Origin: Mesorhizobium sp. C432A
GTDB taxonomy: Bacteria; Pseudomonadota; Alphaproteobacteria; Rhizobiales; Rhizobiaceae
DNA length: 64,000 bases
Direction: 5' to 3'
Assembly (NCBI RefSeq): GCF_030323145.1
Contig: NZ_CP100470.1
Span: 2,025,001-2,089,000 of the forward strand
The notes below the pieces were generated by a model. That model searched no databases. It was given only the letters and a program-made list of their open reading frames with translations, and was not told the origin of the DNA. Shown one piece after another: positions 1-64,000 of this stretch (positions within the stretch are counted from its first letter, which is position 1; every line of letters begins with the position of its first letter). A program made the translations under genes and the position numbers.

Positions 1-1836
<1,836 letters not shown>

Positions 1837-2036
1837 GTTCTCATTCCTTATGCTCATCGTGAACACGATGATCTGACCAGCGCTCACGCATGAGCGGCCC
1901 TTACAGGGCCTATGCTCCGCGAGGGCGCCGGAAAACCGGCGACGCGCAGTCGCGCTTGCGGACTTTGTCCGTTAGCTAGACACAAACGTCGCCTTGGCAC
2001 GAAAAAACAGCTTCTCGATATAACGTGCGTTTTGCC
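1837..2036 (+). other. 23S-5S internal transcribed spacer
   Basis: About 200 bases between the 23S 3' end and the 5S gene. I see no tRNA cloverleaf and no credible coding region. Part of the rRNA precursor. Confidence 0.6.
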
Positions 2037-2154
2037 GACCTGGTGGTTATGGCGGAGCGGCTGCACCCGATCCCATTCCGAACTCGGCCGTGAAACGCTC
2101 CAGCGCTGATGGTACTTCGTCTCAAGACGCGGGAGAGTAGGTCGCTGCCAGGTC
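2037..2154 (+). rRNA. 5S ribosomal RNA
   Basis: About 118 bases beginning GACCTGGTGGTTATGGCGG and ending GTCGCTGCCAGGTC, whose ends pair as helix I. The inner CACCCGATCCCATTCCGAAC block (about 2066-2085) is the conserved alphaproteobacterial 5S loop region. It lies in the expected place after 23S. End positions are estimated from helix I pairing. Confidence 0.95.
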
Positions 2155-2237
2155 TGCAAAACGCACGTTGAACTCTCATCCGCAAACCGGATGAAACTGA
2201 AATCTTCTCTCTACGAAAAGGCCCGCCAAGGGATCAC

Positions 2238-2262
2238 GGGCCGCGCAAGCGGCCCTTTCATT
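2238..2262 (+). terminator. Stem-loop after 5S rRNA
   Basis: Perfect 7-bp stem GGGCCGC / GCGGCCC with GCAA tetraloop (2238-2255) followed by TTTCATTT. It looks like a rho-independent terminator or processing hairpin after 5S. The tRNA-fMet gene lies only 120 bases further, so some read-through is likely. Confidence 0.7.
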
Positions 2263-2380
2263 TGGTCAGCCATATACCTATCTGTAAGCCATCCTGTTCA
2301 TAGGCCCAGGCTTACATCCAGATAAGCAAGCAAACGCTTGCTTCAGATCCGGAGCAGGCAAGAGCTTGCCCTGGAGGTGA

Positions 2381-2457
<77 letters not shown>

Positions 2458-2468
2458 ACATCAAAAAC

Positions 2469-2492
2469 AGCCCGCTTCACGCGGGCTTTTTG
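2469..2492 (+). terminator. Rho-independent terminator of the rRNA-tRNA operon
   Basis: Perfect 7-bp stem AGCCCGC / GCGGGCT with TTCAC loop followed by TTTT, 11 bases after the tRNA CCA end. Confidence 0.85.
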
Positions 2493-2768
2493 CGTTCGGA
2501 CCGTGATCGATGGCGACGACCGGCTATTCAACGATTGAGGAGGGCAGCAAGGTTGGCGTGCTGAGAGGTCCGCGAACCGGGGGATTGATGCCGCCTCGGC
2601 GCATTTCGCGAGAGATACGTCGAGCATTAGGAAGTTCGCCAACCCGTCATGGCAATCGATCTGCACGACAACAGCATGATTCGAGCCGCGGAGAGATCGT
2701 CGTGCGAAGGCGCGAACCGTTGATTTAAACAACCCGCGCCTTGCCGAAGCTTTTCGTCGCGGGCCGCG
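2493..2768. other. Intergenic region, no gene recognised
   Basis: Between the rRNA operon terminator and the stop codon of the SapC-family gene. Short open frames exist on both strands, but none has a recognisable product or a convincing ribosome binding site. I see no repeat or RNA gene in it. Confidence 0.5.
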
Positions 2769-3557
2769 TCAGCCAGCTCGCCGCAATGACGCCTGGAAGG
2801 CCAGCGAGGTCCAGCTGTTGCTCGAGGCGAGGTGGCAATAGAGCAGCGCAAGCGCGCCGGATTTCCTGAGATCAAGAAACGCCTCGTCGCTCAATTTGTT
2901 GAAGGCCGGCTCGTCGATCACCTGAAAGTCGGTGAGGTTGAGGGTCTCGCCGCCCTCCAGCGTCACCTTGCTCTGCCGCGGCGCGAACAGGCCGTGCGCG
3001 TCGATCTTGTCGATCATGGCGCGAGTCGCATTGAAGTCGGTCTGGAACTGGCTGCAGAAGGCGAGCGCCTGCCTCGAGGCCTCGGCCGGCTCGTTGCCGT
3101 CGAAGAAGGGCGCGGTCTCGTCGCCGCCCTTGGACGAAGGCGTCTGCTCGACGACGCGTTCGCTGGCGCGGTCGATGCACAACGTCAGGCGGCCGGTCGT
3201 TTTCGATTCATCGGCCAGGATGAAGGGGTACCGGCGGACATAGGCGGGAATGTAATGCGGCTCCGCCCATTTGCCGTCGGCGCCGACGAACAGGTTCTGG
3301 TCCTGGCGCAGGCCGGTGATGATGACAGGCGCCTTGGCGTCGCCGATGAAAACGATCGGGTAGGAGCGCATTGCCGCCGGCATTTCCGAGGCGACGACGG
3401 GGATGGCGTGCGCGGTGCGGGCAAAGGAGAAATCGGCACGCGCCGTAAGGCCGAGTGAGCCGTGCCGCAGCGGATTGAGCGCCTCGGGCTTTTTGTAGAA
3501 CAGCGGCAGCGCATTGGCGGGCGTGCTTTCCGCCCCGTCCGTTTTCGCATCGGTCAT
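2769..3557 (-). CDS. SapC family protein
   Basis: 262-residue protein matching the SapC family as I know it: an N-terminal LPLFYKKPEALNP block, the HGSLGLTARADFSFA segment, and the AFCSQFQTDF and GLFAPRQSKV motifs in the second half. SapC was named from the Campylobacter surface-layer locus; its molecular role in alphaproteobacteria is unclear. No signal peptide or membrane segment is visible. Start: the open frame extends 19 codons upstream, but AGGAG sits about 10 bases before the ATG at 3557 and only 1-2 bases before the ATG at 3566, so 3557 is preferred. It is monocistronic, ending toward the rRNA operon. Confidence 0.8.
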   Translation of the reverse strand: MTDAKTDGAESTPANALPLFYKKPEALNPLRHGSLGLTARADFSFARTAHAIPVVASEMPAAMRSYPIVFIGDAKAPVIITGLRQDQNLFVGADGKWAEPHYIPAYVRRYPFILADESKTTGRLTLCIDRASERVVEQTPSSKGGDETAPFFDGNEPAEASRQALAFCSQFQTDFNATRAMIDKIDAHGLFAPRQSKVTLEGGETLNLTDFQVIDEPAFNKLSDEAFLDLRKSGALALLYCHLASSNSWTSLAFQASLRRAG

Positions 3558-3795
3558 CCCTGGCATTCTCCTCTTATGCCCTCCCGGTTTAGGCCAGCGG
3601 CGGCGAGGGCGCAACGCACTGACGACTGATCTACCCCGACATTAGCGGGATAAATCTACCTCGTTGTTCGATCGTGCTCTTTTCTACTTCTGGAGATCGA
3701 GCTCTATAGACAGCATGCCATCAAGCAGCGACATTGGCTGACGGGACAGACTCTCAACACAAAACGTCTTAAGACAGACGAACCAGGGCAGGCGC

Positions 3796-4065
3796 ATGGC
3801 ATCGCTTTCGGATTTCGAGCAGGGGCAGAGCTTTTCCGTCGAAGCCGGCGGTCAGACGCTCACGCTGGAACTGAGCGCGGTGCAGCCCATTGCCAACAGC
3901 CCGCGCGACGGCGGTGGCTTCACGCTGCTGTTCAGGGGGCCGCGCGACGCGGCGCTGCCGCAGGCTATCTATCGGTTCAACGGCAAAAGCGGCGCCCATG
4001 AGATCTTCATCGTGCCGATCGCTGCCGATGCGGCGGGGCGACTTTACGAGGCGGTATTCAACTGA
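3796..4065 (+). CDS. Small DUF6916-like protein
   Basis: 89-residue soluble protein beginning MASLSDFEQGQSFSV. The pattern (a short beta-rich protein with FTLLFRGP and LPQAIYRF motifs, ending in IFIVPI then YEAVFN) resembles the DUF6916 family, often found beside Mdp-type tail-collar proteins, which is the case here. No enzymatic motif is visible. Function unknown. It probably shares a transcript with the oxygenase gene 70 bases downstream. Family assignment is from memory. Confidence 0.65.
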   Translation: MASLSDFEQGQSFSVEAGGQTLTLELSAVQPIANSPRDGGGFTLLFRGPRDAALPQAIYRFNGKSGAHEIFIVPIAADAAGRLYEAVFN

Positions 4066-4135
4066 TTTTTCGCGGTCCGATCGGCCAGGGGACGATCCGG
4101 TCATCAGGGTGATTGCCAGCGCGGCGGCTCGACAT

Positions 4136-4708
4136 ATGATCGACTATATCGAGATTGCGGACGTATTTGACGGAGCGGCGTGTAGCGCACTGTGCGCCGA
4201 ATTCCGGGCGGCCGTGGGCCGTCCGGCCGGCCTGCTGGGGCGTGCCGACCAGAAGACGGCATGGATCCGCAAGACCGCGCGCGCCGAGGTTTCGCAGGCC
4301 ACTGAAGCGCGAGTGAGTGCCCTGTTGGCGCAGCAGAAGGCGGCTCTCGAGCGGCATTTCGGGCGGCTGCTCGGCCAGGTCGAGGAACCTCAGTTCCTTC
4401 ACTATCGGGAAGGCGATTTCTTTGTGCCGCATCAGGATGGCAACACGCCGCTCATTCACGACGAGTCGCGGTTCCGAAAGATCTCGGTGGTGATCTTTCT
4501 CAACCGTCAATCGGACAACCCTTCGCCAGAAAGCTATGCAGGCGGCTCGCTGGTCCTGCATGGGCCTTACAGCGGCCCGGACCTGCGCGTTGCCATGCCC
4601 GCATTGCCGGGCTCTCTCGTCGCCTTTCGTTCGGAAACGACGCATGAAGTCACCCCGGTCACGTGCAACGAACGTTTCACCATCGTATCCTGGTATCGCG
4701 GCGCGTGA
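4136..4708 (+). CDS. 2-oxoglutarate/Fe(II)-dependent oxygenase (prolyl-4-hydroxylase-like fold)
   Basis: 190 residues. The double-stranded beta-helix metal site is visible: HQD (FVPHQDGN, near residue 102) gives the first His and the Asp, THEV (near 171) gives the distal His, and the Arg in NERFTIVSWYRG is in place for 2-oxoglutarate binding. FLHYREGDFF and KISVVIFLN are typical of P4Hc-type proteins. Substrate unknown; hydroxylation of a protein residue is a reasonable guess given the small-oxygenase architecture. The ATG at 4136 gives the usual family N-terminus; a GTG at 4109 is the alternative. It lies between the DUF6916-like gene and the convergent GNAT gene. Confidence 0.85.
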   Translation: MIDYIEIADVFDGAACSALCAEFRAAVGRPAGLLGRADQKTAWIRKTARAEVSQATEARVSALLAQQKAALERHFGRLLGQVEEPQFLHYREGDFFVPHQDGNTPLIHDESRFRKISVVIFLNRQSDNPSPESYAGGSLVLHGPYSGPDLRVAMPALPGSLVAFRSETTHEVTPVTCNERFTIVSWYRGA

Positions 4709-4723
4709 CGACCAACACGGCCC

Positions 4724-5251
4724 TTACGGCGAACGGATCATCAGGTCGTAGACGCCTTTGTCCTCGGCAACAGTGAAGCCGAGGCGTTTGTAGAGCCGCC
4801 GCGCTGGATTGTTCTTCTCGACATGGATCGAGACCGACTTGCCGGCGGCGGCGGCCTCATCGATGAGATCGGCGAGCAACGCACCGCCAGACCCCTTGCC
4901 GCGATGCGCCGGCAGGAAGGCGATATCTATGATGCAATGCTCGCTCGCCGAGCGCTCGATATACAGGCGACCGATATCTTGCCTTGCCTGCTCGATCACC
5001 AGCCAGTCGGCGTTGGGATAGTATTTCTGGTAATGCGCGTGCTGCGCTTGAAACTGCATGTCGAGGAACGCCGTTTTCTGCGCGTCGCTCCACGGCGTGA
5101 CGGCAAGTTCTTCGGCGCGGGTCGAGGCGTAGAGCGCCGACAGGAACGGCAGATCGGCGTCCGCCATCGGGCGGAACGTCAGATCAATCCGCGCCGCGCG
5201 CACCCAGCAAAATATAACAGGCCCGTTGTCCACAGTCGGAAGCTGGATCAT
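4724..5251 (-). CDS. GNAT family N-acetyltransferase
   Basis: 175 residues with the acetyl-CoA-binding motif A, IDIAFLPAHRGKGSGGALL (R-G-K-G-S-G pyrophosphate loop), followed by the motif B segment HVEKNNPARRLYKRLGF typical of RimI-like acetyltransferases. Probably acetylates an amine or a protein N-terminus; the acceptor is unknown. The start at 5251 lies 10 bases after the stop of the upstream collar gene, so it is the last gene of a four-gene minus-strand operon with the three tail-collar proteins. The frame extends upstream to 5296, but that would overlap the collar gene. Confidence 0.85.
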   Translation of the reverse strand: MIQLPTVDNGPVIFCWVRAARIDLTFRPMADADLPFLSALYASTRAEELAVTPWSDAQKTAFLDMQFQAQHAHYQKYYPNADWLVIEQARQDIGRLYIERSASEHCIIDIAFLPAHRGKGSGGALLADLIDEAAAAGKSVSIHVEKNNPARRLYKRLGFTVAEDKGVYDLMIRSP

Positions 5252-5261
5252 GGAGTGGCGC

Positions 5262-5789
5262 TTACGGACGCGCCGGATAGACGCCTTGCATGGCAATGAT
5301 GAACGTCATCGCCAGATAGGGAGGCAGGTTGTTGTGAGGCAACGTACTGCCCGTTATGCTCAGTGCCTGGGGGTCCATCTGGACCAGATTTTGCGAAGTG
5401 TTGTTCTGATACAGCGTTCCGCCCCCCGACTTCCCCAGAACAACCGCATCGGTAAGAGTTCCCTGGGCGCCACTCTCGGTGGATATCGCGACAAAATGAT
5501 TATGTTGCGGCATTTCCGTTTGCAGAAGGGTGACGGACGTTTCGCCACCCGTCTCGCCGAGAAACCGCTCCGACAAGCCATTGCCCTGTCCTTGCCCCAT
5601 GGGCGCGGAGCCAGCCATATTCGGCAACGCGAAGGTCGACTTGCCGTCGCCGCCGTAAACTGTGCCCAGGAGCGAAAACAGCGCCGTATTCTGCGAGATT
5701 GGCAGGAGCTGGCCATCGCAGGTCGCCCACCCCGTCGGGGCGAAATCTCCGGCAAAAATTCGAATTTCGGCGACGAACGGATTGGTCAT
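5262..5789 (-). CDS. Tail-collar domain (Mdp-type) protein, copy 3
   Basis: 175 residues. The N-terminal phage tail-collar domain is clear: PFVAEIRIFAGDFAPTGWA, CDGQLLPISQNTALFSLLG, then YGGDGKSTFALPNMAGSAP. A glycine/serine/threonine-rich, variable C-terminal half follows, ending LPPYLAMTFIIAMQGVYP. This matches the microcystin-dependent-protein (Mdp) family of stand-alone collar proteins. No signal peptide or catalytic motif. It is a paralogue of the two genes upstream and the last collar gene before the acetyltransferase. No prophage genes surround it. Confidence 0.9.
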   Translation of the reverse strand: MTNPFVAEIRIFAGDFAPTGWATCDGQLLPISQNTALFSLLGTVYGGDGKSTFALPNMAGSAPMGQGQGNGLSERFLGETGGETSVTLLQTEMPQHNHFVAISTESGAQGTLTDAVVLGKSGGGTLYQNNTSQNLVQMDPQALSITGSTLPHNNLPPYLAMTFIIAMQGVYPARP

Positions 5790-5798
5790 GGCAAGTCT

Positions 5799-6320
5799 CT
5801 AGCTTTGCTGGGGGAAGATGCCAAATAGCGAGATGATGAAACTGACGGCGAGGAACGGCACCATATTGTCGTGAGGCTGGCTGCCGCCGGCCGGCGAAAT
5901 GGCTCCGGCGGCCATGTTGCCATCAGGTGCGATACCCACATAGGGCGTCAGCAGGCTCGATGTCGCCAGGACACCGCCGGACGGACCCGGATTCTTGGCG
6001 ATATTCGACGAACCGGTCCAGGTATGGGAATGGTTCGGCATTTGTTGGGTTGAAACAGTGACGGATTCGACCCCGCCCAGTTCTCCGATGATATAGGTCT
6101 GGCTGACCAGCGGGCCCTTGCCAGCATGGACGGGGATGCGGGATGCGAGGTTGGGCAGGGCGAATGTTTCCTCCCCGTCGCCGCCATAGGTCGTACCGAT
6201 CAGATTGAACAAGGTTTCGTTCTCGGAGATCGGCATCAGCTGGCCTTGGCAGAACGCCCAGCCATTCGGAGGGAAATTGCCACCGAACATCCTGATCTCG
6301 CCGACAAAAGGTTGGCTCAT
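5799..6320 (-). CDS. Tail-collar domain (Mdp-type) protein, copy 2
   Basis: 173 residues, same architecture as its neighbours: PFVGEIRMFGGNFPPNGWA, CQGQLMPISENETLFNLIG, YGGDGEETFALPNLASRIP, then a variable middle with MPNHSHTW and the conserved end VPFLAVSFIISLFGIFP. Nine bases separate it from copy 3, indicating co-transcription. As in most Mdp proteins, the conserved NHSH/HNH-like histidine segment sits just after the collar domain. Function unknown; family members occur in self-contained triplets in many Proteobacteria. Confidence 0.9.
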   Translation of the reverse strand: MSQPFVGEIRMFGGNFPPNGWAFCQGQLMPISENETLFNLIGTTYGGDGEETFALPNLASRIPVHAGKGPLVSQTYIIGELGGVESVTVSTQQMPNHSHTWTGSSNIAKNPGPSGGVLATSSLLTPYVGIAPDGNMAAGAISPAGGSQPHDNMVPFLAVSFIISLFGIFPQQS

Positions 6321-6332
6321 CGAAGCGTCCTC

Positions 6333-6839
6333 TTAATTTCGCGACGGGAATATGCCTTGCAGGGCAATGATGAAATTCAAGACGAGATAGGGCGATCTGT
6401 TCTCATGCGGCTGGCCGCCACCGACGAAAGTGATGTTTTCCTTCGCCATAGCCACCGCGCTGCCAGGCGGCTGATAGATCGGGCTGGCGTTCGCCCCCAA
6501 CAGCGCGCCGGATGGATTGTTGACGTTGCCGGCAGTGTTCGATGCGTTGACGAAATGGTTGTGTGTCGGCATTTCGCCGAGCGTGAGCGTGTGAAACTCT
6601 TCGCCGCCCTGGCCGCCGACAATTGCACCGATAGGGCCGCCCGTATGAACCGCCGCACGTCCCCTCATATCCGGAAGGGCAAAATTTGTCTGGCCGTTGC
6701 CGCCGTACCTGGTGCCTAGAAGTGAGAACAATGGCTGGTTCTGGTTAAGCGGCAACAACTGGCCGTTACAAAATGCCCAGCCGCGCGGTGCATAGTTCCA
6801 GGAAATGATCTTGACTTCACCTAAATAAGGCTCGCTCAT
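6333..6839 (-). CDS. Tail-collar domain (Mdp-type) protein, copy 1
   Basis: 168 residues and the first gene of the collar operon. It has GEVKIISWNYAPRGWAFCNG, QLLPLNQNQPLFSLLGTRYG and GNGQTNFALPDMRGRAAVH, followed by MPTHNHFVNASN and the shared C-terminal SPYLVLNFIIALQGIFPS. Twelve bases separate it from copy 2. The rather AT-rich 118 bases upstream (6840-6957) must hold the operon promoter; I could not assign boxes with confidence. Confidence 0.9.
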   Translation of the reverse strand: MSEPYLGEVKIISWNYAPRGWAFCNGQLLPLNQNQPLFSLLGTRYGGNGQTNFALPDMRGRAAVHTGGPIGAIVGGQGGEEFHTLTLGEMPTHNHFVNASNTAGNVNNPSGALLGANASPIYQPPGSAVAMAKENITFVGGGQPHENRSPYLVLNFIIALQGIFPSRN

Positions 6840-6957
6840 CCCCGTTCCCTCCGTTGGCCGCTTACTGTCTGAATTCTTGTATTATGCCTAAGTAAGACAG
6901 CAAGTCGATATCAGATTCATAAAATATATTTCCTAGGACGAAATCCAAGGTTGCTGA

Positions 6958-9900
6958 CTACGGTGTCGCGGCAGGCAGCAGTGGCAGCGGCTGGTTGAAG
7001 AACGTCCGGGTGTCCGTCAGTGCCGTTGCCCCGCCATTGACGGTTTCGATACCGGCCTCGCTCGCCTGCGGTACGTTGATCGTGCCGTCGGCGCCGCCGA
7101 GGCCGTCCGCGAGGAAGCGGATGGCATTGGCGTTGTTGACGTTGGTGATGGTGTTGGCATGAACGTCGGCATTGATGATAGCGCCGGCAAATGTGGCGGT
7201 GACCGTGATGCCGCGGCTGTCGGCATTGTCGCGAATGGTGTTGTTGGTGACCGCCGCGTGCACGGTGCCCGGCTGCACGAGCTGCGTGATCGAGACGCTG
7301 TCGCCACCGCTTATGCCGTTGACGCCGATGCTCTGGATAATGTTGTTGTCGATCAGCACCTTGGCGACGCCGAGGCTTTCATGCCCAACCCTGATGCCGT
7401 TGCCGGTTCGCGATCCCGAGGTTGCTACGCCTTGCGTACCGATGACGTTGTTGGCGATTGTGCCGTCAAGCGTCCGTGCGAGGTCGCCGCTGCTGAACAC
7501 GTTGATGGCCGTCGAGTCGCTGTTGGTGACGGTGTTGTTCCGGACGGTGAAATTCAGATTGCCGCCCGTGCCGGCGCCGGAATTGCTGCTCTGGGTGAGA
7601 TTGATGCCGTTGTTCAGATTGTTGAATAGATTTCCCGTGGTCTCGCCGATGTGAGCGTTGACGGTGCCGTCATTGGCAATGACGAACAGACCGGTTCCAG
7701 GGATGACTCCCGGTCCGGGATAGGCGTTGTTGCCGGTGAAGGTTGCGCCGTCGACGGTCAGCGTCATCGTCGGCGCGCCGGCGACACCGGCGCCGTCCGC
7801 CTCGAAGATGAAGTCGCTGCCGGCATTGTTCGAGGCGCCGTTGTTCGAGAACGTGCCGCCGCTCACCACCAGGTTCGCCAACGTGCCGCCGGAATTGATG
7901 ACCTGCACGTTATGGGTGAATGAGTTGGAGACCGTGAGGTTGGTGAACGTGGTGACGTGCGAGGCGTTGCCGGTAAGTTCGTTGAACAGGATTCCGGACT
8001 CGGTGTTGGCATCGGCATTGCTGTTCAGGGTCAGACCGTTGAGCACCACGCCGTTGACCCGCAGCCCCTTTATGCCGTTGCCCGCATTGTCGCTGATGAT
8101 CATGTTGCTCAGGCTGACATCCTGAGTGTCGGTCAGGCTGACGCCATCGCCGGCCGAGTTCTGGATCGTGCCGCCGCTGCCCCCCGTCGCGCCGGTGCCG
8201 GTCACCACCAGATTGCCGCTGGTGCCGGTGTTGTTGAGCACGATGCCGTTGGCTGCACCATTGGACGCAATGCTCCTGAACGTCACGTCGCCGGCGCCGA
8301 TCGTCGTGTTGGCGACATTAAGCGCCGTGCCCGTGCCGGACGCGATGGTGTTGCCGGTGCCCTGCACCGTCACCGTGCCGCCGCCGGTGGCATTGAAACC
8401 GGCGCCGCTGGTGGTGGCGATGACCAGCCCGCCATTGGTGAAGTTGATCGTCGCACCGGTATTGTCGCTCAGGCTGACGCCAGCCGCCGTGGTCGAGGTG
8501 ATCGACTTCGACGCGCCGGAGAAGGTGATGATGCCGGCGACATTGTCGTCCAGCAGGAGGCCGATCTGGCCCGCCGCATTATGCGTGATGTTGCCCGACA
8601 GGGTGATGTTGCCGGCGGTCAGGGCGCGATCCTGGATGTTGACCGCCTGGCCGGTGCTGCCGCTGGTGATCGCGCCGGCATAGGTGAAGGCCGCCGTGCC
8701 GCCGCTGTTGGCGGTGCCTAGGCCATCGCCGATACGGATCACGGCGCTTGTTCCGCCCACCAGCGCGCCGGTGCCGAGGTCGATCGCTCCCGAACCGGTG
8801 ACGGTATCGAGGATGACGGCGCTGGTGCCGCCGGCGCCTTTGTTCGTGGAAGCGAAGGTCACGCCGCCCGCCGCGATGGCAACGCTGTCAAGGTTGACCG
8901 CGACGCCGCTGCCGGTCGAAATCGTGTTGCCCGAGCCGATAACGGTCACGGTGCCAGTACCGTTGCTCGTGGCGTTGAAGCCGGTGCCGGAGGTGGTGGT
9001 GATGGCTAGGCCGCCGCCGGTGAAGTTGACCGCGGTGTTGGTGTTCGCCGTCAGGTCGACGGCATTGTTGGCTCCGGTGGTCAGTATCTTGCTGGCGCCG
9101 GAGAAGTTGATCGTGCCGCCGGTGTTGGCGTTGACGAGGATCCCGTTGGCCACGCCGCCGGTGGCGCTGAGAGTGCCCGACAATGTCGTGGTGCCGGCGG
9201 TGCGGGTGGAGATGCTGACGACGTTTCCGGCCGTGGTCTTGGTGACCGAGCCGGCATAGCTGACATTGGCCGAGCCGCCGGTGACCAGGAAGGCCGCGCC
9301 GGTCGCGCCGCCGAGCGCACCGGAGCCGAGGCTGACAGTGCCGGCGCCGGTGACATTGGTCAGCGACACGTTGTTGGTTCCGCCGGTCGAATTGGTCGAG
9401 GTGAAATTGATGCCGGTGGTGGTGGCGATGCCGTTGAGGTTGACCGCCTGCGCGGAAGTGGAGCTCACCGTGCCGGTCGTCACATTGACCGTGCCGCCAT
9501 TGATGGCGCTGAATCCGGTGGTGCCGTTGGTGACGATGTCGAGGTTTGCGAAGCTGACGGTCGAGGCCGTGGCGCCGTTGTTGATTGCGACTGCGGTGCC
9601 GGTCATCGGCGTCGTGGTGCCGAGATCGACCGTACCGGTGAAGCTCACCGTATTGGCCGCCGTCGCGCCGGAAATACTAATGCCGCTGGCAGCGCCATTG
9701 GCGATCACCGAGCCGGCGAAGGTGAAACTGCCGCCAGCGCGGGTCGAGATCGTGGCCGCCGCGCCCGACGTGCTGATGATAGAGCTGGCGCCGTCGAAGC
9801 TGATCACCGCGTTGCCGCCGGTCACCGAAAGGCCGCTGCCGCCCGATATGTCGACATTGGTACCGGCAATCGTGCCGCCAGCGCCCGACGCGCCACCGAA

Positions 9901-12900
9901 GGCGATGCCGGTTCCGGTCGCCGCCGTGGTGATGTTGACGTTGGTCAGCGTCGTCGTGCCGGTGGTGTTGTCGAGTTTGAAAGCAATGCCGGTGGCGCCG
10001 GTGCTGGTGACGTTGGTGATGGTGGTGTTGGACGCGTTCAGCCACACATCGCTGGCGTTGCTGGAGAAAGTAACGTTGTTGATCGTCGTGCTGTTTGACG
10101 GCGTGATCTCGATACCCTGCGTGGCGAAATTGCTGATGGTCATGTTGCTGATGACGGTATTCGCAGCACCCGCGCCATTGTCCTTGACGCCACGCGCGGC
10201 ACCCGCCGGGCTGCCATTCAGGATGAAGCCGTCGATGATGTTGCCGCTGGCGCCGAGCGTGATGACATTGTTGCCGGCGCTCGTCGTCAGCGTCGCGGCG
10301 CCATTGGGCGTCTGGTCGATGATCGAGATGCTGTTGCTGGCGAGCTGGATGGTGGAGGGCACTGTCAGCGCCAGATTGATGTTGCCGTTGCCGAAGCCGC
10401 GCACCTGCTCGCCGGTGGCGAGAGCCAGCGTGTCGTTGCCATTGCTGCCTGCCGCGGTGATGGTGCCGCCATCGTTGACGAGAACCAGAATGTCCGTCGC
10501 CACGGCTGCTGCTTCGGCGGTGGCCAGCGTCGCGAGATTGTTCTGGTCGCGACCGCTGCCGTCACCGGTCGCGGACGCGCCGACGAAATAGACCTTGCCG
10601 ACTCCGAAGCCCAGGCCGGGAGCCGACTGGAAGTTCACATCCTGGAAATTGTAGGTGCCGGCAACCGGCGCACTGGATGCGTCGATGCCTACATTGGCGC
10701 CGATGGTCGAGAACTGGTCGGTCGCCGATTCGCCGTCGCCATAGGTGAAAGCGAGGTTGGTGGCGCTGTTGAGGAACACGCCGGTGTTGACGCCGGCAAT
10801 GCTGGAGCTGGCGCCGCCGACAACGGCATCGCCGAGGCGTACCGTCTGGCCGCCAGTGGTGCCACGCAGGTCGACGCCTATCGAGGTGCCGGCGGCGGCG
10901 GCATTGGTGACATCGAAGTCATTGGCCGTCACCGCCGCATTGATGGTGGCACCATTGAGGTCGAAGGCCACGCCCGTGGTGCTGTTCAGGCCGATGTCGA
11001 GATCGTTGAAGGACAGCGCCGCGCCAAGCGTGCCGGAAACATCGACACCACGCGTGGTGATGCCTTGCAGGTTGACCGTGCCGAGAATGATGGCCCCGCC
11101 GCCGGACGAGGCGATATTGGTCAGCGAGATGCCGGTTGCGGCGGCAGTGGCCGAAACACTGTCGAAATTCATGCCCGCAGCGCCAATCGTAACGCCATTG
11201 AGGTTCAACGCGGTGCCGCCGGCCGTCGTGGTGATGCTGTTGTCGCTGAGGAGCGCGCCGACGCTGACCGTGCCACCGCCGCTGGCGTTGAAGCCCGTGC
11301 CGGAGGTGGTGGTAATCACCAGGCCACCCGTATCGAAGTTGATCGTCGCGCCGGTGTTGGTCGTCAAGTCGACCGCCGTATTGGCGCCAGTGGTCAGCGT
11401 CTTCGTGCCACCGCTGAGAGTGATGGTCCCGCCGGAGTTGCCGTGGACATAGATACCATTGTCGAAACCGCCGGTGGCGCTGAGCGCGCCGGACAGTGTG
11501 ACCGAACCGCCGGTGACGCCGGAGATGTCGACGATCTTGCCGGCGGTGGTCTTGGTGACGGAGCCGCCATAGCTGACGGTCGCAGCGCCGCCATTGACCA
11601 GGAATGCGACGCCCGAAGCGCCGCTCAATGCGCCGGATCCGAGGCTGACTGTTCCGGTGACATTGGCCAGGCCAACATTGTTGGTGCCGCCGCCCGACGA
11701 GGTCGAGTCAAGCGCAATGGTGGCGGCGACGTTGGTGAGGCTGATCGACTGACCGCTGGTCGAATTTACCGTCTGGGCTGCAGCGGAAGCGGTGATGCCC
11801 ATCGTGCCGCCGGTGCCCACGATGGCCGTGCCGGTCGTGGTGTCGATGGTCACACCGCCGGTGAAGCTTGTCGTGCCGCCGCTCTGCGACAGGCCGACGC
11901 CGCTCGTCGTATCGATGTTGGCGAGGCCGGTGACGTTGACCGTGCCTGATACCACATGGATGCCGTCGCCGGCCGTGGCGGTGTTGTTGACCGTCACCGC
12001 GCCGAAGGTGAACGTACCGGTGTTGGCGCCGGTGACGTCTATGCCGAAGCTGCTGGTGCCGGTGATGGTGGTGGCGCCGCTGACCGTGACGGTGGCGTCA
12101 ACGCCATTGAAGGCGATGCCGTTGACGCCACCGTAGGCGGTGATGCTGTCGAACTGGATATCGCCGGATACACCGGATAGCGTCAGGCCATAACCGCCGA
12201 CGCCATTGGTGCTTGTGCCGGCGACGAAGGCGTCGCCGTCGACCTGGTCGATGCCGACAGTCGCTGGAACGGCATCGAAGGTTACACCGCTCACCCCAAA
12301 GCCGCCGGTTTCGCCATTGTTGCCCAGAAGCGTGATGTCGGAGAAGGCGCTGACCTTCATCAGCCCGGCGCCGATCGTGCCGTCAACCTTGGCAATGTCG
12401 CCGCCGGTTGCCGACAGGATCAGGTTCGACAGTGCGATCTGGCTGGCAGCGGCGCCGTCGGTAAGCGACAGGGCGCCACCGGTGCCGCCGGCGATCGTGG
12501 CGCGGCGCAGGATAAGATCGGTGATGTTGGTGCCGGAGATGCCAAGGCCCGCACCGGTGTTCTGCACGATGACATTTTCGATGCCGGCCTTGCCGGAGAA
12601 ATCGATGGTGTTGCCGTTCGCGGTCGTCAGCGTCGCCAGCACGCTGTCGACATTGGACGCTGCCGTGATGACGGTCGAGGCATTGATGCCGCTGAAGCTG
12701 AAGTTGCCGCCGAGGCCGCCGCCGACGGCGCCCAGCGGCGCGGTATCGATGGAATCGCCGGCCTTGAGACCGATCAGGATCTGGCCATCGGCAAGGTTGA
12801 GCGTGTTGTTGCCGCCGCCATTCTGCTGAGCCTGCATCATGTCGATGAGGTTGCTGGTGCCGTTCTGCGACGTGTCGACAAGGATGACAACCGAGGCGCC

Positions 12901-15900
12901 CGACGCTTCCGCGCCGGCAATCGAGCCCGGATTGGCGGCGGTGCCGTCGCCGTCGCCTTCCTGATCGACATAATAGGTGGTCGGTCCCTGGGCCTCGGAG
13001 AGGTCGCCGATGAAGCCGCCATTTGCGCCGTCGACATCCTGGAAATTATAGGTGCCGCCGACCGGGAAAACGCCGGTGGAATTGAGGATGTCGATTGCCT
13101 TGACCGTCGACAGCTTGTCGACCGCGCTTTCGCCGTCGCCATAGATCAAGTTGATCGCCGTCGTCGGGGTGAACTGGAAGCCGATGCCGGGTCCGGCGCC
13201 GGCGCCGCCGATGGTGGAGGATGCGCCGGCCGTGTTCGGATCGCCGAGCTGGATGGTGCCGGTGCCGGTGGTGTTGGACAGGTTGACGGCGGTGGTGCCG
13301 GTCGAGGAAGCACTGGTGAGCGTGAAACCGCCAGTCGTGAAGATGCTGTTGACGACGGCATCGGCGAAGGTGATGCCGGTCGAATTGTCGCCGGGCATGG
13401 CGATGGTCAGGCTGGCGAAGTTTACCGTCGAGCCGAGCGTGCCGGAAATGTCGACGCCGGTCGAGGTGATGCCTTGCAGGTTCACCGTGCCGAGATTGAG
13501 CGTGCCGCCGCTGACATTGTTGAGCGAAACGCCAGTCGCCGCTCCATTGACCGAGATGGAGCTGAAATTGATGCCGCCGGCGCCGACCGTTGCGTTGTCG
13601 AGGTTGAGCGCGGTGCCTGTCGTCGTGGTTATCGAGTTGCCCGTGCCGCTGACGCTGACCGTGCCGGCGCCGAAAGTGCTGGCGGTGAAGCCGGCGCCGC
13701 TCGAGGTGGTGATGACCAGGCCGCCATTGGTGAAGTTGAGCGTGCCCATGCCCTGGGTCGGGCTGATGCTGGGCAACTTGACGATCGCGTCGTTGGTGCC
13801 GCTGCTGGTGTTGAAGATCTTCGACGCACCGGAGAAGGTGGCCGTCCCGTTAGACGATCCGTCAAACCGCACGCCGATGCCCGTGCCGGTATGATCGATC
13901 GTGCTTGAAATATTGTAGACGCCGTTGGCGTTGCCGGTGAAGACGAAGGCCGCCGTACCAATGCCAGTTGCTGCCGTAGTCGAAACGACCGAACCGCTCA
14001 TGTTGAGCTCGCTCCAGTCGGCCACGGCCTGCACGACCATGCCGGTGTCGACCTTGATCGAGCCGTTGTAGTTCAGCGTGGCGTGAATGAGGTCGTTACC
14101 GCCGCTGACGGCGATAGCCGCACCGGTGGTGCTTGTCGTCGCGCCGATGCTGGCGACGCCGCCATTGCCGCCAACGTTGATGATTCCTGCCTGCAGGCCG
14201 TTCGTGACAATGCCGGCTTCCCCACCGTCGATGGTCAGGGTGGAGCCGGCGACGTTGGCGATGTTTATGGTGCCCACTTGCGGGCCGCCGATATCGAACC
14301 CTCGGTAGCTGACGTCGAGATCGGTCGTGCCGGTGAAATTCACCGCACCGGCGCCGAGCAGGGCGTTCAGCGAGGCGCCCATGTAGCCGGTATCTTTCAG
14401 GCCGCCAATGTTGACGTCGCCCGCCAGATTGGACCCTGTCAGCAAGACGCCGGCAGCGTCCGATGTCGATACGGCCGAGACGCTGTCGAAGGTGACGCCG
14501 GCGGCGCCGACGTCGGCGAGGACAATGAACAGACCATTGCCGCCGGAGGCGATCTTGTTGCCGGTGCCGGAGACGCTGACGGTGCCGCCGAAGGCGGCGC
14601 CGAAGCCTTCTCCGGTCGTTGTCGTTATATCCAGGCCGCCATTGGTGAAGTTGATCGTGCCGTCCGTGTTGTCATACGGGACGATGGCGGAGAGGGGGCC
14701 CGTGTAGCCGATCTGTACAGCTGTCGTCGCGCCAGAGCTTATCTTCTTGCTGCTTCCCGAGAAGGTGACGGTCGCCGCCGTGCCGTTGGCGATGCCACCG
14801 ATGAAGATCTGGCCGCCATCGGCTGCGTTGCCGTCGGTCAGATTGCCCGACAGCGTCACCGAGCCGCCGGTCAGTTCCTGGATCGAGACGGCGGCCCCGG
14901 TGCCGTTGCTGGCGATGGTGCCAGCATAGGAGATGATTGCATTGCCGCCGCTCTGATCGGCCGCCGAGCCGACATTGAAGGCTGTACCCGAACCGGTGTT
15001 GGTCAGCGTGCCGGTGCCGAGCGCGACCGTACCGGTCAGATGCTGCAGGTCGACACCGCTGCCGGAATTGAAGCTGGCGCTTGTCGAGGCGAAATTGATG
15101 TTGGCCGCAATGCCGTCGAGCGCCACCGCTCCCGCATTGGTGGCATTGATCGTTCCGGTCGTGACGTTGACCGAGCCGCCTCCGGTTGCAGTGAACGCCG
15201 TTGCGGCGTCCGTGGTGATGTCGACATCGGCGAAGGTGATTGTGGCGCCGGTGTTGTTGGTCAGCGATACGCCGCTGCCGCCGATCGTCGCCTTGTCCGT
15301 GAAGTTGACCAAGCCGCCGGTGCGGTTGGCGATTGCGATGCCGCCACCGGTCAGCGTGCCGGGCGTCGCGCTGTTGGGCAAGTTGCCGCGGGTGACCGTA
15401 ATGTTGCCGTTGCCGCCGTCGACATCGAGCAGCGTGCCGGCAACGTTGATATTGTTGTTGATAATCGACAGGTTGCCGGTGAGGCCGTCGACGTTGAACG
15501 CCGTCTGGCCGGCAGCGACATTGCTGACGGTGACGCCTTCGACAACGGTGCCGCCGGAATTGTTGAAGCCACCCACGCTCTGGTCGATGACGAACACCGA
15601 GCCGCTGCCGCCGCTGTAGTCGAAGGCGGTGTTGCGCACCTGATTGCTGCCGAGCAGATGAAGGGTGTCGCCCGTGCTCTTGACCACGCCCTCATCGCCG
15701 GTGACATTGCCGCCGGTGGCGCCGAGATTGCCCTGCACATTGACCGGCTGGAACGTACCGGAGGTGAGGATGGAATTGCCGTTGCCGAAACCGGTGATCG
15801 ACTGTCCCGAATCGAGCGTGAACGGCGTCGCGCTGAGATCGACGGTGCCGACAAAGGCGTAGGTCTGCGTGCCGACCATGGCATCGGCCTGCGCGGCCGT

Positions 15901-18900
15901 CACGGTGGTGACATCGGCGCTCAGCCCGTTCGTGCCCGCGTGAACAGTGCCGCCTGTCTGCGAGATCATGACGACCCCGCCGACAGTTACCGCCAGTTGG
16001 GCATCGCCGGTGAAGAAGACATCGTCGAAGTCGTAGTTGCCGAGCGCCGGATCCAGCCCGATCGTATTGACAGTGTAGCCGCCGGTTGCCGCGGTGATGA
16101 AGGATTCCAGCCCATCGGCGGAATTGCCGTCGCCGAAGGTGAAGTTGGCGTTGGCCGACGTGGCCGTGGTGCCGCCTGACGACAATTCGACACCGACGCC
16201 GACATTGTCGATCCTGGAGCCCTGCAGGAAGGTGATCGTCTTGTTGCCGGTCGTCGACGACAGGTCGATGCCGCGCGAGGTCAGGTCGCCGGTGCCGGTA
16301 ATGCTGGTCAGCCCGAAATCGGCTGTCGTTGACGAGCCGCTGAAGTCAATGCCCGTCTGGTTCAGCCCTTCGCCGAGCAACACCGTCGTCGTACCGAAAC
16401 TGACGTCGTTGTTTGTGCCGCTGAAGTTGATGCCCGCGCTGCCATCGGCAGAACCGATGACAACGATGGTGGGGCCAGAGAATGTGACTGACCCGGTATT
16501 CCCCCCAATATCGATGCCGTTGAGGCCCGGCGCACCGATTTCCGCATAGCCGAAGCTGACGGCGCCGGTGTTGCCGTTGAGCGCGATGCCATTGCCAAGC
16601 ACCTGGCTGATGAGCACGTCGCCGCTGAAGCCGACCGTTGCCGTGCTGCCGCTGATCGAGATGCCGTCGCCGGTGGTGCTGCCGATCGTCGTCGGGCCGG
16701 TAACGCTGACGCTGCCGCTGACGCCCGAAAGGCTGACGCCGGTTGTGCCGCCGACGTGGCCGATGTTGGAGAGCGTGACACCGAGCCCGATATTCGACGC
16801 TGTAAAGGCGGATGTGGTGTTGTTGTTGACGGTACCGCCGTCGATCGAAAGCGAGCCGGTGCCAGTTGACGTGGCCTGGACGCCGCTGCCGCCATTGCTG
16901 GTCGCGTTGAGCGTCTGGAAGCTGGTGATGGCATTGCTGTTGATCAGCAAGCCGTCGCCGGCATTATCCGACACCGTCGTCGTGCCGGTGAAATTGTAGG
17001 TGCCGTCGCCCTGGATCGACAGCCCAGCGCCGCCATTACCGGTCGAGCTCAGATTGCTGCCGGAAACGTCGTTGGCGCCATCGAACAGCACGCCATTGAG
17101 GGCGGCCCCCGACACGGTCATGCCGGTCAGCACGACGCCGGTAACGCCGCTGCCATGGATGCCGTTGGCAGTACCGCCGGAGATGTTGAAGTCCTGGAGC
17201 GAGGTATTGTTGGCCAGCGTGACGACGTCGCCGCTGCCCGAAGCGGTCAGCGTTGCGGCACCGGCCGCATCCGAGATGGTGCTGCCGGGATCGACGTTGT
17301 CGCCGGTCACATTGATCGGCAGGCCGCCGAGCGAGAAGGTGCGGCCGTTGCCGAAAGAGGCCAGGGTCTGCCCCGCTTCGAGCGTAAAGCCGTCGGTGTC
17401 GTCGATGACACCGCGATTGACCAGCACGAAAATCGCGGTGCCGTCGGTATTGTTGTCGGCGTCGGTGATCGAAGCCAGGTCCGAAAGCGAGGTACCGTCG
17501 CCTGTGCCGCCTGCGGCGACAAAGATCAGCTGCGTCTGGTCGAACAGTTGCGGCCCGTTGAACGTCGTCGTGCCGAATGCGTATTGGCCCGAACCGGAAT
17601 TGAGGCCGCGTGCGTCGAGCGAGGCGAGGTTGCCGCCGATCAAGCCGCCACCGAAGGTGAATTGGGCGTTGGCGGTGTCGGCCGGCGAGCCGGCAATGCC
17701 GAGCCGCACGCCGGTGCCGACATTGGCGATGGTGCCGCCATTGGTGATGATGATCGTGCCGCCGTTGGTCTGGACAAGGTCGATCCCGATGGACGTCGTG
17801 CCGCCGGTGCCGTTTATGTTCAGCGACTGCGCCGTGAAATTAGTCTGGCTGCCGGAGAAGTCGAGGCCGATGCCGGAGCCGAGCCCGGAGATGATGATGT
17901 TGCCGGCGATGACGGACGCATTGACGCCGGTAAACACCATGCCGTCGGTGCCGGGATCGGTGATGTTGATGTCGCCGAAGCGGATCGCGGCCGGCGAATC
18001 CGTGATCGCGATGGCCGGTCCGGTCGTGTTCGAGATCGTCGTCGCGCCGTTGACGGTGAAGCTGCCCGAAAGATTCTCGAGCACGACGCCCGATGCGCCG
18101 CCGGTCTGGGTGATCGAATCCAGCACGATATGGGCGGTGATCGGATCGATGAAGACACCGACGCCGTCGTCGCCGAGTGCCTTGTTGCCCGACACCTGGC
18201 CACCGGTGATGGTGATCGAGCCGGCGACCCCGGTGCCCTTCACGGTAATGCCGGCATCGTTGTTGTCGAGCGAGTTGAGGGTGGCGAAAGTGTAGGTGCC
18301 GTGGCCGGTTATATCCAGGCCGTCGTCGCCATTGCCCTGCAGCAGCGTCGTGCCGGTGAAGTTATAGGTGCCGTCGCCTTCGATGTGCAGTCCGTCGAGG
18401 CCGTTGCCGGTCGCGGTGAAGTTCGAGCCATTGACGCCGGTCGATGTACCGGTGAAGTCGGCGCCGTGGCCGCCGGTGCCGGTGACCGTGACGTTGGTCA
18501 ACGTGGCGCCGGTGATGTTGTTGCCGAAGATGCCGTCCTTGCCGCCGGTGATGGTGATACCGCTCAGCGTGTTGCCATTGGCGAGCGTCAGGACGTTGTT
18601 GGCGGGGTTGGTGCCCTGGATGGTGCCGTTGGAGCCGCCGAAATTGTAGGTGCCGATGCTGCCGTCGGCGAGCCGCGCCTGGACACCGCCGCCACCGCCG
18701 ATAACGGTCTGTCCGTTGGCGAGCGTCACGCCGGCTGTCGTAATGTTTCCCTTGCCGCCCAGCGCGACGACGACGCCGTTAGCGCCGGCGCCGGCGACTG
18801 CATTGTCGAGCGTGGTCGGGTCGCCGATCGTGCCGAGGCCGAGCGCGTCGTTGTCACCATCGGCGAAGAAGAACTGGCCGAATGCCGTGTTGGTGGCGGC

Positions 18901-19929
18901 ATTGATCGCCACCCGCGTCGACGTGCCGGTAACTTTGTCCTGGCTCTCGATGCGAACGCCGATGTCGCCGCGTACGCGCTCGTTGACGCGTTTGCGCAGG
19001 CCGGGGCTGACCGGATAGACCGGCTCGGCGCCGTCATCGGCCGAAGACGAGCCCTTGTCGAAAGCGTTGAGCGGCACCGTCAGCCGGATGCTGCCGGCGA
19101 ACTGGGTGTCATCGCGGTTGTCGTTGCGCACCTCGCCGGTGAAGGTCAGCGACGTGCCTTTGCCGATGACGTCGCCGATCGAATATTCCAGGCCGGCCTT
19201 GGCGCCGGTGATGCTGCCGTCGTCGCCGTCGGGATCGCCGAAATGGTAGGCGCCGACATCGAAACGCAGTGAATGGTTCTCGGGCAGGTTGAGCGGCACC
19301 TGAACGCCGACCTCGCCCTCGATGCCCCAGGCCGCGTAATCGCGGTGGGCGATGGCCGATATCTGCTCGATCAGCTGATGCCCGACCAGCGACAGGCTCG
19401 ACTCTTGCCCGGCCGTGCTGCGGTCGCCGCTGATCGGCAGATAGACGTTTACGTGCGCATCGTATTTTGAGGTGATGGCCTCGAGGCCGAGCGTCGAGGC
19501 GACGAACTGGTGACTGTCGTGGTTCTGGATGTTGAGATAGGCGTAGCCGCCGATCATCAGATCCGGATTCACGATGCGGCGAACGCCGAGGCCGACGTCC
19601 TGGCCGAAGCCGTCGTCGAAATCGTATTTCGAGCGCACATCGAGAAAGAGAACGGATTCGAGGTTCTGCTTCAGCGGCAGGAAACCCTCGATCGCCGTGT
19701 TGCCGCCATTGTTGTTGGCGCCGATGATGGCGCGGACCTGCGGCTGCCACAGTCCGGTGTCGCCGGCATGGGCGGCTATGCCGGAAAGGGCAAGTGCCAG
19801 AGTGGACAGCGCAGTCGTCTTCCAGAGATGCCTGGAAAAACCTGACCGGCGATACTTGCTATTCGCCCGGAAGCTTCTTCCGTGCGTCGCCATGTCATTG
19901 ATCTGCCGAGTTTTCTCGGTCGTCTCCAT
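6958..19929 (-). CDS. Giant inverse-autotransporter-like outer-membrane protein with beta-helix passenger
   Basis: About 4,323 residues from the ATG at 19929. Order: charged N-terminus; signal peptide with hydrophobic core TALSTLALALSGIAAHA ending near residue 55; an intimin/invasin-type beta-barrel (about residues 55-290, with the family-like GGYAYLNIQNHDSHQFVAST, LGLEAITSKYDAHVNVYLP and FDVGAYHFGDPDG); a short linker; then some 4,000 residues of Gly/Thr/Ser/Asn-rich parallel beta-helix repeats. No Ig-like Big domains, C-type lectin domain or C-terminal barrel is seen, so the barrel is N-terminal, as in type Ve secretion. The passenger appears cysteine-free. It holds five repeated header segments (see findings). 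Likely a surface adhesin or biofilm protein. The start is uncertain: the frame is open to 19998, another ATG lies at 19893, and none has a good ribosome binding site. Confidence 0.82.
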   Translation of the reverse strand: METTEKTRQINDMATHGRSFRANSKYRRSGFSRHLWKTTALSTLALALSGIAAHAGDTGLWQPQVRAIIGANNNGGNTAIEGFLPLKQNLESVLFLDVRSKYDFDDGFGQDVGLGVRRIVNPDLMIGGYAYLNIQNHDSHQFVASTLGLEAITSKYDAHVNVYLPISGDRSTAGQESSLSLVGHQLIEQISAIAHRDYAAWGIEGEVGVQVPLNLPENHSLRFDVGAYHFGDPDGDDGSITGAKAGLEYSIGDVIGKGTSLTFTGEVRNDNRDDTQFAGSIRLTVPLNAFDKGSSSADDGAEPVYPVSPGLRKRVNERVRGDIGVRIESQDKVTGTSTRVAINAATNTAFGQFFFADGDNDALGLGTIGDPTTLDNAVAGAGANGVVVALGGKGNITTAGVTLANGQTVIGGGGGVQARLADGSIGTYNFGGSNGTIQGTNPANNVLTLANGNTLSGITITGGKDGIFGNNITGATLTNVTVTGTGGHGADFTGTSTGVNGSNFTATGNGLDGLHIEGDGTYNFTGTTLLQGNGDDGLDITGHGTYTFATLNSLDNNDAGITVKGTGVAGSITITGGQVSGNKALGDDGVGVFIDPITAHIVLDSITQTGGASGVVLENLSGSFTVNGATTISNTTGPAIAITDSPAAIRFGDINITDPGTDGMVFTGVNASVIAGNIIISGLGSGIGLDFSGSQTNFTAQSLNINGTGGTTSIGIDLVQTNGGTIIITNGGTIANVGTGVRLGIAGSPADTANAQFTFGGGLIGGNLASLDARGLNSGSGQYAFGTTTFNGPQLFDQTQLIFVAAGGTGDGTSLSDLASITDADNNTDGTAIFVLVNRGVIDDTDGFTLEAGQTLASFGNGRTFSLGGLPINVTGDNVDPGSTISDAAGAATLTASGSGDVVTLANNTSLQDFNISGGTANGIHGSGVTGVVLTGMTVSGAALNGVLFDGANDVSGSNLSSTGNGGAGLSIQGDGTYNFTGTTTVSDNAGDGLLINSNAITSFQTLNATSNGGSGVQATSTGTGSLSIDGGTVNNNTTSAFTASNIGLGVTLSNIGHVGGTTGVSLSGVSGSVSVTGPTTIGSTTGDGISISGSTATVGFSGDVLISQVLGNGIALNGNTGAVSFGYAEIGAPGLNGIDIGGNTGSVTFSGPTIVVIGSADGSAGINFSGTNNDVSFGTTTVLLGEGLNQTGIDFSGSSTTADFGLTSITGTGDLTSRGIDLSSTTGNKTITFLQGSRIDNVGVGVELSSGGTTATSANANFTFGDGNSADGLESFITAATGGYTVNTIGLDPALGNYDFDDVFFTGDAQLAVTVGGVVMISQTGGTVHAGTNGLSADVTTVTAAQADAMVGTQTYAFVGTVDLSATPFTLDSGQSITGFGNGNSILTSGTFQPVNVQGNLGATGGNVTGDEGVVKSTGDTLHLLGSNQVRNTAFDYSGGSGSVFVIDQSVGGFNNSGGTVVEGVTVSNVAAGQTAFNVDGLTGNLSIINNNINVAGTLLDVDGGNGNITVTRGNLPNSATPGTLTGGGIAIANRTGGLVNFTDKATIGGSGVSLTNNTGATITFADVDITTDAATAFTATGGGSVNVTTGTINATNAGAVALDGIAANINFASTSASFNSGSGVDLQHLTGTVALGTGTLTNTGSGTAFNVGSAADQSGGNAIISYAGTIASNGTGAAVSIQELTGGSVTLSGNLTDGNAADGGQIFIGGIANGTAATVTFSGSSKKISSGATTAVQIGYTGPLSAIVPYDNTDGTINFTNGGLDITTTTGEGFGAAFGGTVSVSGTGNKIASGGNGLFIVLADVGAAGVTFDSVSAVSTSDAAGVLLTGSNLAGDVNIGGLKDTGYMGASLNALLGAGAVNFTGTTDLDVSYRGFDIGGPQVGTINIANVAGSTLTIDGGEAGIVTNGLQAGIINVGGNGGVASIGATTSTTGAAIAVSGGNDLIHATLNYNGSIKVDTGMVVQAVADWSELNMSGSVVSTTAATGIGTAAFVFTGNANGVYNISSTIDHTGTGIGVRFDGSSNGTATFSGASKIFNTSSGTNDAIVKLPSISPTQGMGTLNFTNGGLVITTSSGAGFTASTFGAGTVSVSGTGNSITTTTGTALNLDNATVGAGGINFSSISVNGAATGVSLNNVSGGTLNLGTVNLQGITSTGVDISGTLGSTVNFASLTIAMPGDNSTGITFADAVVNSIFTTGGFTLTSASSTGTTAVNLSNTTGTGTIQLGDPNTAGASSTIGGAGAGPGIGFQFTPTTAINLIYGDGESAVDKLSTVKAIDILNSTGVFPVGGTYNFQDVDGANGGFIGDLSEAQGPTTYYVDQEGDGDGTAANPGSIAGAEASGASVVILVDTSQNGTSNLIDMMQAQQNGGGNNTLNLADGQILIGLKAGDSIDTAPLGAVGGGLGGNFSFSGINASTVITAASNVDSVLATLTTANGNTIDFSGKAGIENVIVQNTGAGLGISGTNITDLILRRATIAGGTGGALSLTDGAAASQIALSNLILSATGGDIAKVDGTIGAGLMKVSAFSDITLLGNNGETGGFGVSGVTFDAVPATVGIDQVDGDAFVAGTSTNGVGGYGLTLSGVSGDIQFDSITAYGGVNGIAFNGVDATVTVSGATTITGTSSFGIDVTGANTGTFTFGAVTVNNTATAGDGIHVVSGTVNVTGLANIDTTSGVGLSQSGGTTSFTGGVTIDTTTGTAIVGTGGTMGITASAAAQTVNSTSGQSISLTNVAATIALDSTSSGGGTNNVGLANVTGTVSLGSGALSGASGVAFLVNGGAATVSYGGSVTKTTAGKIVDISGVTGGSVTLSGALSATGGFDNGIYVHGNSGGTITLSGGTKTLTTGANTAVDLTTNTGATINFDTGGLVITTTSGTGFNASGGGTVSVGALLSDNSITTTAGGTALNLNGVTIGAAGMNFDSVSATAAATGISLTNIASSGGGAIILGTVNLQGITTRGVDVSGTLGAALSFNDLDIGLNSTTGVAFDLNGATINAAVTANDFDVTNAAAAGTSIGVDLRGTTGGQTVRLGDAVVGGASSSIAGVNTGVFLNSATNLAFTYGDGESATDQFSTIGANVGIDASSAPVAGTYNFQDVNFQSAPGLGFGVGKVYFVGASATGDGSGRDQNNLATLATAEAAAVATDILVLVNDGGTITAAGSNGNDTLALATGEQVRGFGNGNINLALTVPSTIQLASNSISIIDQTPNGAATLTTSAGNNVITLGASGNIIDGFILNGSPAGAARGVKDNGAGAANTVISNMTISNFATQGIEITPSNSTTINNVTFSSNASDVWLNASNTTITNVTSTGATGIAFKLDNTTGTTTLTNVNITTAATGTGIAFGGASGAGGTIAGTNVDISGGSGLSVTGGNAVISFDGASSIISTSGAAATISTRAGGSFTFAGSVIANGAASGISISGATAANTVSFTGTVDLGTTTPMTGTAVAINNGATASTVSFANLDIVTNGTTGFSAINGGTVNVTTGTVSSTSAQAVNLNGIATTTGINFTSTNSTGGTNNVSLTNVTGAGTVSLGSGALGGATGAAFLVTGGSANVSYAGSVTKTTAGNVVSISTRTAGTTTLSGTLSATGGVANGILVNANTGGTINFSGASKILTTGANNAVDLTANTNTAVNFTGGGLAITTTSGTGFNATSNGTGTVTVIGSGNTISTGSGVAVNLDSVAIAAGGVTFASTNKGAGGTSAVILDTVTGSGAIDLGTGALVGGTSAVIRIGDGLGTANSGGTAAFTYAGAITSGSTGQAVNIQDRALTAGNITLSGNITHNAAGQIGLLLDDNVAGIITFSGASKSITSTTAAGVSLSDNTGATINFTNGGLVIATTSGAGFNATGGGTVTVQGTGNTIASGTGTALNVANTTIGAGDVTFRSIASNGAANGIVLNNTGTSGNLVVTGTGATGGSGGTIQNSAGDGVSLTDTQDVSLSNMIISDNAGNGIKGLRVNGVVLNGLTLNSNADANTESGILFNELTGNASHVTTFTNLTVSNSFTHNVQVINSGGTLANLVVSGGTFSNNGASNNAGSDFIFEADGAGVAGAPTMTLTVDGATFTGNNAYPGPGVIPGTGLFVIANDGTVNAHIGETTGNLFNNLNNGINLTQSSNSGAGTGGNLNFTVRNNTVTNSDSTAINVFSSGDLARTLDGTIANNVIGTQGVATSGSRTGNGIRVGHESLGVAKVLIDNNIIQSIGVNGISGGDSVSITQLVQPGTVHAAVTNNTIRDNADSRGITVTATFAGAIINADVHANTITNVNNANAIRFLADGLGGADGTINVPQASEAGIETVNGGATALTDTRTFFNQPLPLLPAATP
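8982..9400 (-). repeat. Internal super-repeat of the giant gene, copy in module 5
   Basis: This stretch and 11296-11707 encode the same ordered series of beta-helix rungs. Shared landmarks, in order, are GTNNV, VSLGSGAL, AFLV, SVTKTTAG, LSATGG and LTTGAN. The DNA is clearly alignable by eye, with substitutions throughout and few length changes, so the duplication is old rather than recent. Confidence 0.75.
11296..11707 (-). repeat. Internal super-repeat of the giant gene, copy in module 4
   Basis: Partner of 8982-9400, about 2.3 kb away in the same gene and the same orientation. The rung order is identical. It shows that the passenger grew by duplicating blocks of about 140 residues as well as single rungs. 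Confidence 0.75.
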
Positions 19930-20154
19930 CCCTTGCGAACCCCGACGAGTACACGCTCCGTCGCTAATACTATCCGAATCCCAGTGTATAGCGAGCATGA
20001 TTGTTTGCTTTACACGTACAAGATTTCAAAGTTGTTTATTGTGACAATTCAGCAACAGTAATTTAGCCTGAGCTCATGTACCGTATTGGCTTCCCCGCCA
20101 GGCTCGGCTGTTGTATCAACGCGCTCGGCGAAACCCTGACACGACGAGGATCGG

Positions 20155-20703
20155 GTGGCTTCATTGCTGAGAACGGTTTGTGGCCGGGCCGCCTGGGTCG
20201 GCGCGCTATGGCTGGTCGTGACGGCAGGGTCGGCGCTTGCCGAAGAGCCGAAGTCAACCACATCTGCCGAGACCAAGCCTGCAGAAGGCAATCCGTGGGC
20301 GCTAAACTGCGCCAGCGGATCGGCCGGCATCGAGCTTCAATGCCAGGTCTCCCAAAACCTTACCGAGGCCAAGACGGGGCAGCGCGTTCTTACCGTTACG
20401 GTTCGCCGCGACAACGGCAATGGCAACCTCGCCATGCTGCTGGCCTTGCCGCACGGGCTGTTCCTGCCTTCCGGCGCCTCGTACCAGATCGACCAGGGGC
20501 AGAAGACGACCATTGCCATCCAGACCAGCGACCAGAACGGCGCCTATGCCGCGACCCCTTTGTCGGCGGACCTCGTCAAGGCGATGAAATCGGGAACCAA
20601 CCTGAACATCGGCATGGAGTCGGTGACGCGCAAGCCGGTGACCATTCCGGTCTCGCTTGCCGGATTCACTGCCGCGATCGACAAGCTTCAAGCGTTGAAA
20701 TAG
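20155..20703 (+). CDS. Invasion-associated locus B (IalB) family periplasmic protein
   Basis: 182 residues. N-terminal signal peptide (AAWVGALWLVVTAGSALA, cleavage near residue 29), then an IalB-type domain: WALNCAS and ELQCQVSQNL carry the two conserved cysteines, followed by LPHGLFLPSGASYQID and a C-terminal helix. The family is named from Bartonella, where IalB is linked to erythrocyte invasion; in free-living rhizobia it is a periplasmic protein of unknown role. The start is GTG at 20155, supported by GAGGA seven bases upstream. It is divergent from the giant surface protein gene and convergent with the aldehyde dehydrogenase gene. Confidence 0.85.
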   Translation: MASLLRTVCGRAAWVGALWLVVTAGSALAEEPKSTTSAETKPAEGNPWALNCASGSAGIELQCQVSQNLTEAKTGQRVLTVTVRRDNGNGNLAMLLALPHGLFLPSGASYQIDQGQKTTIAIQTSDQNGAYAATPLSADLVKAMKSGTNLNIGMESVTRKPVTIPVSLAGFTAAIDKLQALK

Positions 20704-20723
20704 CCGGCCTATCTCGGCAGATG

Positions 20724-20741
20724 CGTAAGCATCAGCTTACG
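20724..20741. terminator. Small stem-loop between convergent genes
   Basis: CGTAAGC / GCTTACG 7-bp perfect stem with ATCA loop, between the stop codons of the IalB gene and the aldehyde dehydrogenase gene. There is no T-run on either side, so terminator activity is uncertain. Confidence 0.4.
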
Positions 20742-20758
20742 TTATGGACTGGCCGGGC

Positions 20759-22267
20759 TCACACGTGCTTGCGGCCGCCTGTCTCGCGGAACCAGCTGTC
20801 GGGGTAAGGATACCACCAGTCCTGGATCGCCGGTCTGTGGTCGATGATGACCATCTTGGAGCGTCGGAAGGCGTCGAGTCCCTGGCGTCCCAGCTCGCGG
20901 CCAAGGCCTGATGCCTTCCAGCCGCCGAAGGGCAAGGCGTCATTGTCGATCAGCGGGTTGTTGACCCAGACCATGCCGGCCTCGAGCCGCTCGGCCGCCT
21001 CATGCGCCTCGGCGAGGTCGGTGGTGAACACCGAGGCGCCGAGGCCGAACGGGCTGTCATTGGCAAGCCGGATCGCCTCGTCGAAATCCTTGACGCGGCA
21101 GATCGCGGCGACCGGTCCGAAACACTCTTCGCGCACGATCGCCATATCGGGGGTGACGCCGGTCAGGATCGTTGGCTCGTAGAACCAGCCAGTGTTGTGC
21201 GCCGGCGGAATGCGCCCGCCGGCAACGGCTATAGCGCCGTTGCTGACAGCATCATCGACCAGCCGCATCACTTTCGCCCGGGCGGCTTCGCTGACCAGCG
21301 GGCCGATCTCGGTCTTGTCCATGCCATTGCCGATGCGCAGCGCCCGCGTCTTCTCGGCGAACAGCTCGACGAAGCGATCGTGAACCGAGTCGACGACAAA
21401 GAAGCGTTCGGCCGAGGTGCAGACCTGGCCGGTCAGGTGGAAGGCGGCGGTGACGCTGCCGGCTGCCGCCACGTCGAGCGGCGCGTGCTCGCTGATGATC
21501 AGCGGATCGCTGCCGCCGGCTTCGATGACGCAAGGCTTCATGCGCTCGGCGCAGGCGACTGCCACGGCTTTGCCGGCGGCGACCGAGCCGGTGAAGGCGA
21601 CAGCGTGGGTGCGCTCGGAGGCGATCAGCGCCTGCGCGGTGGCGGCCGTGCCGGGCAGGCAGGAGACCAGCCCTTCGGGCAGCGAGCGGAACACGGTCAT
21701 GTAATCGAGTGTCGACAGCGTCGTGGCTTCGGCCGGCTTGATGATGCAGCCATTGCCGGCGGCAAGCGAGGCCGCAACGGTCCAGCACATCAGCAGGATC
21801 GGGAAGTTGTAAGGCATGATGTGCACGGAGACGCCATACGGCTCGTAGCGCGCATACTGGAACGACCCGGCCTGCGTCGTACCGGCGATCTTGCCGGCGT
21901 CGTCGCGCGCCATCTCGGCATAGTAGCGGAAGATCGGCGCGCAATTGGCGATCTCGCCGATTGCTTCGGGATAAGGCTTGCCCATCTCGCGCACCATCAG
22001 CTCTGCGCAGCGGGTGAAGTCCGCCGCCTCGATGGCGTTGGCGACCGCATGCAGATGCTTTGCCCGGCTCTTGGCATCGAGCTTCTTCCAGGCGGCTTGT
22101 GCCGTGGTTGCGGCACACAGCACCGCATCGACCTCACCGTCCGTTGCGGCGGAGATCGAGCCGACGGTCTCCAGCGTCGCCGGATCGATCACCGGTTTTG
22201 CCGTGCCGGTCATCGGCCGGTAGTCCGGATTGACGAAGAAAGCCGGCCGTTCAGCGGAGAATTGCAT
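20759..22267 (-). CDS. NAD(P)-dependent aldehyde dehydrogenase
   Basis: 502 residues, the standard ALDH superfamily length. Visible motifs: the cofactor loop FTGSVAAGKAVA, the general base Glu249 in CVIEAGGSDPLI, the nucleophile Cys283 in GQVCTSAERF, and ECFGPVAAI near the C-terminus. It oxidises an aldehyde to an acid. The context (gamma-glutamyl ligase, FAD amine oxidase, gamma-glutamyltransferase, polyamine-type transporter) suggests a gamma-glutamyl-aminoaldehyde, as PuuC handles in the putrescine pathway; this is inferred. It is the last gene of the minus-strand arm, after three cupin genes. Confidence 0.88.
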   Translation of the reverse strand: MQFSAERPAFFVNPDYRPMTGTAKPVIDPATLETVGSISAATDGEVDAVLCAATTAQAAWKKLDAKSRAKHLHAVANAIEAADFTRCAELMVREMGKPYPEAIGEIANCAPIFRYYAEMARDDAGKIAGTTQAGSFQYARYEPYGVSVHIMPYNFPILLMCWTVAASLAAGNGCIIKPAEATTLSTLDYMTVFRSLPEGLVSCLPGTAATAQALIASERTHAVAFTGSVAAGKAVAVACAERMKPCVIEAGGSDPLIISEHAPLDVAAAGSVTAAFHLTGQVCTSAERFFVVDSVHDRFVELFAEKTRALRIGNGMDKTEIGPLVSEAARAKVMRLVDDAVSNGAIAVAGGRIPPAHNTGWFYEPTILTGVTPDMAIVREECFGPVAAICRVKDFDEAIRLANDSPFGLGASVFTTDLAEAHEAAERLEAGMVWVNNPLIDNDALPFGGWKASGLGRELGRQGLDAFRRSKMVIIDHRPAIQDWWYPYPDSWFRETGGRKHV

Positions 22268-22287
22268 GGTCGTCCTTTCAGGTCCGC

Positions 22288-22632
22288 TCAGCGGATCATG
22301 TAGACCTTCTTGATGGTCTCATGGACGGTGCAGACGCCTTTCCAATTCTGAGGAAAGAACGCCGCCGTGTCCGGCTCGATCTGGATGACCTCGCCCGATT
22401 CGTGCACATAGGTGCAGCGGCCCTCGAGGAAGTGGCAGAACTCGTCGCGGGTGACATGGCAGTGCCATTTGCCGGGGGTGCAGACCCACAGGCCGCATTC
22501 CGAACGGCCCTCCGGCCCCTTGTAGAGCAGCTTGCCCGAGGTGTGGGACACGCCCTCGATCATGGTCGGGATGACGCCCCAGTCGACGAGGTCGGTGATG
22601 GCAAGCGGGGATTGCATGATGGGCGTGGTCAT
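22288..22632 (-). CDS. Cupin domain protein (DUF861-like), copy A
   Basis: 114-residue single-domain cupin: the core CGLWVCTPGKWHCHVTRDEFCHFLEGRCTY (shown here only as the family motif region, about residues 46-75) and the second motif FFPQNWKGVCTVHETIKKVY. It resembles the Cupin_3/DUF861 group (EutQ and ureidoglycine-aminohydrolase relatives). The start at 22632 has AAAGGA upstream. It is one of three tandem paralogues; the spacing to copy B is 23 bases. No enzymatic activity can be assigned. A role in handling an amine or ammonia-derived intermediate would fit the context but is speculative. Confidence 0.82.
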   Translation of the reverse strand: MTTPIMQSPLAITDLVDWGVIPTMIEGVSHTSGKLLYKGPEGRSECGLWVCTPGKWHCHVTRDEFCHFLEGRCTYVHESGEVIQIEPDTAAFFPQNWKGVCTVHETIKKVYMIR

Positions 22633-22655
22633 GGCGATTTCCTTTAAAAAAGTGC

Positions 22656-22997
22656 TCAGCGGCACATGAAGGCCTTGGTCAGTGTTTGCGTGATGGTGGA
22701 GGTGCCGGCCCAGCCGGCGGGGAAGAACACCAGCATGCCGGCCTCGACCGGGATCTCTTCGCCATTCTCGCGGACATAGGTCCCGCGGCCCGACAGGAAA
22801 TGGCAGAACTCGTCGGCGGCAAAGGTAACCTTGCGGCTGCCTGGCGTGCACGACCACAGGCCGCATTCGCTTGAGCCGTCCGGGTTCTGCGAGAGGATCC
22901 TGCCCGAGGCGCGCGGCGAGCCGGCAAGCGTGTTGCTGCCCCCGCCCCAGTCCTCCAGTTTCACGGTCGAGGCCTTTGGCCAGTGCGGTGTCGGCAT
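22656..22997 (-). CDS. Cupin domain protein (DUF861-like), copy B
   Basis: 113 residues, paralogue of copies A and C. Shared pattern: an EDWGGG-like N-terminal motif, SGRILSQNPDGSSECGLWSC, then FAADEFCHFLSGRGTYVREN and VFFPAGWAGTSTITQTLTKAF. In this copy the late HET motif of A and C reads ITQ, so one potential ligand or contact is changed. GGAG lies about 12 bases before the ATG. Co-transcribed with copies A and C. Confidence 0.82.
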   Translation of the reverse strand: MPTPHWPKASTVKLEDWGGGSNTLAGSPRASGRILSQNPDGSSECGLWSCTPGSRKVTFAADEFCHFLSGRGTYVRENGEEIPVEAGMLVFFPAGWAGTSTITQTLTKAFMCR

Positions 22998-23018
22998 ATT
23001 GGGAAGCTCCGTTGCTGT

Positions 23019-23369
23019 TCAAGCCAGCATGTAGACGTTGCGCATGGTCTCATGCACGGTGCATTCGCCTGTCCAGCCGGCAGGGAACATGACCACGGTC
23101 CCGGCTGCGACTTCTACCACCTCCCCGGCATCCGACCGGTACGTCGCGCGGCCGGCGACGAAATGGCACAATTCGTCGCGCGGAATCGAGAGCCGCCAGC
23201 GGCCGGGCGTGCAGACCCAGATGCCGGATTCCGGCTGGTTGTTGGGTCCTTTGTGGACAAGCCTGCCGGTCGAGTGCGACGCGCCGTCCAGCGCGTCGGA
23301 CTGGGCGCCCCAGTCGACGAGGTCGGTGCGGGTGGAGGCTTGGTAGAGGTGTGGGGCGGAGGAGGTCAC
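23019..23369 (-). CDS. Cupin domain protein (DUF861-like), copy C
   Basis: 116 residues, first of the cupin triplet. Motifs: DLVDWGAQ, STGRLVHKGP, ESGIWVCTPGRWRLSIPRDE, LCHFVAGRATY and MFPAGWTGECTVHETMRNVY. The GTG start overlaps the stop of the glycosyltransferase gene (GTGA), which indicates translational coupling with that gene. Same possible roles as copies A and B. Confidence 0.82.
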   Translation of the reverse strand: MTSSAPHLYQASTRTDLVDWGAQSDALDGASHSTGRLVHKGPNNQPESGIWVCTPGRWRLSIPRDELCHFVAGRATYRSDAGEVVEVAAGTVVMFPAGWTGECTVHETMRNVYMLA

Positions 23370-24640
23370 AGCAGCGCCTCCAGCAGCCCGGCTGCCTTCT
23401 CAGGCCCGTTCTGGGCCTGCATCTGCGCCGAGGTCTTCGCCAGCCTGATCTTCATCTTGGTGTCAGTCAGGCAGGCTTCGATCCTGCTGATCAGCTGGGC
23501 GTCGCTCCAGTCGTAGCGCGGCATACCGAAGCCGTGGCCGGTTTCCTGGACGCGGGTGGCGTTGTCGTGGCCGTCCCAGACATAGGGCATGATGATGGCC
23601 GGCTTGCCGAAATAGAGGCACTCTGTGAACGAGTTGTTGCCGCCATGGTGGATGACCGCATCGACTTGCGGAATGACCGAAGGCTGCGGAAACCAGCTCT
23701 CCACGATGACGTTGCCCGGCACATCCGTGTACTGGTCCTTGTAGCCGCCGACATTGACCAGCGCGCGGTAACGGGTCTTGCCCAGTGTTGTGATGATGCG
23801 CTTCAACAAATCGACATCGCCGGCGCCGAGGCTGCCGAAGGAGACATAGAGCAGCGGCCCGTCATTGTTCTCGGCGAAGGTCGGCACGGCGTATGGCTTT
23901 TCCTGCCGCACGCAGCCTTCGAGATACTGGAATTTCGTCGTATCAAGCGGATGGCGGCGTTTGAACTTTGCCGCTTCGGGATAGAGCAGGAGATTGAGAT
24001 AGGGCGAGGCCTCGAAGAACTGACCGACCGGGTATGGCGCTTCATTGTTTGCGGTGAGGAAGGCGTTGAAGTCGTCGTGGATCGGCTTGATCACCGCATT
24101 GAAATGATCGCGATAGCGCTGGTGGCCGACATGGTCGTTCTCGCCGCAACCGGAGAGATGCGGCGGGATGTCCTCATCCTCGATCTCGTTTTCCGAGCAG
24201 GAGATGACGCGCACCCAAGGCTTGCCGAACTGTTTGATGGCCGGAAACAGGATCACATTGTCGACGCAAATGACATCAGGCTTGATGGCGGCCAGGACTC
24301 GCGGCAAATCCTTCTGCGCCCATTTGGCGCTGTCGACGATCGCGGTCCAGCAATCCTTCACGTAATTGTCGACCTGATCGTAGGGCGATTTGCGGAAGTT
24401 CGGGATGTGGCCGTTGATGAAGTCTTCCCAGAATTTCGCCATCTGCTCGGGCGGCATCGGCTCCGACAGGTTCACCGGATGCGCTTCGAAGCCGTAACCC
24501 TTGTAGACATCGACAAAGCCGGGGTCGGACAGGAACACTGCCTTATGGCCGCGCGCCTCGACGGCTTGCGCGATGCCGACCGAATTGAGCGCCGGGCCGT
24601 AGGCCGCTTCGGGAAAAAACGCGATCGTCTTCTGCGCCAT
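23366..24640 (-). CDS. GT1-like glycosyltransferase (first of two)
   Basis: 424 residues with a GT-B architecture. The C-terminal nucleotide-sugar motif is HHGGNNSFTECLYFGKPAII followed by MPYVWDGHDNA, a variant of the GT1 HGGxNS...P...DQ..NA signature with His replacing Gln in the D-Q pair. VSFGSLGAG marks the start of the C-domain. No signal peptide or membrane segments, so it acts in the cytosol, presumably on a small molecule. It is a paralogue of 29884-31161, the same length, on the other arm. Start at ATG 24640 (TTG at 24643 also possible), with GGAGAG upstream. The acceptor is unknown. Confidence 0.82.
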   Translation of the reverse strand: MAQKTIAFFPEAAYGPALNSVGIAQAVEARGHKAVFLSDPGFVDVYKGYGFEAHPVNLSEPMPPEQMAKFWEDFINGHIPNFRKSPYDQVDNYVKDCWTAIVDSAKWAQKDLPRVLAAIKPDVICVDNVILFPAIKQFGKPWVRVISCSENEIEDEDIPPHLSGCGENDHVGHQRYRDHFNAVIKPIHDDFNAFLTANNEAPYPVGQFFEASPYLNLLLYPEAAKFKRRHPLDTTKFQYLEGCVRQEKPYAVPTFAENNDGPLLYVSFGSLGAGDVDLLKRIITTLGKTRYRALVNVGGYKDQYTDVPGNVIVESWFPQPSVIPQVDAVIHHGGNNSFTECLYFGKPAIIMPYVWDGHDNATRVQETGHGFGMPRYDWSDAQLISRIEACLTDTKMKIRLAKTSAQMQAQNGPEKAAGLLEALL

Positions 24641-24649
24641 CAAGCTCTC

Positions 24650-25723
24650 CTATTCCTGAAAAATTCTGACATCGGCGGCGTCCCAGCCGAGTTCGACCTG
24701 ATCGCCCGACGAGACCGGCCGGCGGTCGGCGGCATCGGCGGTGACGCGCACCAGAAATGGTTTTGGCGACAGAGGCGTGCGGACATGCAGCTGCAGGTCG
24801 AGCCCGTGATAGGCCAGCGCCTCAACCGTGCCGGCGGTGCGGTTGGCGGTCTCGGCTGACGGGAACAGCCGGATGCGCTCGGGTCGCACCGAAGCGACAG
24901 CGGAAGCGCCGGGTGTGAGCTTGGCGGGAACCTTGCCGGTGATGCGCGCGCCGTTCGCGGCGATCACGCCATCCGCAGACACCTTGCCCGGTACGAAATT
25001 CATCACGCCGATGAAGTCGGCGACGAAACGGTCGGCGGGATGCTCGTAGATCGCATGCGGCGCGTCGCATTGCAGCAACTGGCCGTCCTTGAGCACCGCC
25101 ATGCGGTCGGCCATGACGAGTGACTCTTCCTGGTCGTGGGTGACGATGACGAAGGTGATGCCGACTTCGTGCTGCAGGCGCTTCAGCTCCAACTGCATGG
25201 CGCCGCGCAGTTTCTTGTCGAGCGCCCCGAGCGGTTCGTCGAGCAGCAGCAACCGAGGCCGTTTGACCAGCGCGCGGGCGAGCGCGACGCGCTGCTTCTG
25301 GCCACCCGACAATTGCTCAGGCTTACGGTCGGCGAAGGGGACAAGCTCGGTGGTGGCCAGAATGGCCTCGACGCGGGAACGGATTTCAGCTTTCGGCAAG
25401 CGCTCCATCTCCAACCCGTAGGAGACATTGGCGCGCACGCTCATATGCGGGAACAGCGCGTAGGACTGGAACATCAGATTGACCGGCCGCTTGTTGGGCG
25501 GGGTCCGGGCGATGTCCTTGCCATCGAGCAGTATGCGGCCGTCGGTTGGCGTCTCGAAGCCGGCCAGCATGCGCAGCAGCGTGGTCTTGCCGCAGCCGGA
25601 GGGTCCAAGCAGCGCGAAGAACTCGTTTTCGCGGATGTCGAGCGAGATGCCGTCGACGGCGGTGACCCGGCCGAACTTCTTCGAAACGTTATCAATGGCC
25701 AGCAGCGTGCGCGGTTCGCTCAT
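24650..25723 (-). CDS. ABC transporter ATPase, PotA-like (polyamine type)
   Basis: 357 residues. Walker A GPSGCGKTT, Q-loop FQSYALFPHM, signature LSGGQKQRVA, Walker B LLLLDEP, D-loop GALD and switch His in IVTHDQEE are all intact. The C-terminal third is a TOBE-type regulatory domain (ASVRPERIRL), as in PotA/FbpC/CysA ATPases. It energises import with the permeases at 25720-26511 and 26698-27573. Its ATG overlaps the permease stop (ATGA). The long open frame continuing upstream to 26527 is an out-of-register reading of the permease gene. Confidence 0.92.
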   Translation of the reverse strand: MSEPRTLLAIDNVSKKFGRVTAVDGISLDIRENEFFALLGPSGCGKTTLLRMLAGFETPTDGRILLDGKDIARTPPNKRPVNLMFQSYALFPHMSVRANVSYGLEMERLPKAEIRSRVEAILATTELVPFADRKPEQLSGGQKQRVALARALVKRPRLLLLDEPLGALDKKLRGAMQLELKRLQHEVGITFVIVTHDQEESLVMADRMAVLKDGQLLQCDAPHAIYEHPADRFVADFIGVMNFVPGKVSADGVIAANGARITGKVPAKLTPGASAVASVRPERIRLFPSAETANRTAGTVEALAYHGLDLQLHVRTPLSPKPFLVRVTADAADRRPVSSGDQVELGWDAADVRIFQE

Positions 25724-26511
25724 TGGCCGATGATCCCACGGTTGAGCCGCTGCGACAGGGTCAGCGCGGTGATGGATACCGCCATGACGATCGTCGCCAG
25801 CGCGTTGATCTCCGGCGTGATGCCGAAGCGGATCATGGCGTAGATCTGCATCGGCAGCGTCGTCGAGGCGCGGCCGGCACCGGCGGTGAAGAAGGCGATG
25901 ATGAACTCGTCGACCGAGAGCGTGAAGGCAAGCAGAGCGCCGGCGACCACTGCCGGCGCGATGACCGGCAATGTCACACGCCGGAAGGTGGTCAGAGCCG
26001 AGGCGCCGAGGTCGGCGGAGGCCTCGACGATCGACCAGTCGAAACTCTTTAGCCTTGCGCGCACCACCGAGCAGACGAAGGCGAGGTTGAAGACGACATG
26101 GGCGAGGATGATGGTGTGCAGGCCCATGGTCAGGTTTAGCATGGAGAAGAACGACAGCAGAGCGATCGCCAGGACGATGTCGGGGATGATCATCGGTGCG
26201 AAGATCAGCGCCTCGAGACCCCTGCCGTATTGCCGGCGCATCTCGATGCCGATGGCCAGCAGCGTGCCGAGCAGCGTGGCGATGGCCGTGGAGACCAACG
26301 CCACGATCAGCGTGTTGAGCGCAGCGGAAAGGATTGCGGAATTGCCGGCCAGCGAGGCATACCATTTCAGCGAAAAGCCCGACCATGCCGTCGGCAATCC
26401 GCCTTCGTTGAAGGACAGCGCCACCAGCACGGCGATCGGGATGTAGAGGAAGGCGAAGACGAGGGTGAGGATCGTCCGCATGCCGAGCGTACGGGTGAAG
26501 GAATGGGTCAT
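25720..26511 (-). CDS. ABC transporter permease, PotC-like
   Basis: 263 residues, six predicted membrane segments, and the EAA loop VEASADLGASALTTFRRVTL that contacts the ATPase. The order ATPase-permease-permease-binding protein and the sequence type match spermidine/putrescine importers. Start at 26511 is supported by GGAGG six bases upstream; a longer reading to 26538 lacks that support. It is separated from the second permease gene by 186 bases holding a palindromic repeat. Confidence 0.9.
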   Translation of the reverse strand: MTHSFTRTLGMRTILTLVFAFLYIPIAVLVALSFNEGGLPTAWSGFSLKWYASLAGNSAILSAALNTLIVALVSTAIATLLGTLLAIGIEMRRQYGRGLEALIFAPMIIPDIVLAIALLSFFSMLNLTMGLHTIILAHVVFNLAFVCSVVRARLKSFDWSIVEASADLGASALTTFRRVTLPVIAPAVVAGALLAFTLSVDEFIIAFFTAGAGRASTTLPMQIYAMIRFGITPEINALATIVMAVSITALTLSQRLNRGIIGQ

Positions 26512-26552
26512 CGCCGGCCTCCGACAATTGGAGGGCAAGCGAACGACCAGAG

Positions 26553-26680
26553 TCCTTCTCCCTGTTCGCGGGTAGAAGCTACCGGCAGGCAGACGGGGGG
26601 CAGCGTTGAGCGTCGCAAAGGTTGACGCCGCCCCTCATCCGCCCCTTCGGGGCACCTTCTCCCGGTGAACGGGGAGAAGG
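26553..26680. repeat. Rhizobial intergenic palindromic repeat (RIME-like)
   Basis: Between the two permease genes. Right arm: CCTCATCCGCCCCTTCGGGG then a hairpin CCTTCTCCC...GGGGAGAAGG (26655-26680). Left arm: a degraded inverted hairpin CCTTCTCCC...GGGTAGAAG (26553-26577). The arms match the element at 52718-52869 (CACCTTCTCCCC-type core). Such mosaic repeats are common between genes in Rhizobiales. It may affect mRNA stability within the operon. Confidence 0.65.
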
Positions 26681-26697
26681 CAAGAATTGCGCGGCGC

Positions 26698-27573
26698 TCA
26701 GCCATAGGCGTCACCCCTTGCCTCAGCCGCACGCCCCGCGGCGCGGTCGGCGGCGAGCGCCTGCGCCATAAGCACCAGAAGCATGATGGCGATCAGCGCC
26801 ATCGCCAATGCCGCGCCAAACGGCCAGTCATTGGCGGTCAGGAACTGGTCGTAGACGAGGTTGCCGATCATCTGGAAGCGGCCGCCGCCAAGCAGCGCCG
26901 GGGTGACGAAATTGCCGATCGACAGCACAAAGACGAAGACAGCACCCGCAGCGATGCCGGGCACGGTCAGCGGCAGGATGACACGTCGGAAGGTGGTGGC
27001 AGCGGAGGCGCCGAGATCGCGTGAGGCCTCGGCCAGTTCCGGGTTGAGGCGTGACAGCGGCGCGTAGCAGGCGAGGATGACGAAGGGCAGATAGTTGTAG
27101 ACGAGGCCTGCGATGACCGAGCCTTCGGTATAGAGCATCGAGGGCGGTTCGCCGGTGTAGCCGAACCAGCGCAAGAGCTGGGTGATCAGGCCTTCGCGGT
27201 TCAGCAGCACGATCCAGGCATAGGTGCGGATCAGGTAGTTGGACCAGAACGGCAGCACGGCGAAAAACAGGAACACCGGCTGCCACCGGCGCGGGGCGGC
27301 CGCGATCGCATAGGCGGCGGCATAGCCGATCACGACTGCGATGAGCGTCGCGGTACCGGCGATACGTGCTGAGTTGAGGAAGATGCCGGCATAGAGCGGG
27401 TCGAAGACCAGCCCGAAATTCCCCAGCGTGAAGGTGTAGTCGATGCCGCCATAGACGCCGCGCCGGAAGAAGGCGAGCGCCAGCACCAGGGCGCATGGGA
27501 TAACCATCAGCGCGGTCAGCCAGACCAGCGCCGGGGCCATCAGCAGAGAGGAACGAAGTCGGGTCTGGGACAA
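26698..27573 (-). CDS. ABC transporter permease, PotB-like
   Basis: 291 residues with six likely membrane segments and the EAA loop LAEASRDLGASAATTFRRVI. FWSNYLIRTYAWIVLL is characteristic of PotB-type permeases. It pairs with the PotC-like permease to form the channel. Located 61 bases downstream of the binding-protein stop, after a stem-loop. Confidence 0.9.
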   Translation of the reverse strand: MSQTRLRSSLLMAPALVWLTALMVIPCALVLALAFFRRGVYGGIDYTFTLGNFGLVFDPLYAGIFLNSARIAGTATLIAVVIGYAAAYAIAAAPRRWQPVFLFFAVLPFWSNYLIRTYAWIVLLNREGLITQLLRWFGYTGEPPSMLYTEGSVIAGLVYNYLPFVILACYAPLSRLNPELAEASRDLGASAATTFRRVILPLTVPGIAAGAVFVFVLSIGNFVTPALLGGGRFQMIGNLVYDQFLTANDWPFGAALAMALIAIMLLVLMAQALAADRAAGRAAEARGDAYG

Positions 27574-27592
27574 TTTCTCGGGTACCGCTCAG

Positions 27593-27618
27593 GGCCGGCG
27601 GCAGAAGTGCTGCCGGCC
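27593..27618 (-). terminator. Stem-loop following the PotD-like gene
   Basis: 11-bp stem GGCCGGCGGCA / TGCTGCCGGCC (one G-T wobble) with GAAG loop, between the binding-protein stop and the permease start. No T-run, so more likely an mRNA-stabilising or attenuating hairpin than a full terminator. Confidence 0.6.
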
Positions 27619-27634
27619 GTGAAGTCTGCGCCGC

Positions 27635-28699
27635 TTACTGCGCGGCCTTGATCTCGCTGACGATCTTGGAATAGTCGCGCTGGGCTTCGCCGACGTCACG
27701 CAACTGCTCGAACTTGACGAGATCGGCCACCGGCATCGCCATGTTGGGGAATTTGGCCAGGAAGTCGGCCGGCAGGCTTTCCATCGCCGGCTTGTTCGGC
27801 ACCTTGTAGTCGATGTTCTGCGCCGCCCAGGCGTGGTTCTTGGCGTCGAGCATGAAGTTGATGAACTTGAAGGCGTCGTCCTTGTGCTCGGACGCCTTCA
27901 TCACCACCATCGTGTCGACCCACAGGTCCGAACCTTCTTTAGGGATGACGTATTTGATCTCCGGCTTGTCGGCGATGCCGTAATTGCACCAGCCGTCCCA
28001 GGCCTGCACCATCAGCGCCTCGCCGGAAACCAGCTTGGAATAGAAGGTGGTGTCGTCATAGGCGAGCAGGGTCTTCTTGGCGGAGATCAAGAGGTCCTTG
28101 ACCTCGGCCATCTTGGCCGGGTCGGTCTCGTTGACCGAATAGCCCTTGTCGAGCTGCCCGGCGGCCAGCAGCCAGCGATCGGTCGCCAGCATGGTGGTCT
28201 TGCCCTTCATCTCGTCGGAAGGGGCGAGCAGGTCGCTCCAGCTCGTGGGCGCCGTCTTGACAAGGTCAGAGCGGTAGCAGAGGCCCGTCGTGCCCCAGGT
28301 GTAAGGCACGGAGAAAGCGTTGCCGGCATCGTGCGGCAGCTTGGTCGCTTCGGGATAGAGGTTGGCGAGGTTGGGGATCTTGGCATGGTCGATCGGCTCG
28401 GTCAGGCCAAGCTTGTTTAATACTTCGGCGAAGGGCGAGGAGACGAAGACCACGTCATAGCCCTTGCCGCCGGCGGCAATCAGCTTGCCCATGATCTCTT
28501 CATTGGTGGCGTGCACCACCACTTCGCCGGCAATGCCGGTGGCGGTCTTGAAAGCGGCCATGGCGTCGGGTGCCATGTACCCATCCCAGTTCGAAATAAC
28601 GAGGTCGGCTGCGGCGGCCGGCCCCGAGAGCGTCAGGGCGAGACCGAGAGCGATTGAGGATGTATTGAGCGCACGGCGCCGCAGGCTGGTAGCGGTCAT
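27635..28699 (-). CDS. Periplasmic substrate-binding protein, PotD-like
   Basis: 354 residues. Signal peptide TSSIALGLALTLSGPAAAA, cleavage near residue 30, then the extracellular solute-binding fold with LVISNWDGYMAPD at the mature N-terminus and GTTGLCYRSDLV in the hinge region, like spermidine/putrescine binding proteins. Specificity cannot be read directly; a cationic amine is likely. Start at ATG 28699 with GGGAG upstream; the open frame runs on to 29077 without support. First gene of the minus-strand arm, divergent from the GntR gene. Confidence 0.9.
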   Translation of the reverse strand: MTATSLRRRALNTSSIALGLALTLSGPAAAADLVISNWDGYMAPDAMAAFKTATGIAGEVVVHATNEEIMGKLIAAGGKGYDVVFVSSPFAEVLNKLGLTEPIDHAKIPNLANLYPEATKLPHDAGNAFSVPYTWGTTGLCYRSDLVKTAPTSWSDLLAPSDEMKGKTTMLATDRWLLAAGQLDKGYSVNETDPAKMAEVKDLLISAKKTLLAYDDTTFYSKLVSGEALMVQAWDGWCNYGIADKPEIKYVIPKEGSDLWVDTMVVMKASEHKDDAFKFINFMLDAKNHAWAAQNIDYKVPNKPAMESLPADFLAKFPNMAMPVADLVKFEQLRDVGEAQRDYSKIVSEIKAAQ

Positions 28700-28809
28700 G
28701 GCAGTCTCCCATTCGGTTTGATCGTCGAAATCATTTGCCGGACCAAGGCCGGCGACGCGCGCGCCTGCCTCGATCCTGTTCCCTCGGTCTTTTCTCGCCG
28801 ATTGTGCCG

Positions 28810-28839
28810 ACAGTACTATTGCAGAAAAAAGTACGTCAA
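28810..28839 (-). promoter_or_regulatory. Possible sigma-70-type promoter of the transporter arm
   Basis: On the minus strand TTGACG (28834-28839), an 18-base spacer, then TACTGT (28810-28815), about 105 bases before the PotD-like ATG. It overlaps an AGTACT palindrome and a second GTAC (28812-28834), which could be part of an operator for the adjacent GntR protein. Sequence match only. Confidence 0.4.
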
Positions 28840-28934
28840 TCCATAATCTGTCAACCGACGGAGGAATTTGGCCGATTGTCCCTGTTCCGGCGATCAGCCA
28901 GACCAATGCGCCACATTCGCATTCGAGAAAAGTC

Positions 28935-29873
28935 ATGCAAGCCGTAGCCAGACGACCTCGCACCAACCATCTCGATCTGGCGCAGCGCATCCTGGATGTG
29001 GCGCGGCAGCGTGGCTTCGAGCCTGGCGCCCGCCTGCCCGAACAGCAGATCGCCTCGCTGTGCAATGTCTCGCGCACGCCCGTACGCGCCGCACTCGGCC
29101 TGCTCGCGGAACGGGGCGTGGTGCGCTGGGAGGCCGACAGCGGTTATCATCTGACGGTCGACCTCGCCGCCCAGCCCGCCATTGCCGCCGAACTACCTAG
29201 TGCGGAGGAAGACGAGCTCGCCGAAGCCATCCTGCGCGACCGCTCGGCGCGACGGTTGGACCAGACGGTGACCATCGCGGGGCTGATGCGACGCTACGAC
29301 GCTGATCGCAAGACGGTACTAAAAGCACTTAACAAACTGACCGACGAGAATCTTCTGGATCGTGCGCCTGGGCAATCCTGGTTGTTTCGCCGCGCGCCGG
29401 ACGATCCGGAGGCGCAAGGCGAAAGCTACGAGTTCCGCCTGGTGCTGGAGCCGGCGGCCATCCTGACGCCAGGCTTTCGGCTGGACGGGGCGCGGGCAGC
29501 AATGTTGCGGCAAGGCATGGAAGCGCTTGCAGCGCTGCCGGACGAGACATTCGACACGCGCGAGTTCCAGCGGCTGGACATGGATTTTCATGGCATGATC
29601 GCCGAGGGCTGCGCCAACCGTTTTGTGTCGGATGCATTGGCCGATCATCTCCGCCTGCGCCGGCTGCCGGGCATCTATTCCGGCGTCAACGTGTTTCGGC
29701 TGCGGCAATCGTTGCGCGAACACTCGGGCATACTCGACTATCTTGAAAGCCGGCAGTATGAGGTGGCTGCCGATCTGCTTCGCATCCACCTGCGGCTCTC
29801 CCGCAGCCAGCGACCGCAAGCAGCCAGCCGCGGAGCTCCCGCACTGTTCAGCATGATCAGCCGGCCGGATTGA
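28935..29873 (+). CDS. GntR-family transcriptional regulator with two winged-helix segments
   Basis: 312 residues. Residues about 15-75 form a GntR winged helix (PEQQIASLCNVSRTPVRAAL with the recognition helix). A second, similar block follows at about 95-155 (VTIAGLMRRYDADRKTVLKALNKL then wing). The C-terminal 150 residues look like an FCD ligand domain (EFQRLDMDFHGMIAEGCAN, HLRLRR). GntR/FCD proteins usually have one DNA-binding domain and about 230-250 residues, so the extra block is unusual. It sits between the two arms of the amine cluster and is the probable local regulator; the ligand is unknown. Confidence 0.85.
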   Translation: MQAVARRPRTNHLDLAQRILDVARQRGFEPGARLPEQQIASLCNVSRTPVRAALGLLAERGVVRWEADSGYHLTVDLAAQPAIAAELPSAEEDELAEAILRDRSARRLDQTVTIAGLMRRYDADRKTVLKALNKLTDENLLDRAPGQSWLFRRAPDDPEAQGESYEFRLVLEPAAILTPGFRLDGARAAMLRQGMEALAALPDETFDTREFQRLDMDFHGMIAEGCANRFVSDALADHLRLRRLPGIYSGVNVFRLRQSLREHSGILDYLESRQYEVAADLLRIHLRLSRSQRPQAASRGAPALFSMISRPD

Positions 29874-29883
29874 AGAGGAATAA

Positions 29884-31161
29884 TTGACGCGTAAAGCCAG
29901 CCCGACCATCGCGCTGTTTCCCGAAGCCAGTTTCGGCGCCGCGTTGAATTGCGTCGGTATCGCACAGGCATTGCGCGCACGGGGCGCTCGCCCCGTCTTC
30001 ATCTGCCATGCCGGCTTCTCCGGCGTCTTTACCGACTATGGCTTCCAGGAATACCATCTGCCGACGGATGAGCCGCTGAGCGACAGCGACCGCCAGAGCT
30101 ATTGGCAGGCCTTCGTGCGCCGGCACCTGCCGCATTTCCGGCTGAGCCCGATCGACCAGCTCGAGACCTATGTCGCGCCGACCTGGCAAGCGATCGTCGA
30201 CACCGCCGTCAACGCCGAGGCGCCGCTGCGCCAATTGCTGGCGCGGCTGAAGCCGGATGTGGTGGTGCTCGACAACGTCATCATGTTCCCGGCGATCGCC
30301 GCCGCCGGCTGCCCGTGGGTGCGCGTCGTCTCCTGTGCCGAGACGGAACTGCCGGATGCCGAGGTGCCGCCCTATCTCTCGGGGATGGGTGCCGACGACC
30401 CGCAACGTGCGGCGTTCGAAGCGCGCTATCTCGCGGCCTCCGCACCCGCGCATGAGCGCTTCAACCGTTTTCGCGCGGATGCCGGCCTGGCGCCGTTGCC
30501 CAAGGGCCTGTTCCTCGAGACATCACCCGACCTCAATCTGCTGCTGACGCCAGCGATCGTACGGCGTGAGCGGGCCGAGCCGCTCGACCCCAAACGCTTT
30601 GTCTATCTCGAAGGCTGCGTGCGTTCGGAAGGGCCATTCGAGGTGCCGGTGTTTCCGCGCAATGGCGGGCCGCTGGTCTATGTCAGCTTCGGCAGCCTCG
30701 GCGCGATGGATGTCGGGCTGATCGAGCGCATGCTCGCCGTCTTCGACAGGCTGCCGGCGCGCTTCATCGTCAATGCCGGCGGCCTGCGCGACGCCTATCG
30801 CGCGGTGCCGGACAATGTCTATCTCGACGCTTGGTTTCCGCAGCCTTCGGTGGTGGCGAAGTCGGACCTGTTTATTCACCATGGCGGCAACAACAGTTTT
30901 TGCGAGGCGCTGCGCTTCGGCGTGCCGTCGCTGATCATGCCCTATTGCTGGGACGGACATGACAATGCGCAACGCGCGGGAGAGACGGGCGTCGGCGACC
31001 ATATCGGCCGCGACGCCTGGACCGAAGGGGGATTGGAGAGAGCCATTCTCGGCCTGCTGGCCGACGATGCGATGCGCGCCCGCCTCAGGGACAATGCTGC
31101 CAAGATGGCGCTGACCCCTGGAACGGATGTGGCCGCGCAAGCCATACTCTCTCTCTCATAG
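29884..31161 (+). CDS. GT1-like glycosyltransferase (second of two)
   Basis: 425 residues, paralogue of the gene at 23366-24640: same N-terminal SPTIALFPEASFGAALNCVG pattern, the shared DNVIMFPAIAAAG segment, VSFGSLGAM, and the nucleotide-sugar motif HHGGNNSFCEALRFGVPSLI then MPYCWDGHDNA. The TTG start has AGAGGA upstream and begins 11 bases after the GntR stop, so the two are co-transcribed; the glutamine-synthetase-like gene starts 14 bases after it. Cytosolic, with an unknown sugar donor and acceptor. The tight linkage to a gamma-glutamyl ligase is the interesting point. Confidence 0.82.
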   Translation: MTRKASPTIALFPEASFGAALNCVGIAQALRARGARPVFICHAGFSGVFTDYGFQEYHLPTDEPLSDSDRQSYWQAFVRRHLPHFRLSPIDQLETYVAPTWQAIVDTAVNAEAPLRQLLARLKPDVVVLDNVIMFPAIAAAGCPWVRVVSCAETELPDAEVPPYLSGMGADDPQRAAFEARYLAASAPAHERFNRFRADAGLAPLPKGLFLETSPDLNLLLTPAIVRRERAEPLDPKRFVYLEGCVRSEGPFEVPVFPRNGGPLVYVSFGSLGAMDVGLIERMLAVFDRLPARFIVNAGGLRDAYRAVPDNVYLDAWFPQPSVVAKSDLFIHHGGNNSFCEALRFGVPSLIMPYCWDGHDNAQRAGETGVGDHIGRDAWTEGGLERAILGLLADDAMRARLRDNAAKMALTPGTDVAAQAILSLS

Positions 31162-31175
31162 GTACGTGAACCAAA

Positions 31176-32558
31176 ATGCAGGACAAAAATACCAACACCG
31201 CTCTCTTCACCGGCAACGATCCCAAGGCCTGGCTCGCCCAGCACGGCATCACGGAGGTCGAGTGCCTGGTGCCCGACATGAATGGCGTGCTGCGCGGCAA
31301 GGCGCTGCCGACAGCAAAATTCCTCAAGGCGCTGGAAGACCGCGCACTTTACCTGCCGAGCAGCGCTTTCCTGGTCAGCATCGATGGCCGCTACTCCGGT
31401 TCGATCGACGAAGGCTTTGCCTATCAAGACCCGGATATGCGCATGGTGCCTGATATGTCGACGCTGTGCCTGGCGCCGGGCGGTGGCGCTGGCAAAGCCT
31501 ATGTCTTCGCCGACGCCTTCCACATGGAAGGCAAGCCCTGGATGGCCTCGCCACGACATGTGCTGCGCGCCGTGCTCGATCTCTACCGGAAGCGCGGTTG
31601 GCGCGCGGTGGTGGCGCCGGAAGTCGAATTCTATCTGACCGCGCCCAATCCGAATCCCGACCAGCCGCTGACGGCACCGGTTGGCGCCAATGGCCGCGCC
31701 GAGGGTTCGCAGCATCCCTATGACATGGTGGCGCTGGAAGAATTCGAGCCGGTGATAAGGCGCGTCTATGACTATGCCGCGGCCGCCGGTCTGCCGCTCG
31801 ACACGCTGATCCATGAATCCGGCGCCGCGCAGCTGGAGATCAATCTGCTGCATGGCGACGCGGTGCCGCTGGCCGACCAGGTGCTGCTGTTCAAGCGGCT
31901 GACGCGCCAGGCGGCGCAGCAGAGCGGCATGCACGCCACCTTCATGGCCAAGCCGATCGCGGCGCAGGCGGGAAGCTCGATGCACCTGCACATGTCCGTC
32001 GTCGATGAGAAGACGGGCGCCGCGCTGTTTGCCGACAGAGATGATGCAGACACCGAAATGTTCGGCCATTTCATCGGCGGCCTGCAGAGATATGTGCCCG
32101 AGATCATGCCGCTGTTCGCACCCAACGTGAACTCGTTCCGCCGCATCCGGCCGAACCACAGCGCACCGGCCAACATCGAATGGTCGCATGACAACCGCTC
32201 TTGCGGCCTGCGCGTGCCGGCAGGTGGCCGCGCCGCCCGGCGGGTAGAGAACCGCTTGCCGGGAGCGGATTGCAATCCCTATCTGGCGATCGCCGGTTCG
32301 CTGCTTGCCGGCTATCTCGGCGTCGAGCAGAAGCTGGCGCGCTCGGCTGAGGCCTCGGGCAATGCCTACAAGATCAAAAGCACGCTGCCGAAAACGATGG
32401 AGGAGGCGCTTGATCGTTTCATTGCTTGCGAGCCGGTGCGGGCATTGCTCGGCGAGGATTTTTTCCAGACCTATCTGCGCGTCAAGAGCGTCGAACTCGA
32501 CCTGTTCCAGAGCGTGGTGACGAGCTGGGAACGCGACCATTTGCTGCTGAAGGTGTGA
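31176..32558 (+). CDS. Glutamine-synthetase-like gamma-glutamyl ligase (PuuA-type)
   Basis: 460 residues, glutamine synthetase fold: beta-grasp N-domain (ECLVPDMNGVLRGKALP), metal ligand segment VAPEVEFYL, GSSMHLHMSV with the catalytic-site His, NHSAPANIEWSHDNRSCGLR for ATP/glutamate binding, and ENRLPGADCNPYLA near the C-terminus. The sequence type is that of glutamate-polyamine ligases (PuuA, GlnA3/GlnA4) rather than housekeeping GlnA. It would join the gamma-carboxyl of glutamate to an amine using ATP. The neighbouring oxidase, dehydrogenase and gamma-glutamyltransferase support this. The amine is unknown. Confidence 0.85.
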   Translation: MQDKNTNTALFTGNDPKAWLAQHGITEVECLVPDMNGVLRGKALPTAKFLKALEDRALYLPSSAFLVSIDGRYSGSIDEGFAYQDPDMRMVPDMSTLCLAPGGGAGKAYVFADAFHMEGKPWMASPRHVLRAVLDLYRKRGWRAVVAPEVEFYLTAPNPNPDQPLTAPVGANGRAEGSQHPYDMVALEEFEPVIRRVYDYAAAAGLPLDTLIHESGAAQLEINLLHGDAVPLADQVLLFKRLTRQAAQQSGMHATFMAKPIAAQAGSSMHLHMSVVDEKTGAALFADRDDADTEMFGHFIGGLQRYVPEIMPLFAPNVNSFRRIRPNHSAPANIEWSHDNRSCGLRVPAGGRAARRVENRLPGADCNPYLAIAGSLLAGYLGVEQKLARSAEASGNAYKIKSTLPKTMEEALDRFIACEPVRALLGEDFFQTYLRVKSVELDLFQSVVTSWERDHLLLKV

Positions 32559-32560
32559 TC

Positions 32561-33862
32561 ATGGCCTCCGGCTCAACGGGTTTCAATTCGAGCCTCGATA
32601 TCGGCAATTCCTATTATGTCGCCACCGCCAATCCGGCGCCGGACCATCCGGCGCTGGTGGGAGATGTCGGCGCCGATCTGGTGGTGGTCGGTGGCGGCTG
32701 CACCGGCCTGTCGGCCGCCCTTCATGCCGCCGAGCGCGGCCTGAAGGTGGTGCTGCTCGAAGGCGGCAAGATCGGCTGGGGCGCGTCGGGCCGCAATGGC
32801 GGCCAGATGATCCCCGGCCTGCGCAAAGGCGCCAAGGGGCTGGTCAAGCTCTACGGCCCCGAGCGGGCGAAGGCGCTGTTCGACCTCGCCTTCGAGGCGC
32901 GGGGCCTGGTGCTCGACATCATCGAGCGCCACACCATCGACTGCGATCTGCGGCTGACCGGCCATCTCGTCGGTGCCGTTAATGGCTCCGACCTCAGGGA
33001 TCTCGAAGACGAGGCCAAATGCCTCGAGAGCGTGATGAAGTTCCGCGACGTCGAGATCCTGTCGGCGGCGCAGGCACGCAGCAAGGTGGACACGCCCTAT
33101 CATGGCGCGATGTATGAGCCGCTCGGCGGCCATATGCATCCGCTGAACTACACGCTCGGCCTTGCCCGTGCCGCCGTGGCGGCCGGTGTCGTCATCCATG
33201 AAAACTCCGTCGCGGTAAAGCTGGAGCGCGAGCCTTCGATCCGGGTCTCGACGGCGCAGGGGTGGGTAAGGGCCAAACATGTCGTGCTGGCCGGCGACGC
33301 GCTGCTGCATGGGCTGGAGCCGCGCGTCAACAGCCGCATCATGCCGGTAGGCAACTATATCGTCGCCACCGAGCCGCTGGAGGGCAAGCGCAATGTGATC
33401 CCGGCCAATGTGGCGGTGTCCGATACACGCTTCGTCGTCAACTACTACCGCACGTCGGCGGACGGTCGGCTGCTATTCGGCGGCGGCGAGCGCTACACGC
33501 GATCGCCGCCGGCCGACATCGCCGGCTTCGTGCGGCCGCACATGGAGGCCACCTTCCCGCAACTGAAGGGCTGCCGCATCGATCATGCCTGGGGCGGTCT
33601 GGTGTCGGTGACCACGTCGCGGCTGCCGCATGTCGGGCACTATGGCGAGGTCTATTTCGCGCATGGCTATTCCGGCAAGGGCGTCATCCTGTCAACGCTG
33701 TCGGGCAAGCTCTTGGCCGAAGCGATTACGGGCGACGCCTCGCGGCTGGACCTGTTCTCGACGCTGACGCCGATGCCGTTCCCGGGCGGTACGGCGCTGC
33801 GGGGCCCGCTCTATGTGCTGGGGATGTTGTGGTACGCCATGCGCGACCGCATCAAGCATTGA
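32561..33862 (+). CDS. FAD-dependent amine oxidase/dehydrogenase (PuuB-like, DAO family)
   Basis: 433 residues. FAD-binding motif VVVGGGCTGLSAALHAAERG near residue 43, then LLEGGKIGWGASGRNGGQMI, a hallmark of the PuuB/OrdL group; the second FAD contact GYSGKGVILSTLSGKLLAEA is near the C-terminus. It would oxidise the gamma-glutamylated amine to the aldehyde with release of ammonia. The ATG is two bases after the ligase stop. An upstream extension of the frame lies inside the ligase gene and is rejected. Confidence 0.88.
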   Translation: MASGSTGFNSSLDIGNSYYVATANPAPDHPALVGDVGADLVVVGGGCTGLSAALHAAERGLKVVLLEGGKIGWGASGRNGGQMIPGLRKGAKGLVKLYGPERAKALFDLAFEARGLVLDIIERHTIDCDLRLTGHLVGAVNGSDLRDLEDEAKCLESVMKFRDVEILSAAQARSKVDTPYHGAMYEPLGGHMHPLNYTLGLARAAVAAGVVIHENSVAVKLEREPSIRVSTAQGWVRAKHVVLAGDALLHGLEPRVNSRIMPVGNYIVATEPLEGKRNVIPANVAVSDTRFVVNYYRTSADGRLLFGGGERYTRSPPADIAGFVRPHMEATFPQLKGCRIDHAWGGLVSVTTSRLPHVGHYGEVYFAHGYSGKGVILSTLSGKLLAEAITGDASRLDLFSTLTPMPFPGGTALRGPLYVLGMLWYAMRDRIKH

Positions 33863-33903
33863 AGGCTGCGGCCGGCGGGCGCGAAATCATTGGAGGCGAT
33901 TGC

Positions 33904-35490
33904 ATGCGTGATTTTCAGTTCCCCGGACGCTCGCCAGTTCGCGCGACAGAAGCGATGGCGGCGACATCGCATCCGCTGGCGACGCTGGCCGCCATCGACA
34001 TGCTGCGCTCCGGCGGCAATGCCATGGATGCCGCTGTGTGCGCTGCGGCGGTGCAAGGCGTCGTCGAGCCGCAATCGACCGGCATCGGCGGCGACTGTTT
34101 TGTGCTCTACTCCCCCAAAGGCGAGGGCGAGGTGCTGGCCTTCAACGGCTCGGGGCGGTCGCCTGCTGCTGCAAATGCCGATTGGTATCTGGAGCGGGGC
34201 CATAGCGAACTGCCTGCGGCCGGACCGCATGCCGTCACCATACCAGGCGCCATCGATGCATGGTGCCGGCTACTCGAGGACCACGGAAAAAAGGGCATCG
34301 ACGCCGCGCTGGCGCCAGCCATTCGCTATGCCGAACAAGGCTATGTCGTTCATGATCGCGTCGCCTTCGACTGGGCCGACGAGGTCGCCCTGCTCTCAGC
34401 CGATGAACATGCCGCGCGCATATTCCTGCCCGAGGGAAGGGCGCCGCAAGCCGGCGATGTGCATCGGCAGCCGCACTTGGCGGACACCTTGCGCATCATC
34501 GCCAACCGAGGCCGTGCAGGGTTTTATGAAGGTGAAGTCGCGGACGATCTGGTGGAACGTCTTCGCGCGCTGGGCGGGCTGCATGCATTGGAGGATTTCG
34601 CCGAGACCCAAGGCGACTACGTCACGTCGGTGAATACGTCCTATCGCGGCTACGATATCCATCAGATGCCACCGAACAATCAGGGCATGACGGCGCTGAT
34701 CATGCTGAATGTGCTTTCGGGCTTCAGCCTTGGTTCGTTGGAGCCGAACAGTGCCCAGCGGCTGCATCTCGAGATCGAAGCCGGCCGGCTTGCCTACCAG
34801 GACCGCGATACTTTCATCGGCGACCAGGATTTCGTCCAGGTCCCCGTCGAACAACTGCTGTCGGCAGCTTATGCGGAGCGGCTGCGCGCCGCCATCGATC
34901 CGGCCCTCGCCATGACGCATCTGCCGCGGCTTGAGCTGCCGCGCAGCGACACCGTCTATATCTCCGTGGTCGACCGCGACCGCAATGCAGTCAGCTTCAT
35001 CAACTCGACCTTCGGTTCCTTCGGCAGCGGCGTCGTCGGTCCCAAGACAGGCGTCGTGCTGCAGAATCGCGGCAGCAGTTTTCGCCTCACGGAAGGCCAT
35101 CCAAATCGTATCGCGCCGCGAAAGCGACCGATGCACACCATCATGCCTGGCATGGCGACGCGAGGGGGTAAGGTGGTGATGCCGTTCGGGGTGATGGGCG
35201 GCGGCTACCAGCCGTTCGGCCATGTCCATCTGCTGACCAACATGATCGATTTCGGGATGGACCCGCAGCAGGCACTGGATGCGCCACGGGTGTTCTACAA
35301 GGACAATGCCGTGCTGGCCGAGCGCGGGATTCCGGCTGAGGCGATCGCCGGCCTGCGTCAGCGCGGCCATCAGGTTTCGATCGCCGAGGAGCCGCATGGC
35401 GGCGGCCAGTTGGTGCTGATCGATTGGGAAAAGGGCACGCTCACCGGTGCCTCCGATCCGCGCAAGGACGGTTGTGCGCTGGGCTACTGA
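33904..35490 (+). CDS. Gamma-glutamyltransferase family protein, cytoplasmic
   Basis: 528 residues. N-terminal ATSHPLATLAAIDMLRSGGN and VVEPQSTGIGGDCF are typical of the GGT large subunit. The self-cleavage/nucleophile site is DTVYISVVDRDRNAVS, where Escherichia coli GGT has TTHYSVVD; the Thr nucleophile is kept and the next two positions are changed. INSTFGSFGSGVV and VMGGGYQPFGH complete the small subunit. There is no signal peptide, unlike periplasmic GGT, which fits hydrolysis of an intracellular gamma-glutamyl acid, taking the place of PuuD. GGAGG lies 8 bases upstream of ATG 33904. Confidence 0.85.
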   Translation: MRDFQFPGRSPVRATEAMAATSHPLATLAAIDMLRSGGNAMDAAVCAAAVQGVVEPQSTGIGGDCFVLYSPKGEGEVLAFNGSGRSPAAANADWYLERGHSELPAAGPHAVTIPGAIDAWCRLLEDHGKKGIDAALAPAIRYAEQGYVVHDRVAFDWADEVALLSADEHAARIFLPEGRAPQAGDVHRQPHLADTLRIIANRGRAGFYEGEVADDLVERLRALGGLHALEDFAETQGDYVTSVNTSYRGYDIHQMPPNNQGMTALIMLNVLSGFSLGSLEPNSAQRLHLEIEAGRLAYQDRDTFIGDQDFVQVPVEQLLSAAYAERLRAAIDPALAMTHLPRLELPRSDTVYISVVDRDRNAVSFINSTFGSFGSGVVGPKTGVVLQNRGSSFRLTEGHPNRIAPRKRPMHTIMPGMATRGGKVVMPFGVMGGGYQPFGHVHLLTNMIDFGMDPQQALDAPRVFYKDNAVLAERGIPAEAIAGLRQRGHQVSIAEEPHGGGQLVLIDWEKGTLTGASDPRKDGCALGY

Positions 35491-35512
35491 TCTGCGTTGC
35501 TGGAATGCGCAT

Positions 35513-35677
35513 TCAGAACCAGATCAGCCAGACAAGCTGCAGGATTACCAGTGCAATGGCGTCCCAGAAGATGAGTTCGCCCATCGAGAACCAGCGCCGC
35601 GACCGGTTGAAGCTGTAGAACAGCCACCCGACCAAGGCTGCGGCGGCCAGCGGCACCAAAGCGAGCAGCGTGCTCAC
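35513..35677 (-). CDS. 54-residue two-helix membrane protein of the polyol transporter operon
   Basis: Very short gene with a GTG start overlapping the stop of the ATPase gene (GTGA). The product has two hydrophobic segments, about residues 3-20 (LLALVPLAAAALVGWLFY) and 35-53 (AIALVILQLVWLIWF), joined by a basic loop FNRSRRWFS. There is no signal for secretion. Position and topology parallel the 73-residue protein at 59763-59984 in the other carbohydrate transporter operon, although I see no clear sequence similarity. Probably an accessory membrane subunit; function not known. It is convergent with the gamma-glutamyltransferase gene. Confidence 0.7.
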   Translation of the reverse strand: MSTLLALVPLAAAALVGWLFYSFNRSRRWFSMGELIFWDAIALVILQLVWLIWF

Positions 35678-36729
35678 GGCAGTCGCGCTCCCGACACCGC
35701 ATCGAATGTGTGCAGCGCCGCCGGCGGAAAGTGTAGATAAAGCGGCTGGCCGGGATCGAAAGCGCGATCGACATTCACGGTCCTGACGATCAGCGCGTTG
35801 GCCTCGCTCGTGGCGAAGATCAGCACGTCCGGCTCGACCGGTTCGACGACGTCGACGGCAAACAGGATGGCATAGCCGGCAGTCGCGTCGACAAGCTGGA
35901 TCTGCTCGGGGCGAATGCCGAGCACGATGGGACCATCAGGCTTTCCCGGAAGCGGGCAAGTGAAACCGCTGGCGTGGAAGACGCCGGCGCGGACATCGCC
36001 ATCGAACGTGTTCATCGCTGGACGGCCGATGAATTCAGCGATGAAGCGATTGGCAGGCCGCCGATAAATCTCGCGCGGGTCGTCGTACTGGATCAGTGCG
36101 CCTTCGCGCAACACCGCGACCCTGGTCGCCAGCGTCATCGCCTCTTCCTGGTCGTGTGTGACGAAGACGAAGGTCTTTTTCAGCTCGCGATGCAGACGCT
36201 TCAGCTCGGTGCGCATGTGGAGCCGCAACAAGGCGTCGAGATTGGACAGCGGCTCATCCATCAGACAGAGGCTAGGTTGCCAGACCAGGGCGCGGGCCAC
36301 GGCGACGCGCTGCGCCTGGCCGCCCGACAATTGCGAAGGGCGGCGGTCGAGGTAACGGGTGATTTCGAGCAGCTCGGCCATGGCGCGGACGCAGCGGTCG
36401 AGCTCGGCAGCCGGCATCTTTCGGATGCGCAAGGGATAGGCGATGTTCTCGTAGACGCTCTTATGGCTGTAGAGCGCATAGTTCTGGAACACCATGCCCA
36501 TGCCGCGCAGGCGCGGCGGCAGGTCGGTGACATCGCGACCCTCGACCATGATGCGCCCGGCGGTCGGCCGCTCCAGCCCGGCGAGCAGCCGGCAGGCTGT
36601 CGTCTTGCCCGAGCCGGAGGGCCCGAGCAGCACGAGGAATTCACCGGGCTCGAAAGCAAGGTCGAGCGCCTGCAGCGCCACCGTCCCATCGGGGAAAGCC
36701 TTGGTGACGCCGTCGAAAACAATTGCCAT
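35674..36729 (-). CDS. ABC transporter ATPase, MalK/UgpC-like (carbohydrate/polyol type)
   Basis: 351 residues. Walker A GPSGSGKTT, Q-loop FQNYALYSHK, signature LSGGQAQRVA, Walker B LCLMDEPLSNLD, switch His in FVTHDQEE. C-terminal TOBE/OB region (LGIRPEQIQLVD) as in the MalK group. It powers the importer with permeases 36741-37574 and 37585-38514. Start at ATG 36729, 11 bases after the permease stop; the longer open frame upstream is an out-of-register reading of the permease. Confidence 0.92.
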   Translation of the reverse strand: MAIVFDGVTKAFPDGTVALQALDLAFEPGEFLVLLGPSGSGKTTACRLLAGLERPTAGRIMVEGRDVTDLPPRLRGMGMVFQNYALYSHKSVYENIAYPLRIRKMPAAELDRCVRAMAELLEITRYLDRRPSQLSGGQAQRVAVARALVWQPSLCLMDEPLSNLDALLRLHMRTELKRLHRELKKTFVFVTHDQEEAMTLATRVAVLREGALIQYDDPREIYRRPANRFIAEFIGRPAMNTFDGDVRAGVFHASGFTCPLPGKPDGPIVLGIRPEQIQLVDATAGYAILFAVDVVEPVEPDVLIFATSEANALIVRTVNVDRAFDPGQPLYLHFPPAALHTFDAVSGARLP

Positions 36730-36740
36730 GCGAGATCCCT

Positions 36741-37574
36741 TCAACCCTTGACCGCGCCGAAGGTGAGGCCGCGGACGAGCTGTTTCTGGACAAGGAAAGT
36801 GAAAAGCACGATCGGCAGCGTCGCCACGATGGCGACCGCCGCGACTTGGCCCCATAGCGTGCCATGCGGCGTCACCAGCCCCGGTATGCCGACGGTCAGC
36901 GGCCGCCCGTCGAAGGCGACGAGGATGAAGGCGTAGAGGAACTCGTTCCATGACAGGATGAAGCAGAGCACGGCCGTCGCGCCGATGCCGGGCGCGGCCA
37001 GCGGTGCAACGACGAAGAAGAAGGCGCCGAGCCGCGAGCGGCCGTCCATCATCGCGGCCTCGTCGATCTCCCTGGGGATTTCGGCGAAGAAGCCGCGCAT
37101 CATCCAGACGACGAGCGACAGGTTGAAGGAGGTGTGGGCGATCACAACGGCGTAGATGGTGTCGATCAGGCCCAGCGAGGTGAAGAACAGGAACAGCGGC
37201 ACGGCGATTGAGATCGGCGGCGCCATGCGCGTGGTCAGGAAGAAGAAGAACAGGTCTTCCTTGCCGGGAAAATCCGAGCGGGCAAAGCCATAGGCCGCTG
37301 GCGCGCCGATGACGATGCAGAGTATGGTCGACGACACCGAGATCAGCACCGAATTGATCGCCAGCGGCCAGTATCCCTTGTCGATGAAGACGGCGGGATA
37401 GTTGGCAAGCGTCGGCGAAAAAATCCATTTCGGCACAGAAGACAGAAGATCGACGCGGTTCTTGAACGACGCCAGCACCATCCAGACATAAGGCGTCAGC
37501 GCCACCACGACGGCGACGAGCAACACCGCCCAGGCAAAGCTTTTCCAGGCGCGGTTGGTGGACTGATCGATCAT
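36741..37574 (-). CDS. ABC transporter permease, MalG-like
   Basis: 277 residues, six membrane segments, and the EAA loop IPREIDEAAMMDGRSRLGAF with the downstream P..APGI typical of MalG-type carbohydrate permeases. It ends with the common VRGLTFGAVKG tail. Co-transcribed, 10 bases after the MalF-like gene. Confidence 0.92.
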   Translation of the reverse strand: MIDQSTNRAWKSFAWAVLLVAVVVALTPYVWMVLASFKNRVDLLSSVPKWIFSPTLANYPAVFIDKGYWPLAINSVLISVSSTILCIVIGAPAAYGFARSDFPGKEDLFFFFLTTRMAPPISIAVPLFLFFTSLGLIDTIYAVVIAHTSFNLSLVVWMMRGFFAEIPREIDEAAMMDGRSRLGAFFFVVAPLAAPGIGATAVLCFILSWNEFLYAFILVAFDGRPLTVGIPGLVTPHGTLWGQVAAVAIVATLPIVLFTFLVQKQLVRGLTFGAVKG

Positions 37575-37584
37575 CGCAGCGCCC

Positions 37585-38514
37585 TCAAAACGCCCCCACC
37601 TGCTTGCGGCTCGACCAGTAGACGGCCTTGTAGAAGACCGAGCACAGGATCAGCACGACGAGATAGATCATGAAGGCGACCGCGGCGCCGTAGCCGAGGT
37701 CCCAGTTACGGAAATTGACGCGGTAGGCGTAGATCGAGACCAGCTCGGTCAGCGTTCCCGGTCCGCCGCCGGTCATCAGGAAAACCTTGTCGAACTCCTT
37801 GAAGGCGTCGATGCCGCGCAGCAGCAGCACGAGCGCGATGACCGGCCGCAGCAGCGGCAGCATGACGTTTCGGAAAATCTGGAACGGTTTGGCGCCATCC
37901 ATCATCGCCGCCTCGAACGGCGCGCGCGGCAGGCTCATCATCCCGGCGAGCATGATCAGGGTGACGAAAGGCGTCCACTGCCAGACATCGATGGCGACGA
38001 TGGTCGGAAACACCAGGTCGGGTGCCGAAAGCACCGCCGAATTCTGCGCCAGCAGGCCGACCTTGCGCATGTAGAAGGTGAGCATGCCGAAATCGCCCTG
38101 CAACAGCAGCCGCCAGATCAGCCCGACGGCGACCGGCGCGATCATCATCGGGATGAGCAGCAGTGTGGTGAGAAGCCGCTGGCTGGCGACGAAGCGGAAG
38201 ATCAGGAAGGCCAGCGCAAAGCCGAGCAGGAATTCCAGGCCGACGGCGATGACGACGAATTTCAGCGTCAGCAGGAACGATGCCCAGAAGAATGGGTCGT
38301 TGCGCATCAGCTTGCGGAAATTGTCGAAACCGACGAAGGCGCCGGCATGGCTGGCGTCGGCGAAGCTGAGGTCGGTCAGCGCGGTGTAGACCATGTAGTA
38401 GAACGGGCCGACCAGGAAGACGACGACGAGCAGCGTCGCCGGCAGCATCAAGAGCGGCCCCACCCCACGGTCGAGAAGCGGCATTCCGCGCGGCGATGGA
38501 GTGCGGTTCGTCAC
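37585..38514 (-). CDS. ABC transporter permease, MalF-like
   Basis: 309 residues with an N-terminal membrane anchor (LLMLPATLLVVVFLVGPFYY) and five further segments; the EAA-loop region is LPRAPFEAAMMDGAKPFQIF. GVGLIWRLLLQGDFGML-type sequence is typical of sugar/polyol permeases. It pairs with the MalG-like permease. A stem-loop lies between it and the binding-protein gene. Confidence 0.92.
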   Translation of the reverse strand: MTNRTPSPRGMPLLDRGVGPLLMLPATLLVVVFLVGPFYYMVYTALTDLSFADASHAGAFVGFDNFRKLMRNDPFFWASFLLTLKFVVIAVGLEFLLGFALAFLIFRFVASQRLLTTLLLIPMMIAPVAVGLIWRLLLQGDFGMLTFYMRKVGLLAQNSAVLSAPDLVFPTIVAIDVWQWTPFVTLIMLAGMMSLPRAPFEAAMMDGAKPFQIFRNVMLPLLRPVIALVLLLRGIDAFKEFDKVFLMTGGGPGTLTELVSIYAYRVNFRNWDLGYGAAVAFMIYLVVLILCSVFYKAVYWSSRKQVGAF

Positions 38515-38537
38515 GGGCGTTTCCTGCGGACAAGAAC

Positions 38538-38561
38538 GGCTACCCGCTTGTGCGGGTAGCC
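38538..38561 (-). terminator. Stem-loop following the carbohydrate-binding-protein gene
   Basis: Perfect 10-bp stem GGCTACCCGC / GCGGGTAGCC with TTGT loop, between the binding-protein stop (38582) and the permease start (38514). No strong T-run; likely an mRNA-stabilising hairpin that favours the binding protein over the membrane genes. Confidence 0.7.
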
Positions 38562-38581
38562 TCTGCGCGACATCTCAAGGC

Positions 38582-39970
38582 CTATCGTGCCGGATAGGTC
38601 ATGGGTGCGCAAGAACCGAGCAGTGTCGAGATGTCGGTGGCGGCGGTGTCGAGGGCGGCCTGCGCCTCCTTTTCGCCGGCGAGGTAGGATGACAGTTCGC
38701 GCACTAGTATGTCGGTCATCTCGGCCGATTGCGGCAGCGTCGCCTTCGGCACCGCATGCTCGTTGGCCTCCATCGAAGCCTTGGCATAGGGCAGCTTCTG
38801 CACCTCGGCGGAGGCATAGACATCCGGCCGACCTGAAGCGCCGCCATTGAGATGCTGTTCGAGCTGGCGGTCATAGCCCATCATCCACTGGACGAAGAGG
38901 AAGGCGGCCTGCTGGTTCTTCGAATAGACCGGGATGAGATAGGTCCAGCCCTCGACCTGGCCGATCTTCCCGCCGTCGCCTTGCGGCACGAGATCGAAGC
39001 CAACCTTGCCGACCACGGTGGAGGCCGTGGTGTCGACCGACACGGCATAGGTTGCGTCGTTCCACATGATCAGCTCGGCGACCTTGGCTTGCTGCATCAG
39101 CGCCATGACATCATCCCAGAAATAGTTGAGGCTGTCCGGCGGCGAGAATTGCAGCAGGCTCTTGTAATATTCGAGCGAGGCGACGGCCTTGGGGCTGTTG
39201 ACGATGACCGGGCCGCAGGCCGAGCCGCTCTTCACGTCGAGCACGTCGCCGCCGAAGGAATAAAGGAAATTGAGCCACTCATACCACAGTGCCTCATGGC
39301 GCTTGCCCTGCAGGGCGGTGCCGTAAAAACCCTGGTCGGGGCGATAGAACCATTCGGCGATATCGCGGTATTGCTTCCAGTCCTTGGCGGGAGCGAGGCC
39401 GTAGCCATACTTGGCCTTGAAGCCTGCCTGCTCCTTGGGATCGGCGAGCAGGTCCGAGCGATACCACATGAACATGTTGAGCACTGTGAAGGGGAAGCCG
39501 TACTCCTTGCCGTCATACCAGGAGATTTCGTGCCAGGCGGTCTGGTAGAGCTGCTTCTCCGGCTCGAAGCTCGGATCGCGCAAAGCCGGGTCGGCCATCA
39601 TCTTGGCGATTTCGACCAGATGGTTGTTGGTGGCGAACTTGCCGAGTTCGCGATGCGGCTGGATGATGACGTCGTAGCGGCCGCGGTGCGAGTTGAGATC
39701 GAGCTGCACCTTGTTGACGGCTTCCGAGTGCTCGTACATCTCGACTTCGACATGGATGCCGGTCTGTTTTTCAAACTCCGGCGCCATCTTCTTCAGCGCT
39801 TCGAGCGGCGGCAGCGCCTCGCCGACCATGCGGATGGTCTGGCCGCTATAGGGTTTCGACGCCTCTTTCAGATCCCACGCGTCCGCTTGTGTCACTTGCC
39901 ACGTCAGGGGCCACACAAATACGACTGCGACGAGCAGTCTGGACGCGGTACGTCTCAGCGGCTTGAGCAT
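38582..39970 (-). CDS. Periplasmic solute-binding protein for carbohydrate/polyol ABC importer
   Basis: 462 residues. Signal peptide LLVAVVFVWPLTWQVTQADA, then a family-1 extracellular solute-binding fold (LEALKKMAPEFEKQTGIHVE, MYEHSEAVNKVQLDLNS, YDVIIQPH). The middle DWKQYRDIAEWFYRPDQGFYG is shared in type with the binding protein at 56516-57832 (KALRDIAEFFYRPDQ), so the two transporters belong to related families. First gene of the minus-strand arm, divergent from the TIM-barrel gene. Substrate likely a polyol or small sugar derivative, judged from the catabolic genes opposite. Confidence 0.9.
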   Translation of the reverse strand: MLKPLRRTASRLLVAVVFVWPLTWQVTQADAWDLKEASKPYSGQTIRMVGEALPPLEALKKMAPEFEKQTGIHVEVEMYEHSEAVNKVQLDLNSHRGRYDVIIQPHRELGKFATNNHLVEIAKMMADPALRDPSFEPEKQLYQTAWHEISWYDGKEYGFPFTVLNMFMWYRSDLLADPKEQAGFKAKYGYGLAPAKDWKQYRDIAEWFYRPDQGFYGTALQGKRHEALWYEWLNFLYSFGGDVLDVKSGSACGPVIVNSPKAVASLEYYKSLLQFSPPDSLNYFWDDVMALMQQAKVAELIMWNDATYAVSVDTTASTVVGKVGFDLVPQGDGGKIGQVEGWTYLIPVYSKNQQAAFLFVQWMMGYDRQLEQHLNGGASGRPDVYASAEVQKLPYAKASMEANEHAVPKATLPQSAEMTDILVRELSSYLAGEKEAQAALDTAATDISTLLGSCAPMTYPAR

Positions 39971-40022
39971 TCTTCCCTCTCCCTAGAAGTCGTGCCTGGC
40001 GGGCCGGCGCCCGTTTTGTCAT

Positions 40023-40063
40023 AAAATGTGTGGTACTGCAAATCAAAATGTGGCACCTTGCAA
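40023..40063. promoter_or_regulatory. 22-bp-spaced direct repeat, possible DeoR operator
   Basis: AAAATGTGTGGTACTGCAA and AAAATGTGGCACCTTGCAA start 22 bases apart (40023 and 40045), two helical turns, in the 162-bp region between the divergent transporter and catabolic arms. The likely binder is the DeoR-type regulator at 44388-45170; this is inferred from position and spacing. Confidence 0.45.
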
Positions 40064-40132
40064 CAAATGGTTGGGAGGTGTTAACAGACCGGCAGCAAAC
40101 CGGCTTTCCCGACCAGGCGAGGGACCTTTCGG

Positions 40133-40810
40133 ATGGACTTCATCTTCATGCTGACGCGCAACGATCGCACGGTCGAGGACTGTCTCGACCTGGTCGATTT
40201 GATTGAGCCGGTCGGCCTGAAGCATGTCGGCTTCAAGGATATTGGCGTCGCGCCGGATGTGCTGCGCAAGCTCGCTGTCGCCATTGGCCGGACAGGCGCC
40301 ACCACTTACATGGAAGTTGTCTCGACGACGGCTGAGGCCTGCCTTAATTCCGCGCGCATCGCCAGGGATCTCGGCATCCAGCGCCTGCTCGGTGGTACCC
40401 AGGTCGACGAGATCATGGCGTTGCTGGAGGGGAGCGGCACCGAATACTACCCTTTTCCCGGGCGGCCGGTCGGCCATCCGACCAAGCTCGGCGGTTCGGC
40501 CGAGGATGTCGAGGCCGACTGCCGGGCCTTCGCCGAGAAGGGTTGTGCGGGATGCGACATCCTCGCCTATCGCGCCACCGAGGCCGACCCGGCCGAACTG
40601 GTGCGCGCAGCCCGGCGCGGGCTTGGTCCGTCGCGGCATCTGATCGTCGCCGGCGCTGTGGCATCAGCCGATCGGATCAAGGCAATCAAGCTGGCCGGCG
40701 CCAACGCTTTTACCATTGGCACAGCGGTTTTCGATGGCTCCTATTCGCCGACGAAAGGTTCTATCCTCTCGCAACTGCGGGATGTCCTCGCGGATTGCGA
40801 GCGTGTCTAA
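40133..40810 (+). CDS. TIM-barrel protein of unknown function in polyol cluster
   Basis: 225 residues, soluble. The repeated beta-alpha pattern (KHVGFKDIG, TTYMEVVST, RLLGGTQVDEIM, CDILAYRAT, HLIVAGAVAS, AFTIGTAVF) and the C-terminal GAVASADRIKAIKLAGANAF with GTAVF resemble the phosphate-binding half of ribulose-phosphate-binding (HisA/TrpF/ThiG-like) barrels. I do not recognise a characterised family. It starts the catabolic arm and overlaps the kinase gene (TAATG), so it is probably an isomerase, aldolase or lyase acting on a phosphorylated intermediate; this is inference. Confidence 0.75.
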   Translation: MDFIFMLTRNDRTVEDCLDLVDLIEPVGLKHVGFKDIGVAPDVLRKLAVAIGRTGATTYMEVVSTTAEACLNSARIARDLGIQRLLGGTQVDEIMALLEGSGTEYYPFPGRPVGHPTKLGGSAEDVEADCRAFAEKGCAGCDILAYRATEADPAELVRAARRGLGPSRHLIVAGAVASADRIKAIKLAGANAFTIGTAVFDGSYSPTKGSILSQLRDVLADCERV

Positions 40811-42267
40811 TGCCAGTCATCGGCATCGATCTCGGCACACAAAGCCTAAAGGCGATCGTTGTCGATGACGAATTGCGGCTGCGTGGCGAGGCCGCTGTGT
40901 TGTACCAGCCGGCCTTCCCGGCGCCCGGCTGGGCCGAACAGAACCCGGCGCTGTGGCTGGCGGCGCTCAAGCCGGCCATTGCCGGCGCGCTCGACAAGGC
41001 TGGGCTTGCGCCGTCCGACATCAAGGGTATTGCCATTGCCGGCCAGCTCGACGGCTGCGTCGCGGTCGATCGCAATGGTGAGGCGCTGGCTCCGTGCATC
41101 ATCTGGATGGACCGGCGGGCGGCAGGAGAGATCGCCGGCATCGACCCGGACTTCATCCGTGAGCGCACCGGTCTCGTTCTGGACGCCACCCATATGGCGG
41201 CGAAAATCCGCTGGGCCGCGCGCAACCTGCCCGAAGCGCGCCGAGTGGCGCTCTGGCATCAACCGGTATCATTCGTGGTCGCAGCGTTGTGCGGTCGTGC
41301 CGTCATCGATCACGCGCTGGCCTCGACGACCATGCTCTATGGGCTGAAGGAGCACAATTATGCCGGCGATCTGCTGGCGGCCTTCGACATCGATGCACAT
41401 AAATTGCCCGGCATCGACGATGCATCTGAGATCGCCGGCGCCTTGACCCACGCCGGCGCCGAGCTCACCGGTCTTCCTGTGGGCACGCCGCTGGCGGTCG
41501 GCACCGGCGATGATTTTTCGGCCGCCATAGGCGCCGGGGTTGTCGTGCCCGGTGTCGTCGCCTGCAATCTCGGCACGGCCGAAGTGGTCGGCGCGGTGTC
41601 CGGCACGCTTCGCCTCGACCCCGGCGGCCTGGTCGAGACCCATGGCTTTCTCGGCGACGGCTATTTCATCTCCAATCCCGGATGGCTCTCGGGCGGCGCG
41701 GTGACGTGGTTTCTAACAACCTTCGGCGTCGATTCGCCGGCGGCGATGTCGGAACTGGCGGCGACGGTGGTTGCCGGCAGCGACGATTTGCTGTTCTTGC
41801 CCGCGTTGTCCGGTGCCATGGCGCCGCGCTGGATCGCCGAAGCGCGTGCCGCTTTCTACGGCCTGACATCCTTCCACGGCAAAGCCGCTTGTGCCCGTGC
41901 CGTGCTGGAGGGCTGTGCCTTTGCCATGCGCGACGTGGTCGACCGGCTGGACGATCTCGATATCGCGACGGATCGCATCCGGCTCTCAGGCGGTGGCGCG
42001 CGCAGCCGGGTATGGGCGCAAATCCGTGCCGATGTCAGCGGCAGGCCGGTCGAGATCGCGGGTGCGGCCGATGCCTCGCCGATCGGTGCGGCAATCCTTG
42101 CCGCCGCAGCCATCGGCCTTACCTCCTCAGTGCAGCAGGCGGCTGAAAGGCTGGCCGGCCACATCGAGACGATCGACCCTGATCCTTCCGCCAAGGCCGC
42201 CTACGACAGAAGTTACCGCCGGTATCGCACCTTGTTCGATGCCCTGACCCCGCTTCATGCTGATTGA
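40810..42267 (+). CDS. FGGY-family carbohydrate/polyol kinase
   Basis: 485 residues. N-terminal phosphate loop GIDLGTQSLKAIVVDD, IIWMDRRAAGE segment, central GTGDDFSAAIGAG and NLGTAEVVGAV motifs, adenosine-site LSGGGARSRVWAQI then ADASPIGAAILAAAA. This is the xylulokinase/glycerol-kinase fold. It phosphorylates the imported substrate, to an unknown sugar or polyol phosphate. The ATG overlaps the preceding stop (TAATG). Confidence 0.9.
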   Translation: MPVIGIDLGTQSLKAIVVDDELRLRGEAAVLYQPAFPAPGWAEQNPALWLAALKPAIAGALDKAGLAPSDIKGIAIAGQLDGCVAVDRNGEALAPCIIWMDRRAAGEIAGIDPDFIRERTGLVLDATHMAAKIRWAARNLPEARRVALWHQPVSFVVAALCGRAVIDHALASTTMLYGLKEHNYAGDLLAAFDIDAHKLPGIDDASEIAGALTHAGAELTGLPVGTPLAVGTGDDFSAAIGAGVVVPGVVACNLGTAEVVGAVSGTLRLDPGGLVETHGFLGDGYFISNPGWLSGGAVTWFLTTFGVDSPAAMSELAATVVAGSDDLLFLPALSGAMAPRWIAEARAAFYGLTSFHGKAACARAVLEGCAFAMRDVVDRLDDLDIATDRIRLSGGGARSRVWAQIRADVSGRPVEIAGAADASPIGAAILAAAAIGLTSSVQQAAERLAGHIETIDPDPSAKAAYDRSYRRYRTLFDALTPLHAD

Positions 42268-42281
42268 CCGGACTGCATCCT

Positions 42282-43574
42282 ATGTCCAGACAAATGCTCG
42301 ATCGCCTTATTGCCGGCACGCTGCCTGACCCGGACAGCCAGGGAATGCTGTCGGTGCCGCTGAAGACCATCGTCATAGGGCGCGGTCTCGGCGACGAGGC
42401 CGATGCGCTGGTCAAGCCGCTGCCGCTCGGCCGCAAGCTCGCCGTGGTCATGGATCCCGACACAAGGCTGGCGCTGGGTGAGAGGGTGTCGATCGGACTG
42501 CGTGGCAGCAGCGATGTCGACAAGATCATCCTGCCGCGCCATCCGCATCCGGACATGGACGCGGTGCGATCGGTGATCGCACGCACGAAAGACGCCAGCG
42601 GCCTGGTCGCGGTCGGATCTGGCTCGATCAATGACATCACCAAATATGCTGCCCATCTCACCCAAAAACCTTATGCGGTGTTCGGCACCGCGCCATCGAT
42701 GAACGGCTACACCTCGGTGTCGGCGGCAATCACCGAGGACGGCCTGAAGAAATCGCTGACTGCCAGCCTGCCGGTCGGCGTCTTCCTCGATCTCGATGTC
42801 ATGGCGCGGGCGCCGCACCGGCTGATCGCTGCCGGCTTCGGCGATTCGATGGCGCGGCCGACCGCGCAGACCGATTGGCTGATGGCGCATCTATTGCTCG
42901 GCACGCCCTACAGGCAGGCGCCGTTCATGCTTCTGGCCGAGGACGAGAAGGCGCTCATCGCCAAGGCCGGCGAACTCGGGACCGGCGACCTTGAGGCGAT
43001 GGAAGTGCTGGTGCGCACGCTGGTCATGTCCGGTCTCGGCATGACACTGTGCGGCGGCTCTTATCCGGCCAGCCAGGGCGAACATCTGATCGCCCACTAT
43101 ATCGACATGCGGGGCCAGGGATTGCCTGAGGCGCATCACGGCGAACACGTAGCGGTGACGACGTTGACGATGGCGCGGCTGCAGGAGCGCGTGCTGGCAC
43201 TGCCGGAGCTGCAGCTCGCGCCGTCCGCGGATACGCCAGAACGCTTCATCGAGATCTTCGGCGAAACGCTCGGACGTTCCTGCTGGGCGGCATTCAAGCC
43301 CAAGCTGCTGGACCGCGAACGGGCAAACGCCATCAACACCATGCTGGCCAAGCAATGGCGCTCGCATCGTGAAAGGCTGGTGCGGGTGGCACGCCCGGCG
43401 CGCGAGATCGCGGCAGCACTGCGCGCCGCCGGCGCGCCGACCACGCCGCAGGAGGTTGCCATACCGGCTGGCTTCTACGACGAGGCGGTCGCCAATGCCC
43501 GGCTGATCCGCGAAAGGTTCACCATGCTCGACGTCGCGGCTGCCTCGCTCGAAACGGTTGCGGCGGGAGCCTGA
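42282..43574 (+). CDS. sn-Glycerol-1-phosphate dehydrogenase-like protein (AraM/EgsA type)
   Basis: 430 residues in the iron-containing-alcohol-dehydrogenase/GldA superfamily. GSGSINDITKYAAH is the dinucleotide-binding loop, FGTAPSMNGYTSVSAAI the active-site segment, and metal ligands are expected from AGFGDSMARPTAQTDW, GGSYPASQGEHLIAHYID and HHGEHVAV. Where characterised AraM proteins carry a GDLxSKYTALADW-type motif, this one has GDSMARPTAQTDW, so specificity may differ. Relatives reduce dihydroxyacetone phosphate or similar ketone phosphates. ATG 42282 is chosen over the TTG at 42264 that overlaps the kinase stop; ribosome-binding evidence is weak for both. Confidence 0.8.
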   Translation: MSRQMLDRLIAGTLPDPDSQGMLSVPLKTIVIGRGLGDEADALVKPLPLGRKLAVVMDPDTRLALGERVSIGLRGSSDVDKIILPRHPHPDMDAVRSVIARTKDASGLVAVGSGSINDITKYAAHLTQKPYAVFGTAPSMNGYTSVSAAITEDGLKKSLTASLPVGVFLDLDVMARAPHRLIAAGFGDSMARPTAQTDWLMAHLLLGTPYRQAPFMLLAEDEKALIAKAGELGTGDLEAMEVLVRTLVMSGLGMTLCGGSYPASQGEHLIAHYIDMRGQGLPEAHHGEHVAVTTLTMARLQERVLALPELQLAPSADTPERFIEIFGETLGRSCWAAFKPKLLDRERANAINTMLAKQWRSHRERLVRVARPAREIAAALRAAGAPTTPQEVAIPAGFYDEAVANARLIRERFTMLDVAAASLETVAAGA

Positions 43575-43578
43575 GCGG

Positions 43579-44385
43579 GTGCTGCGTCCGCTTGCCGACT
43601 TCACCGCGCTAGACCGGCGCAACATCGCCGTCGTTCTGACCGATATCGACGACACCTTGACCGACAAGGGACGGCTGCCGGCAAAAGCCTATGCGGCGCT
43701 CGAGCGGCTGAAGCAGGCCGGCTTCCTTGTCGCGCCGGTCACCGGCCGCCCTGCCGGCTGGTGCGACCTGATCGCGCGGCAATGGCCGGTCGATGGCGTG
43801 ATCGGCGAGAACGGCGCTTTCTATTTCCGCTATGACGGCACTGCCAAGCGCATCGTTCGTCACTATGCCAGGAGTGCCGGGGAAAGGCAGGCTGACGCGG
43901 CGCGCCTGCGCGAGATCGAACGCGCCGTGCTCGCGGAAATTCCGGGTGCGGCGGTCGCCGCTGACCAGGCCTATCGCGAAGCCGATTTGGCGATCGATTT
44001 TCGCGAGGATGTCGCGCCGCTGCCCAAATCTGAAGTGCTGAAGATCGTCGCTATCTTTCAGCGCTATGGAGCGGCGGCGAAAATCTCGTCCATCCATGTC
44101 AATGGCTGGTTCGGCAAATACGACAAACTGTCAACAAGCCGGCTATTCTTGCGCGACTGTTTTGGTATAGACATAGACCACGACAAGGACAGCATTGTCT
44201 TCGTCGGCGATAGTCCAAACGATGCGCCAATGTTCGGCTTCTTCCCCAACAGCGTCGGTGTCGCTAATGTGCTGGACTTCGCCGGCGAACTTCCGGCATC
44301 TCCTGCCTTCGTCACAAGCGGGCGCGGCGCGCAAGGGTTTGCCGAGCTTGCCGACGCACTGATTGCTGCAAAGGGAATGGAATAA
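43579..44385 (+). CDS. HAD-superfamily (IIB-like) phosphatase
   Basis: 268 residues. Motif I LTDIDDTLTDKG (nucleophile Asp), motif II APVTGRPAGW, motif IV FVGDSPNDAPMFGFF; the cap between motifs II and III fits class IIB (Cof/MPGP-like). It would remove phosphate from a sugar or polyol phosphate. GTG start at 43579 with GGGAG upstream, 4 bases after the dehydrogenase stop. A kinase and a phosphatase in one operon suggest that the phosphorylated intermediate is changed between the two steps, or that the HAD enzyme detoxifies a side product. Confidence 0.85.
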   Translation: MLRPLADFTALDRRNIAVVLTDIDDTLTDKGRLPAKAYAALERLKQAGFLVAPVTGRPAGWCDLIARQWPVDGVIGENGAFYFRYDGTAKRIVRHYARSAGERQADAARLREIERAVLAEIPGAAVAADQAYREADLAIDFREDVAPLPKSEVLKIVAIFQRYGAAAKISSIHVNGWFGKYDKLSTSRLFLRDCFGIDIDHDKDSIVFVGDSPNDAPMFGFFPNSVGVANVLDFAGELPASPAFVTSGRGAQGFAELADALIAAKGME

Positions 44386-44387
44386 TC

Positions 44388-45170
44388 ATGGATCAGGGCC
44401 GACTGACGAAGAAGGAGCGGCACGCGCTTATCCTTTCGGAAGTGCGCCGGTCGGCGTCCATCCGCATCTCCAAACTTGCACGGCGCATCGGCGTCGCCGG
44501 CGAGACCATCCGCCGCGATCTCATCGAACTCGGCGATGCCGGGCTGATCAACCGCACTTATGGCGGTGCGACGATCTCGCTGGTGACATCAGAGCCGGTG
44601 ATTTCGGAGCGCGGCCTGACCCTGGTCGAGGAGCGCGCCCGCATCGGCCGCGGCGCAGCGGGCCTGGTCCAGAAGGGCCAGATCGTGATGATCGATGGCG
44701 GTTCGACCACTTATGAGGTGGCGCGCAACCTTTCGCAGCTGAAGCGCGACCTGACCATCATCACCAATTCCACCGGCGTGGCCTCGGTGGCCGGCGCCAA
44801 TCCGACCTTCCGCGTGCTGCTTTGCCCCGGGACCTATGACAGCCGCGAAGGCAGCGTGCTTGGCGAAGACACCGTCGAGTTCCTGCGCCGCTACAATGCC
44901 GACGTCGCCATTATCGGGGCATCGGGGATAAGCGCCGATGGTCCGAGCGACATGATCTCGGGCGCCGCAGCCGTTAAACGCGCAATGATATCGCGTTCAC
45001 TGTCGACGGTGCTGGTGGTGACCCACGACAAGTTTGGCCGCAGCAGTCTGGAACGCATCTGCGGGCTCGATGACATTGCCGATATCGTCACCGACAGCGA
45101 ACCGAAGGCCGATCTGCGCACTGCTGCCGAACAGGCGGGCACGGAGCTGCATGTGTTTGCCGCCGACTGA
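44388..45170 (+). CDS. DeoR/GlpR-family transcriptional repressor
   Basis: 260 residues. N-terminal helix-turn-helix RISKLARRIGVAGETIRRDL followed by the RTYGGA element typical of DeoR proteins; C-terminal sugar-phosphate-sensing domain with MIDGGSTTYEVARNL, IITNSTGVASV and VVTHDKFGRSSL. It starts two bases after the phosphatase stop, as last gene of the catabolic operon, and presumably senses the phosphorylated intermediate to control both arms. Confidence 0.92.
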   Translation: MDQGRLTKKERHALILSEVRRSASIRISKLARRIGVAGETIRRDLIELGDAGLINRTYGGATISLVTSEPVISERGLTLVEERARIGRGAAGLVQKGQIVMIDGGSTTYEVARNLSQLKRDLTIITNSTGVASVAGANPTFRVLLCPGTYDSREGSVLGEDTVEFLRRYNADVAIIGASGISADGPSDMISGAAAVKRAMISRSLSTVLVVTHDKFGRSSLERICGLDDIADIVTDSEPKADLRTAAEQAGTELHVFAAD

Positions 45171-45180
45171 TCAGCATTGG

Positions 45181-45690
45181 CTATCCGGCGGCATCCCTGT
45201 TGGTCAGCGCGATGTGGCAGCAGCCGGGGCCGTGGCCCGGCGTCCAGGTGACATTGTCGAAGCGCACGCCCGTTGCCTCGAACAGACCACGGTCGAAAGC
45301 GCCGGCGATGCGGCAGAGCGTGGCGAGTTTTTCATCACCGACACCGGCCTCGACCCAGGCGTCCTTCAGCGGACAACGCTTCACCTTGAAGGCGATGTGG
45401 TCCGGCCCGCGCTCGACATCGGTCGGATACATCAGGCCGCCATCCGGGCTGACGGCCAAAAATGCCTCGCCGATGGCCGGCGCGTCGTTAGGTCCGAAAC
45501 GGGCGAAGGCGGCCGCCGCCACCTCCTTGCCGCGCTGCTCGATGGTGCGGATCATGATCGCCTCGGCCTTTTCCGCGCCGAGTTCGCCGGTCAGCTCGTC
45601 GAGAAACAGACGGTAGAGATCGGCGCGGTTGCGGAAGGCGGAATCGAGTTCGCGCGAGAGTTTTTCGGCTCTGGCTTCTGGTTCGGTCAT
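45181..45690 (-). CDS. L-2-amino-thiazoline-4-carboxylate (ATC) hydrolase family protein
   Basis: 169 residues. Pattern of the ATC hydrolase family (AtcB-like): KRCPLKDAWVEAGVGDEKLATLC around residues 105-127, and GPGCCHIALTNRD at the C-terminus with adjacent cysteines. Family members open the thiazoline ring of ATC on the way to cysteine, but many homologues are uncharacterised. It overlaps the stop of the peptide-transporter ATPase gene by four bases and is the last gene of that operon, so the imported compound may be a thiazoline- or cysteine-containing peptide; this is inference. Confidence 0.75.
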   Translation of the reverse strand: MTEPEARAEKLSRELDSAFRNRADLYRLFLDELTGELGAEKAEAIMIRTIEQRGKEVAAAAFARFGPNDAPAIGEAFLAVSPDGGLMYPTDVERGPDHIAFKVKRCPLKDAWVEAGVGDEKLATLCRIAGAFDRGLFEATGVRFDNVTWTPGHGPGCCHIALTNRDAAG

Positions 45691-46472
45691 GGTACTTGCC
45701 TGCTGCTTCTGTCCAATCTTGGCGCCGCCGCAACCAGCGCCTTGCCGATTGCCGATTGCGGCGCGTCGACTACGTTGCGGGGGTCGCCGCTCTCGGCGAT
45801 CCGCCCGGCGTTGAGAAGAACGACGCGGTGGGCGATGGCCCGTACGACGCCGAGATCATGCGAAATGAAGAGATAGGCGATCCGTTCCCTGGCTTGCAGG
45901 TCGAGCAGCAACTCAAGGATCTGTCCGCGGACCGAAACGTCGAGCGCCGACACCGCCTCGTCGAGCACGATCAGCGACGGTTTGGTCGCGATGGCTCGGG
46001 CGATGGCGACGCGCTGGCGCTGGCCGCCGGAGATTTCGTGAATGGCGCGCGGGGCGAGATCGGCTGCCAGCCCGACGCGATCCAGCAAGGCAGCAATGCG
46101 GGCCGGCCTCTCGGCGCGGGAAGCGATGGCATGGATGCGCAAGGGATCGTCAAGCACGCGAGCCACCGTGGCGCGCGGGTTGAACGCGGCGAGCGGATCC
46201 TGGAACACCATTTGCAGGCGCGCGCGCTTGGTGCGCAGGGCCGCACCCTTCAAGAGCAGAAAGTCATCGCCTTCGAATTGGACGGTGCCGGCGTCGGGCT
46301 CGATCAACCTAAGCACCAGCCGCGCGATCGTCGACTTGCCGCTGCCGGAGGGCCCGGCCAGCGCCAGCGTCTCGCCGGGTTCGATGGCGAAGGAGACACC
46401 GTCGACGGCCGCGATGGCCTTGCCGCCACGACGGTATCGCTTGGTAAGACCGGAGACGGTGAGCAAGTTCAT
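45687..46472 (-). CDS. Peptide/nickel-type ABC transporter ATPase, DppF-like
   Basis: 261 residues. Walker A GPSGSGKST, Q-loop MVFQDPLAAFNPR, signature ISGGQRQRVA, Walker B LIVLDEAVSALD, switch His LFISHDLGV. No oligopeptide-transporter C-terminal extension is visible, so it is shorter than classical DppF (about 330). It partners with the broken ATPase gene upstream, whose stop it overlaps. It is intact and may serve as the only working ATPase if the partner is lost. Confidence 0.9.
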   Translation of the reverse strand: MNLLTVSGLTKRYRRGGKAIAAVDGVSFAIEPGETLALAGPSGSGKSTIARLVLRLIEPDAGTVQFEGDDFLLLKGAALRTKRARLQMVFQDPLAAFNPRATVARVLDDPLRIHAIASRAERPARIAALLDRVGLAADLAPRAIHEISGGQRQRVAIARAIATKPSLIVLDEAVSALDVSVRGQILELLLDLQARERIAYLFISHDLGVVRAIAHRVVLLNAGRIAESGDPRNVVDAPQSAIGKALVAAAPRLDRSSRQVP

Positions 46473-47469
46473 GCCGGCGCCCGTCGTAGCAGCGGATCGG
46501 CGTCGAGGCCGAGATGGGCGTTGAGCAGCGTTCGCGTATAGGCATGGCGCGGGGCGTTTATGATTTGCTCCGTCGGGCCGAGTTCGATCAGTTCGGCGTT
46601 CCGGAATACAGCGATACGCTCTGCGAGTTCGGCGGCCAGCGCGATGTCGTGGCTGATGAACAGCAGCGTCATGCCGTCCTCCGCCACCAGTTGCCGAATG
46701 AGGCTGACGATTTCGGCTTGCACAATGGTGTCCAGCGCGCTGGTCGCCTCATCGGCGATCAGCAGTTTCGGACCGGCTGCAATGGCCGCGGCAACAGCAA
46801 CGCGCTGCTTCTGGCCGCCGGAGAGCTGGTGCGGGAAAGCACGCATGGCGGTTTGTGGGTCGGGCAGCCGGACACGCTGGAGCAGGGTTTTGGCTTTGGC
46901 GTAAGCTTGTGGCCAGTCGAGGCCGAGGTGGGTGCGGGCGACTTCGGCGATCTGTTTGCCGACGGTCATGACGGGGTCGAGGCTGGCGGAGGGGTCCTGG
47001 AAGACGAAACCAATGTCGCGACCGGGAAGGGGGAGCGTACTGGGTTCGGTTAATTTGAGAGGTCGGCGTTCCGTCACACCCCCCTCTGTCCTGCCGGACA
47101 TCTCCCCGGCAAGGGGGGAGATTGCTCTCTCATCTCCGCCTTCGCCAACCACGAACGTTGCAGAAGGGAAGCCGTCGGCAAAGCTGCTGATCTCCCCCCT
47201 TGCGGGGAGATGTCCGGCAGGACAGAGGGGGGTGGGAAGGATCGCGGCGCCTGAAATTGCCACTTGAAATGCCCTTCAATCTTGGCGCTCGCCGGCAGCA
47301 GTCCAGCCACCGCCAGCGCCAGCGTGCTCTTCCCCGACCCGCTTTCGCCGATAATCGCCAGCCGCTCGCCGGCAATAACATCCAGGCTGACCCCCTTCAG
47401 TGCCGTCACTTCGCCCCCGTCCCGCCGATAGCGCACCGACAGGTCGCGTACCTCAGCCAGTGCGGTCAT
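46469..47469 (-). pseudogene. Peptide-type ABC ATPase, DppD-like, split by a 158-bp palindromic element
   Basis: The N-terminal part (47469 to about 47236) has MTALAEVRDLSVRYRR and Walker A GESGSGKST. The C-terminal part has the Q-loop FVFQDPSASLDP, signature LSGGQKQRVA, Walker B LLIADEATSALD and switch LLFISHD. The parts lie in different frames because 47077-47234 is a palindromic element of 158 bases (2 modulo 3). The N-terminal frame reads into the element and hits TGA at 47074-47076. Removing 47077-47234 exactly gives one frame of 280 residues, normal for the family. As it stands no single product has both Walker A and Walker B, so the gene is probably non-functional unless the element is excised or read through by frameshift. 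Confidence 0.85.
47077..47234. mobile_element. 158-bp palindromic element (MITE-like) inside the DppD-like gene
   Basis: Terminal inverted repeats of about 45 bases (CACCCCCCTCTGTCCTGCCG... at the left and its reverse complement at the right) surround about 68 unique bases. The right arm has one base fewer in its CCCCGGCAA/TTGCGGGG segment. A second copy with matching ends and related centre is at 49327-49480. No transposase is encoded. It interrupts coding sequence in the linker between Walker A and the Q-loop. Confidence 0.85.
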
Positions 47470-48296
47470 GACAGGCTCCTCCGCACCGCCGTCGTTTCGA
47501 CCACGCCTTCGCCGGCGAGATAGACGCCGAGCACGGTCAGCACCAGGGCAATGCCCGGAGCGATCGACAGAAAGGGCGCGGTTCGCAGCACAGTGCGGCC
47601 CTCGGCAATCATGCCGCCCCAGGTAACGCGATTGGGGTCGCCGAGACCAAGGAAGGACAGCGCCGCCTCGGTGAGGATCGCGGCCGCCACGATCACCGAG
47701 GACAAGGCCAGCACCGGCGGCAACGCGTTGGGCAACACCTCGCGAAAAGCGATCTCAAGCGGGTGCATGCCGATGACGCGGGCGCCGGCGACGTAATCGC
47801 GCTCGCGGATCGACAGCACTTCGGCGCGCGCTACACGCGCCGGCCCGGTCCAGGCGCCAAGCGCTATTGCCGTGACGACGACGCCGAGCGACGGCCCGAC
47901 GACGCTGACGAAGGCCAGCGCCAGGAGAAAACTCGGCACGGTCTGGAAGGCATCGGTGATGCGCATCAGCCCCTCGTCGACAAGGCCGCCGGCAAAGCCG
48001 GCCAGCGTGCCGACGACCGCGCCGATGAAGAGTGCCGCCGCTGCCGCCGCCAGGCCGACCGCCAGCGAGGTGCGGGCGCCGTGGAACAGTTCGGCCAGCA
48101 CGTCACGGCCGAGCCGGTCGGTGCCGAGCGGCAGCGACCAGTCCTGGAACGGCGGCAGCAGTGCTGGTCCGGCAATGGCCTGCGGGTCGCCGGGGAAGAG
48201 CAGCGACGCAAACAGCGCCATGGCGAACAGAAGCGCCAGGATCATCGCGCCGGCGACCGCTTCCGGCCGGCGCAGGAACCGCGGCAGCGCGCTCAC
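47466..48296 (-). CDS. Peptide-type ABC transporter permease, DppC-like
   Basis: 276 residues. N-terminal membrane anchor (AGAMILALLFAMALFASLLFPG), then LGTDRLGRDVLAELFHGART typical of DppC, the EAA loop RERDYVAGARVIGMHPLEIA and LTEAALSFLGLGDPN. The GTG start at 48296 overlaps the DppB-like stop (GTGA); the upstream open frame is a shadow of dppB. Inner-membrane partner of the DppB-like protein. Confidence 0.9.
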   Translation of the reverse strand: MSALPRFLRRPEAVAGAMILALLFAMALFASLLFPGDPQAIAGPALLPPFQDWSLPLGTDRLGRDVLAELFHGARTSLAVGLAAAAAALFIGAVVGTLAGFAGGLVDEGLMRITDAFQTVPSFLLALAFVSVVGPSLGVVVTAIALGAWTGPARVARAEVLSIRERDYVAGARVIGMHPLEIAFREVLPNALPPVLALSSVIVAAAILTEAALSFLGLGDPNRVTWGGMIAEGRTVLRTAPFLSIAPGIALVLTVLGVYLAGEGVVETTAVRRSLS

Positions 48297-49279
48297 GCGC
48301 TGGCCTCGCTGGCACCGACGCGCGGATCGAGGAAGGCGTAAGCGATGTCGACTGCAAGGTTGATGGCAATGACGAGGACGGCGCTGGTGAGGATGATGCC
48401 GAGCAGCAGCGGCGTGTCGCGCGAGGCGACCGCTTCCTGCGCCAGCCGGCCGAGGCCGGGCACGGCAAAGACGCTTTCGATGACGACGCTGCCGCCCAGC
48501 ATCTGCGCCGATTGCAGGCCGAGCATGGTGACCAGCGGCAAGAGCGCGTTGCGGGCGACATGGGCGAGCACGATGCGGCGGCGCGACAACCCCCTGGCGC
48601 GGGCGGCGAGCACAAAATCCTGCCGCCACGCCTCGGCCATGCCGGCGCGCATCATGCGCAGATAGAGCGCGAGATAGATGAAGCCGAGCGCGGAAACCGG
48701 CAGGATGAGATGGACGGCGATGTCGATGGCGCGGTCAAAACCGGTCTTGTCCGAGGCCAGGCTCTCGATGCCGCCGATCGGCAGCCAGCGCAGGTCGACG
48801 GCAAAGACGACGATCAGCACCAGGCCAAGCCAGAAACCCGGCACGGCATAAAGCGCCAGCGAGCCGATCGACAGGAAGCGGTCGCGAAAGCTGCCGGGTC
48901 TGGCGCCGGCATAGATGCCGAGCGCCGAGCCGAGCCCGAAGGAGAGCGCGGTGGCGGTGACCATCAGGAGCAGTGTCGTCGGCAGGCGTTCCAGGATGAC
49001 GTCGCGGATCGGCCTTGAGAAAGTGACGGACTGGCCGAGGTCGAAATGCAGCAGCGCCCAGAGATAGTTCGCGAGCCGGGTCAACTCGGACTGGTCGAGG
49101 CCCCAGCTATGACGCAGCAATTCGATCATGCCGGCGTCGCTGCCGGTCGAGACGATGTAGGCGTCGACCGCGTCACCGGGGGCGGCTTCCAGGAGGAGGA
49201 ATGTGCCGATGATGACGATCAGCAGCACGAAGATGCTGCCGACGAGGCGACGGCGGATGAGGGTGAAGGCGCGGGTCAT
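48293..49279 (-). CDS. Peptide-type ABC transporter permease, DppB-like
   Basis: 328 residues, six membrane segments, N-terminal LVGSIFVLLIVIIGTFLLLEAAPGD typical of DppB, and an EAA-type loop DFVLAARARGLSRRRIVLAH. C-terminal VFAVPGLGRLAQEAVASRD is the common DppB end. It lies downstream of the binding-protein gene, separated by 270 bases that contain the second palindromic element. Confidence 0.92.
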   Translation of the reverse strand: MTRAFTLIRRRLVGSIFVLLIVIIGTFLLLEAAPGDAVDAYIVSTGSDAGMIELLRHSWGLDQSELTRLANYLWALLHFDLGQSVTFSRPIRDVILERLPTTLLLMVTATALSFGLGSALGIYAGARPGSFRDRFLSIGSLALYAVPGFWLGLVLIVVFAVDLRWLPIGGIESLASDKTGFDRAIDIAVHLILPVSALGFIYLALYLRMMRAGMAEAWRQDFVLAARARGLSRRRIVLAHVARNALLPLVTMLGLQSAQMLGGSVVIESVFAVPGLGRLAQEAVASRDTPLLLGIILTSAVLVIAINLAVDIAYAFLDPRVGASEASA

Positions 49280-49326
49280 GGGGGACGCATGGCGGCGCGC
49301 CAGTCGGGAGAAGTGCGGTGTCTAGG

Positions 49327-49480
49327 CACCCCCCTCTGTCCTGCCGGACATCTCCCCCGCAAGGGGGGAGATTGGATTTCGCCTCTGCCTTCGCCAATCT
49401 TCGATGCCGAATGTACGCGACAGCGAAGCTGCTGATCTCCACCCTTGCGGGGGAGATGTCCGGCAGGACAGAGGGGGGTG
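49327..49480. mobile_element. 154-bp palindromic element, second copy, intergenic
   Basis: Same ends as 47077-47234 (CACCCCCCTCTGTCCTGCCG... inverted at the right), with a related but diverged centre (GCCTTCGCCAA and GCTGCTGATCTCC shared). It sits between the binding-protein gene and the DppB-like gene, where it would form a very long hairpin in the mRNA. Confidence 0.85.
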
Positions 49481-49549
49481 TGACGAAACGCGGCCCTACG
49501 CCATGCCTTCACACCAATTTCTTCGCGAACTTTCATCCGCGAAATACTG

Positions 49550-51154
49550 TCACGATTCCAGATACGTGTCCGCCCAGTTCGAAACCGCCCATCGCGGGTT
49601 GTTGGCGATGTTGCCCACGGTATCGCGCGCGACGCTGATGAAGCTCCATTCGGCGACGTTGATCAGCGGCAGGTCCGCCGCGACCTGTTTCTGGAATTCC
49701 TTGTAGAGGTCGGTGCGCGCTGACGTATCCAGCGTCTCCGAAGCCTTGGCGATCAGCGCGTCGAGCGCGGCGTTCTTGTAGCCGCCCTGGTTGGAGAACG
49801 GCACGCCGTTGGGAATGCCGCTCTGCACCAGGATGGTGGTCGAGATCGCCGGGTCGCCGCGGAACACCGGCGGGCCGACGGCGAGGTCGAAGGCGTGGTC
49901 GGTGTAGACGGCCTTGATGTGCGCGGCCGAGTCGTTGTTGACGATCACGGCGTCGATGCCGATTGCCGCCAGCGCCTGGCGCAGATAGTCGCCGAACTGC
50001 TTGGTCTCGTTGAAATAGGGTGCCGGCAGGAGTTTCAGCGCAAAACGCTTGCCGTCATCGGCGCGCTTGTACCCCGCGTCGTCGAGCAAGGAGTTGGCCT
50101 TGGCGACGTCGAATGGATAGATCGGCACGTCGGCAGTGTAGAATTGCGGATCGTTCTTCGGCACCGGGCCGGTGGCGGTGGCGGCATAGCCGAGGAACAC
50201 CGTCTTGACGACGAAGTCCTTGTCGATGGCATGCGCGATCGCCTGGCGGACCTTCACGTCGGCCAGTTCCTGGCGGCGATGATTGATCTCGACGACGAGC
50301 TGATAGGTCAGCCCCTCATAGCCCTTGGAGATCACCTTCAGGCCCGGCACCTTGGAGATGCGGTCGAGGTCGGCCAGGGGCACGGCGGAGAAGGCGGCGA
50401 GCTGGATCTCTTCGGCCTCGAGCGCCGCTGCAGCCGACGTGCGGTCGGGCAGCACCTGGTAGATGATCTCGTCGAGATACGGCTCGTCCTTGGCCCAGTA
50501 ATCCGCATTCCTGGTCAGCTTGTAATACTGGCCGGCCTTGTATTCGCCGAACTTGAACGGCCCGGTGCCGATGGGTGCATTGTTGGCCGGGTTGTCCTCG
50601 ATCTTGCCGACCTCGTAGATGTGCTTCGGCACCACGCTTGACAGCGCCGGCAGCGCGTTGCGGATCAGCTGGAACGGCGTTGGCTTGGCGAATTTGAAGA
50701 CGGCGGTCAGATCGTCAGGGATGTCGACGCTGGCCAGATCCTTGAACACGGTGCGGCCGAGATTTTGCAGCGGCTTCCAGATCTGCAGCGCGGAGAAGGC
50801 GACGTCGGCCGAGGTGAACGGCTCGCCGTCATGCCACTTGACGCCGTCGCGCAGTTTGAAGGTCACCGACAGCCCGTCGGCGGCACCTTCCCAGGAGAGC
50901 GCAAGACGGGGTTCCAGTCCGTCCTTGCCTTCGAACGAGGCTTCGGCCAGCGTTTCGACGATCTTGCTGGAGATGAAGAAGACGCCGTTGGAGGCGACGA
51001 TGGCGGGATTGAGGTTGCGCGGCTCGGAATCGGCGGCAAGCACGAGGCGGCCGCCCTTCTTCGGCGTCTGCGCCCAGCTGAATGTGGGCATGGCGGTGGA
51101 GGCCAGCAGTAAAACTGAGCCGCCTAGCAGCGTGCGTCTGGAAATATCCGACAT
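49550..51154 (-). CDS. Peptide-type ABC transporter substrate-binding protein (family 5)
   Basis: 534 residues. N-terminal SRRTLLGGSVLLLASTAMP is a twin-arginine signal (S-R-R-x-L-L), so the protein is probably exported folded by Tat. The mature part follows the DppA/OppA pattern: GGRLVLAADSEPRNLNPAI, LEPRLALSWEGAADGLSVTF, KLRDGVKWHDGEPFTSADV, GTGPFKFGEYKAGQYYKL. Start ATG 51154 is fixed by GGAGG 7 bases upstream; the longer frame to 51211 is unsupported. First gene of the peptide-transporter operon. Confidence 0.92.
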   Translation of the reverse strand: MSDISRRTLLGGSVLLLASTAMPTFSWAQTPKKGGRLVLAADSEPRNLNPAIVASNGVFFISSKIVETLAEASFEGKDGLEPRLALSWEGAADGLSVTFKLRDGVKWHDGEPFTSADVAFSALQIWKPLQNLGRTVFKDLASVDIPDDLTAVFKFAKPTPFQLIRNALPALSSVVPKHIYEVGKIEDNPANNAPIGTGPFKFGEYKAGQYYKLTRNADYWAKDEPYLDEIIYQVLPDRTSAAAALEAEEIQLAAFSAVPLADLDRISKVPGLKVISKGYEGLTYQLVVEINHRRQELADVKVRQAIAHAIDKDFVVKTVFLGYAATATGPVPKNDPQFYTADVPIYPFDVAKANSLLDDAGYKRADDGKRFALKLLPAPYFNETKQFGDYLRQALAAIGIDAVIVNNDSAAHIKAVYTDHAFDLAVGPPVFRGDPAISTTILVQSGIPNGVPFSNQGGYKNAALDALIAKASETLDTSARTDLYKEFQKQVAADLPLINVAEWSFISVARDTVGNIANNPRWAVSNWADTYLES

Positions 51155-51517
51155 GATCAACCTCCGTCCTCTCCGCGACCAGATGGGCGCACCCCTCGAA
51201 GCTAGCGGCACCCGCCAGCATCCTCGCGGCGATTATGGCCCTTGCCAAGGGTTTCGCCAGAGACGGAATTGGCGCATCTTTGCTTGGCTTTGAAATTTTC
51301 GTCCTCTGGACCAGTTTTAGAGGTGGCCCTTTCATTCTGGTATTCCGGTAGGACCAGATTGCCTTAGTGTGCAGCAATGACGAGTGGTGACAGCCTGCCG
51401 AAGCAATCTAACCTGTTTCTGGCTGGACCAGAGTTAACGAAATGGTGCAGATTTGATCGAAGCCAAGGGATTGGACGCAGTACGGCTGGCGATCCCACTG
51501 ATATCAGGGAGAGAAAG
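51155..51517. other. Divergent regulatory region with TCTGGTCC-type sites
   Basis: 363 bases between the divergent peptide-binding-protein and M24-peptidase genes. It contains ATTCTGGT...ACCAGATT (51334-51360, 11-base centre) and two CTGGACCAG palindromes (51306-51314 and 51423-51431). Their half-sites match the operators at 56162-56180 and 56338-56356. No gene seen. Confidence 0.5.
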
Positions 51518-52708
51518 ATGAACATTGCCCCGGGCAAGAGCGCCGTCAGCAATATCCCGTTCGACCAGGCGAGGGTCGACCGGCTGATGGAAGAGGCCGG
51601 CATCGATGTTCTGCTCGCGACCTCCAAGCACAACACGCAGTATCTGCTTGGCGGCTACAAGTTCATCTTCTTTGCCGCCATGGATGCGATCGGCCATAGC
51701 CGTTACCTGCCTATCGTCCTCTATGAAAAGGGCGGGCCCGGTCATGCCGCCTATATCGGCAACCGCATGGAAGGCGCCGAGCACCAGAACAGCCCGTTCT
51801 GGACGCCGACGCTGCATGCCGCCTGCTGGGGCACGCTCGATGCTGCCAATCTTGCGGTCGAGCACATCAGCAAGATCGGCAAGGCCGGCGCCCGCCTCGG
51901 CATCGAGCCGGCCTTCCTGCCGTCGGACGCCTATGCGCTGATCCGCAAGGCGTTGCCGGATGCCAGGCTGATCGACGCGACCGGCATGCTGGAGAGCATG
52001 CGCGCCATCAAGACGGACGCCGAGCTGGAAAAGCTGCGTATCGCCTCCGAGCTGATCACCGATTCCATGTTGGCGACCATCCGGTGGGCGCATGAAGGCA
52101 CGACCAAGGCGGAGATCATCGAGCAGCTGCGGCGTGAGGAAACCAATCGCGGCGCGCATTTCGAATATTGCCTGCTGACGTTGGGCGCCAGCCACAACCG
52201 CGCGGCGTCACCGCAGGCGTGGAAAAAGGGCGAAGTGCTGTCGATCGATTCCGGCGGCAATTATCACGGCTATATTGGCGATCTCTGCCGCATGGGCATT
52301 CTGGGCGAACCGGATGCCGAGCTTGAGGATCTATTGGCCGAGGTCGAGACGGTGCAGCAGGCGGCGTTCTCGAAGGTGAGGGCGGGCACCATCGGCGGCG
52401 ACATGATTTCGCATGCCGAGGGTGTGCTGAAGGCCTCCAAGGTCGCGCCCTACACGGATTTCTTCGCCCACGGCATGGGCCTGATCACGCATGAGGCTCC
52501 GTTCCTGATGACCAACCATCCGGTGACCTATGAAGGCACCTATGCCGCCAAGCCGCTGGAGACAAACATGGTGCTGTCGGTGGAGACGACCATGCTTCAC
52601 CCGACGCGGGGGTTCATCAAGCTGGAGGACACGTTGGCGGTGACGGATGCGGGATATGTGATGTTTGGGGATCGGGCGCGGGGGTGGAATAGAGGTGGGA
52701 TAGCCTAG
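51518..52708 (+). CDS. M24-family metallopeptidase (Xaa-Pro peptidase-like)
   Basis: 396 residues. N-terminal creatinase-type domain (RVDRLMEEAGIDVLLATSKH, NTQYLLGG), then the pita-bread catalytic domain with metal ligands in LSIDSGGNYHGYIGDL (two Asp), FFAHGMGLITHEAP (His), SVETTM (Glu) and KLEDTLAVTDAG (Glu). All five expected ligands are visible. It cleaves Xaa-Pro-like amide bonds or has creatinase-like activity on a small amide. ATG 51518 with GGGAG upstream is preferred over the long frame to 51377. It is divergent from the peptide transporter, which could supply its substrate. Confidence 0.88.
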   Translation: MNIAPGKSAVSNIPFDQARVDRLMEEAGIDVLLATSKHNTQYLLGGYKFIFFAAMDAIGHSRYLPIVLYEKGGPGHAAYIGNRMEGAEHQNSPFWTPTLHAACWGTLDAANLAVEHISKIGKAGARLGIEPAFLPSDAYALIRKALPDARLIDATGMLESMRAIKTDAELEKLRIASELITDSMLATIRWAHEGTTKAEIIEQLRREETNRGAHFEYCLLTLGASHNRAASPQAWKKGEVLSIDSGGNYHGYIGDLCRMGILGEPDAELEDLLAEVETVQQAAFSKVRAGTIGGDMISHAEGVLKASKVAPYTDFFAHGMGLITHEAPFLMTNHPVTYEGTYAAKPLETNMVLSVETTMLHPTRGFIKLEDTLAVTDAGYVMFGDRARGWNRGGIA

Positions 52709-52717
52709 CTCGGCGCT

Positions 52718-52869
52718 ACCCCCTCACCCGGATTGCCATCCGAATTGCGAAGGGCAATTCGGGGCTATCCGACCTCTCCCCGAGGGGAGAGGAGTTTGCG
52801 CCGGCGCTGGCTTCTGCCTCTTCTCCCCTCGGGGAGAAGGTGGCCGCGAAGCGGCCGGATGAAGGGGGC
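52718..52869. repeat. Rhizobial intergenic palindromic repeat (RIME-like)
   Basis: Between convergent genes. Left arm CCCCCTCACCCGG... with hairpin CCTCTCCCCGAGGGGAGAGG; right arm hairpin CTTCTCCCCTCGGGGAGAAG, followed by GGCCGC/GCGGCC and TCCGGATGAAGGGGG-type end inverted relative to the left. An inner GAATTGC...GCAATTC stem is also present. Same family as 26553-26680. It could work as a bidirectional terminator. Confidence 0.7.
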
Positions 52870-52878
52870 CTTTCGCGA

Positions 52879-53295
52879 TTACTTCCCCGCCGGGATCAGC
52901 CTGAAATCCGGCAGCTCCCGCAGCACCAGTTCGGGTCCAGCCGGCGAATAGACAACGAAGAGCTGCATCGGCCCATCGCCCGTGTTCAGCGTCGAATGGA
53001 AACGGCTTTCCGGCACATAGATGGTGCAGCCGGGGCCGACCTTGGCGACGACCGGATTGCCCTCCTCGTCCTCGACCATCTGCTCGCCATTGCCCGAAAT
53101 AACGAAGATGATCTCTTCCGCGCCGGGATGGTTGTGGCGCGTGTGTCCCTTGCCTGAGGGCAGGTCGACGACACCGCCGGAAAAGCGCTCAGCGCCATTC
53201 ACTTCAGGCGCCACCGTCAGCGACAGCTTGCCCCAGTCAAAGCCGAAGGCGCTCACGTCCTTCGGGTATACGAATACCTTGCTCTTGTCGGTCAT
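52879..53295 (-). CDS. Cupin domain protein
   Basis: 138 residues. Metal-binding cupin motif 1 [21 protein letters not shown] (His, His, Glu) and motif 2 [15 protein letters not shown] (His) are complete, so it probably binds a divalent metal. No signal peptide. Its ATG overlaps the stop of the TIM-barrel gene upstream (ATGA), and it is the last gene of the three-gene Tm-1-like operon. Enzymatic activity is not assignable. Confidence 0.85.
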
Positions 53296-54155
53296 GATCT
53301 CATCCCCTTCTTTTTCTTCTGGTCGTGCAGCATGACGGCCTTGAAATCCGCCGTCTGCCTGGCGATCGCGGCTTCAGCCGGCAGCCGTTCCATCGAACTC
53401 GCGCCATAAAAGCCGTGCAGGCCCTTGCAGCGGTCGAGGATGTAGCGGGCATCATCCGGCATCGAGATCGGCCCGCCATGGCAAAGCAGGATGACATCCT
53501 TGCGCACCGAGCGCGCCGCGTTGGCGATGACGTCGATCTCGACCACGCAGTCGTCGAGCGACTTGGCCGACGTGGCTCCGATCGAGCCGCCGGTCGTCAC
53601 CCCCATATGGGCAACGACGATGTCGGCGCCGGCTTTTGTCATGGCGCGCGCCTCGTCGGGGTTGAAGACATAGGGCGTGGTCAGAAGATCGAGCTTGTGC
53701 GCCTCGGCGATCATGTCGACCTCCAGCCCGAAGCCCATGCCGGTTTCCTCAAAACTCTGGCGCATGCTGCCATCGAACAGGCCGATGGTCGGGAAATTCT
53801 GCACGCCGGAAAAGCCCATCGTCTTCAGCTCGGCAAGCAGCAGCGGCATGATGACGAACGGATCGGTGCCGTTGACACCGGCCAGCACCGGCGTCTTTTT
53901 GACCACCGGCAGCACCTCATAGGCCATTTCCTTGACGATCTCGTTGGCGTTGCCATAGGCGAGCAGGCCCGCAGCCGAGCCGCGCCCGGCCATGCGATAG
54001 CGGCCGGAATTGTAGATGATGATGAGGTCGATGCCGCCGGCTTCCTCGGCCTTGGCCGACAGGCCAGTGCCGGCGCCGCCCCCAACGATGGGCACGCCGT
54101 CGGCGATCATCGCCTTGAACTTCTTCAATATGTCCTTGCGCGGTATTGCGGGCAT
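53292..54155 (-). CDS. Phosphoenolpyruvate-hydrolase/TIM-barrel signal-transduction family protein (Tm-1 C-terminal homologue)
   Basis: 287 residues. TIM-barrel pattern with [88 protein letters not shown] and [16 protein letters not shown]. This is the family of the C-terminal domain of the plant Tm-1 protein. In bacteria it is usually a separate gene next to the Tm-1-like N-terminal half, as here (13 bases away). Biochemical role is not established; cytoplasmic. The start at 54155 gives the family N-terminus; longer readings lie within the upstream gene. Confidence 0.88.
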
Positions 54156-54168
54156 TTGTTGGCTCTCA

Positions 54169-55362
54169 CTATCTGGCGATGTCGAGGAAGGCCGCGGTTG
54201 CGGCTTTGGCAAATTCCGGATCGTTGATGTGCAACGGCAGGCGTGAGACCCGGCGCGCGGCGTTCGGCTTGATGGTGCGCTCGACGGCACCGAACAGCAC
54301 GGCGTCGGCTTCGGGGTCGAAGAAGGCGCCGCCCTCGATGTCGAGTGCCGAGACGCCTTTTTCGGGGATCAGGAAATGCACAGGGCCCTCGCAGCGAGCG
54401 AGCCTGGTGCCGATCCACTCGCCTATACCGCGGCATTCATCCACCGTGGTGCGCATCAGTGTGACGTTGGGATTGTGCTCGTAGAACAGCCGGCCCCTAA
54501 ACTTCTCGGGAATGGTCGGCGGCGCCCAGAAATTGACCATGTCCAGCGCGCCGACCGAGCCTACATAGGGCAGCTTGGTGCGGGCGATGGCGCCGAAGCG
54601 GTCCTCCGTCGCAGGCAGCACGCCGCCGAGCAGCAGGTCGCAGACTTCCGTCGTGGTGATGTCGATGACGCCGGCGAGCAGGCCCGAGTCCGCGAGCTTC
54701 TCCATCGAGCGGCCGCCGGTGCCGGTGGCGTGGAAAACCATGCAGTCATAGTTGGCGCGCAACTGATCCGCGATGGCGGTCACGCAAGGCGTGGTGACGC
54801 CGAACATGGTGAGCCCGAGTGCCGGCTTGCCGGTGGCAGTCGGCGCCGGCTTTGCGGCCATGCCGGCGATCGCTTGCGCCGCGTTGTGCAGCACCGTGCG
54901 GGAGAGCCGGTTCAGTCCCGCCATATCGGTGACCGATGGCATCATGATGATGTCGGAGACGTCGACATAGGGCGCGGTGTCGCCGGAGGCGAGCGTCGAG
55001 ACCATGATCTTGGGCAGCCCAAGCGGCAGCGCGCGCATGCCAGCAGTGATGATCGACGTGCCGCCGCCGCCGCCAATGCCGATCACGCCTGATATGTCGT
55101 CGCGCGACTGAATGAAACTGGTGAAGGCGGCGCCCATGCCGGTCACTGCCGTGCCGCGATCATCGATGCCGAGCACGCCACTGGCTCCACCCGGATGATG
55201 CGCCGCGACCTCGCTGGCCGGGATATCGACCGGCACCGTGGCACCGCGCGTTCCGATGTCGACGCGGGCAACCGAACTGCCGGTGGCGGCAATAGCATCG
55301 GCCAGGAAGGCAAGTTCCTCGCCCTTGGTGTCGGCTGTGCCCACCACGTAGATGCGCTTCAT
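54169..55362 (-). CDS. Tm-1-like ATP-binding domain protein (UPF0261)
   Basis: 397 residues. N-terminal [20 protein letters not shown] is the family signature; glycine-rich [24 protein letters not shown] forms the nucleotide site; [30 protein letters not shown] and [22 protein letters not shown] C-terminal segments follow. Homologous to the N-terminal domain of tomato Tm-1, which binds ATP. Start ATG 55362 with GGGAG upstream. First gene of an operon with the TIM-barrel partner and a cupin; divergent from the TetR gene. Confidence 0.9.
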
Positions 55363-55473
55363 CGCGTTTCTCCCGTCACCGGCCGACCGGCGCCGGGCCG
55401 CCTGTCGCCCTTTGCCGGCCCTTCGGTGGGCAAAGGTCATTGCAATTTTTTGAGACGCGCGTATCGTATTGAC

Positions 55474-56157
55474 ATGGAAGTCTCACGTCAACAAGCCGCT
55501 GGGAACGACGACGCCAACGAGGCTGCCGAACGCGGCCCACGGGCCCGCACAAAACGGCTGATGCTGAAGACGGCGACGCGGCTGATGCAGGCGGGCGTCA
55601 CCCCGTCGGTCAGCGAAGTCGCGGAGGCGGCGCAAGTGTCGCGCGCCACCGCCTATCGCTATTTCCCCAGCCAGGCAGCCCTGGTGCAGGCGGTGGTTGA
55701 CGAGGGGCTTGGGCCGATCCTGACCTGGCAATCGACGTCCACCGATGCCGGGCGGCGCGTTGCCGAATTGTTCGATACCGCCATGCCGCGCATCGAAGCT
55801 TTCGAGGCAACTTTCAAGGCAGCGCTGAAACTGTCGCTCGACCAATGGGCGCAGCGGCAGGCGGGCACGCTGGGCGGCGAGCCGCAATTCACGCGCGGAC
55901 ATCGCGTCCAGCTGCTGAAGGATGCCATCGCACCGCTCAAGGGCCGGCTGCCGCCGCGCGAGTTCAAGCGCCTGGCGCAGGCGCTGTCGATGATGTTCGG
56001 CGTCGAAGTGCTGATCGTGCTGAAGGATATATGGGGGCTCGATAGCCGCGGCATGCGGTCGGTCGCGCAATGGGCGGCGGGCGCCCTTGTGCGCGCCGCG
56101 GTGGCGGAATCAACGGCTGAAATCGATGCGGCCCCGACAGCGGCATTGGCGAAATAG
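55474..56157 (+). CDS. TetR/AcrR-family transcriptional regulator
   Basis: 227 residues. N-terminal helix-turn-helix PSVSEVAEAAQVSRATAYRYFPSQAALV is textbook TetR; the rest is a variable ligand-binding helical domain. ATG 55474 follows a 111-base divergent intergenic region shared with the Tm-1-like operon, which it probably controls. The frame extends upstream without support. Confidence 0.9.
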   Translation: MEVSRQQAAGNDDANEAAERGPRARTKRLMLKTATRLMQAGVTPSVSEVAEAAQVSRATAYRYFPSQAALVQAVVDEGLGPILTWQSTSTDAGRRVAELFDTAMPRIEAFEATFKAALKLSLDQWAQRQAGTLGGEPQFTRGHRVQLLKDAIAPLKGRLPPREFKRLAQALSMMFGVEVLIVLKDIWGLDSRGMRSVAQWAAGALVRAAVAESTAEIDAAPTAALAK

Positions 56158-56161
56158 CGCC

Positions 56162-56180
56162 AATCTGGTTCGACCAGATT
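56162..56180. promoter_or_regulatory. Perfect operator-like palindrome AATCTGGT-TCG-ACCAGATT
   Basis: Perfect 8-bp inverted repeat around a 3-base centre, five bases after the TetR stop codon. The TGGT-N3-ACCA core is the consensus type of FadR-subfamily GntR regulators by established knowledge. Regulator unidentified. Confidence 0.6.
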
Positions 56181-56337
56181 TGGATGCCCACTATTGATGT
56201 TAACCGGGATGGCAGTGCCGAAACAAGGCTCTCCTATATCAACGAGTAGGAAAATTCAGGGAAAACAGTCGGATACATGAAGAATCCGGTTATACAAGGT
56301 CCGGTGGTGGTCCAAGAAAGAGCTTGACGGCTATCTA

Positions 56338-56356
56338 AAATTGGTAATACCAGATC
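56338..56356. promoter_or_regulatory. Second operator-like palindrome AAATTGGT-AAT-ACCAGATC
   Basis: Same TGGT-N3-ACCA core and flanking AGAT as 56162-56180, 160 bases upstream of the binding-protein start. Two matching sites in one upstream region suggest a real regulator for this operon. Confidence 0.55.
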
Positions 56357-56515
56357 AGGACAGAAAAGCGGATCGAAAGTGAGAGCTGCGATCCAGTTTC
56401 CGGCAAAGCGAGGAGGCTTGGAACCGGAAAGGTGCGATCTCGGGAGGAACTACCAGGCCGGCTTCACCGCCGGCTAGCATGACAAGGTAGAATGCGCACA
56501 AGGGAGGAAATCATT

Positions 56516-57832
56516 ATGCGCAAGACAATGACCAGCCTGCTTGCTGGTATCGGCTTAGTACTTGCCTGCGGAACGTCCGTCTACGCGCAGGACAAGGAGC
56601 TCACCATCTTTTGGGCGGAATGGGATCCGGCCAATTATCTGCAGGAACTCGGCAACGAGTACGAGAAGGAAACCGGCGTCAAGATCACGGTGGAAACCAC
56701 GCCCTGGTCCGACTTCCAGACCAAGGCTTTCACCGAGTTCAACGCCCATGGCGACGCCTATGATATGGTCGTCGGCGACTCGCAATGGCTCGGCGCCGGC
56801 TCGACCGGCGGCCACTATGTCGACCTGACCGACTTCTTCAACAAGCACAAGCTTGGCGAAGTGATGGCGCCGGCAACGGTGAAATATTACGCCGAGTATC
56901 CGGGCGGCAGCAGCAAGTACTGGGCGATCCCGCTCGAAGGCGACGCTGTCGGCTGGTCCTATCGCAAGGACTGGTTCGAGGACCCGAAGGAAAAGGAAGC
57001 CTTCAAGGCCAAATACGGCTACGATCTCGACGTGCCGAAGGATTTCAAGGCGCTGCGCGACATCGCGGAGTTCTTCTATCGGCCGGATCAGAAGCGATAC
57101 GGCATCGCCATCTACACCGACAATTCCTATGACGCGATGGCGATGGGCTTCGAAAACGCGCTGTTCTCCTTCGGCGGCGAACTGGGTGACTACAAGACCT
57201 ACAAGGTCGACGGTTTCATCAACTCCGACAAGGCAATCGCCGCACTCGACGCCTACAAGGAACTCTACACGTTCACGCCTCCGGGCTGGGCCAAGTCGTT
57301 CTTCGTCGAGGACAACCAGGCGATCACCGAAAACCTGGCCGCGATGAGCATGAACTACTTCGCGTTCTTCCCCTCGCTGATCAACGAGGCGTCGAACCCG
57401 AACGCCAAGAACACCGGCTTCTTCGCCAATCCTCCAGGCCCGAACGGCGATCAGTTCGCCGCACTCGGCGGTCAGGGCATCTCCATCGTCTCCTACTCCA
57501 AGAAGCAGGAAGAGGCGACGAAGTTCCTTGAATGGTTCATCAAGGACGAGACCCAGAAGAAGTGGGCGGCGCTCGGCGGCTACACCTGCAGCGCCGCCGT
57601 GCTCAAGTCGGAGGAATTCCAGAACGCCACGCCGTACAACAAGGCCTTCTACGAGACCATGTTCAAGGTGAAGGACTTCTGGGCGGTGCCGGAATATGCC
57701 GAGCTGCTGCAGCAGCTCAACCAGCGCGTCTATCCCTACATGATCGGCGGCGAAGGCACCGCCAAGGAAACGCTGGACGCGCTCGCAGGCGACTGGAACG
57801 CGACGTTCAAGAAATACGGCCGCGGCCAATAA
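56516..57832 (+). CDS. Periplasmic carbohydrate/polyol-binding protein of second ABC importer
   Basis: 438 residues. Signal peptide TSLLAGIGLVLACGTSVYAQ, then a family-1 solute-binding fold: LTIFWAEWDPANYLQELGNE, YEKETGVKITVETTPWSDFQ, FNAHGDAYDMVVGDSQWLG. The shared KALRDIAEFFYRPDQ segment links it to the protein at 38582-39970. Start ATG 56516 with AGGGAGG six bases upstream. First gene of the operon. The transporter layout (binding protein, two permeases, small membrane protein, two ATPases) resembles glycerol-type GlpPQSTV importers of rhizobia; substrate not provable from sequence. Confidence 0.9.
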   Translation: MRKTMTSLLAGIGLVLACGTSVYAQDKELTIFWAEWDPANYLQELGNEYEKETGVKITVETTPWSDFQTKAFTEFNAHGDAYDMVVGDSQWLGAGSTGGHYVDLTDFFNKHKLGEVMAPATVKYYAEYPGGSSKYWAIPLEGDAVGWSYRKDWFEDPKEKEAFKAKYGYDLDVPKDFKALRDIAEFFYRPDQKRYGIAIYTDNSYDAMAMGFENALFSFGGELGDYKTYKVDGFINSDKAIAALDAYKELYTFTPPGWAKSFFVEDNQAITENLAAMSMNYFAFFPSLINEASNPNAKNTGFFANPPGPNGDQFAALGGQGISIVSYSKKQEEATKFLEWFIKDETQKKWAALGGYTCSAAVLKSEEFQNATPYNKAFYETMFKVKDFWAVPEYAELLQQLNQRVYPYMIGGEGTAKETLDALAGDWNATFKKYGRGQ

Positions 57833-57845
57833 GCAGCTTTTCTCG

Positions 57846-57882
57846 CGGAGGAGGCATCCGTGCCTCCTCCGTTCTTTTTTTC
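57846..57882 (+). terminator. Strong stem-loop with T-run after the binding-protein gene
   Basis: Perfect 11-bp stem CGGAGGAGGCA / TGCCTCCTCCG, TCCG tetraloop, followed by TTCTTTTTTTT. It looks like a full rho-independent terminator placed inside the operon, 13 bases after the stop codon and before the permease gene; partial termination would favour the binding protein. Confidence 0.85.
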
Positions 57883-57900
57883 CGAAACGGGAGCAGGGTC

Positions 57901-58805
57901 TTGGCGACCACGATGATCACCACGCTGGACACTTCCTCGCGGGCCGCTGCACGCGGCTTGAGCGACATGTCGATCCGCAACCTCTTCATAATCCCGACGA
58001 TCCTGTTCCTGATCGTCTTCAATATTTTCCCACTGATCTATTCGCTGGGCTATTCCTTCACCGATTTCCGCGCGTCGACCAACGCGCCGGCGAATTTCGT
58101 CGGGCTGCAGAATTATCGCGATCTGCTCAACGATCCCTATGTCTGGTCCAACTTCGCCATCACCGCGAAGTACGTCATCATCTCGGTCGCGGGTCAGCTG
58201 CTCGTCGGCTTCGGCGTGGCCATGCTGCTCAACCGGGATATTCCCCTCAAGGGTCTCATCACAACGCTGCTTCTGCTGCCGATGATGCTGTCGATGGCCG
58301 TCGTCGGTCTGTTCTGGAAACTGCTCTATGATCCGTCATGGGGGTCATCAACTATGCGCTTGGCCTCGGCAATTTCGAGTGGCTGGCCGATCCCAAGATG
58401 GCGCTCTATGCGGTTGCGCTGACCGACATCTGGATGTGGTCGCCCTTTGTCATGCTGTTGTCGCTGGCCGGCCTTTCAGCGGTGCCGAAGCATCTCTACG
58501 AAGCAGCGGCGATCGACCGCGCCGGACCGTTCTACACCTTCTTCCGCATCACGCTGCCGCTGGTCGCGCCGATCCTGATGATCGCGGTCATCTTCCGCAC
58601 CATGGAAGCGTTCAAGACCTTCGACCTCGCCTATATCCTGACCAGCCAGCCGACGGCCGAGCTGATCTCTATCCGGCTGTACAAGATGGCGTTCCAGGAA
58701 TGGCAGACCGGGCGCTCCTGCGCGCTCGCCTACATCGTGCTGATCATGGTGCTGGCCATCACCAACATCTACGTCAAGTACCTCAACAAGGTGAAGGAGC
58801 GCTGA
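57901..58805 (+). pseudogene. ABC transporter permease, MalF-like, with a one-base frameshift
   Basis: The first part reads MSIRNLFIIPTILFLIVFNI and on to LFWKLLYDPSWG; the second, in another frame, continues VINYALGLGNFEWLADPKMALYAV and the EAA loop KHLYEAAAIDRAGPFYTFFRI. The switch is at a run of five G at 58340-58344, where six would keep one frame (W-G-V-I-N). Restored length is about 301 residues, normal for MalF-like permeases. As sequenced, translation ends at 58422 after a short unrelated tail. The flanking operon is intact, so a sequencing or assembly error in the G run is the simplest explanation; a real loss would disable the importer. Start TTG 57901 or ATG 57913. Confidence 0.8.
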
Positions 58806-58806
58806 G

Positions 58807-59766
58807 ATGGCCGCCGTCCGCACTTCTTCCGAAATCGGCTTCAATCGCGTCGCCATCGTCGCCGTCCTTTTGGTGACGATCATCTTCCTGGCGCCGATCT
58901 ACTGGATCGCCTCGACGGCGTTCAAGCCGCGCAACCTTGCCACGACCATCCCGCCCACGGTGGTGTTCCAGCCGGAGATTTCGCCCTTCGTCAAGCTGTT
59001 CACCAAGCGCTCGCAAATGCGCAACCCGCCGTCGCCGGAAGAGTATGCGGCGGCACCCTGGTGGGAACGTGTCGTCTTCGATGGCGGTGAAAAGATCGTG
59101 CGCGACGGCAAGGGCCAGGTGCAATGGTCGGGCTATCCGAGCCGCTTCATGAACTCGCTGATCATTGCCATCACCTCGACGGTGCTGGCTGTCGGCATGG
59201 GTACCTTCACCGCCTACGGCTTCTCGCGCTTCAAGGTGAAGGGGGAGGCGGATCTGCTCTTCTTCATCCTGTCGACGCGCATGCTGCCGCCGGTGGTGGT
59301 CGCGATCCCGATGTTCCTGATGTACCGGGCCGTCGGCCTCAACGATTCCCATATCGGGCTGATCATCCTTTATACCGCCTTCAACCTGTCCTTTTCGGTG
59401 TGGCTGATGAAGGGGTTCATGGACGAGATCCCGAAGGAGTATGAAGAGGCAGCGCTGGTCGACGGCTACACCCGCATGGAAGCCTTCTTCAAGATCGTGC
59501 TGCCGGAGGCCGCCACCGGCATCGCCGCGACCGCGGTTTTCTGCTTCATCACGGCGTGGAACGAGTATGCTTTCGCGCTGATCATGACCAACCGCCGCGC
59601 CCAGACGGCGCCGCCCTTCATCCCCAGCCAGGTCGGCGCCGGCCTGCCCGACTGGACGGTGATCGCCGCCGGAACCTTCCTGTTCCTGCTGCCGGTCGCA
59701 ATCTTCACCTTCCTGCTCCGCAACCATTTGCTGCGCGGCATGTCCTTCGGAGCGATCCGCAAATGA
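58807..59766 (+). CDS. ABC transporter permease, MalG-like, with periplasmic insertion
   Basis: 319 residues. Six membrane segments; EAA loop IPKEYEEAALVDGYTRMEAF; end MSFGAIRK. Between membrane segments 1 and 2 there is an added region of about 60 residues (from PPTVVFQPEI through SPEEYAAAPWWERVVFDGG to QVQWSGYPS) that the MalG-like permease at 36741 lacks in part, probably facing the periplasm. One base separates it from the preceding stop. Confidence 0.9.
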   Translation: MAAVRTSSEIGFNRVAIVAVLLVTIIFLAPIYWIASTAFKPRNLATTIPPTVVFQPEISPFVKLFTKRSQMRNPPSPEEYAAAPWWERVVFDGGEKIVRDGKGQVQWSGYPSRFMNSLIIAITSTVLAVGMGTFTAYGFSRFKVKGEADLLFFILSTRMLPPVVVAIPMFLMYRAVGLNDSHIGLIILYTAFNLSFSVWLMKGFMDEIPKEYEEAALVDGYTRMEAFFKIVLPEAATGIAATAVFCFITAWNEYAFALIMTNRRAQTAPPFIPSQVGAGLPDWTVIAAGTFLFLLPVAIFTFLLRNHLLRGMSFGAIRK

Positions 59767-59984
59767 GCTTTCGAGCCATCAACCAGAAATATCTCGAACC
59801 GGGGTCTCAGGTGCTGATGGTCCTCGGCATCATCGCGCTTTGCCAGCCGTGGAACCTGCTGCTGCACAGCTATGGCGTGACCATCACCCTGATCGGCCTG
59901 ATCGGCTTCAACATCACCTCGAAGATCGCGCCGGCGGAGAAGGCCGGTACCGGCCAGGTGCGCAATCCGGGAGCAGAGCATTGA
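59763..59984 (+). CDS. 73-residue two-helix membrane protein of the second carbohydrate ABC operon
   Basis: The start overlaps the permease stop (ATGA) and its stop overlaps the ATPase start (TTGA), so it is translationally coupled on both sides. Two hydrophobic segments: about residues 17-33 (SQVLMVLGIIALCQPWN) and 37-51 (SYGVTITLIGLIGFN), with a short hydrophilic tail. No known domain recognised. Probably a small accessory subunit or assembly factor of the importer. Compare the 54-residue protein at 35513-35677. Confidence 0.75.
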   Translation: MSFRAINQKYLEPGSQVLMVLGIIALCQPWNLLLHSYGVTITLIGLIGFNITSKIAPAEKAGTGQVRNPGAEH

Positions 59985-61084
59985 CCCAGATTGAGCTTCG
60001 CGGCGTCCAGAAATTCTTCGGTGCGGTCCAGGTCATCAAGGACCTCAACCTCAAGATCGACGACAACGAGTTCATCGTGCTGCTCGGTCAGTCGGGTTGC
60101 GGCAAGACGACGACATTGAGGGCGGTTGCCGGGCTGGAGACGATCGACGGCGGTGACATCCTCATCGACGGCAAGCCGGTGCAACACCTCAAGGCCGCCG
60201 ACCGCGACATCGCCATGGTGTTCCAGTCGTTCTCGCTCTACCCGCATATGAGCGTCTATGAGAACATTGCTTTTCCCTTGCGCGCGACGCGCAAAAGCAA
60301 GGCCGAGATCGATAGCGAGGTGCGCTCGGTCGCCAAGACGCTGCAGATTACGGAACTGCTGGCCAAGAAGCCGTCGGCGCTGTCGGGCGGCGACATGCAG
60401 CGTGTGGCCATCGGCCGGGCTCTGGTGCGGCGGCCGAAGGCGATGCTGATGGACGAGCCGATCGGCGCCCTCGACGCCAAGCTGCGCGAAGAGATGCGGG
60501 CCGAGATCAAGCGGCTGCACATCAAACAGGGCTCGACCACCATCTATGTCACGCACGACCAGATCGAGGCGATGAGCCTCGCCGACCGCATCGTGATCAT
60601 GCATGAGGGCGTGCTGCAGCAGGTCGGTTCGCCCGACGAGGTCTATTCGCATCCAGCCAATCTGTTCGTGGCGCAGTTCGTCGGCAGCCCGGTGATGAAC
60701 GTCGCCGATGCGGCGATCGCCGAGACCGCTTCGGCGGCCTCCGTCACCGTCGGTGGCGCTGCCGCCGGCTTCGAGTTCCCGCGCGCGCTTTTGTCCAAGC
60801 TCAACGGTCATGCCGGCGGCCAGCTGGCGCTCGGCATCCGGCCCGAAGGCGTGCTGGTGCGCCATGAAGCGGCGGAGGGTTTCTTGCCGGTCGAGACGCA
60901 GATCGTCGAGCCGCTCGGCTCGTTCGACATTGTCGATCTCAAGGTCGGCTCCAAGATGCTGCGTGCGCGCACCAAGAGCGGCTTCGTCGGCGGCCCGGGC
61001 GAAAAGGTCTTCGCCAGGATCGATCCGACGCAGGCACATTTCTTCGACACGGCAAGCGGCAAGTCGCTTGAGGTGAGGCTCTGA
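59981..61084 (+). CDS. ABC transporter ATPase, MalK-like, first of two
   Basis: 367 residues. Walker A GQSGCGKTT, Q-loop FQSFSLYPHM, signature LSGGDMQRVA (Asp where Gln/Glu is usual), Walker B MLMDEPIGALD, switch YVTHDQIEAM, and a C-terminal TOBE domain (LGIRPEGVLV). TTG start coupled to the small membrane protein. With the second ATPase it probably forms a heterodimer, as in GlpST of rhizobial glycerol importers. Confidence 0.9.
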   Translation: MTQIELRGVQKFFGAVQVIKDLNLKIDDNEFIVLLGQSGCGKTTTLRAVAGLETIDGGDILIDGKPVQHLKAADRDIAMVFQSFSLYPHMSVYENIAFPLRATRKSKAEIDSEVRSVAKTLQITELLAKKPSALSGGDMQRVAIGRALVRRPKAMLMDEPIGALDAKLREEMRAEIKRLHIKQGSTTIYVTHDQIEAMSLADRIVIMHEGVLQQVGSPDEVYSHPANLFVAQFVGSPVMNVADAAIAETASAASVTVGGAAAGFEFPRALLSKLNGHAGGQLALGIRPEGVLVRHEAAEGFLPVETQIVEPLGSFDIVDLKVGSKMLRARTKSGFVGGPGEKVFARIDPTQAHFFDTASGKSLEVRL

Positions 61085-62169
61085 TGGCTCATATCCAGCT
61101 CAAGAATATTTCCAAGAGCTTCGGCAACCACACCGCACTGACCGGGCTCGATCTCGAGATCGCCGATGGCGAGTTCTTCGTGCTGCTCGGCGAGACCGGC
61201 GCGGGCAAGACGACGACGCTGCGCATGATCGCGGGTCTGGAAAAGCCGACCGAGGGTCAGGTGTTCATCGACGGCGTCGACGTCGCCGACTGGGGTGCGG
61301 CCGAGCGCGACGTGGCGCTGGTGCTTCAGCAATATTCGCTCTATCCGCGCTATACGGTGCGCGAAAATCTCGAATTCCCGCTGAAGCCGAAGATACGTCG
61401 GCTGCCGGATGCCGAGATCAAGGACCGTGTTGCGCGAGCGGCCAAGACACTGCGGATCGAGCATCTGCTCGACCGCAAGACCGACCGGCTTTCAGGCGGC
61501 GAAATGCAGCGCGTCTCTATCGGGCGCGCCATCGTGCGCAAGCCGCGCGTGTTCCTGATGGACGAACCGCTGTCGGCGCTCGACGCCAAGCTGCGCGAGG
61601 CGCTGCGCACGGAACTGAAGAACCTGCAGATCCAGCTCGGCGCCACCTTTCTGTTCGTCACTCACGACCAGATCGAGGCGATGTCGATGGGCGACAAGGT
61701 GGGCGTGCTCAACCATGGCCGCATCATCCAGACCGGCACGCCGCACGAGATCTACAACAATCCGCGCGATACCTATGTGGCCAGCTTCGTCGGCTCGCCG
61801 CCGATGAACCTGATCGATGGCAAGCTGGTCAACGGCCGCGCGGTGATGGCGCCGCTGAATTTCGAACTGCCTTTCTCTGGGGGTGCCAAGGCGGGCGGTG
61901 CGACCGACGGTCGCCCGCTCGTCTTCGGTATTCGACCTGAGGATGTGTATCTTGAAAGCGGTGCGCCGGTCGAGGCACGCGTCCACGATGTCGAGAACCA
62001 TGGCGTGGAAAAGATCCTGACTCTGCGGGTCGGCGACACGACGCTGCGCGCCACGGTGCCGGCCAGAACCGATGTCCAGATCGAGCAGCCGGTGCGCTTT
62101 GCCTGGAATCAGGACAAGGTGGTGCTGTTCGACAAGGGCAGCGGCGTGAGCTTGCGTCACGCCAGCTAA
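61084..62169 (+). CDS. ABC transporter ATPase, MalK-like, second of two
   Basis: 361 residues. Walker A GETGAGKTT, Q-loop LQQYSLYPRY, signature LSGGEMQRVS, Walker B FLMDEPLSALD, switch FVTHDQIEAM; TOBE domain with FGIRPEDVYL. The ATG overlaps the stop of the first ATPase (TGATG). Paralogue of its neighbour. Last gene of the operon. Confidence 0.92.
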   Translation: MAHIQLKNISKSFGNHTALTGLDLEIADGEFFVLLGETGAGKTTTLRMIAGLEKPTEGQVFIDGVDVADWGAAERDVALVLQQYSLYPRYTVRENLEFPLKPKIRRLPDAEIKDRVARAAKTLRIEHLLDRKTDRLSGGEMQRVSIGRAIVRKPRVFLMDEPLSALDAKLREALRTELKNLQIQLGATFLFVTHDQIEAMSMGDKVGVLNHGRIIQTGTPHEIYNNPRDTYVASFVGSPPMNLIDGKLVNGRAVMAPLNFELPFSGGAKAGGATDGRPLVFGIRPEDVYLESGAPVEARVHDVENHGVEKILTLRVGDTTLRATVPARTDVQIEQPVRFAWNQDKVVLFDKGSGVSLRHAS

Positions 62170-62207
62170 CTTAGACTACATCCACTCCCAGCTTGCGCAG
62201 CGGCCCA

Positions 62208-62786
62208 TCACGGTTTTCGGGCCGCTGTCTTGGTGATGGCTGCAACGAAGCACTTGAGGCTTTCCTCGACATAGGTGGCCACCTCGATCGTCGGGTCAAA
62301 ACTCCACCACAGCAGTGAGCCCTGCCAATGCGATGCCATCAGCAGGCCGATGTCGCGCGGGGTGTCGGGCGTTCCGGCGAAGCAAGCCGCAAGGGCCTCG
62401 CTCAGGAACGCTTTCCAGGCGGCGCCCCGCGCCCTGAGCACGGGGTCGCGCAGATCCTCGCGCAGCACGAGCAGGCCTTCGGCATAGGCTTCGATGCCGC
62501 CAGAGCCCTGCGATAGTCCCACCAGAAGCTCGATGGCGCCTGCCGGGGTTTTGGCAACCGTGGCCGTCAGCATCCTGGTCTTGTCGTCGAGACCGCCCCA
62601 GGCACAGAGCAAGGTGCGCTGCTTCAGCTGCGCCTTGTTTCCAAAGCGCTGCACCAGTGTCGCGCCCGAGAGGCCGCAGGCCTTTGCCAGCCGCTCAAAG
62701 GTGAGCGCCTCGGGGCCTTGATCGTGAATCAATCGCAGCGCGGCTTCCAGCACCTGCTCGTCGGATTGCGTTTTTGGTCGAGTCAT
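62208..62786 (-). CDS. TetR-family transcriptional regulator
   Basis: 192 residues. Helix-turn-helix LTFERLAKACGLSGATLVQRFGNKAQLKQ has the TetR pattern with Leu-Val-Gln-Arg-Phe in place of the usual Y-Y-H/R-Y-F, an atypical recognition helix. The C-terminal domain is of the AefR/YcdC type by general look (GSLLWWSFDP). Start at 62786 (MTRPKTQ); a longer reading to 62816 exists. Divergent from the SDR gene across a region with an ATGATCAT palindrome. Confidence 0.85.
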   Translation of the reverse strand: MTRPKTQSDEQVLEAALRLIHDQGPEALTFERLAKACGLSGATLVQRFGNKAQLKQRTLLCAWGGLDDKTRMLTATVAKTPAGAIELLVGLSQGSGGIEAYAEGLLVLREDLRDPVLRARGAAWKAFLSEALAACFAGTPDTPRDIGLLMASHWQGSLLWWSFDPTIEVATYVEESLKCFVAAITKTAARKP

Positions 62787-62808
62787 CTTGACATCCAGAT
62801 ATAACCGA

Positions 62809-62827
62809 ATGATCATTTATATATAAT
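62809..62827. promoter_or_regulatory. ATGATCAT palindrome and TATAAT box between divergent TetR and SDR genes
   Basis: ATGATCAT at 62809-62816 is a perfect palindrome; TATAAT at 62822-62827 is a consensus -10 box for the SDR gene on the plus strand. Their closeness suggests that the TetR protein represses SDR transcription by binding here. No matching -35 box was found. Confidence 0.4.
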
Positions 62828-62879
62828 GTGAGCGGCGAAGGCCAGCTGGATTAATCATTGTTTCGTTTGGGAGCGTACC

Positions 62880-63790
62880 ATGACATTGCAGGGAAAAGTC
62901 GCTTTGGTCGCCGGCGCCACGCGTGGCGCAGGGCGGGGAATCGCGGTTGAGCTCGGTGCCGCCGGCGCCACCGTCTATGTCACGGGGCGCACCACACGCA
63001 GCCAGCAATCCGACTATGCCCGGCCCGAAACCATCGAGGAGACGGCGGAGCTGGTTTCTTCGCATGGCGGCAAGGGCATTGCCGTGCAAGTCGATCATAT
63101 GGTGACTGATGATGTGCGCAGTCTGGTCGAGCGCATCCGGGCCGAACAGGGTCGGCTCGACATTCTGGTCAACGATGTCTGGGGCGGCGAAAAGCTGTTC
63201 GAGTGGAATAAGCCGGTCTGGGACCACAATCTGGAAAACGGCCTGCGCCTGTTGCGGCTCGGCATCGACACGCATCTGATCACCGCGCATCATGCGCTGC
63301 CGCTGATGATCGAGCGGCCGGGCGGGCTGCTGGTCGAGGTCACTGACGGCACCGCCGAGTACAATGCCGATCACTATCGGCTGTCGCCGTTCTACGATCT
63401 CGCCAAGGTCGCGGTGAACCGCATGGCATGGGCACACGCCAAAGATATTGCTGCGCATGGCGCCACCTCGGTGTCGCTGACGCCCGGCTGGCTGCGTTCC
63501 GAAATGATGCTGGAGGCGTTTGGCGTCACCGAAGACAATTGGCGCGACGCCACCGCCAACGTGCCGCATTTCGTCATTTCCGAAAGGCCGCGCTTTGTCG
63601 GCCGCGCGGTCGCGTCGCTTGCGGCGGATCCGGATCGTGCGCGCTGGAACGGCCAGTCGCTGTCCAGCGCGGTGGGTTGGCGCAGATTTATGGTTTTACC
63701 GATCTCGACGGCTCACGCCCGGACGCCTGGCGCTATGTTCCGGAGGTACAGGACGCCGGCAAACCTGCCGATGCCGCGGGTTACCGGTAA
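62880..63790 (+). pseudogene. Short-chain dehydrogenase/reductase with a frameshift near the 3' end
   Basis: SDR fold: VALVAGATRGAGRGIAVELG cofactor loop (T-G-x3-G-x-G variant), ILVNDVWGG where NNAG is usual, catalytic-type YDLAKVAVNR with Tyr-x3-Lys in FYDLAK. The frame is open to 63860, but after about residue 263 the sequence loses family character. In the +2 frame a natural end follows (GGLAQIYGFTDLDGSRPDAW then a stop at 63790). One missing base near 63670 (GCGGTGGG for GCGGGTGGG) would explain it. Restored length about 303 residues. Substrate unknown. Confidence 0.75.
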
Positions 63791-63792
63791 GC

Positions 63793-64000
63793 TTAGACCG
63801 AGCGGCCATCGAAGTCGAAAATCGACAGACCGGCAGCATCAATATCCGCAACGCAGTTGAGGTTGATGTAGGCGCTGCGTTCGCTGCCCTGACTGACATC
63901 CTCGGCAAAGGGATGGATGCCGCAGGTGCGGCAGAAGCGATGCGCCATTGCATGATTGCCGAATGTGTAGGTGCCGAGATCGTCGCCCCACGCCAGCACC
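63793..64000 (-). CDS. GFA/CENP-V-family protein, partial (N-terminus outside window)
   Basis: The C-terminal 68 or more residues of a glutathione-dependent formaldehyde-activating-like protein. AHRFCRTCGIHPF contains the zinc-binding Cys-x2-Cys pair and follows GTYTFGNHAM, typical of the family; the end is SIFDFDGRSV. The gene runs off the right edge of the window. Convergent with the SDR gene. Confidence 0.8.
   Translation of the reverse strand, partial: VLAWGDDLGTYTFGNHAMAHRFCRTCGIHPFAEDVSQGSERSAYINLNCVADIDAAGLSIFDFDGRSV

Follow-up and report, generated by a model that had tools for sequence, protein, structure and literature searches.

GT1-like glycosyltransferases and EutQ-like cupins in a conserved amine-type locus of Mesorhizobium: a possible sugar-dependent step in amine catabolism

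Comparison with described amine pathways

The Puu pathway of Escherichia coli comprises PuuA, PuuB, PuuC and PuuD, and to our knowledge the masking groups described for amine breakdown are all of the acyl type (gamma-glutamyl, acetyl). The locus studied here lies in a window of 64,000 nucleotides (the whole stretch of DNA analyzed) from Mesorhizobium sp. C432A, a soil-dwelling relative of legume symbionts, and resembles Puu in that a ligase of the glutamine synthetase (GS) superfamily, a DAO-type FAD-dependent oxidoreductase and an aldehyde dehydrogenase (ALDH) occur in one locus with polyamine-type transport. In contrast to Puu, the ALDH is encoded in the other operon arm, glycosyltransferases and cupins form a conserved core, and the ligase and ALDH score much too low for the PuuA and PuuC equivalogs (GGputSyn, 184.9 against a cut-off of 650; PuuC, 248.5 bits against 850). 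Other NCBIfam models were likewise below cut-off, namely GlnA for the ligase (222.7 against 429.15), betaine-aldehyde dehydrogenase (BADH, TIGR01804) as the best model for the ALDH (381.7 bits against 668.6) and L-pipecolate oxidase as the nearest model for the FAD oxidoreductase (197.6 against 600).

Two motifs of true GS, FDGSS and GYEAP, are missing from the ligase. HMMER alignments give YSGSI at the FDGSS site, with Ser for Asp, whereas the MAFFT alignment places that stretch differently; GYEAP is replaced by NHSAP, with Ser for Glu. In its lack of FDGSS it resembles the GoaS organic-amine ligases (NpaA1, AtdA1, PuuA and others), a group described in PMC11335346 as having neither Asp50' nor a flap Glu. 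With no FDGSS motif the locus ligase shares the Asp50' loss, the role of this residue being taken from that paper; the GoaS flap residue is numbered Glu357 there and may correspond to the GYEAP Glu. Streptomyces GlnA2, an amine ligase, keeps Asp50 according to PMC8998196. These sequence features suggest that the enzyme is probably an amine-glutamate ligase, and it differs from the GoaS ligases in that the locus type is used in some loci only.

The original prediction had described an amine-catabolic cluster with one paralogous glycosyltransferase in each arm, one coupled to the cupins and one directly before the ligase. Every gene that it named was found as an open reading frame where predicted, the ALDH, cupins, glycosyltransferases, ligase, FAD oxidoreductase and gamma-glutamyltransferase-family protein (GGT) each matched Pfam above the curated cut-off (Table 1), and the arrangement of the two glycosyltransferases, GT-A and GT-B, was confirmed. 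The GT-A stop and cupC start overlap by 4 bp (GTGA), and the gaps are 10 bp between the GntR gene and GT-B, 14 bp between GT-B and the ligase gene and 2 bp between the ligase and FAD genes. The three cupins (22288-23369, minus strand) match Cupin_3 (EutQ-like), cupA at 62.9 bits and the others as tabulated, against a gathering score of 23.5 bits. The text of the prediction had left out what lies between the arms, an entire ABC transporter of the Pot type (24650-28699) and the gene for a GntR regulator (28935-29873). The regulator gene is divergent from potD and heads the GT-B operon, and potA would overlap potC by 4 bp with the potA start chosen by eye.

Table 1. Genes of the locus, with positions in the window
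Feature	Coordinates	Strand	Evidence and remarks
ALDH, 502 aa	20759..22267	-	Pfam Aldedh 490.7 bits; last gene of the GT-A operon
cupA, EutQ-like cupin, 114 aa	22288..22632	-	
cupB, EutQ-like cupin, 113 aa	22656..22997	-	Pfam Cupin_3 58.8 bits
cupC, EutQ-like cupin, 116 aa	23019..23369	-	Pfam Cupin_3 56.3 bits
GT-A, GT1-like glycosyltransferase, 424 aa	23366..24640	-	Pfam EryCIII-like_C 59.9, UDPGT 41.9 bits
PotA-type ABC ATPase	24650..25723	-	ORF and conserved order; start picked by eye
PotC-type permease	25720..26538	-	ORF and conserved order; named by position and by eye
PotB-type permease	26698..27573	-	ORF and conserved order; named by position and by eye
PotD/PotF-type substrate-binding protein, 354 aa	27635..28699	-	phmmer against PDB polyamine-binding proteins
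GntR/FCD regulator	28935..29873	+	Pfam GntR 61.1, FCD 61.2 bits
GT-B, GT1-like paralogue, 425 aa	29884..31161	+	48% identical to GT-A
Glutamine-synthetase-like ligase, 460 aa	31176..32558	+	Pfam Gln-synt_C 342.3 bits
FAD-dependent oxidoreductase, DAO family, PuuB-like position	32561..33862	+	Pfam DAO 249.2 bits
Gamma-glutamyltransferase-family protein (GGT), 528 aa	33904..35490	+	TIGR00066 377.2 against cut-off 357.85

A conserved core with exchangeable partners

The core order, GT-B–GntR divergent to PotD-PotB-PotC-PotA–GT-A–cupins–ALDH, was found in full at all long-flank loci of Mesorhizobium-like type (45/45) and at all other named ones (19/19). Three genomes of a single genus, from a class other than that of the window, have it too, in the same divergent layout. 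Because this gene order recurs in several genera, the co-localization is not due to chance, and the Pot-type transporter and GntR regulator are members of the conserved core. GT-A and a downstream cupin form a recurring unit, as a cupin on the same strand starts within 650 bp downstream of 98 of the 109 GT-A genes; of the other 11, four have a cupin within 4 kb in another position and in seven none was detected within 4 kb. cupA was present in 13 of the 14 further long-flank loci, and ALDH in 12 of these as well as in all Mesorhizobium-like (45/45) and other named loci (19/19), whereas cupB is optional (33/45, 3/19 and 1/14, in the order Mesorhizobium-like, other named and further). Two loci (L213 and L216) carry PotDBCA and GT-A but have neither cupin nor ALDH. 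The cupins are alike in fold and Pfam family to the uncharacterized EutQ-like/DUF861 protein 3bcw, and differ in standing directly after a glycosyltransferase, singly or in tandems of up to four; the His triad was not among their conserved residues.

The ligase and its FAD partner are distributed differently from the core. The order GT-B, ligase and then FAD oxidase was found in 50/51 Mesorhizobium-like loci vs 0/29 others, and the pair was kept in 43/45 long-flank Mesorhizobium-like clusters, whereas the other named loci had the ligase in 3/19 and the FAD oxidase in 0/19, and both were absent from the further loci (0/14). Thus the predicted co-occurrence of the glycosyltransferase pair with the ligase held for the Mesorhizobium-like loci and failed elsewhere, save that a ligase of 62-66% identity stands in a different placement, after ALDH, in L080, L083, L084 and L086. 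L084 is labelled as a Mesorhizobium MAG. Shinella, Rhizobium, Rhodobacteraceae and others carry the cluster but no such pair. The ligase is thus optional to the core, and other oxidoreductase genes take its place, several of them typical of amine metabolism. The partners seen there include a saccharopine-dehydrogenase-like protein in Shinella/Rhizobium loci, a trimethylamine monooxygenase that in L164 neighbors GT-A and two cupins (834.3 against a curated cut-off of 675), and loosely named OYE-family (best model 361.4 against 793.15) and GcvT-like partners, which reach no curated cut-off. As far as frame starts show, no amine-oxidizing gene was recognized near the core in L100 and L105. In seven loci an AmgK-like kinase, below its cut-off, separates cupA from ALDH.

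The history of the Mesorhizobium loci bears on how the two parts are related. In 15/15 Mesorhizobium genomes that have an orthologous ligase–oxidase pair and no cluster, a GT-B remnant lies upstream of the ligase, and hence the cluster was lost and the ligase-FAD pair outlived it. This loss, together with the clusters that have no pair, would suit two independent systems, in which the GT-cupin-Pot-ALDH operon acts alone; the ligase and FAD genes would then make up a Puu-like unit of their own, joined to it in Mesorhizobium by no more than a common transcript with GT-B. However, retention of the pair in nearly all long-flank Mesorhizobium-like clusters and the related ligase after ALDH in four other loci argue against full independence, and we regard this reading as rather unlikely.

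GGT had been predicted as the final, Puu-like step, and this was not borne out. It adjoins the FAD gene in 1/45 long-flank Mesorhizobium-like loci, where only 466-1019 bp are visible beyond the FAD gene, and at whole-genome scale in 1/15 other cluster-bearing Mesorhizobium genomes (G136), the best GGT match lying elsewhere in the other 14. Its nearest solved structure is 2nlz (383.5 bits), and no signal peptide was evident on reading by eye. GGT occupies the place in the locus where Puu would have PuuD; no PuuD-type hydrolase is in the cluster, and PF07722 has its best match in this genome (246.6 bits) at G000:C1:772838-773494, outside the window. GGT is probably an incidental, recent neighbor outside the core, and the locus is a composite of two joined modules and this one neighbor.

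A single integrated pathway, in which the ligase glutamylates an amine, oxidation, dehydrogenation and GGT release follow and the glycosyltransferases act on the same substrate, would explain why the genes follow one another without a break in the window, why the ligase gene is co-directional with and so close to GT-B, here and in nearly all Mesorhizobium-like loci, and why a similar ligase recurs after ALDH. Nevertheless, the rarity of the pair in other loci, its persistence with a mere GT-B remnant, the scarcity of adjacent GGT genes and the PuuD-type candidate elsewhere in the genome make this reading improbable. What stands of the predicted amine-catabolic locus is therefore the amine-type genes, a ligase without FDGSS and glycosyltransferases that are integral and conserved, but not one Puu-like route through gamma-glutamylation, glycosyltransferases and GGT.

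Altered residues in the glycosyltransferase pair and the binding protein

GT-A and GT-B are 48% identical over 422 aligned columns and each is monophyletic, forming separate clades in the tree, so the pair represents an old duplication. Among 194 sequences (109 GT-A and 85 GT-B), the catalytic-base column holds Pro in 109/109 GT-A and Ala in 85/85 GT-B, with no His or Asp at the N-terminal GxGH/GxGD position, and in the donor pair the Asp is kept and the Gln is replaced by Gly in 194/194. The controls, 14 other GT1-like proteins of the same order, had D in 11, H in 2 and N in 1 at the base column, and Q in 12, K in 1 and S in 1 at the donor column. Trp316, Gln319, His332, Gly333, Asn336 and Glu340 (W, Q, HGG, NS, E), residues of the UDP-binding C-terminal motif, are kept (W316 193/194, Q319 194/194, H332 194/194, N336 194/194, S337 191/194, E340 194/194, with Gly333 invariant or nearly so). 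The AlphaFold model of GT-A (pLDDT 93.4; TM 0.90 to 7mco over the whole length) predicts the fold known as GT-B. The nearest solved GT1s are the spider-mite enzymes UGT203A2 (7lvy/7mco) and UGT202A2 (best PDB sequence match, 189 bits), which have the UDP-binding motif in common with the window proteins but retain the His and the Asp-Gln pair. The best NCBIfam model for both glycosyltransferases is the macrolide-type MGT (TIGR01426), but both scores (103.1 and 114 bits) fall short of its cut-off of 260, and no macrolide or resistance context was seen for the pair.

PMC12246196 speculates that in plant GT1s with Cys at the position of the catalytic His, mere proximity suffices for N-glycosylation. 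As weak O-glycosylation is reported in the same paper for enzymes without the His, the altered base residue does not prove a nitrogen acceptor. From its residues, the base-less protein could be a re-purposed enzyme or a non-catalytic UDP-sugar-binding protein.

The best PDB match of the PotD-type protein by phmmer was 4eqb (155.8 bits), with 1pot at 126 bits. Relative to E. coli PotD, the protein has Gly, Thr and Trp in place of Glu36, Asp168 and Glu171, and it retains Trp229, Trp255 and Asp257. Since three acidic residues are replaced, putrescine and spermidine are improbable ligands. Transport in L155, L164 and L218 is of the Liv type, which makes it unlikely that the whole family acts on one substrate.

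These changes might also indicate that what is imported is a ready-made conjugate of sugar and amine (opine- or glycosylamine-like), which the GT1-like enzymes would cleave, with UDP as sugar acceptor, before amine oxidation. The intact UDP site beside changed base and donor residues is consistent with this, as are the AmgK-like sugar-kinase relatives and the binding protein without the three acidic residues. In contrast, an AmgK-like kinase needs free sugar rather than UDP-sugar, the trimethylamine monooxygenase in L164 suggests a simple amine there, and we know of no precedent for a catabolic GT1 running in reverse; we therefore consider this reading unlikely.

A possible sugar mask for amines

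We tentatively prefer, with somewhat less than even confidence in the explanation as a whole, a route of amine catabolism with one step that depends on UDP-sugar and is perhaps an N-glycosylation. The first module (GT-B–GntR / PotDBCA–GT-A–cupins–ALDH) is an old, patchily distributed operon pair, probably for amine uptake and catabolism, and the second (ligase and FAD oxidase) is probably a Puu-like gamma-glutamylation pair, also retained without the glycosyltransferases. What defines the first module is its GT1-like enzyme, whose non-canonical active site is fixed and which EutQ-like cupins usually follow. An amine would be taken up by the Pot-type transporter, and GT-A, together with GT-B in two-GT loci, would move a sugar from UDP-sugar onto its nitrogen, an acceptor that may dispense with the general base absent from both proteins. 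The glycosyl group would mask the amine while an exchangeable module (ligase and FAD oxidase in Mesorhizobium, the saccharopine-dehydrogenase-like enzyme in Shinella/Rhizobium, other flavoproteins elsewhere) oxidizes the adjacent carbon to an aldehyde, which ALDH would convert to the acid. The sugar would then be freed, perhaps with the help of the cupins, and rephosphorylated where the AmgK-like kinase is present. Gene content, conservation, residue changes, folds, the exchange of partners and the history of loss are observed here, and the protein families point to amine import, amine oxidation and aldehyde oxidation; N-glycosylation of the amine and the roles of cupin and kinase are our conjecture, as is any identity given to the substrate or the sugar. 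The core has no glycosidase to account for release of the sugar, which speaks against the proposal.

More generally, the base-less GT1 subfamily and EutQ-like cupins might together supply a general sugar handle in the breakdown of amines, much as gamma-glutamyl serves in Puu, with UDP-sugar transfer to the amine nitrogen, interchangeable oxidizing modules acting on the masked amine, and release of the sugar with recycling to sugar-1-phosphate where an AmgK-like kinase occurs; this extension is doubtful at present. The occurrence of GT1-like enzymes with this altered active site next to uptake and breakdown genes also in distant bacteria hints at an undescribed step in bacterial amine use. If the proposal is true, a UDP-sugar enzyme pair associated with amine-type transport and varied oxidizing modules would amount to a masking step of a new type, and a distinct GT1 subfamily would be assigned a function. 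That the base and the donor Gln are invariably lost yields a prediction for both the acceptor (perhaps nitrogen) and the donor (perhaps not plain glucose). Mesorhizobium genomes with deletion remnants are in effect natural knock-outs of the cluster. Members of the GT1 subfamily are at present named just 'glycosyltransferase', 'MGT family glycosyltransferase' and similar.

Layout and conserved core of the locus

The genes listed in the original prediction were correctly identified, but a Pot-type ABC transporter (potDBCA) and a GntR regulator had been omitted from it. In the genome, a single contig of 6.02 Mb, the genes form two divergent runs, and the small intergenic gaps and overlaps indicate that both are operons.

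Features of the divergent locus and of GT-B gene remnants in two surveyed loci
Feature	Position	Description
Divergent gene sets	window 20759-35490	both start from interval 28700-28934
Leftward run		potD, potB, potC, potA, GT-A, cupC, cupB, cupA, ALDH
Rightward run		GntR, GT-B, ligase, FAD oxidase, GGT
GT-B deletion remnant	L169 7309-7671	Mesorhizobium genome
GT-B deletion remnant	L170 6909-7274	Mesorhizobium genome

Comparable loci were collected by a profile search of genome contigs with an alignment of both glycosyltransferases (GT-A and GT-B), and they lean to Mesorhizobium and its close kin because the best 80 of 553 relatives were retained; homologous proteins were the best 120 of 3120. 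With 26 further loci, the survey comprised 106 loci with a glycosyltransferase, 78 of which had at least 8.5 kb upstream and at least 3.5 kb downstream of it (long-flank loci). The Mesorhizobium-like group (L026-L077, 45 of them long-flank) was defined by a GT-A identity of at least 89%, and the GT-A of named Mesorhizobium in this group was 89-97% identical to that of the window. The second group contained 19 long-flank loci from Shinella, Rhizobium, Pararhizobium, Metarhizobium, Peteryoungia, Frigidibacter and unclassified Rhizobiaceae, Rhodobacteraceae and Alphaproteobacteria, as well as two titled Mesorhizobium (L081, L084), and the 14 remaining long-flank loci formed the third.

GT-A, GT-B, GntR, potDBCA, cupC, cupA and the aldehyde dehydrogenase (ALDH) were each found in 45/45 Mesorhizobium-like long-flank loci, with the glutamine-synthetase-like ligase and the DAO-family FAD oxidase each in 43 and cupB in 33. 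The identical core was present in 19/19 loci of the second group, in which the FAD oxidase was absent and the ligase occurred in three, positioned after ALDH (as in a fourth locus, L083, whose flank was too short for this count); a saccharopine-dehydrogenase-like gene was found in nine and a second ALDH in eight. The third group retained GT-A in 14 loci, cupA in 13, ALDH in 12, each pot gene and cupC in 11 and GT-B in six, accompanied by an AmgK-like kinase (five), a distant DAO-type enzyme (four) or a saccharopine-dehydrogenase-like gene (three) and never by the ligase. Of the 109 GT-A genes whose downstream sequence extended for at least 700 bp, 98 were followed by a same-strand cupin starting within 650 bp (47/47 Mesorhizobium-like, 51/62 others), and four of the 11 exceptions had one within 4 kb, differently placed.

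The gamma-glutamyl pair, cluster loss and GGT

Against the GlnA and gamma-glutamylputrescine synthetase models, the ligase scored below the curated cut-off in both cases. It lacks the FDGSS motif and has NHSAP as the counterpart of GYEAP (L174 was left out of this motif alignment). According to the accessible part of PMC11335346, organic-amine ligases lost Asp50' and a flap Glu; one polyamine ligase retains Asp50 in what is available of PMC8998196, so motif loss is no absolute mark. The ligase is likely an amine-glutamate ligase. A second ligase-FAD oxidase pair lies at 220618-223039 of the genome, 46% and 40-41% identical to that of the window. As a separate observation, an FDGSS-bearing glutamine synthetase of the same assembly (C1:4382546-4383633; L006, L007) is split over two overlapping frames, which is a frameshift or sequencing error.

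The ligase followed GT-B in 50 of 51 Mesorhizobium-like loci and in none of 29 others, where GT-B was followed by ALDH (12) or had no query gene in the next 700 bp (17). Since it is missing from this position outside Mesorhizobium-like loci and the pair outlives the cluster, the ligase was rejected as the core of the locus, and Mesorhizobium-like genomes have the gamma-glutamyl pair as an addition. The related ligase at the second placement in L080, L083, L084 and L086 speaks for a link, with the pair perhaps acting on the same molecule as the glycosyltransferases.

Ligases more than 80% identical were found in the order survey only in Mesorhizobium (3/121 genomes), and two further genomes had matches at 49-50%. 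Among 37 Mesorhizobium genomes, our own included, 16 carried the cluster and 15 an orthologous pair without it; of the rest, one had a diverged pair (G125) and five had no pair among the matches listed. A GT-B remnant stood immediately before the ligase in 15/15 cluster-less genomes with the orthologous pair, and none was found before the diverged ligase of G125. The remnants are short, the weakest with an E-value of 1e-5 for the set of 17 loci. L169 and L170 share an internal deletion that directly joins GT-B codons 1-36 to 339-424, and the 122-codon remnant of L170 is an open frame directly before the ligase. Given these remnants and internal deletions, the cluster was formerly present in these genomes and was lost, while the pair survived; the two modules are therefore separable, and cluster-less Mesorhizobium genomes are natural knock-outs.

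At the thresholds used, glycosyltransferase matches occurred in 12/121 genomes of the order (one, G069, with a remnant only), 12/337 of the class, 8/398 of the phylum, 9/22 in the order of one distant match and 2/321 in the class of the match from outside the window's class, counts that include the own or centre genome. Beyond the class, the full divergent cluster was found in three genomes, all from a single genus, with GT-A 67% and GT-B 59% identical to those of the window. This patchy occurrence agrees with horizontal spread and loss.

A cytoplasmic gamma-glutamyltransferase (GGT) had been proposed as the last step of the pathway, and it proved not to be a core feature. It was directly adjacent in one (L028) of the 45 Mesorhizobium-like long-flank loci, which end 466-1019 bp beyond the FAD oxidase gene, so that a more distant GGT would escape the count; L026 had a single weak match (7% coverage) past that gene. 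In whole genomes, among the matches listed, the best GGT match adjoined the cluster in G136 and lay elsewhere in 14 of the 15 other cluster-bearing Mesorhizobium genomes.

Glycosyltransferases with an altered base column

GT-A and GT-B are 48% identical, and each was monophyletic in a midpoint-rooted FastTree tree of 109 GT-A and 85 GT-B sequences. The GT-A model was confident (pLDDT 93.4), and its nearest solved structures were spider-mite UGT203A2 (TM 0.90) and UGT202A2. In HMMER alignments, Pro16 of GT-A aligned with the catalytic His of UGT203A2, UGT202A2 (with a one-residue gap alongside), YjiC and CalG1. This base column held Pro in 109/109 GT-A and Ala in 85/85 GT-B, and the donor-motif Gln of column 357 was replaced by Gly in all 194 distinct family sequences, in which Gln319, His332, Gly333-334, Asn335-336, Glu340, Asp356 and Asp127 were invariant and Trp316 was kept in 193. 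Fourteen other GT1-like proteins of the same order (24 loci found with PF06722, minus nine of the GT-A/GT-B family and one without a frame) had Asp (11), His (2) or Asn (1) in the base column and Gln (12), Lys (1) or Ser (1) in the donor column. The Pro/Ala and Gly changes are therefore a property of the GT-A/GT-B subfamily.

UDP binding seems to be kept and the usual base for O-glycosylation lost. Decaying pseudo-enzymes are unlikely, as substituted residues and UDP motif alike are fixed across the 194 sequences; a conserved non-catalytic role may apply. In the available part of PMC12246196 (2025), plant GT1s with Cys for His N-glycosylate, with proximity catalysis as a speculation, and also show weak O-glycosylation, so the inference of nitrogen for GT-A/GT-B is not proof. 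The pattern is nevertheless suggestive of nitrogen as their acceptor.

The structures 7lvy and 7mco, from a plant-feeding spider mite, are the closest to GT-A (23366-24640) in the PDB by sequence and by structure, ahead of all solved bacterial enzymes. Mites acquired UGT genes from bacteria. The mite enzymes retain His and were rejected as a clue to the substrate. In the accessible part of PMC6288829, horizontal transfer is stated only for genes other than UGT.

Partner genes, proposed reading and flanking loci

The loci have in common an import system, an enzyme that carries a UDP-sugar motif but no base, in most cases a cupin, an oxidising partner and ALDH. Import, amine oxidation and aldehyde oxidation are inferred from family membership. 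We propose N-glycosylation of an amine from the residue pattern and the neighbouring genes; placing the sugar on the amine nitrogen would be a masking step. Plain putrescine or spermidine transport by the PotD-type protein is doubtful from a comparison of residues that we take to form its binding site. The functions of cupin and kinase are conjecture. The cupins were rejected as metal enzymes; the conserved His triad was not seen in them, and their best solved relative is entered as uncharacterized. A tree of the cupins showed cupB and cupC as monophyletic and cupA as not, so the names were assigned by best match.

The accessory genes vary from locus to locus. The saccharopine-dehydrogenase-like partners matched the Pfam NADP-binding domain at 62 and 58 bits. 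The AmgK-like kinase, between cupA and ALDH in L078, L079, L143-L145, L157 and L158, scored 246 and 240 bits against an equivalog cut-off of 500. In L153, a two-glycosyltransferase locus adjoins an OYE-family flavoprotein with ETF/Fe-S and GcvT proteins, and L155 and L218 have a related flavoprotein and a Liv-type transporter. A resemblance of the flavoprotein to trimethylamine/dimethylamine dehydrogenases was seen by eye only; the NCBIfam model that matched it best, a mycofactocin-system OYE oxidoreductase, was below cut-off, and the GcvT-like proteins reached no curated cut-off. In L164 (2579-12485), GT-A and two cupins are flanked on one side by a GcvT-like gene and on the other by a Liv-type transporter, after which comes a trimethylamine monooxygenase that exceeds its curated cut-off; this arrangement possibly ties the glycosyltransferase-cupin unit to methylated amines. 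Two kinds of loci count against the amine reading. The core of L100 and L105 has no amine-type partner recognised in its flanks, and L213 and L216 lack both a cupin and ALDH alongside their pot genes and GT-A.

Puu-like ligase/oxidase, GT1 fold and EutQ cupins are known kinds of element, and no description of a cluster combining these genes was found in the titles and abstract beginnings of open-licence PMC papers. A confident claim that the pathway is new would require its substrate.

Two neighbouring regions were also observed. On the minus strand, 6958-19998 is one open frame of 4346 aa, a very large putative surface protein whose N-terminal part by eye resembles an inverse-autotransporter barrel, with beta-helix-like repeats after it. 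Adjoining the cluster, genes named by eye encode a sugar-type ABC transporter (35674-39970, minus strand) and, on the plus strand, proteins resembling an aldolase (40133-40810) and a carbohydrate kinase (frame end at 42267); 35674-42267 is apparently a separate sugar locus.
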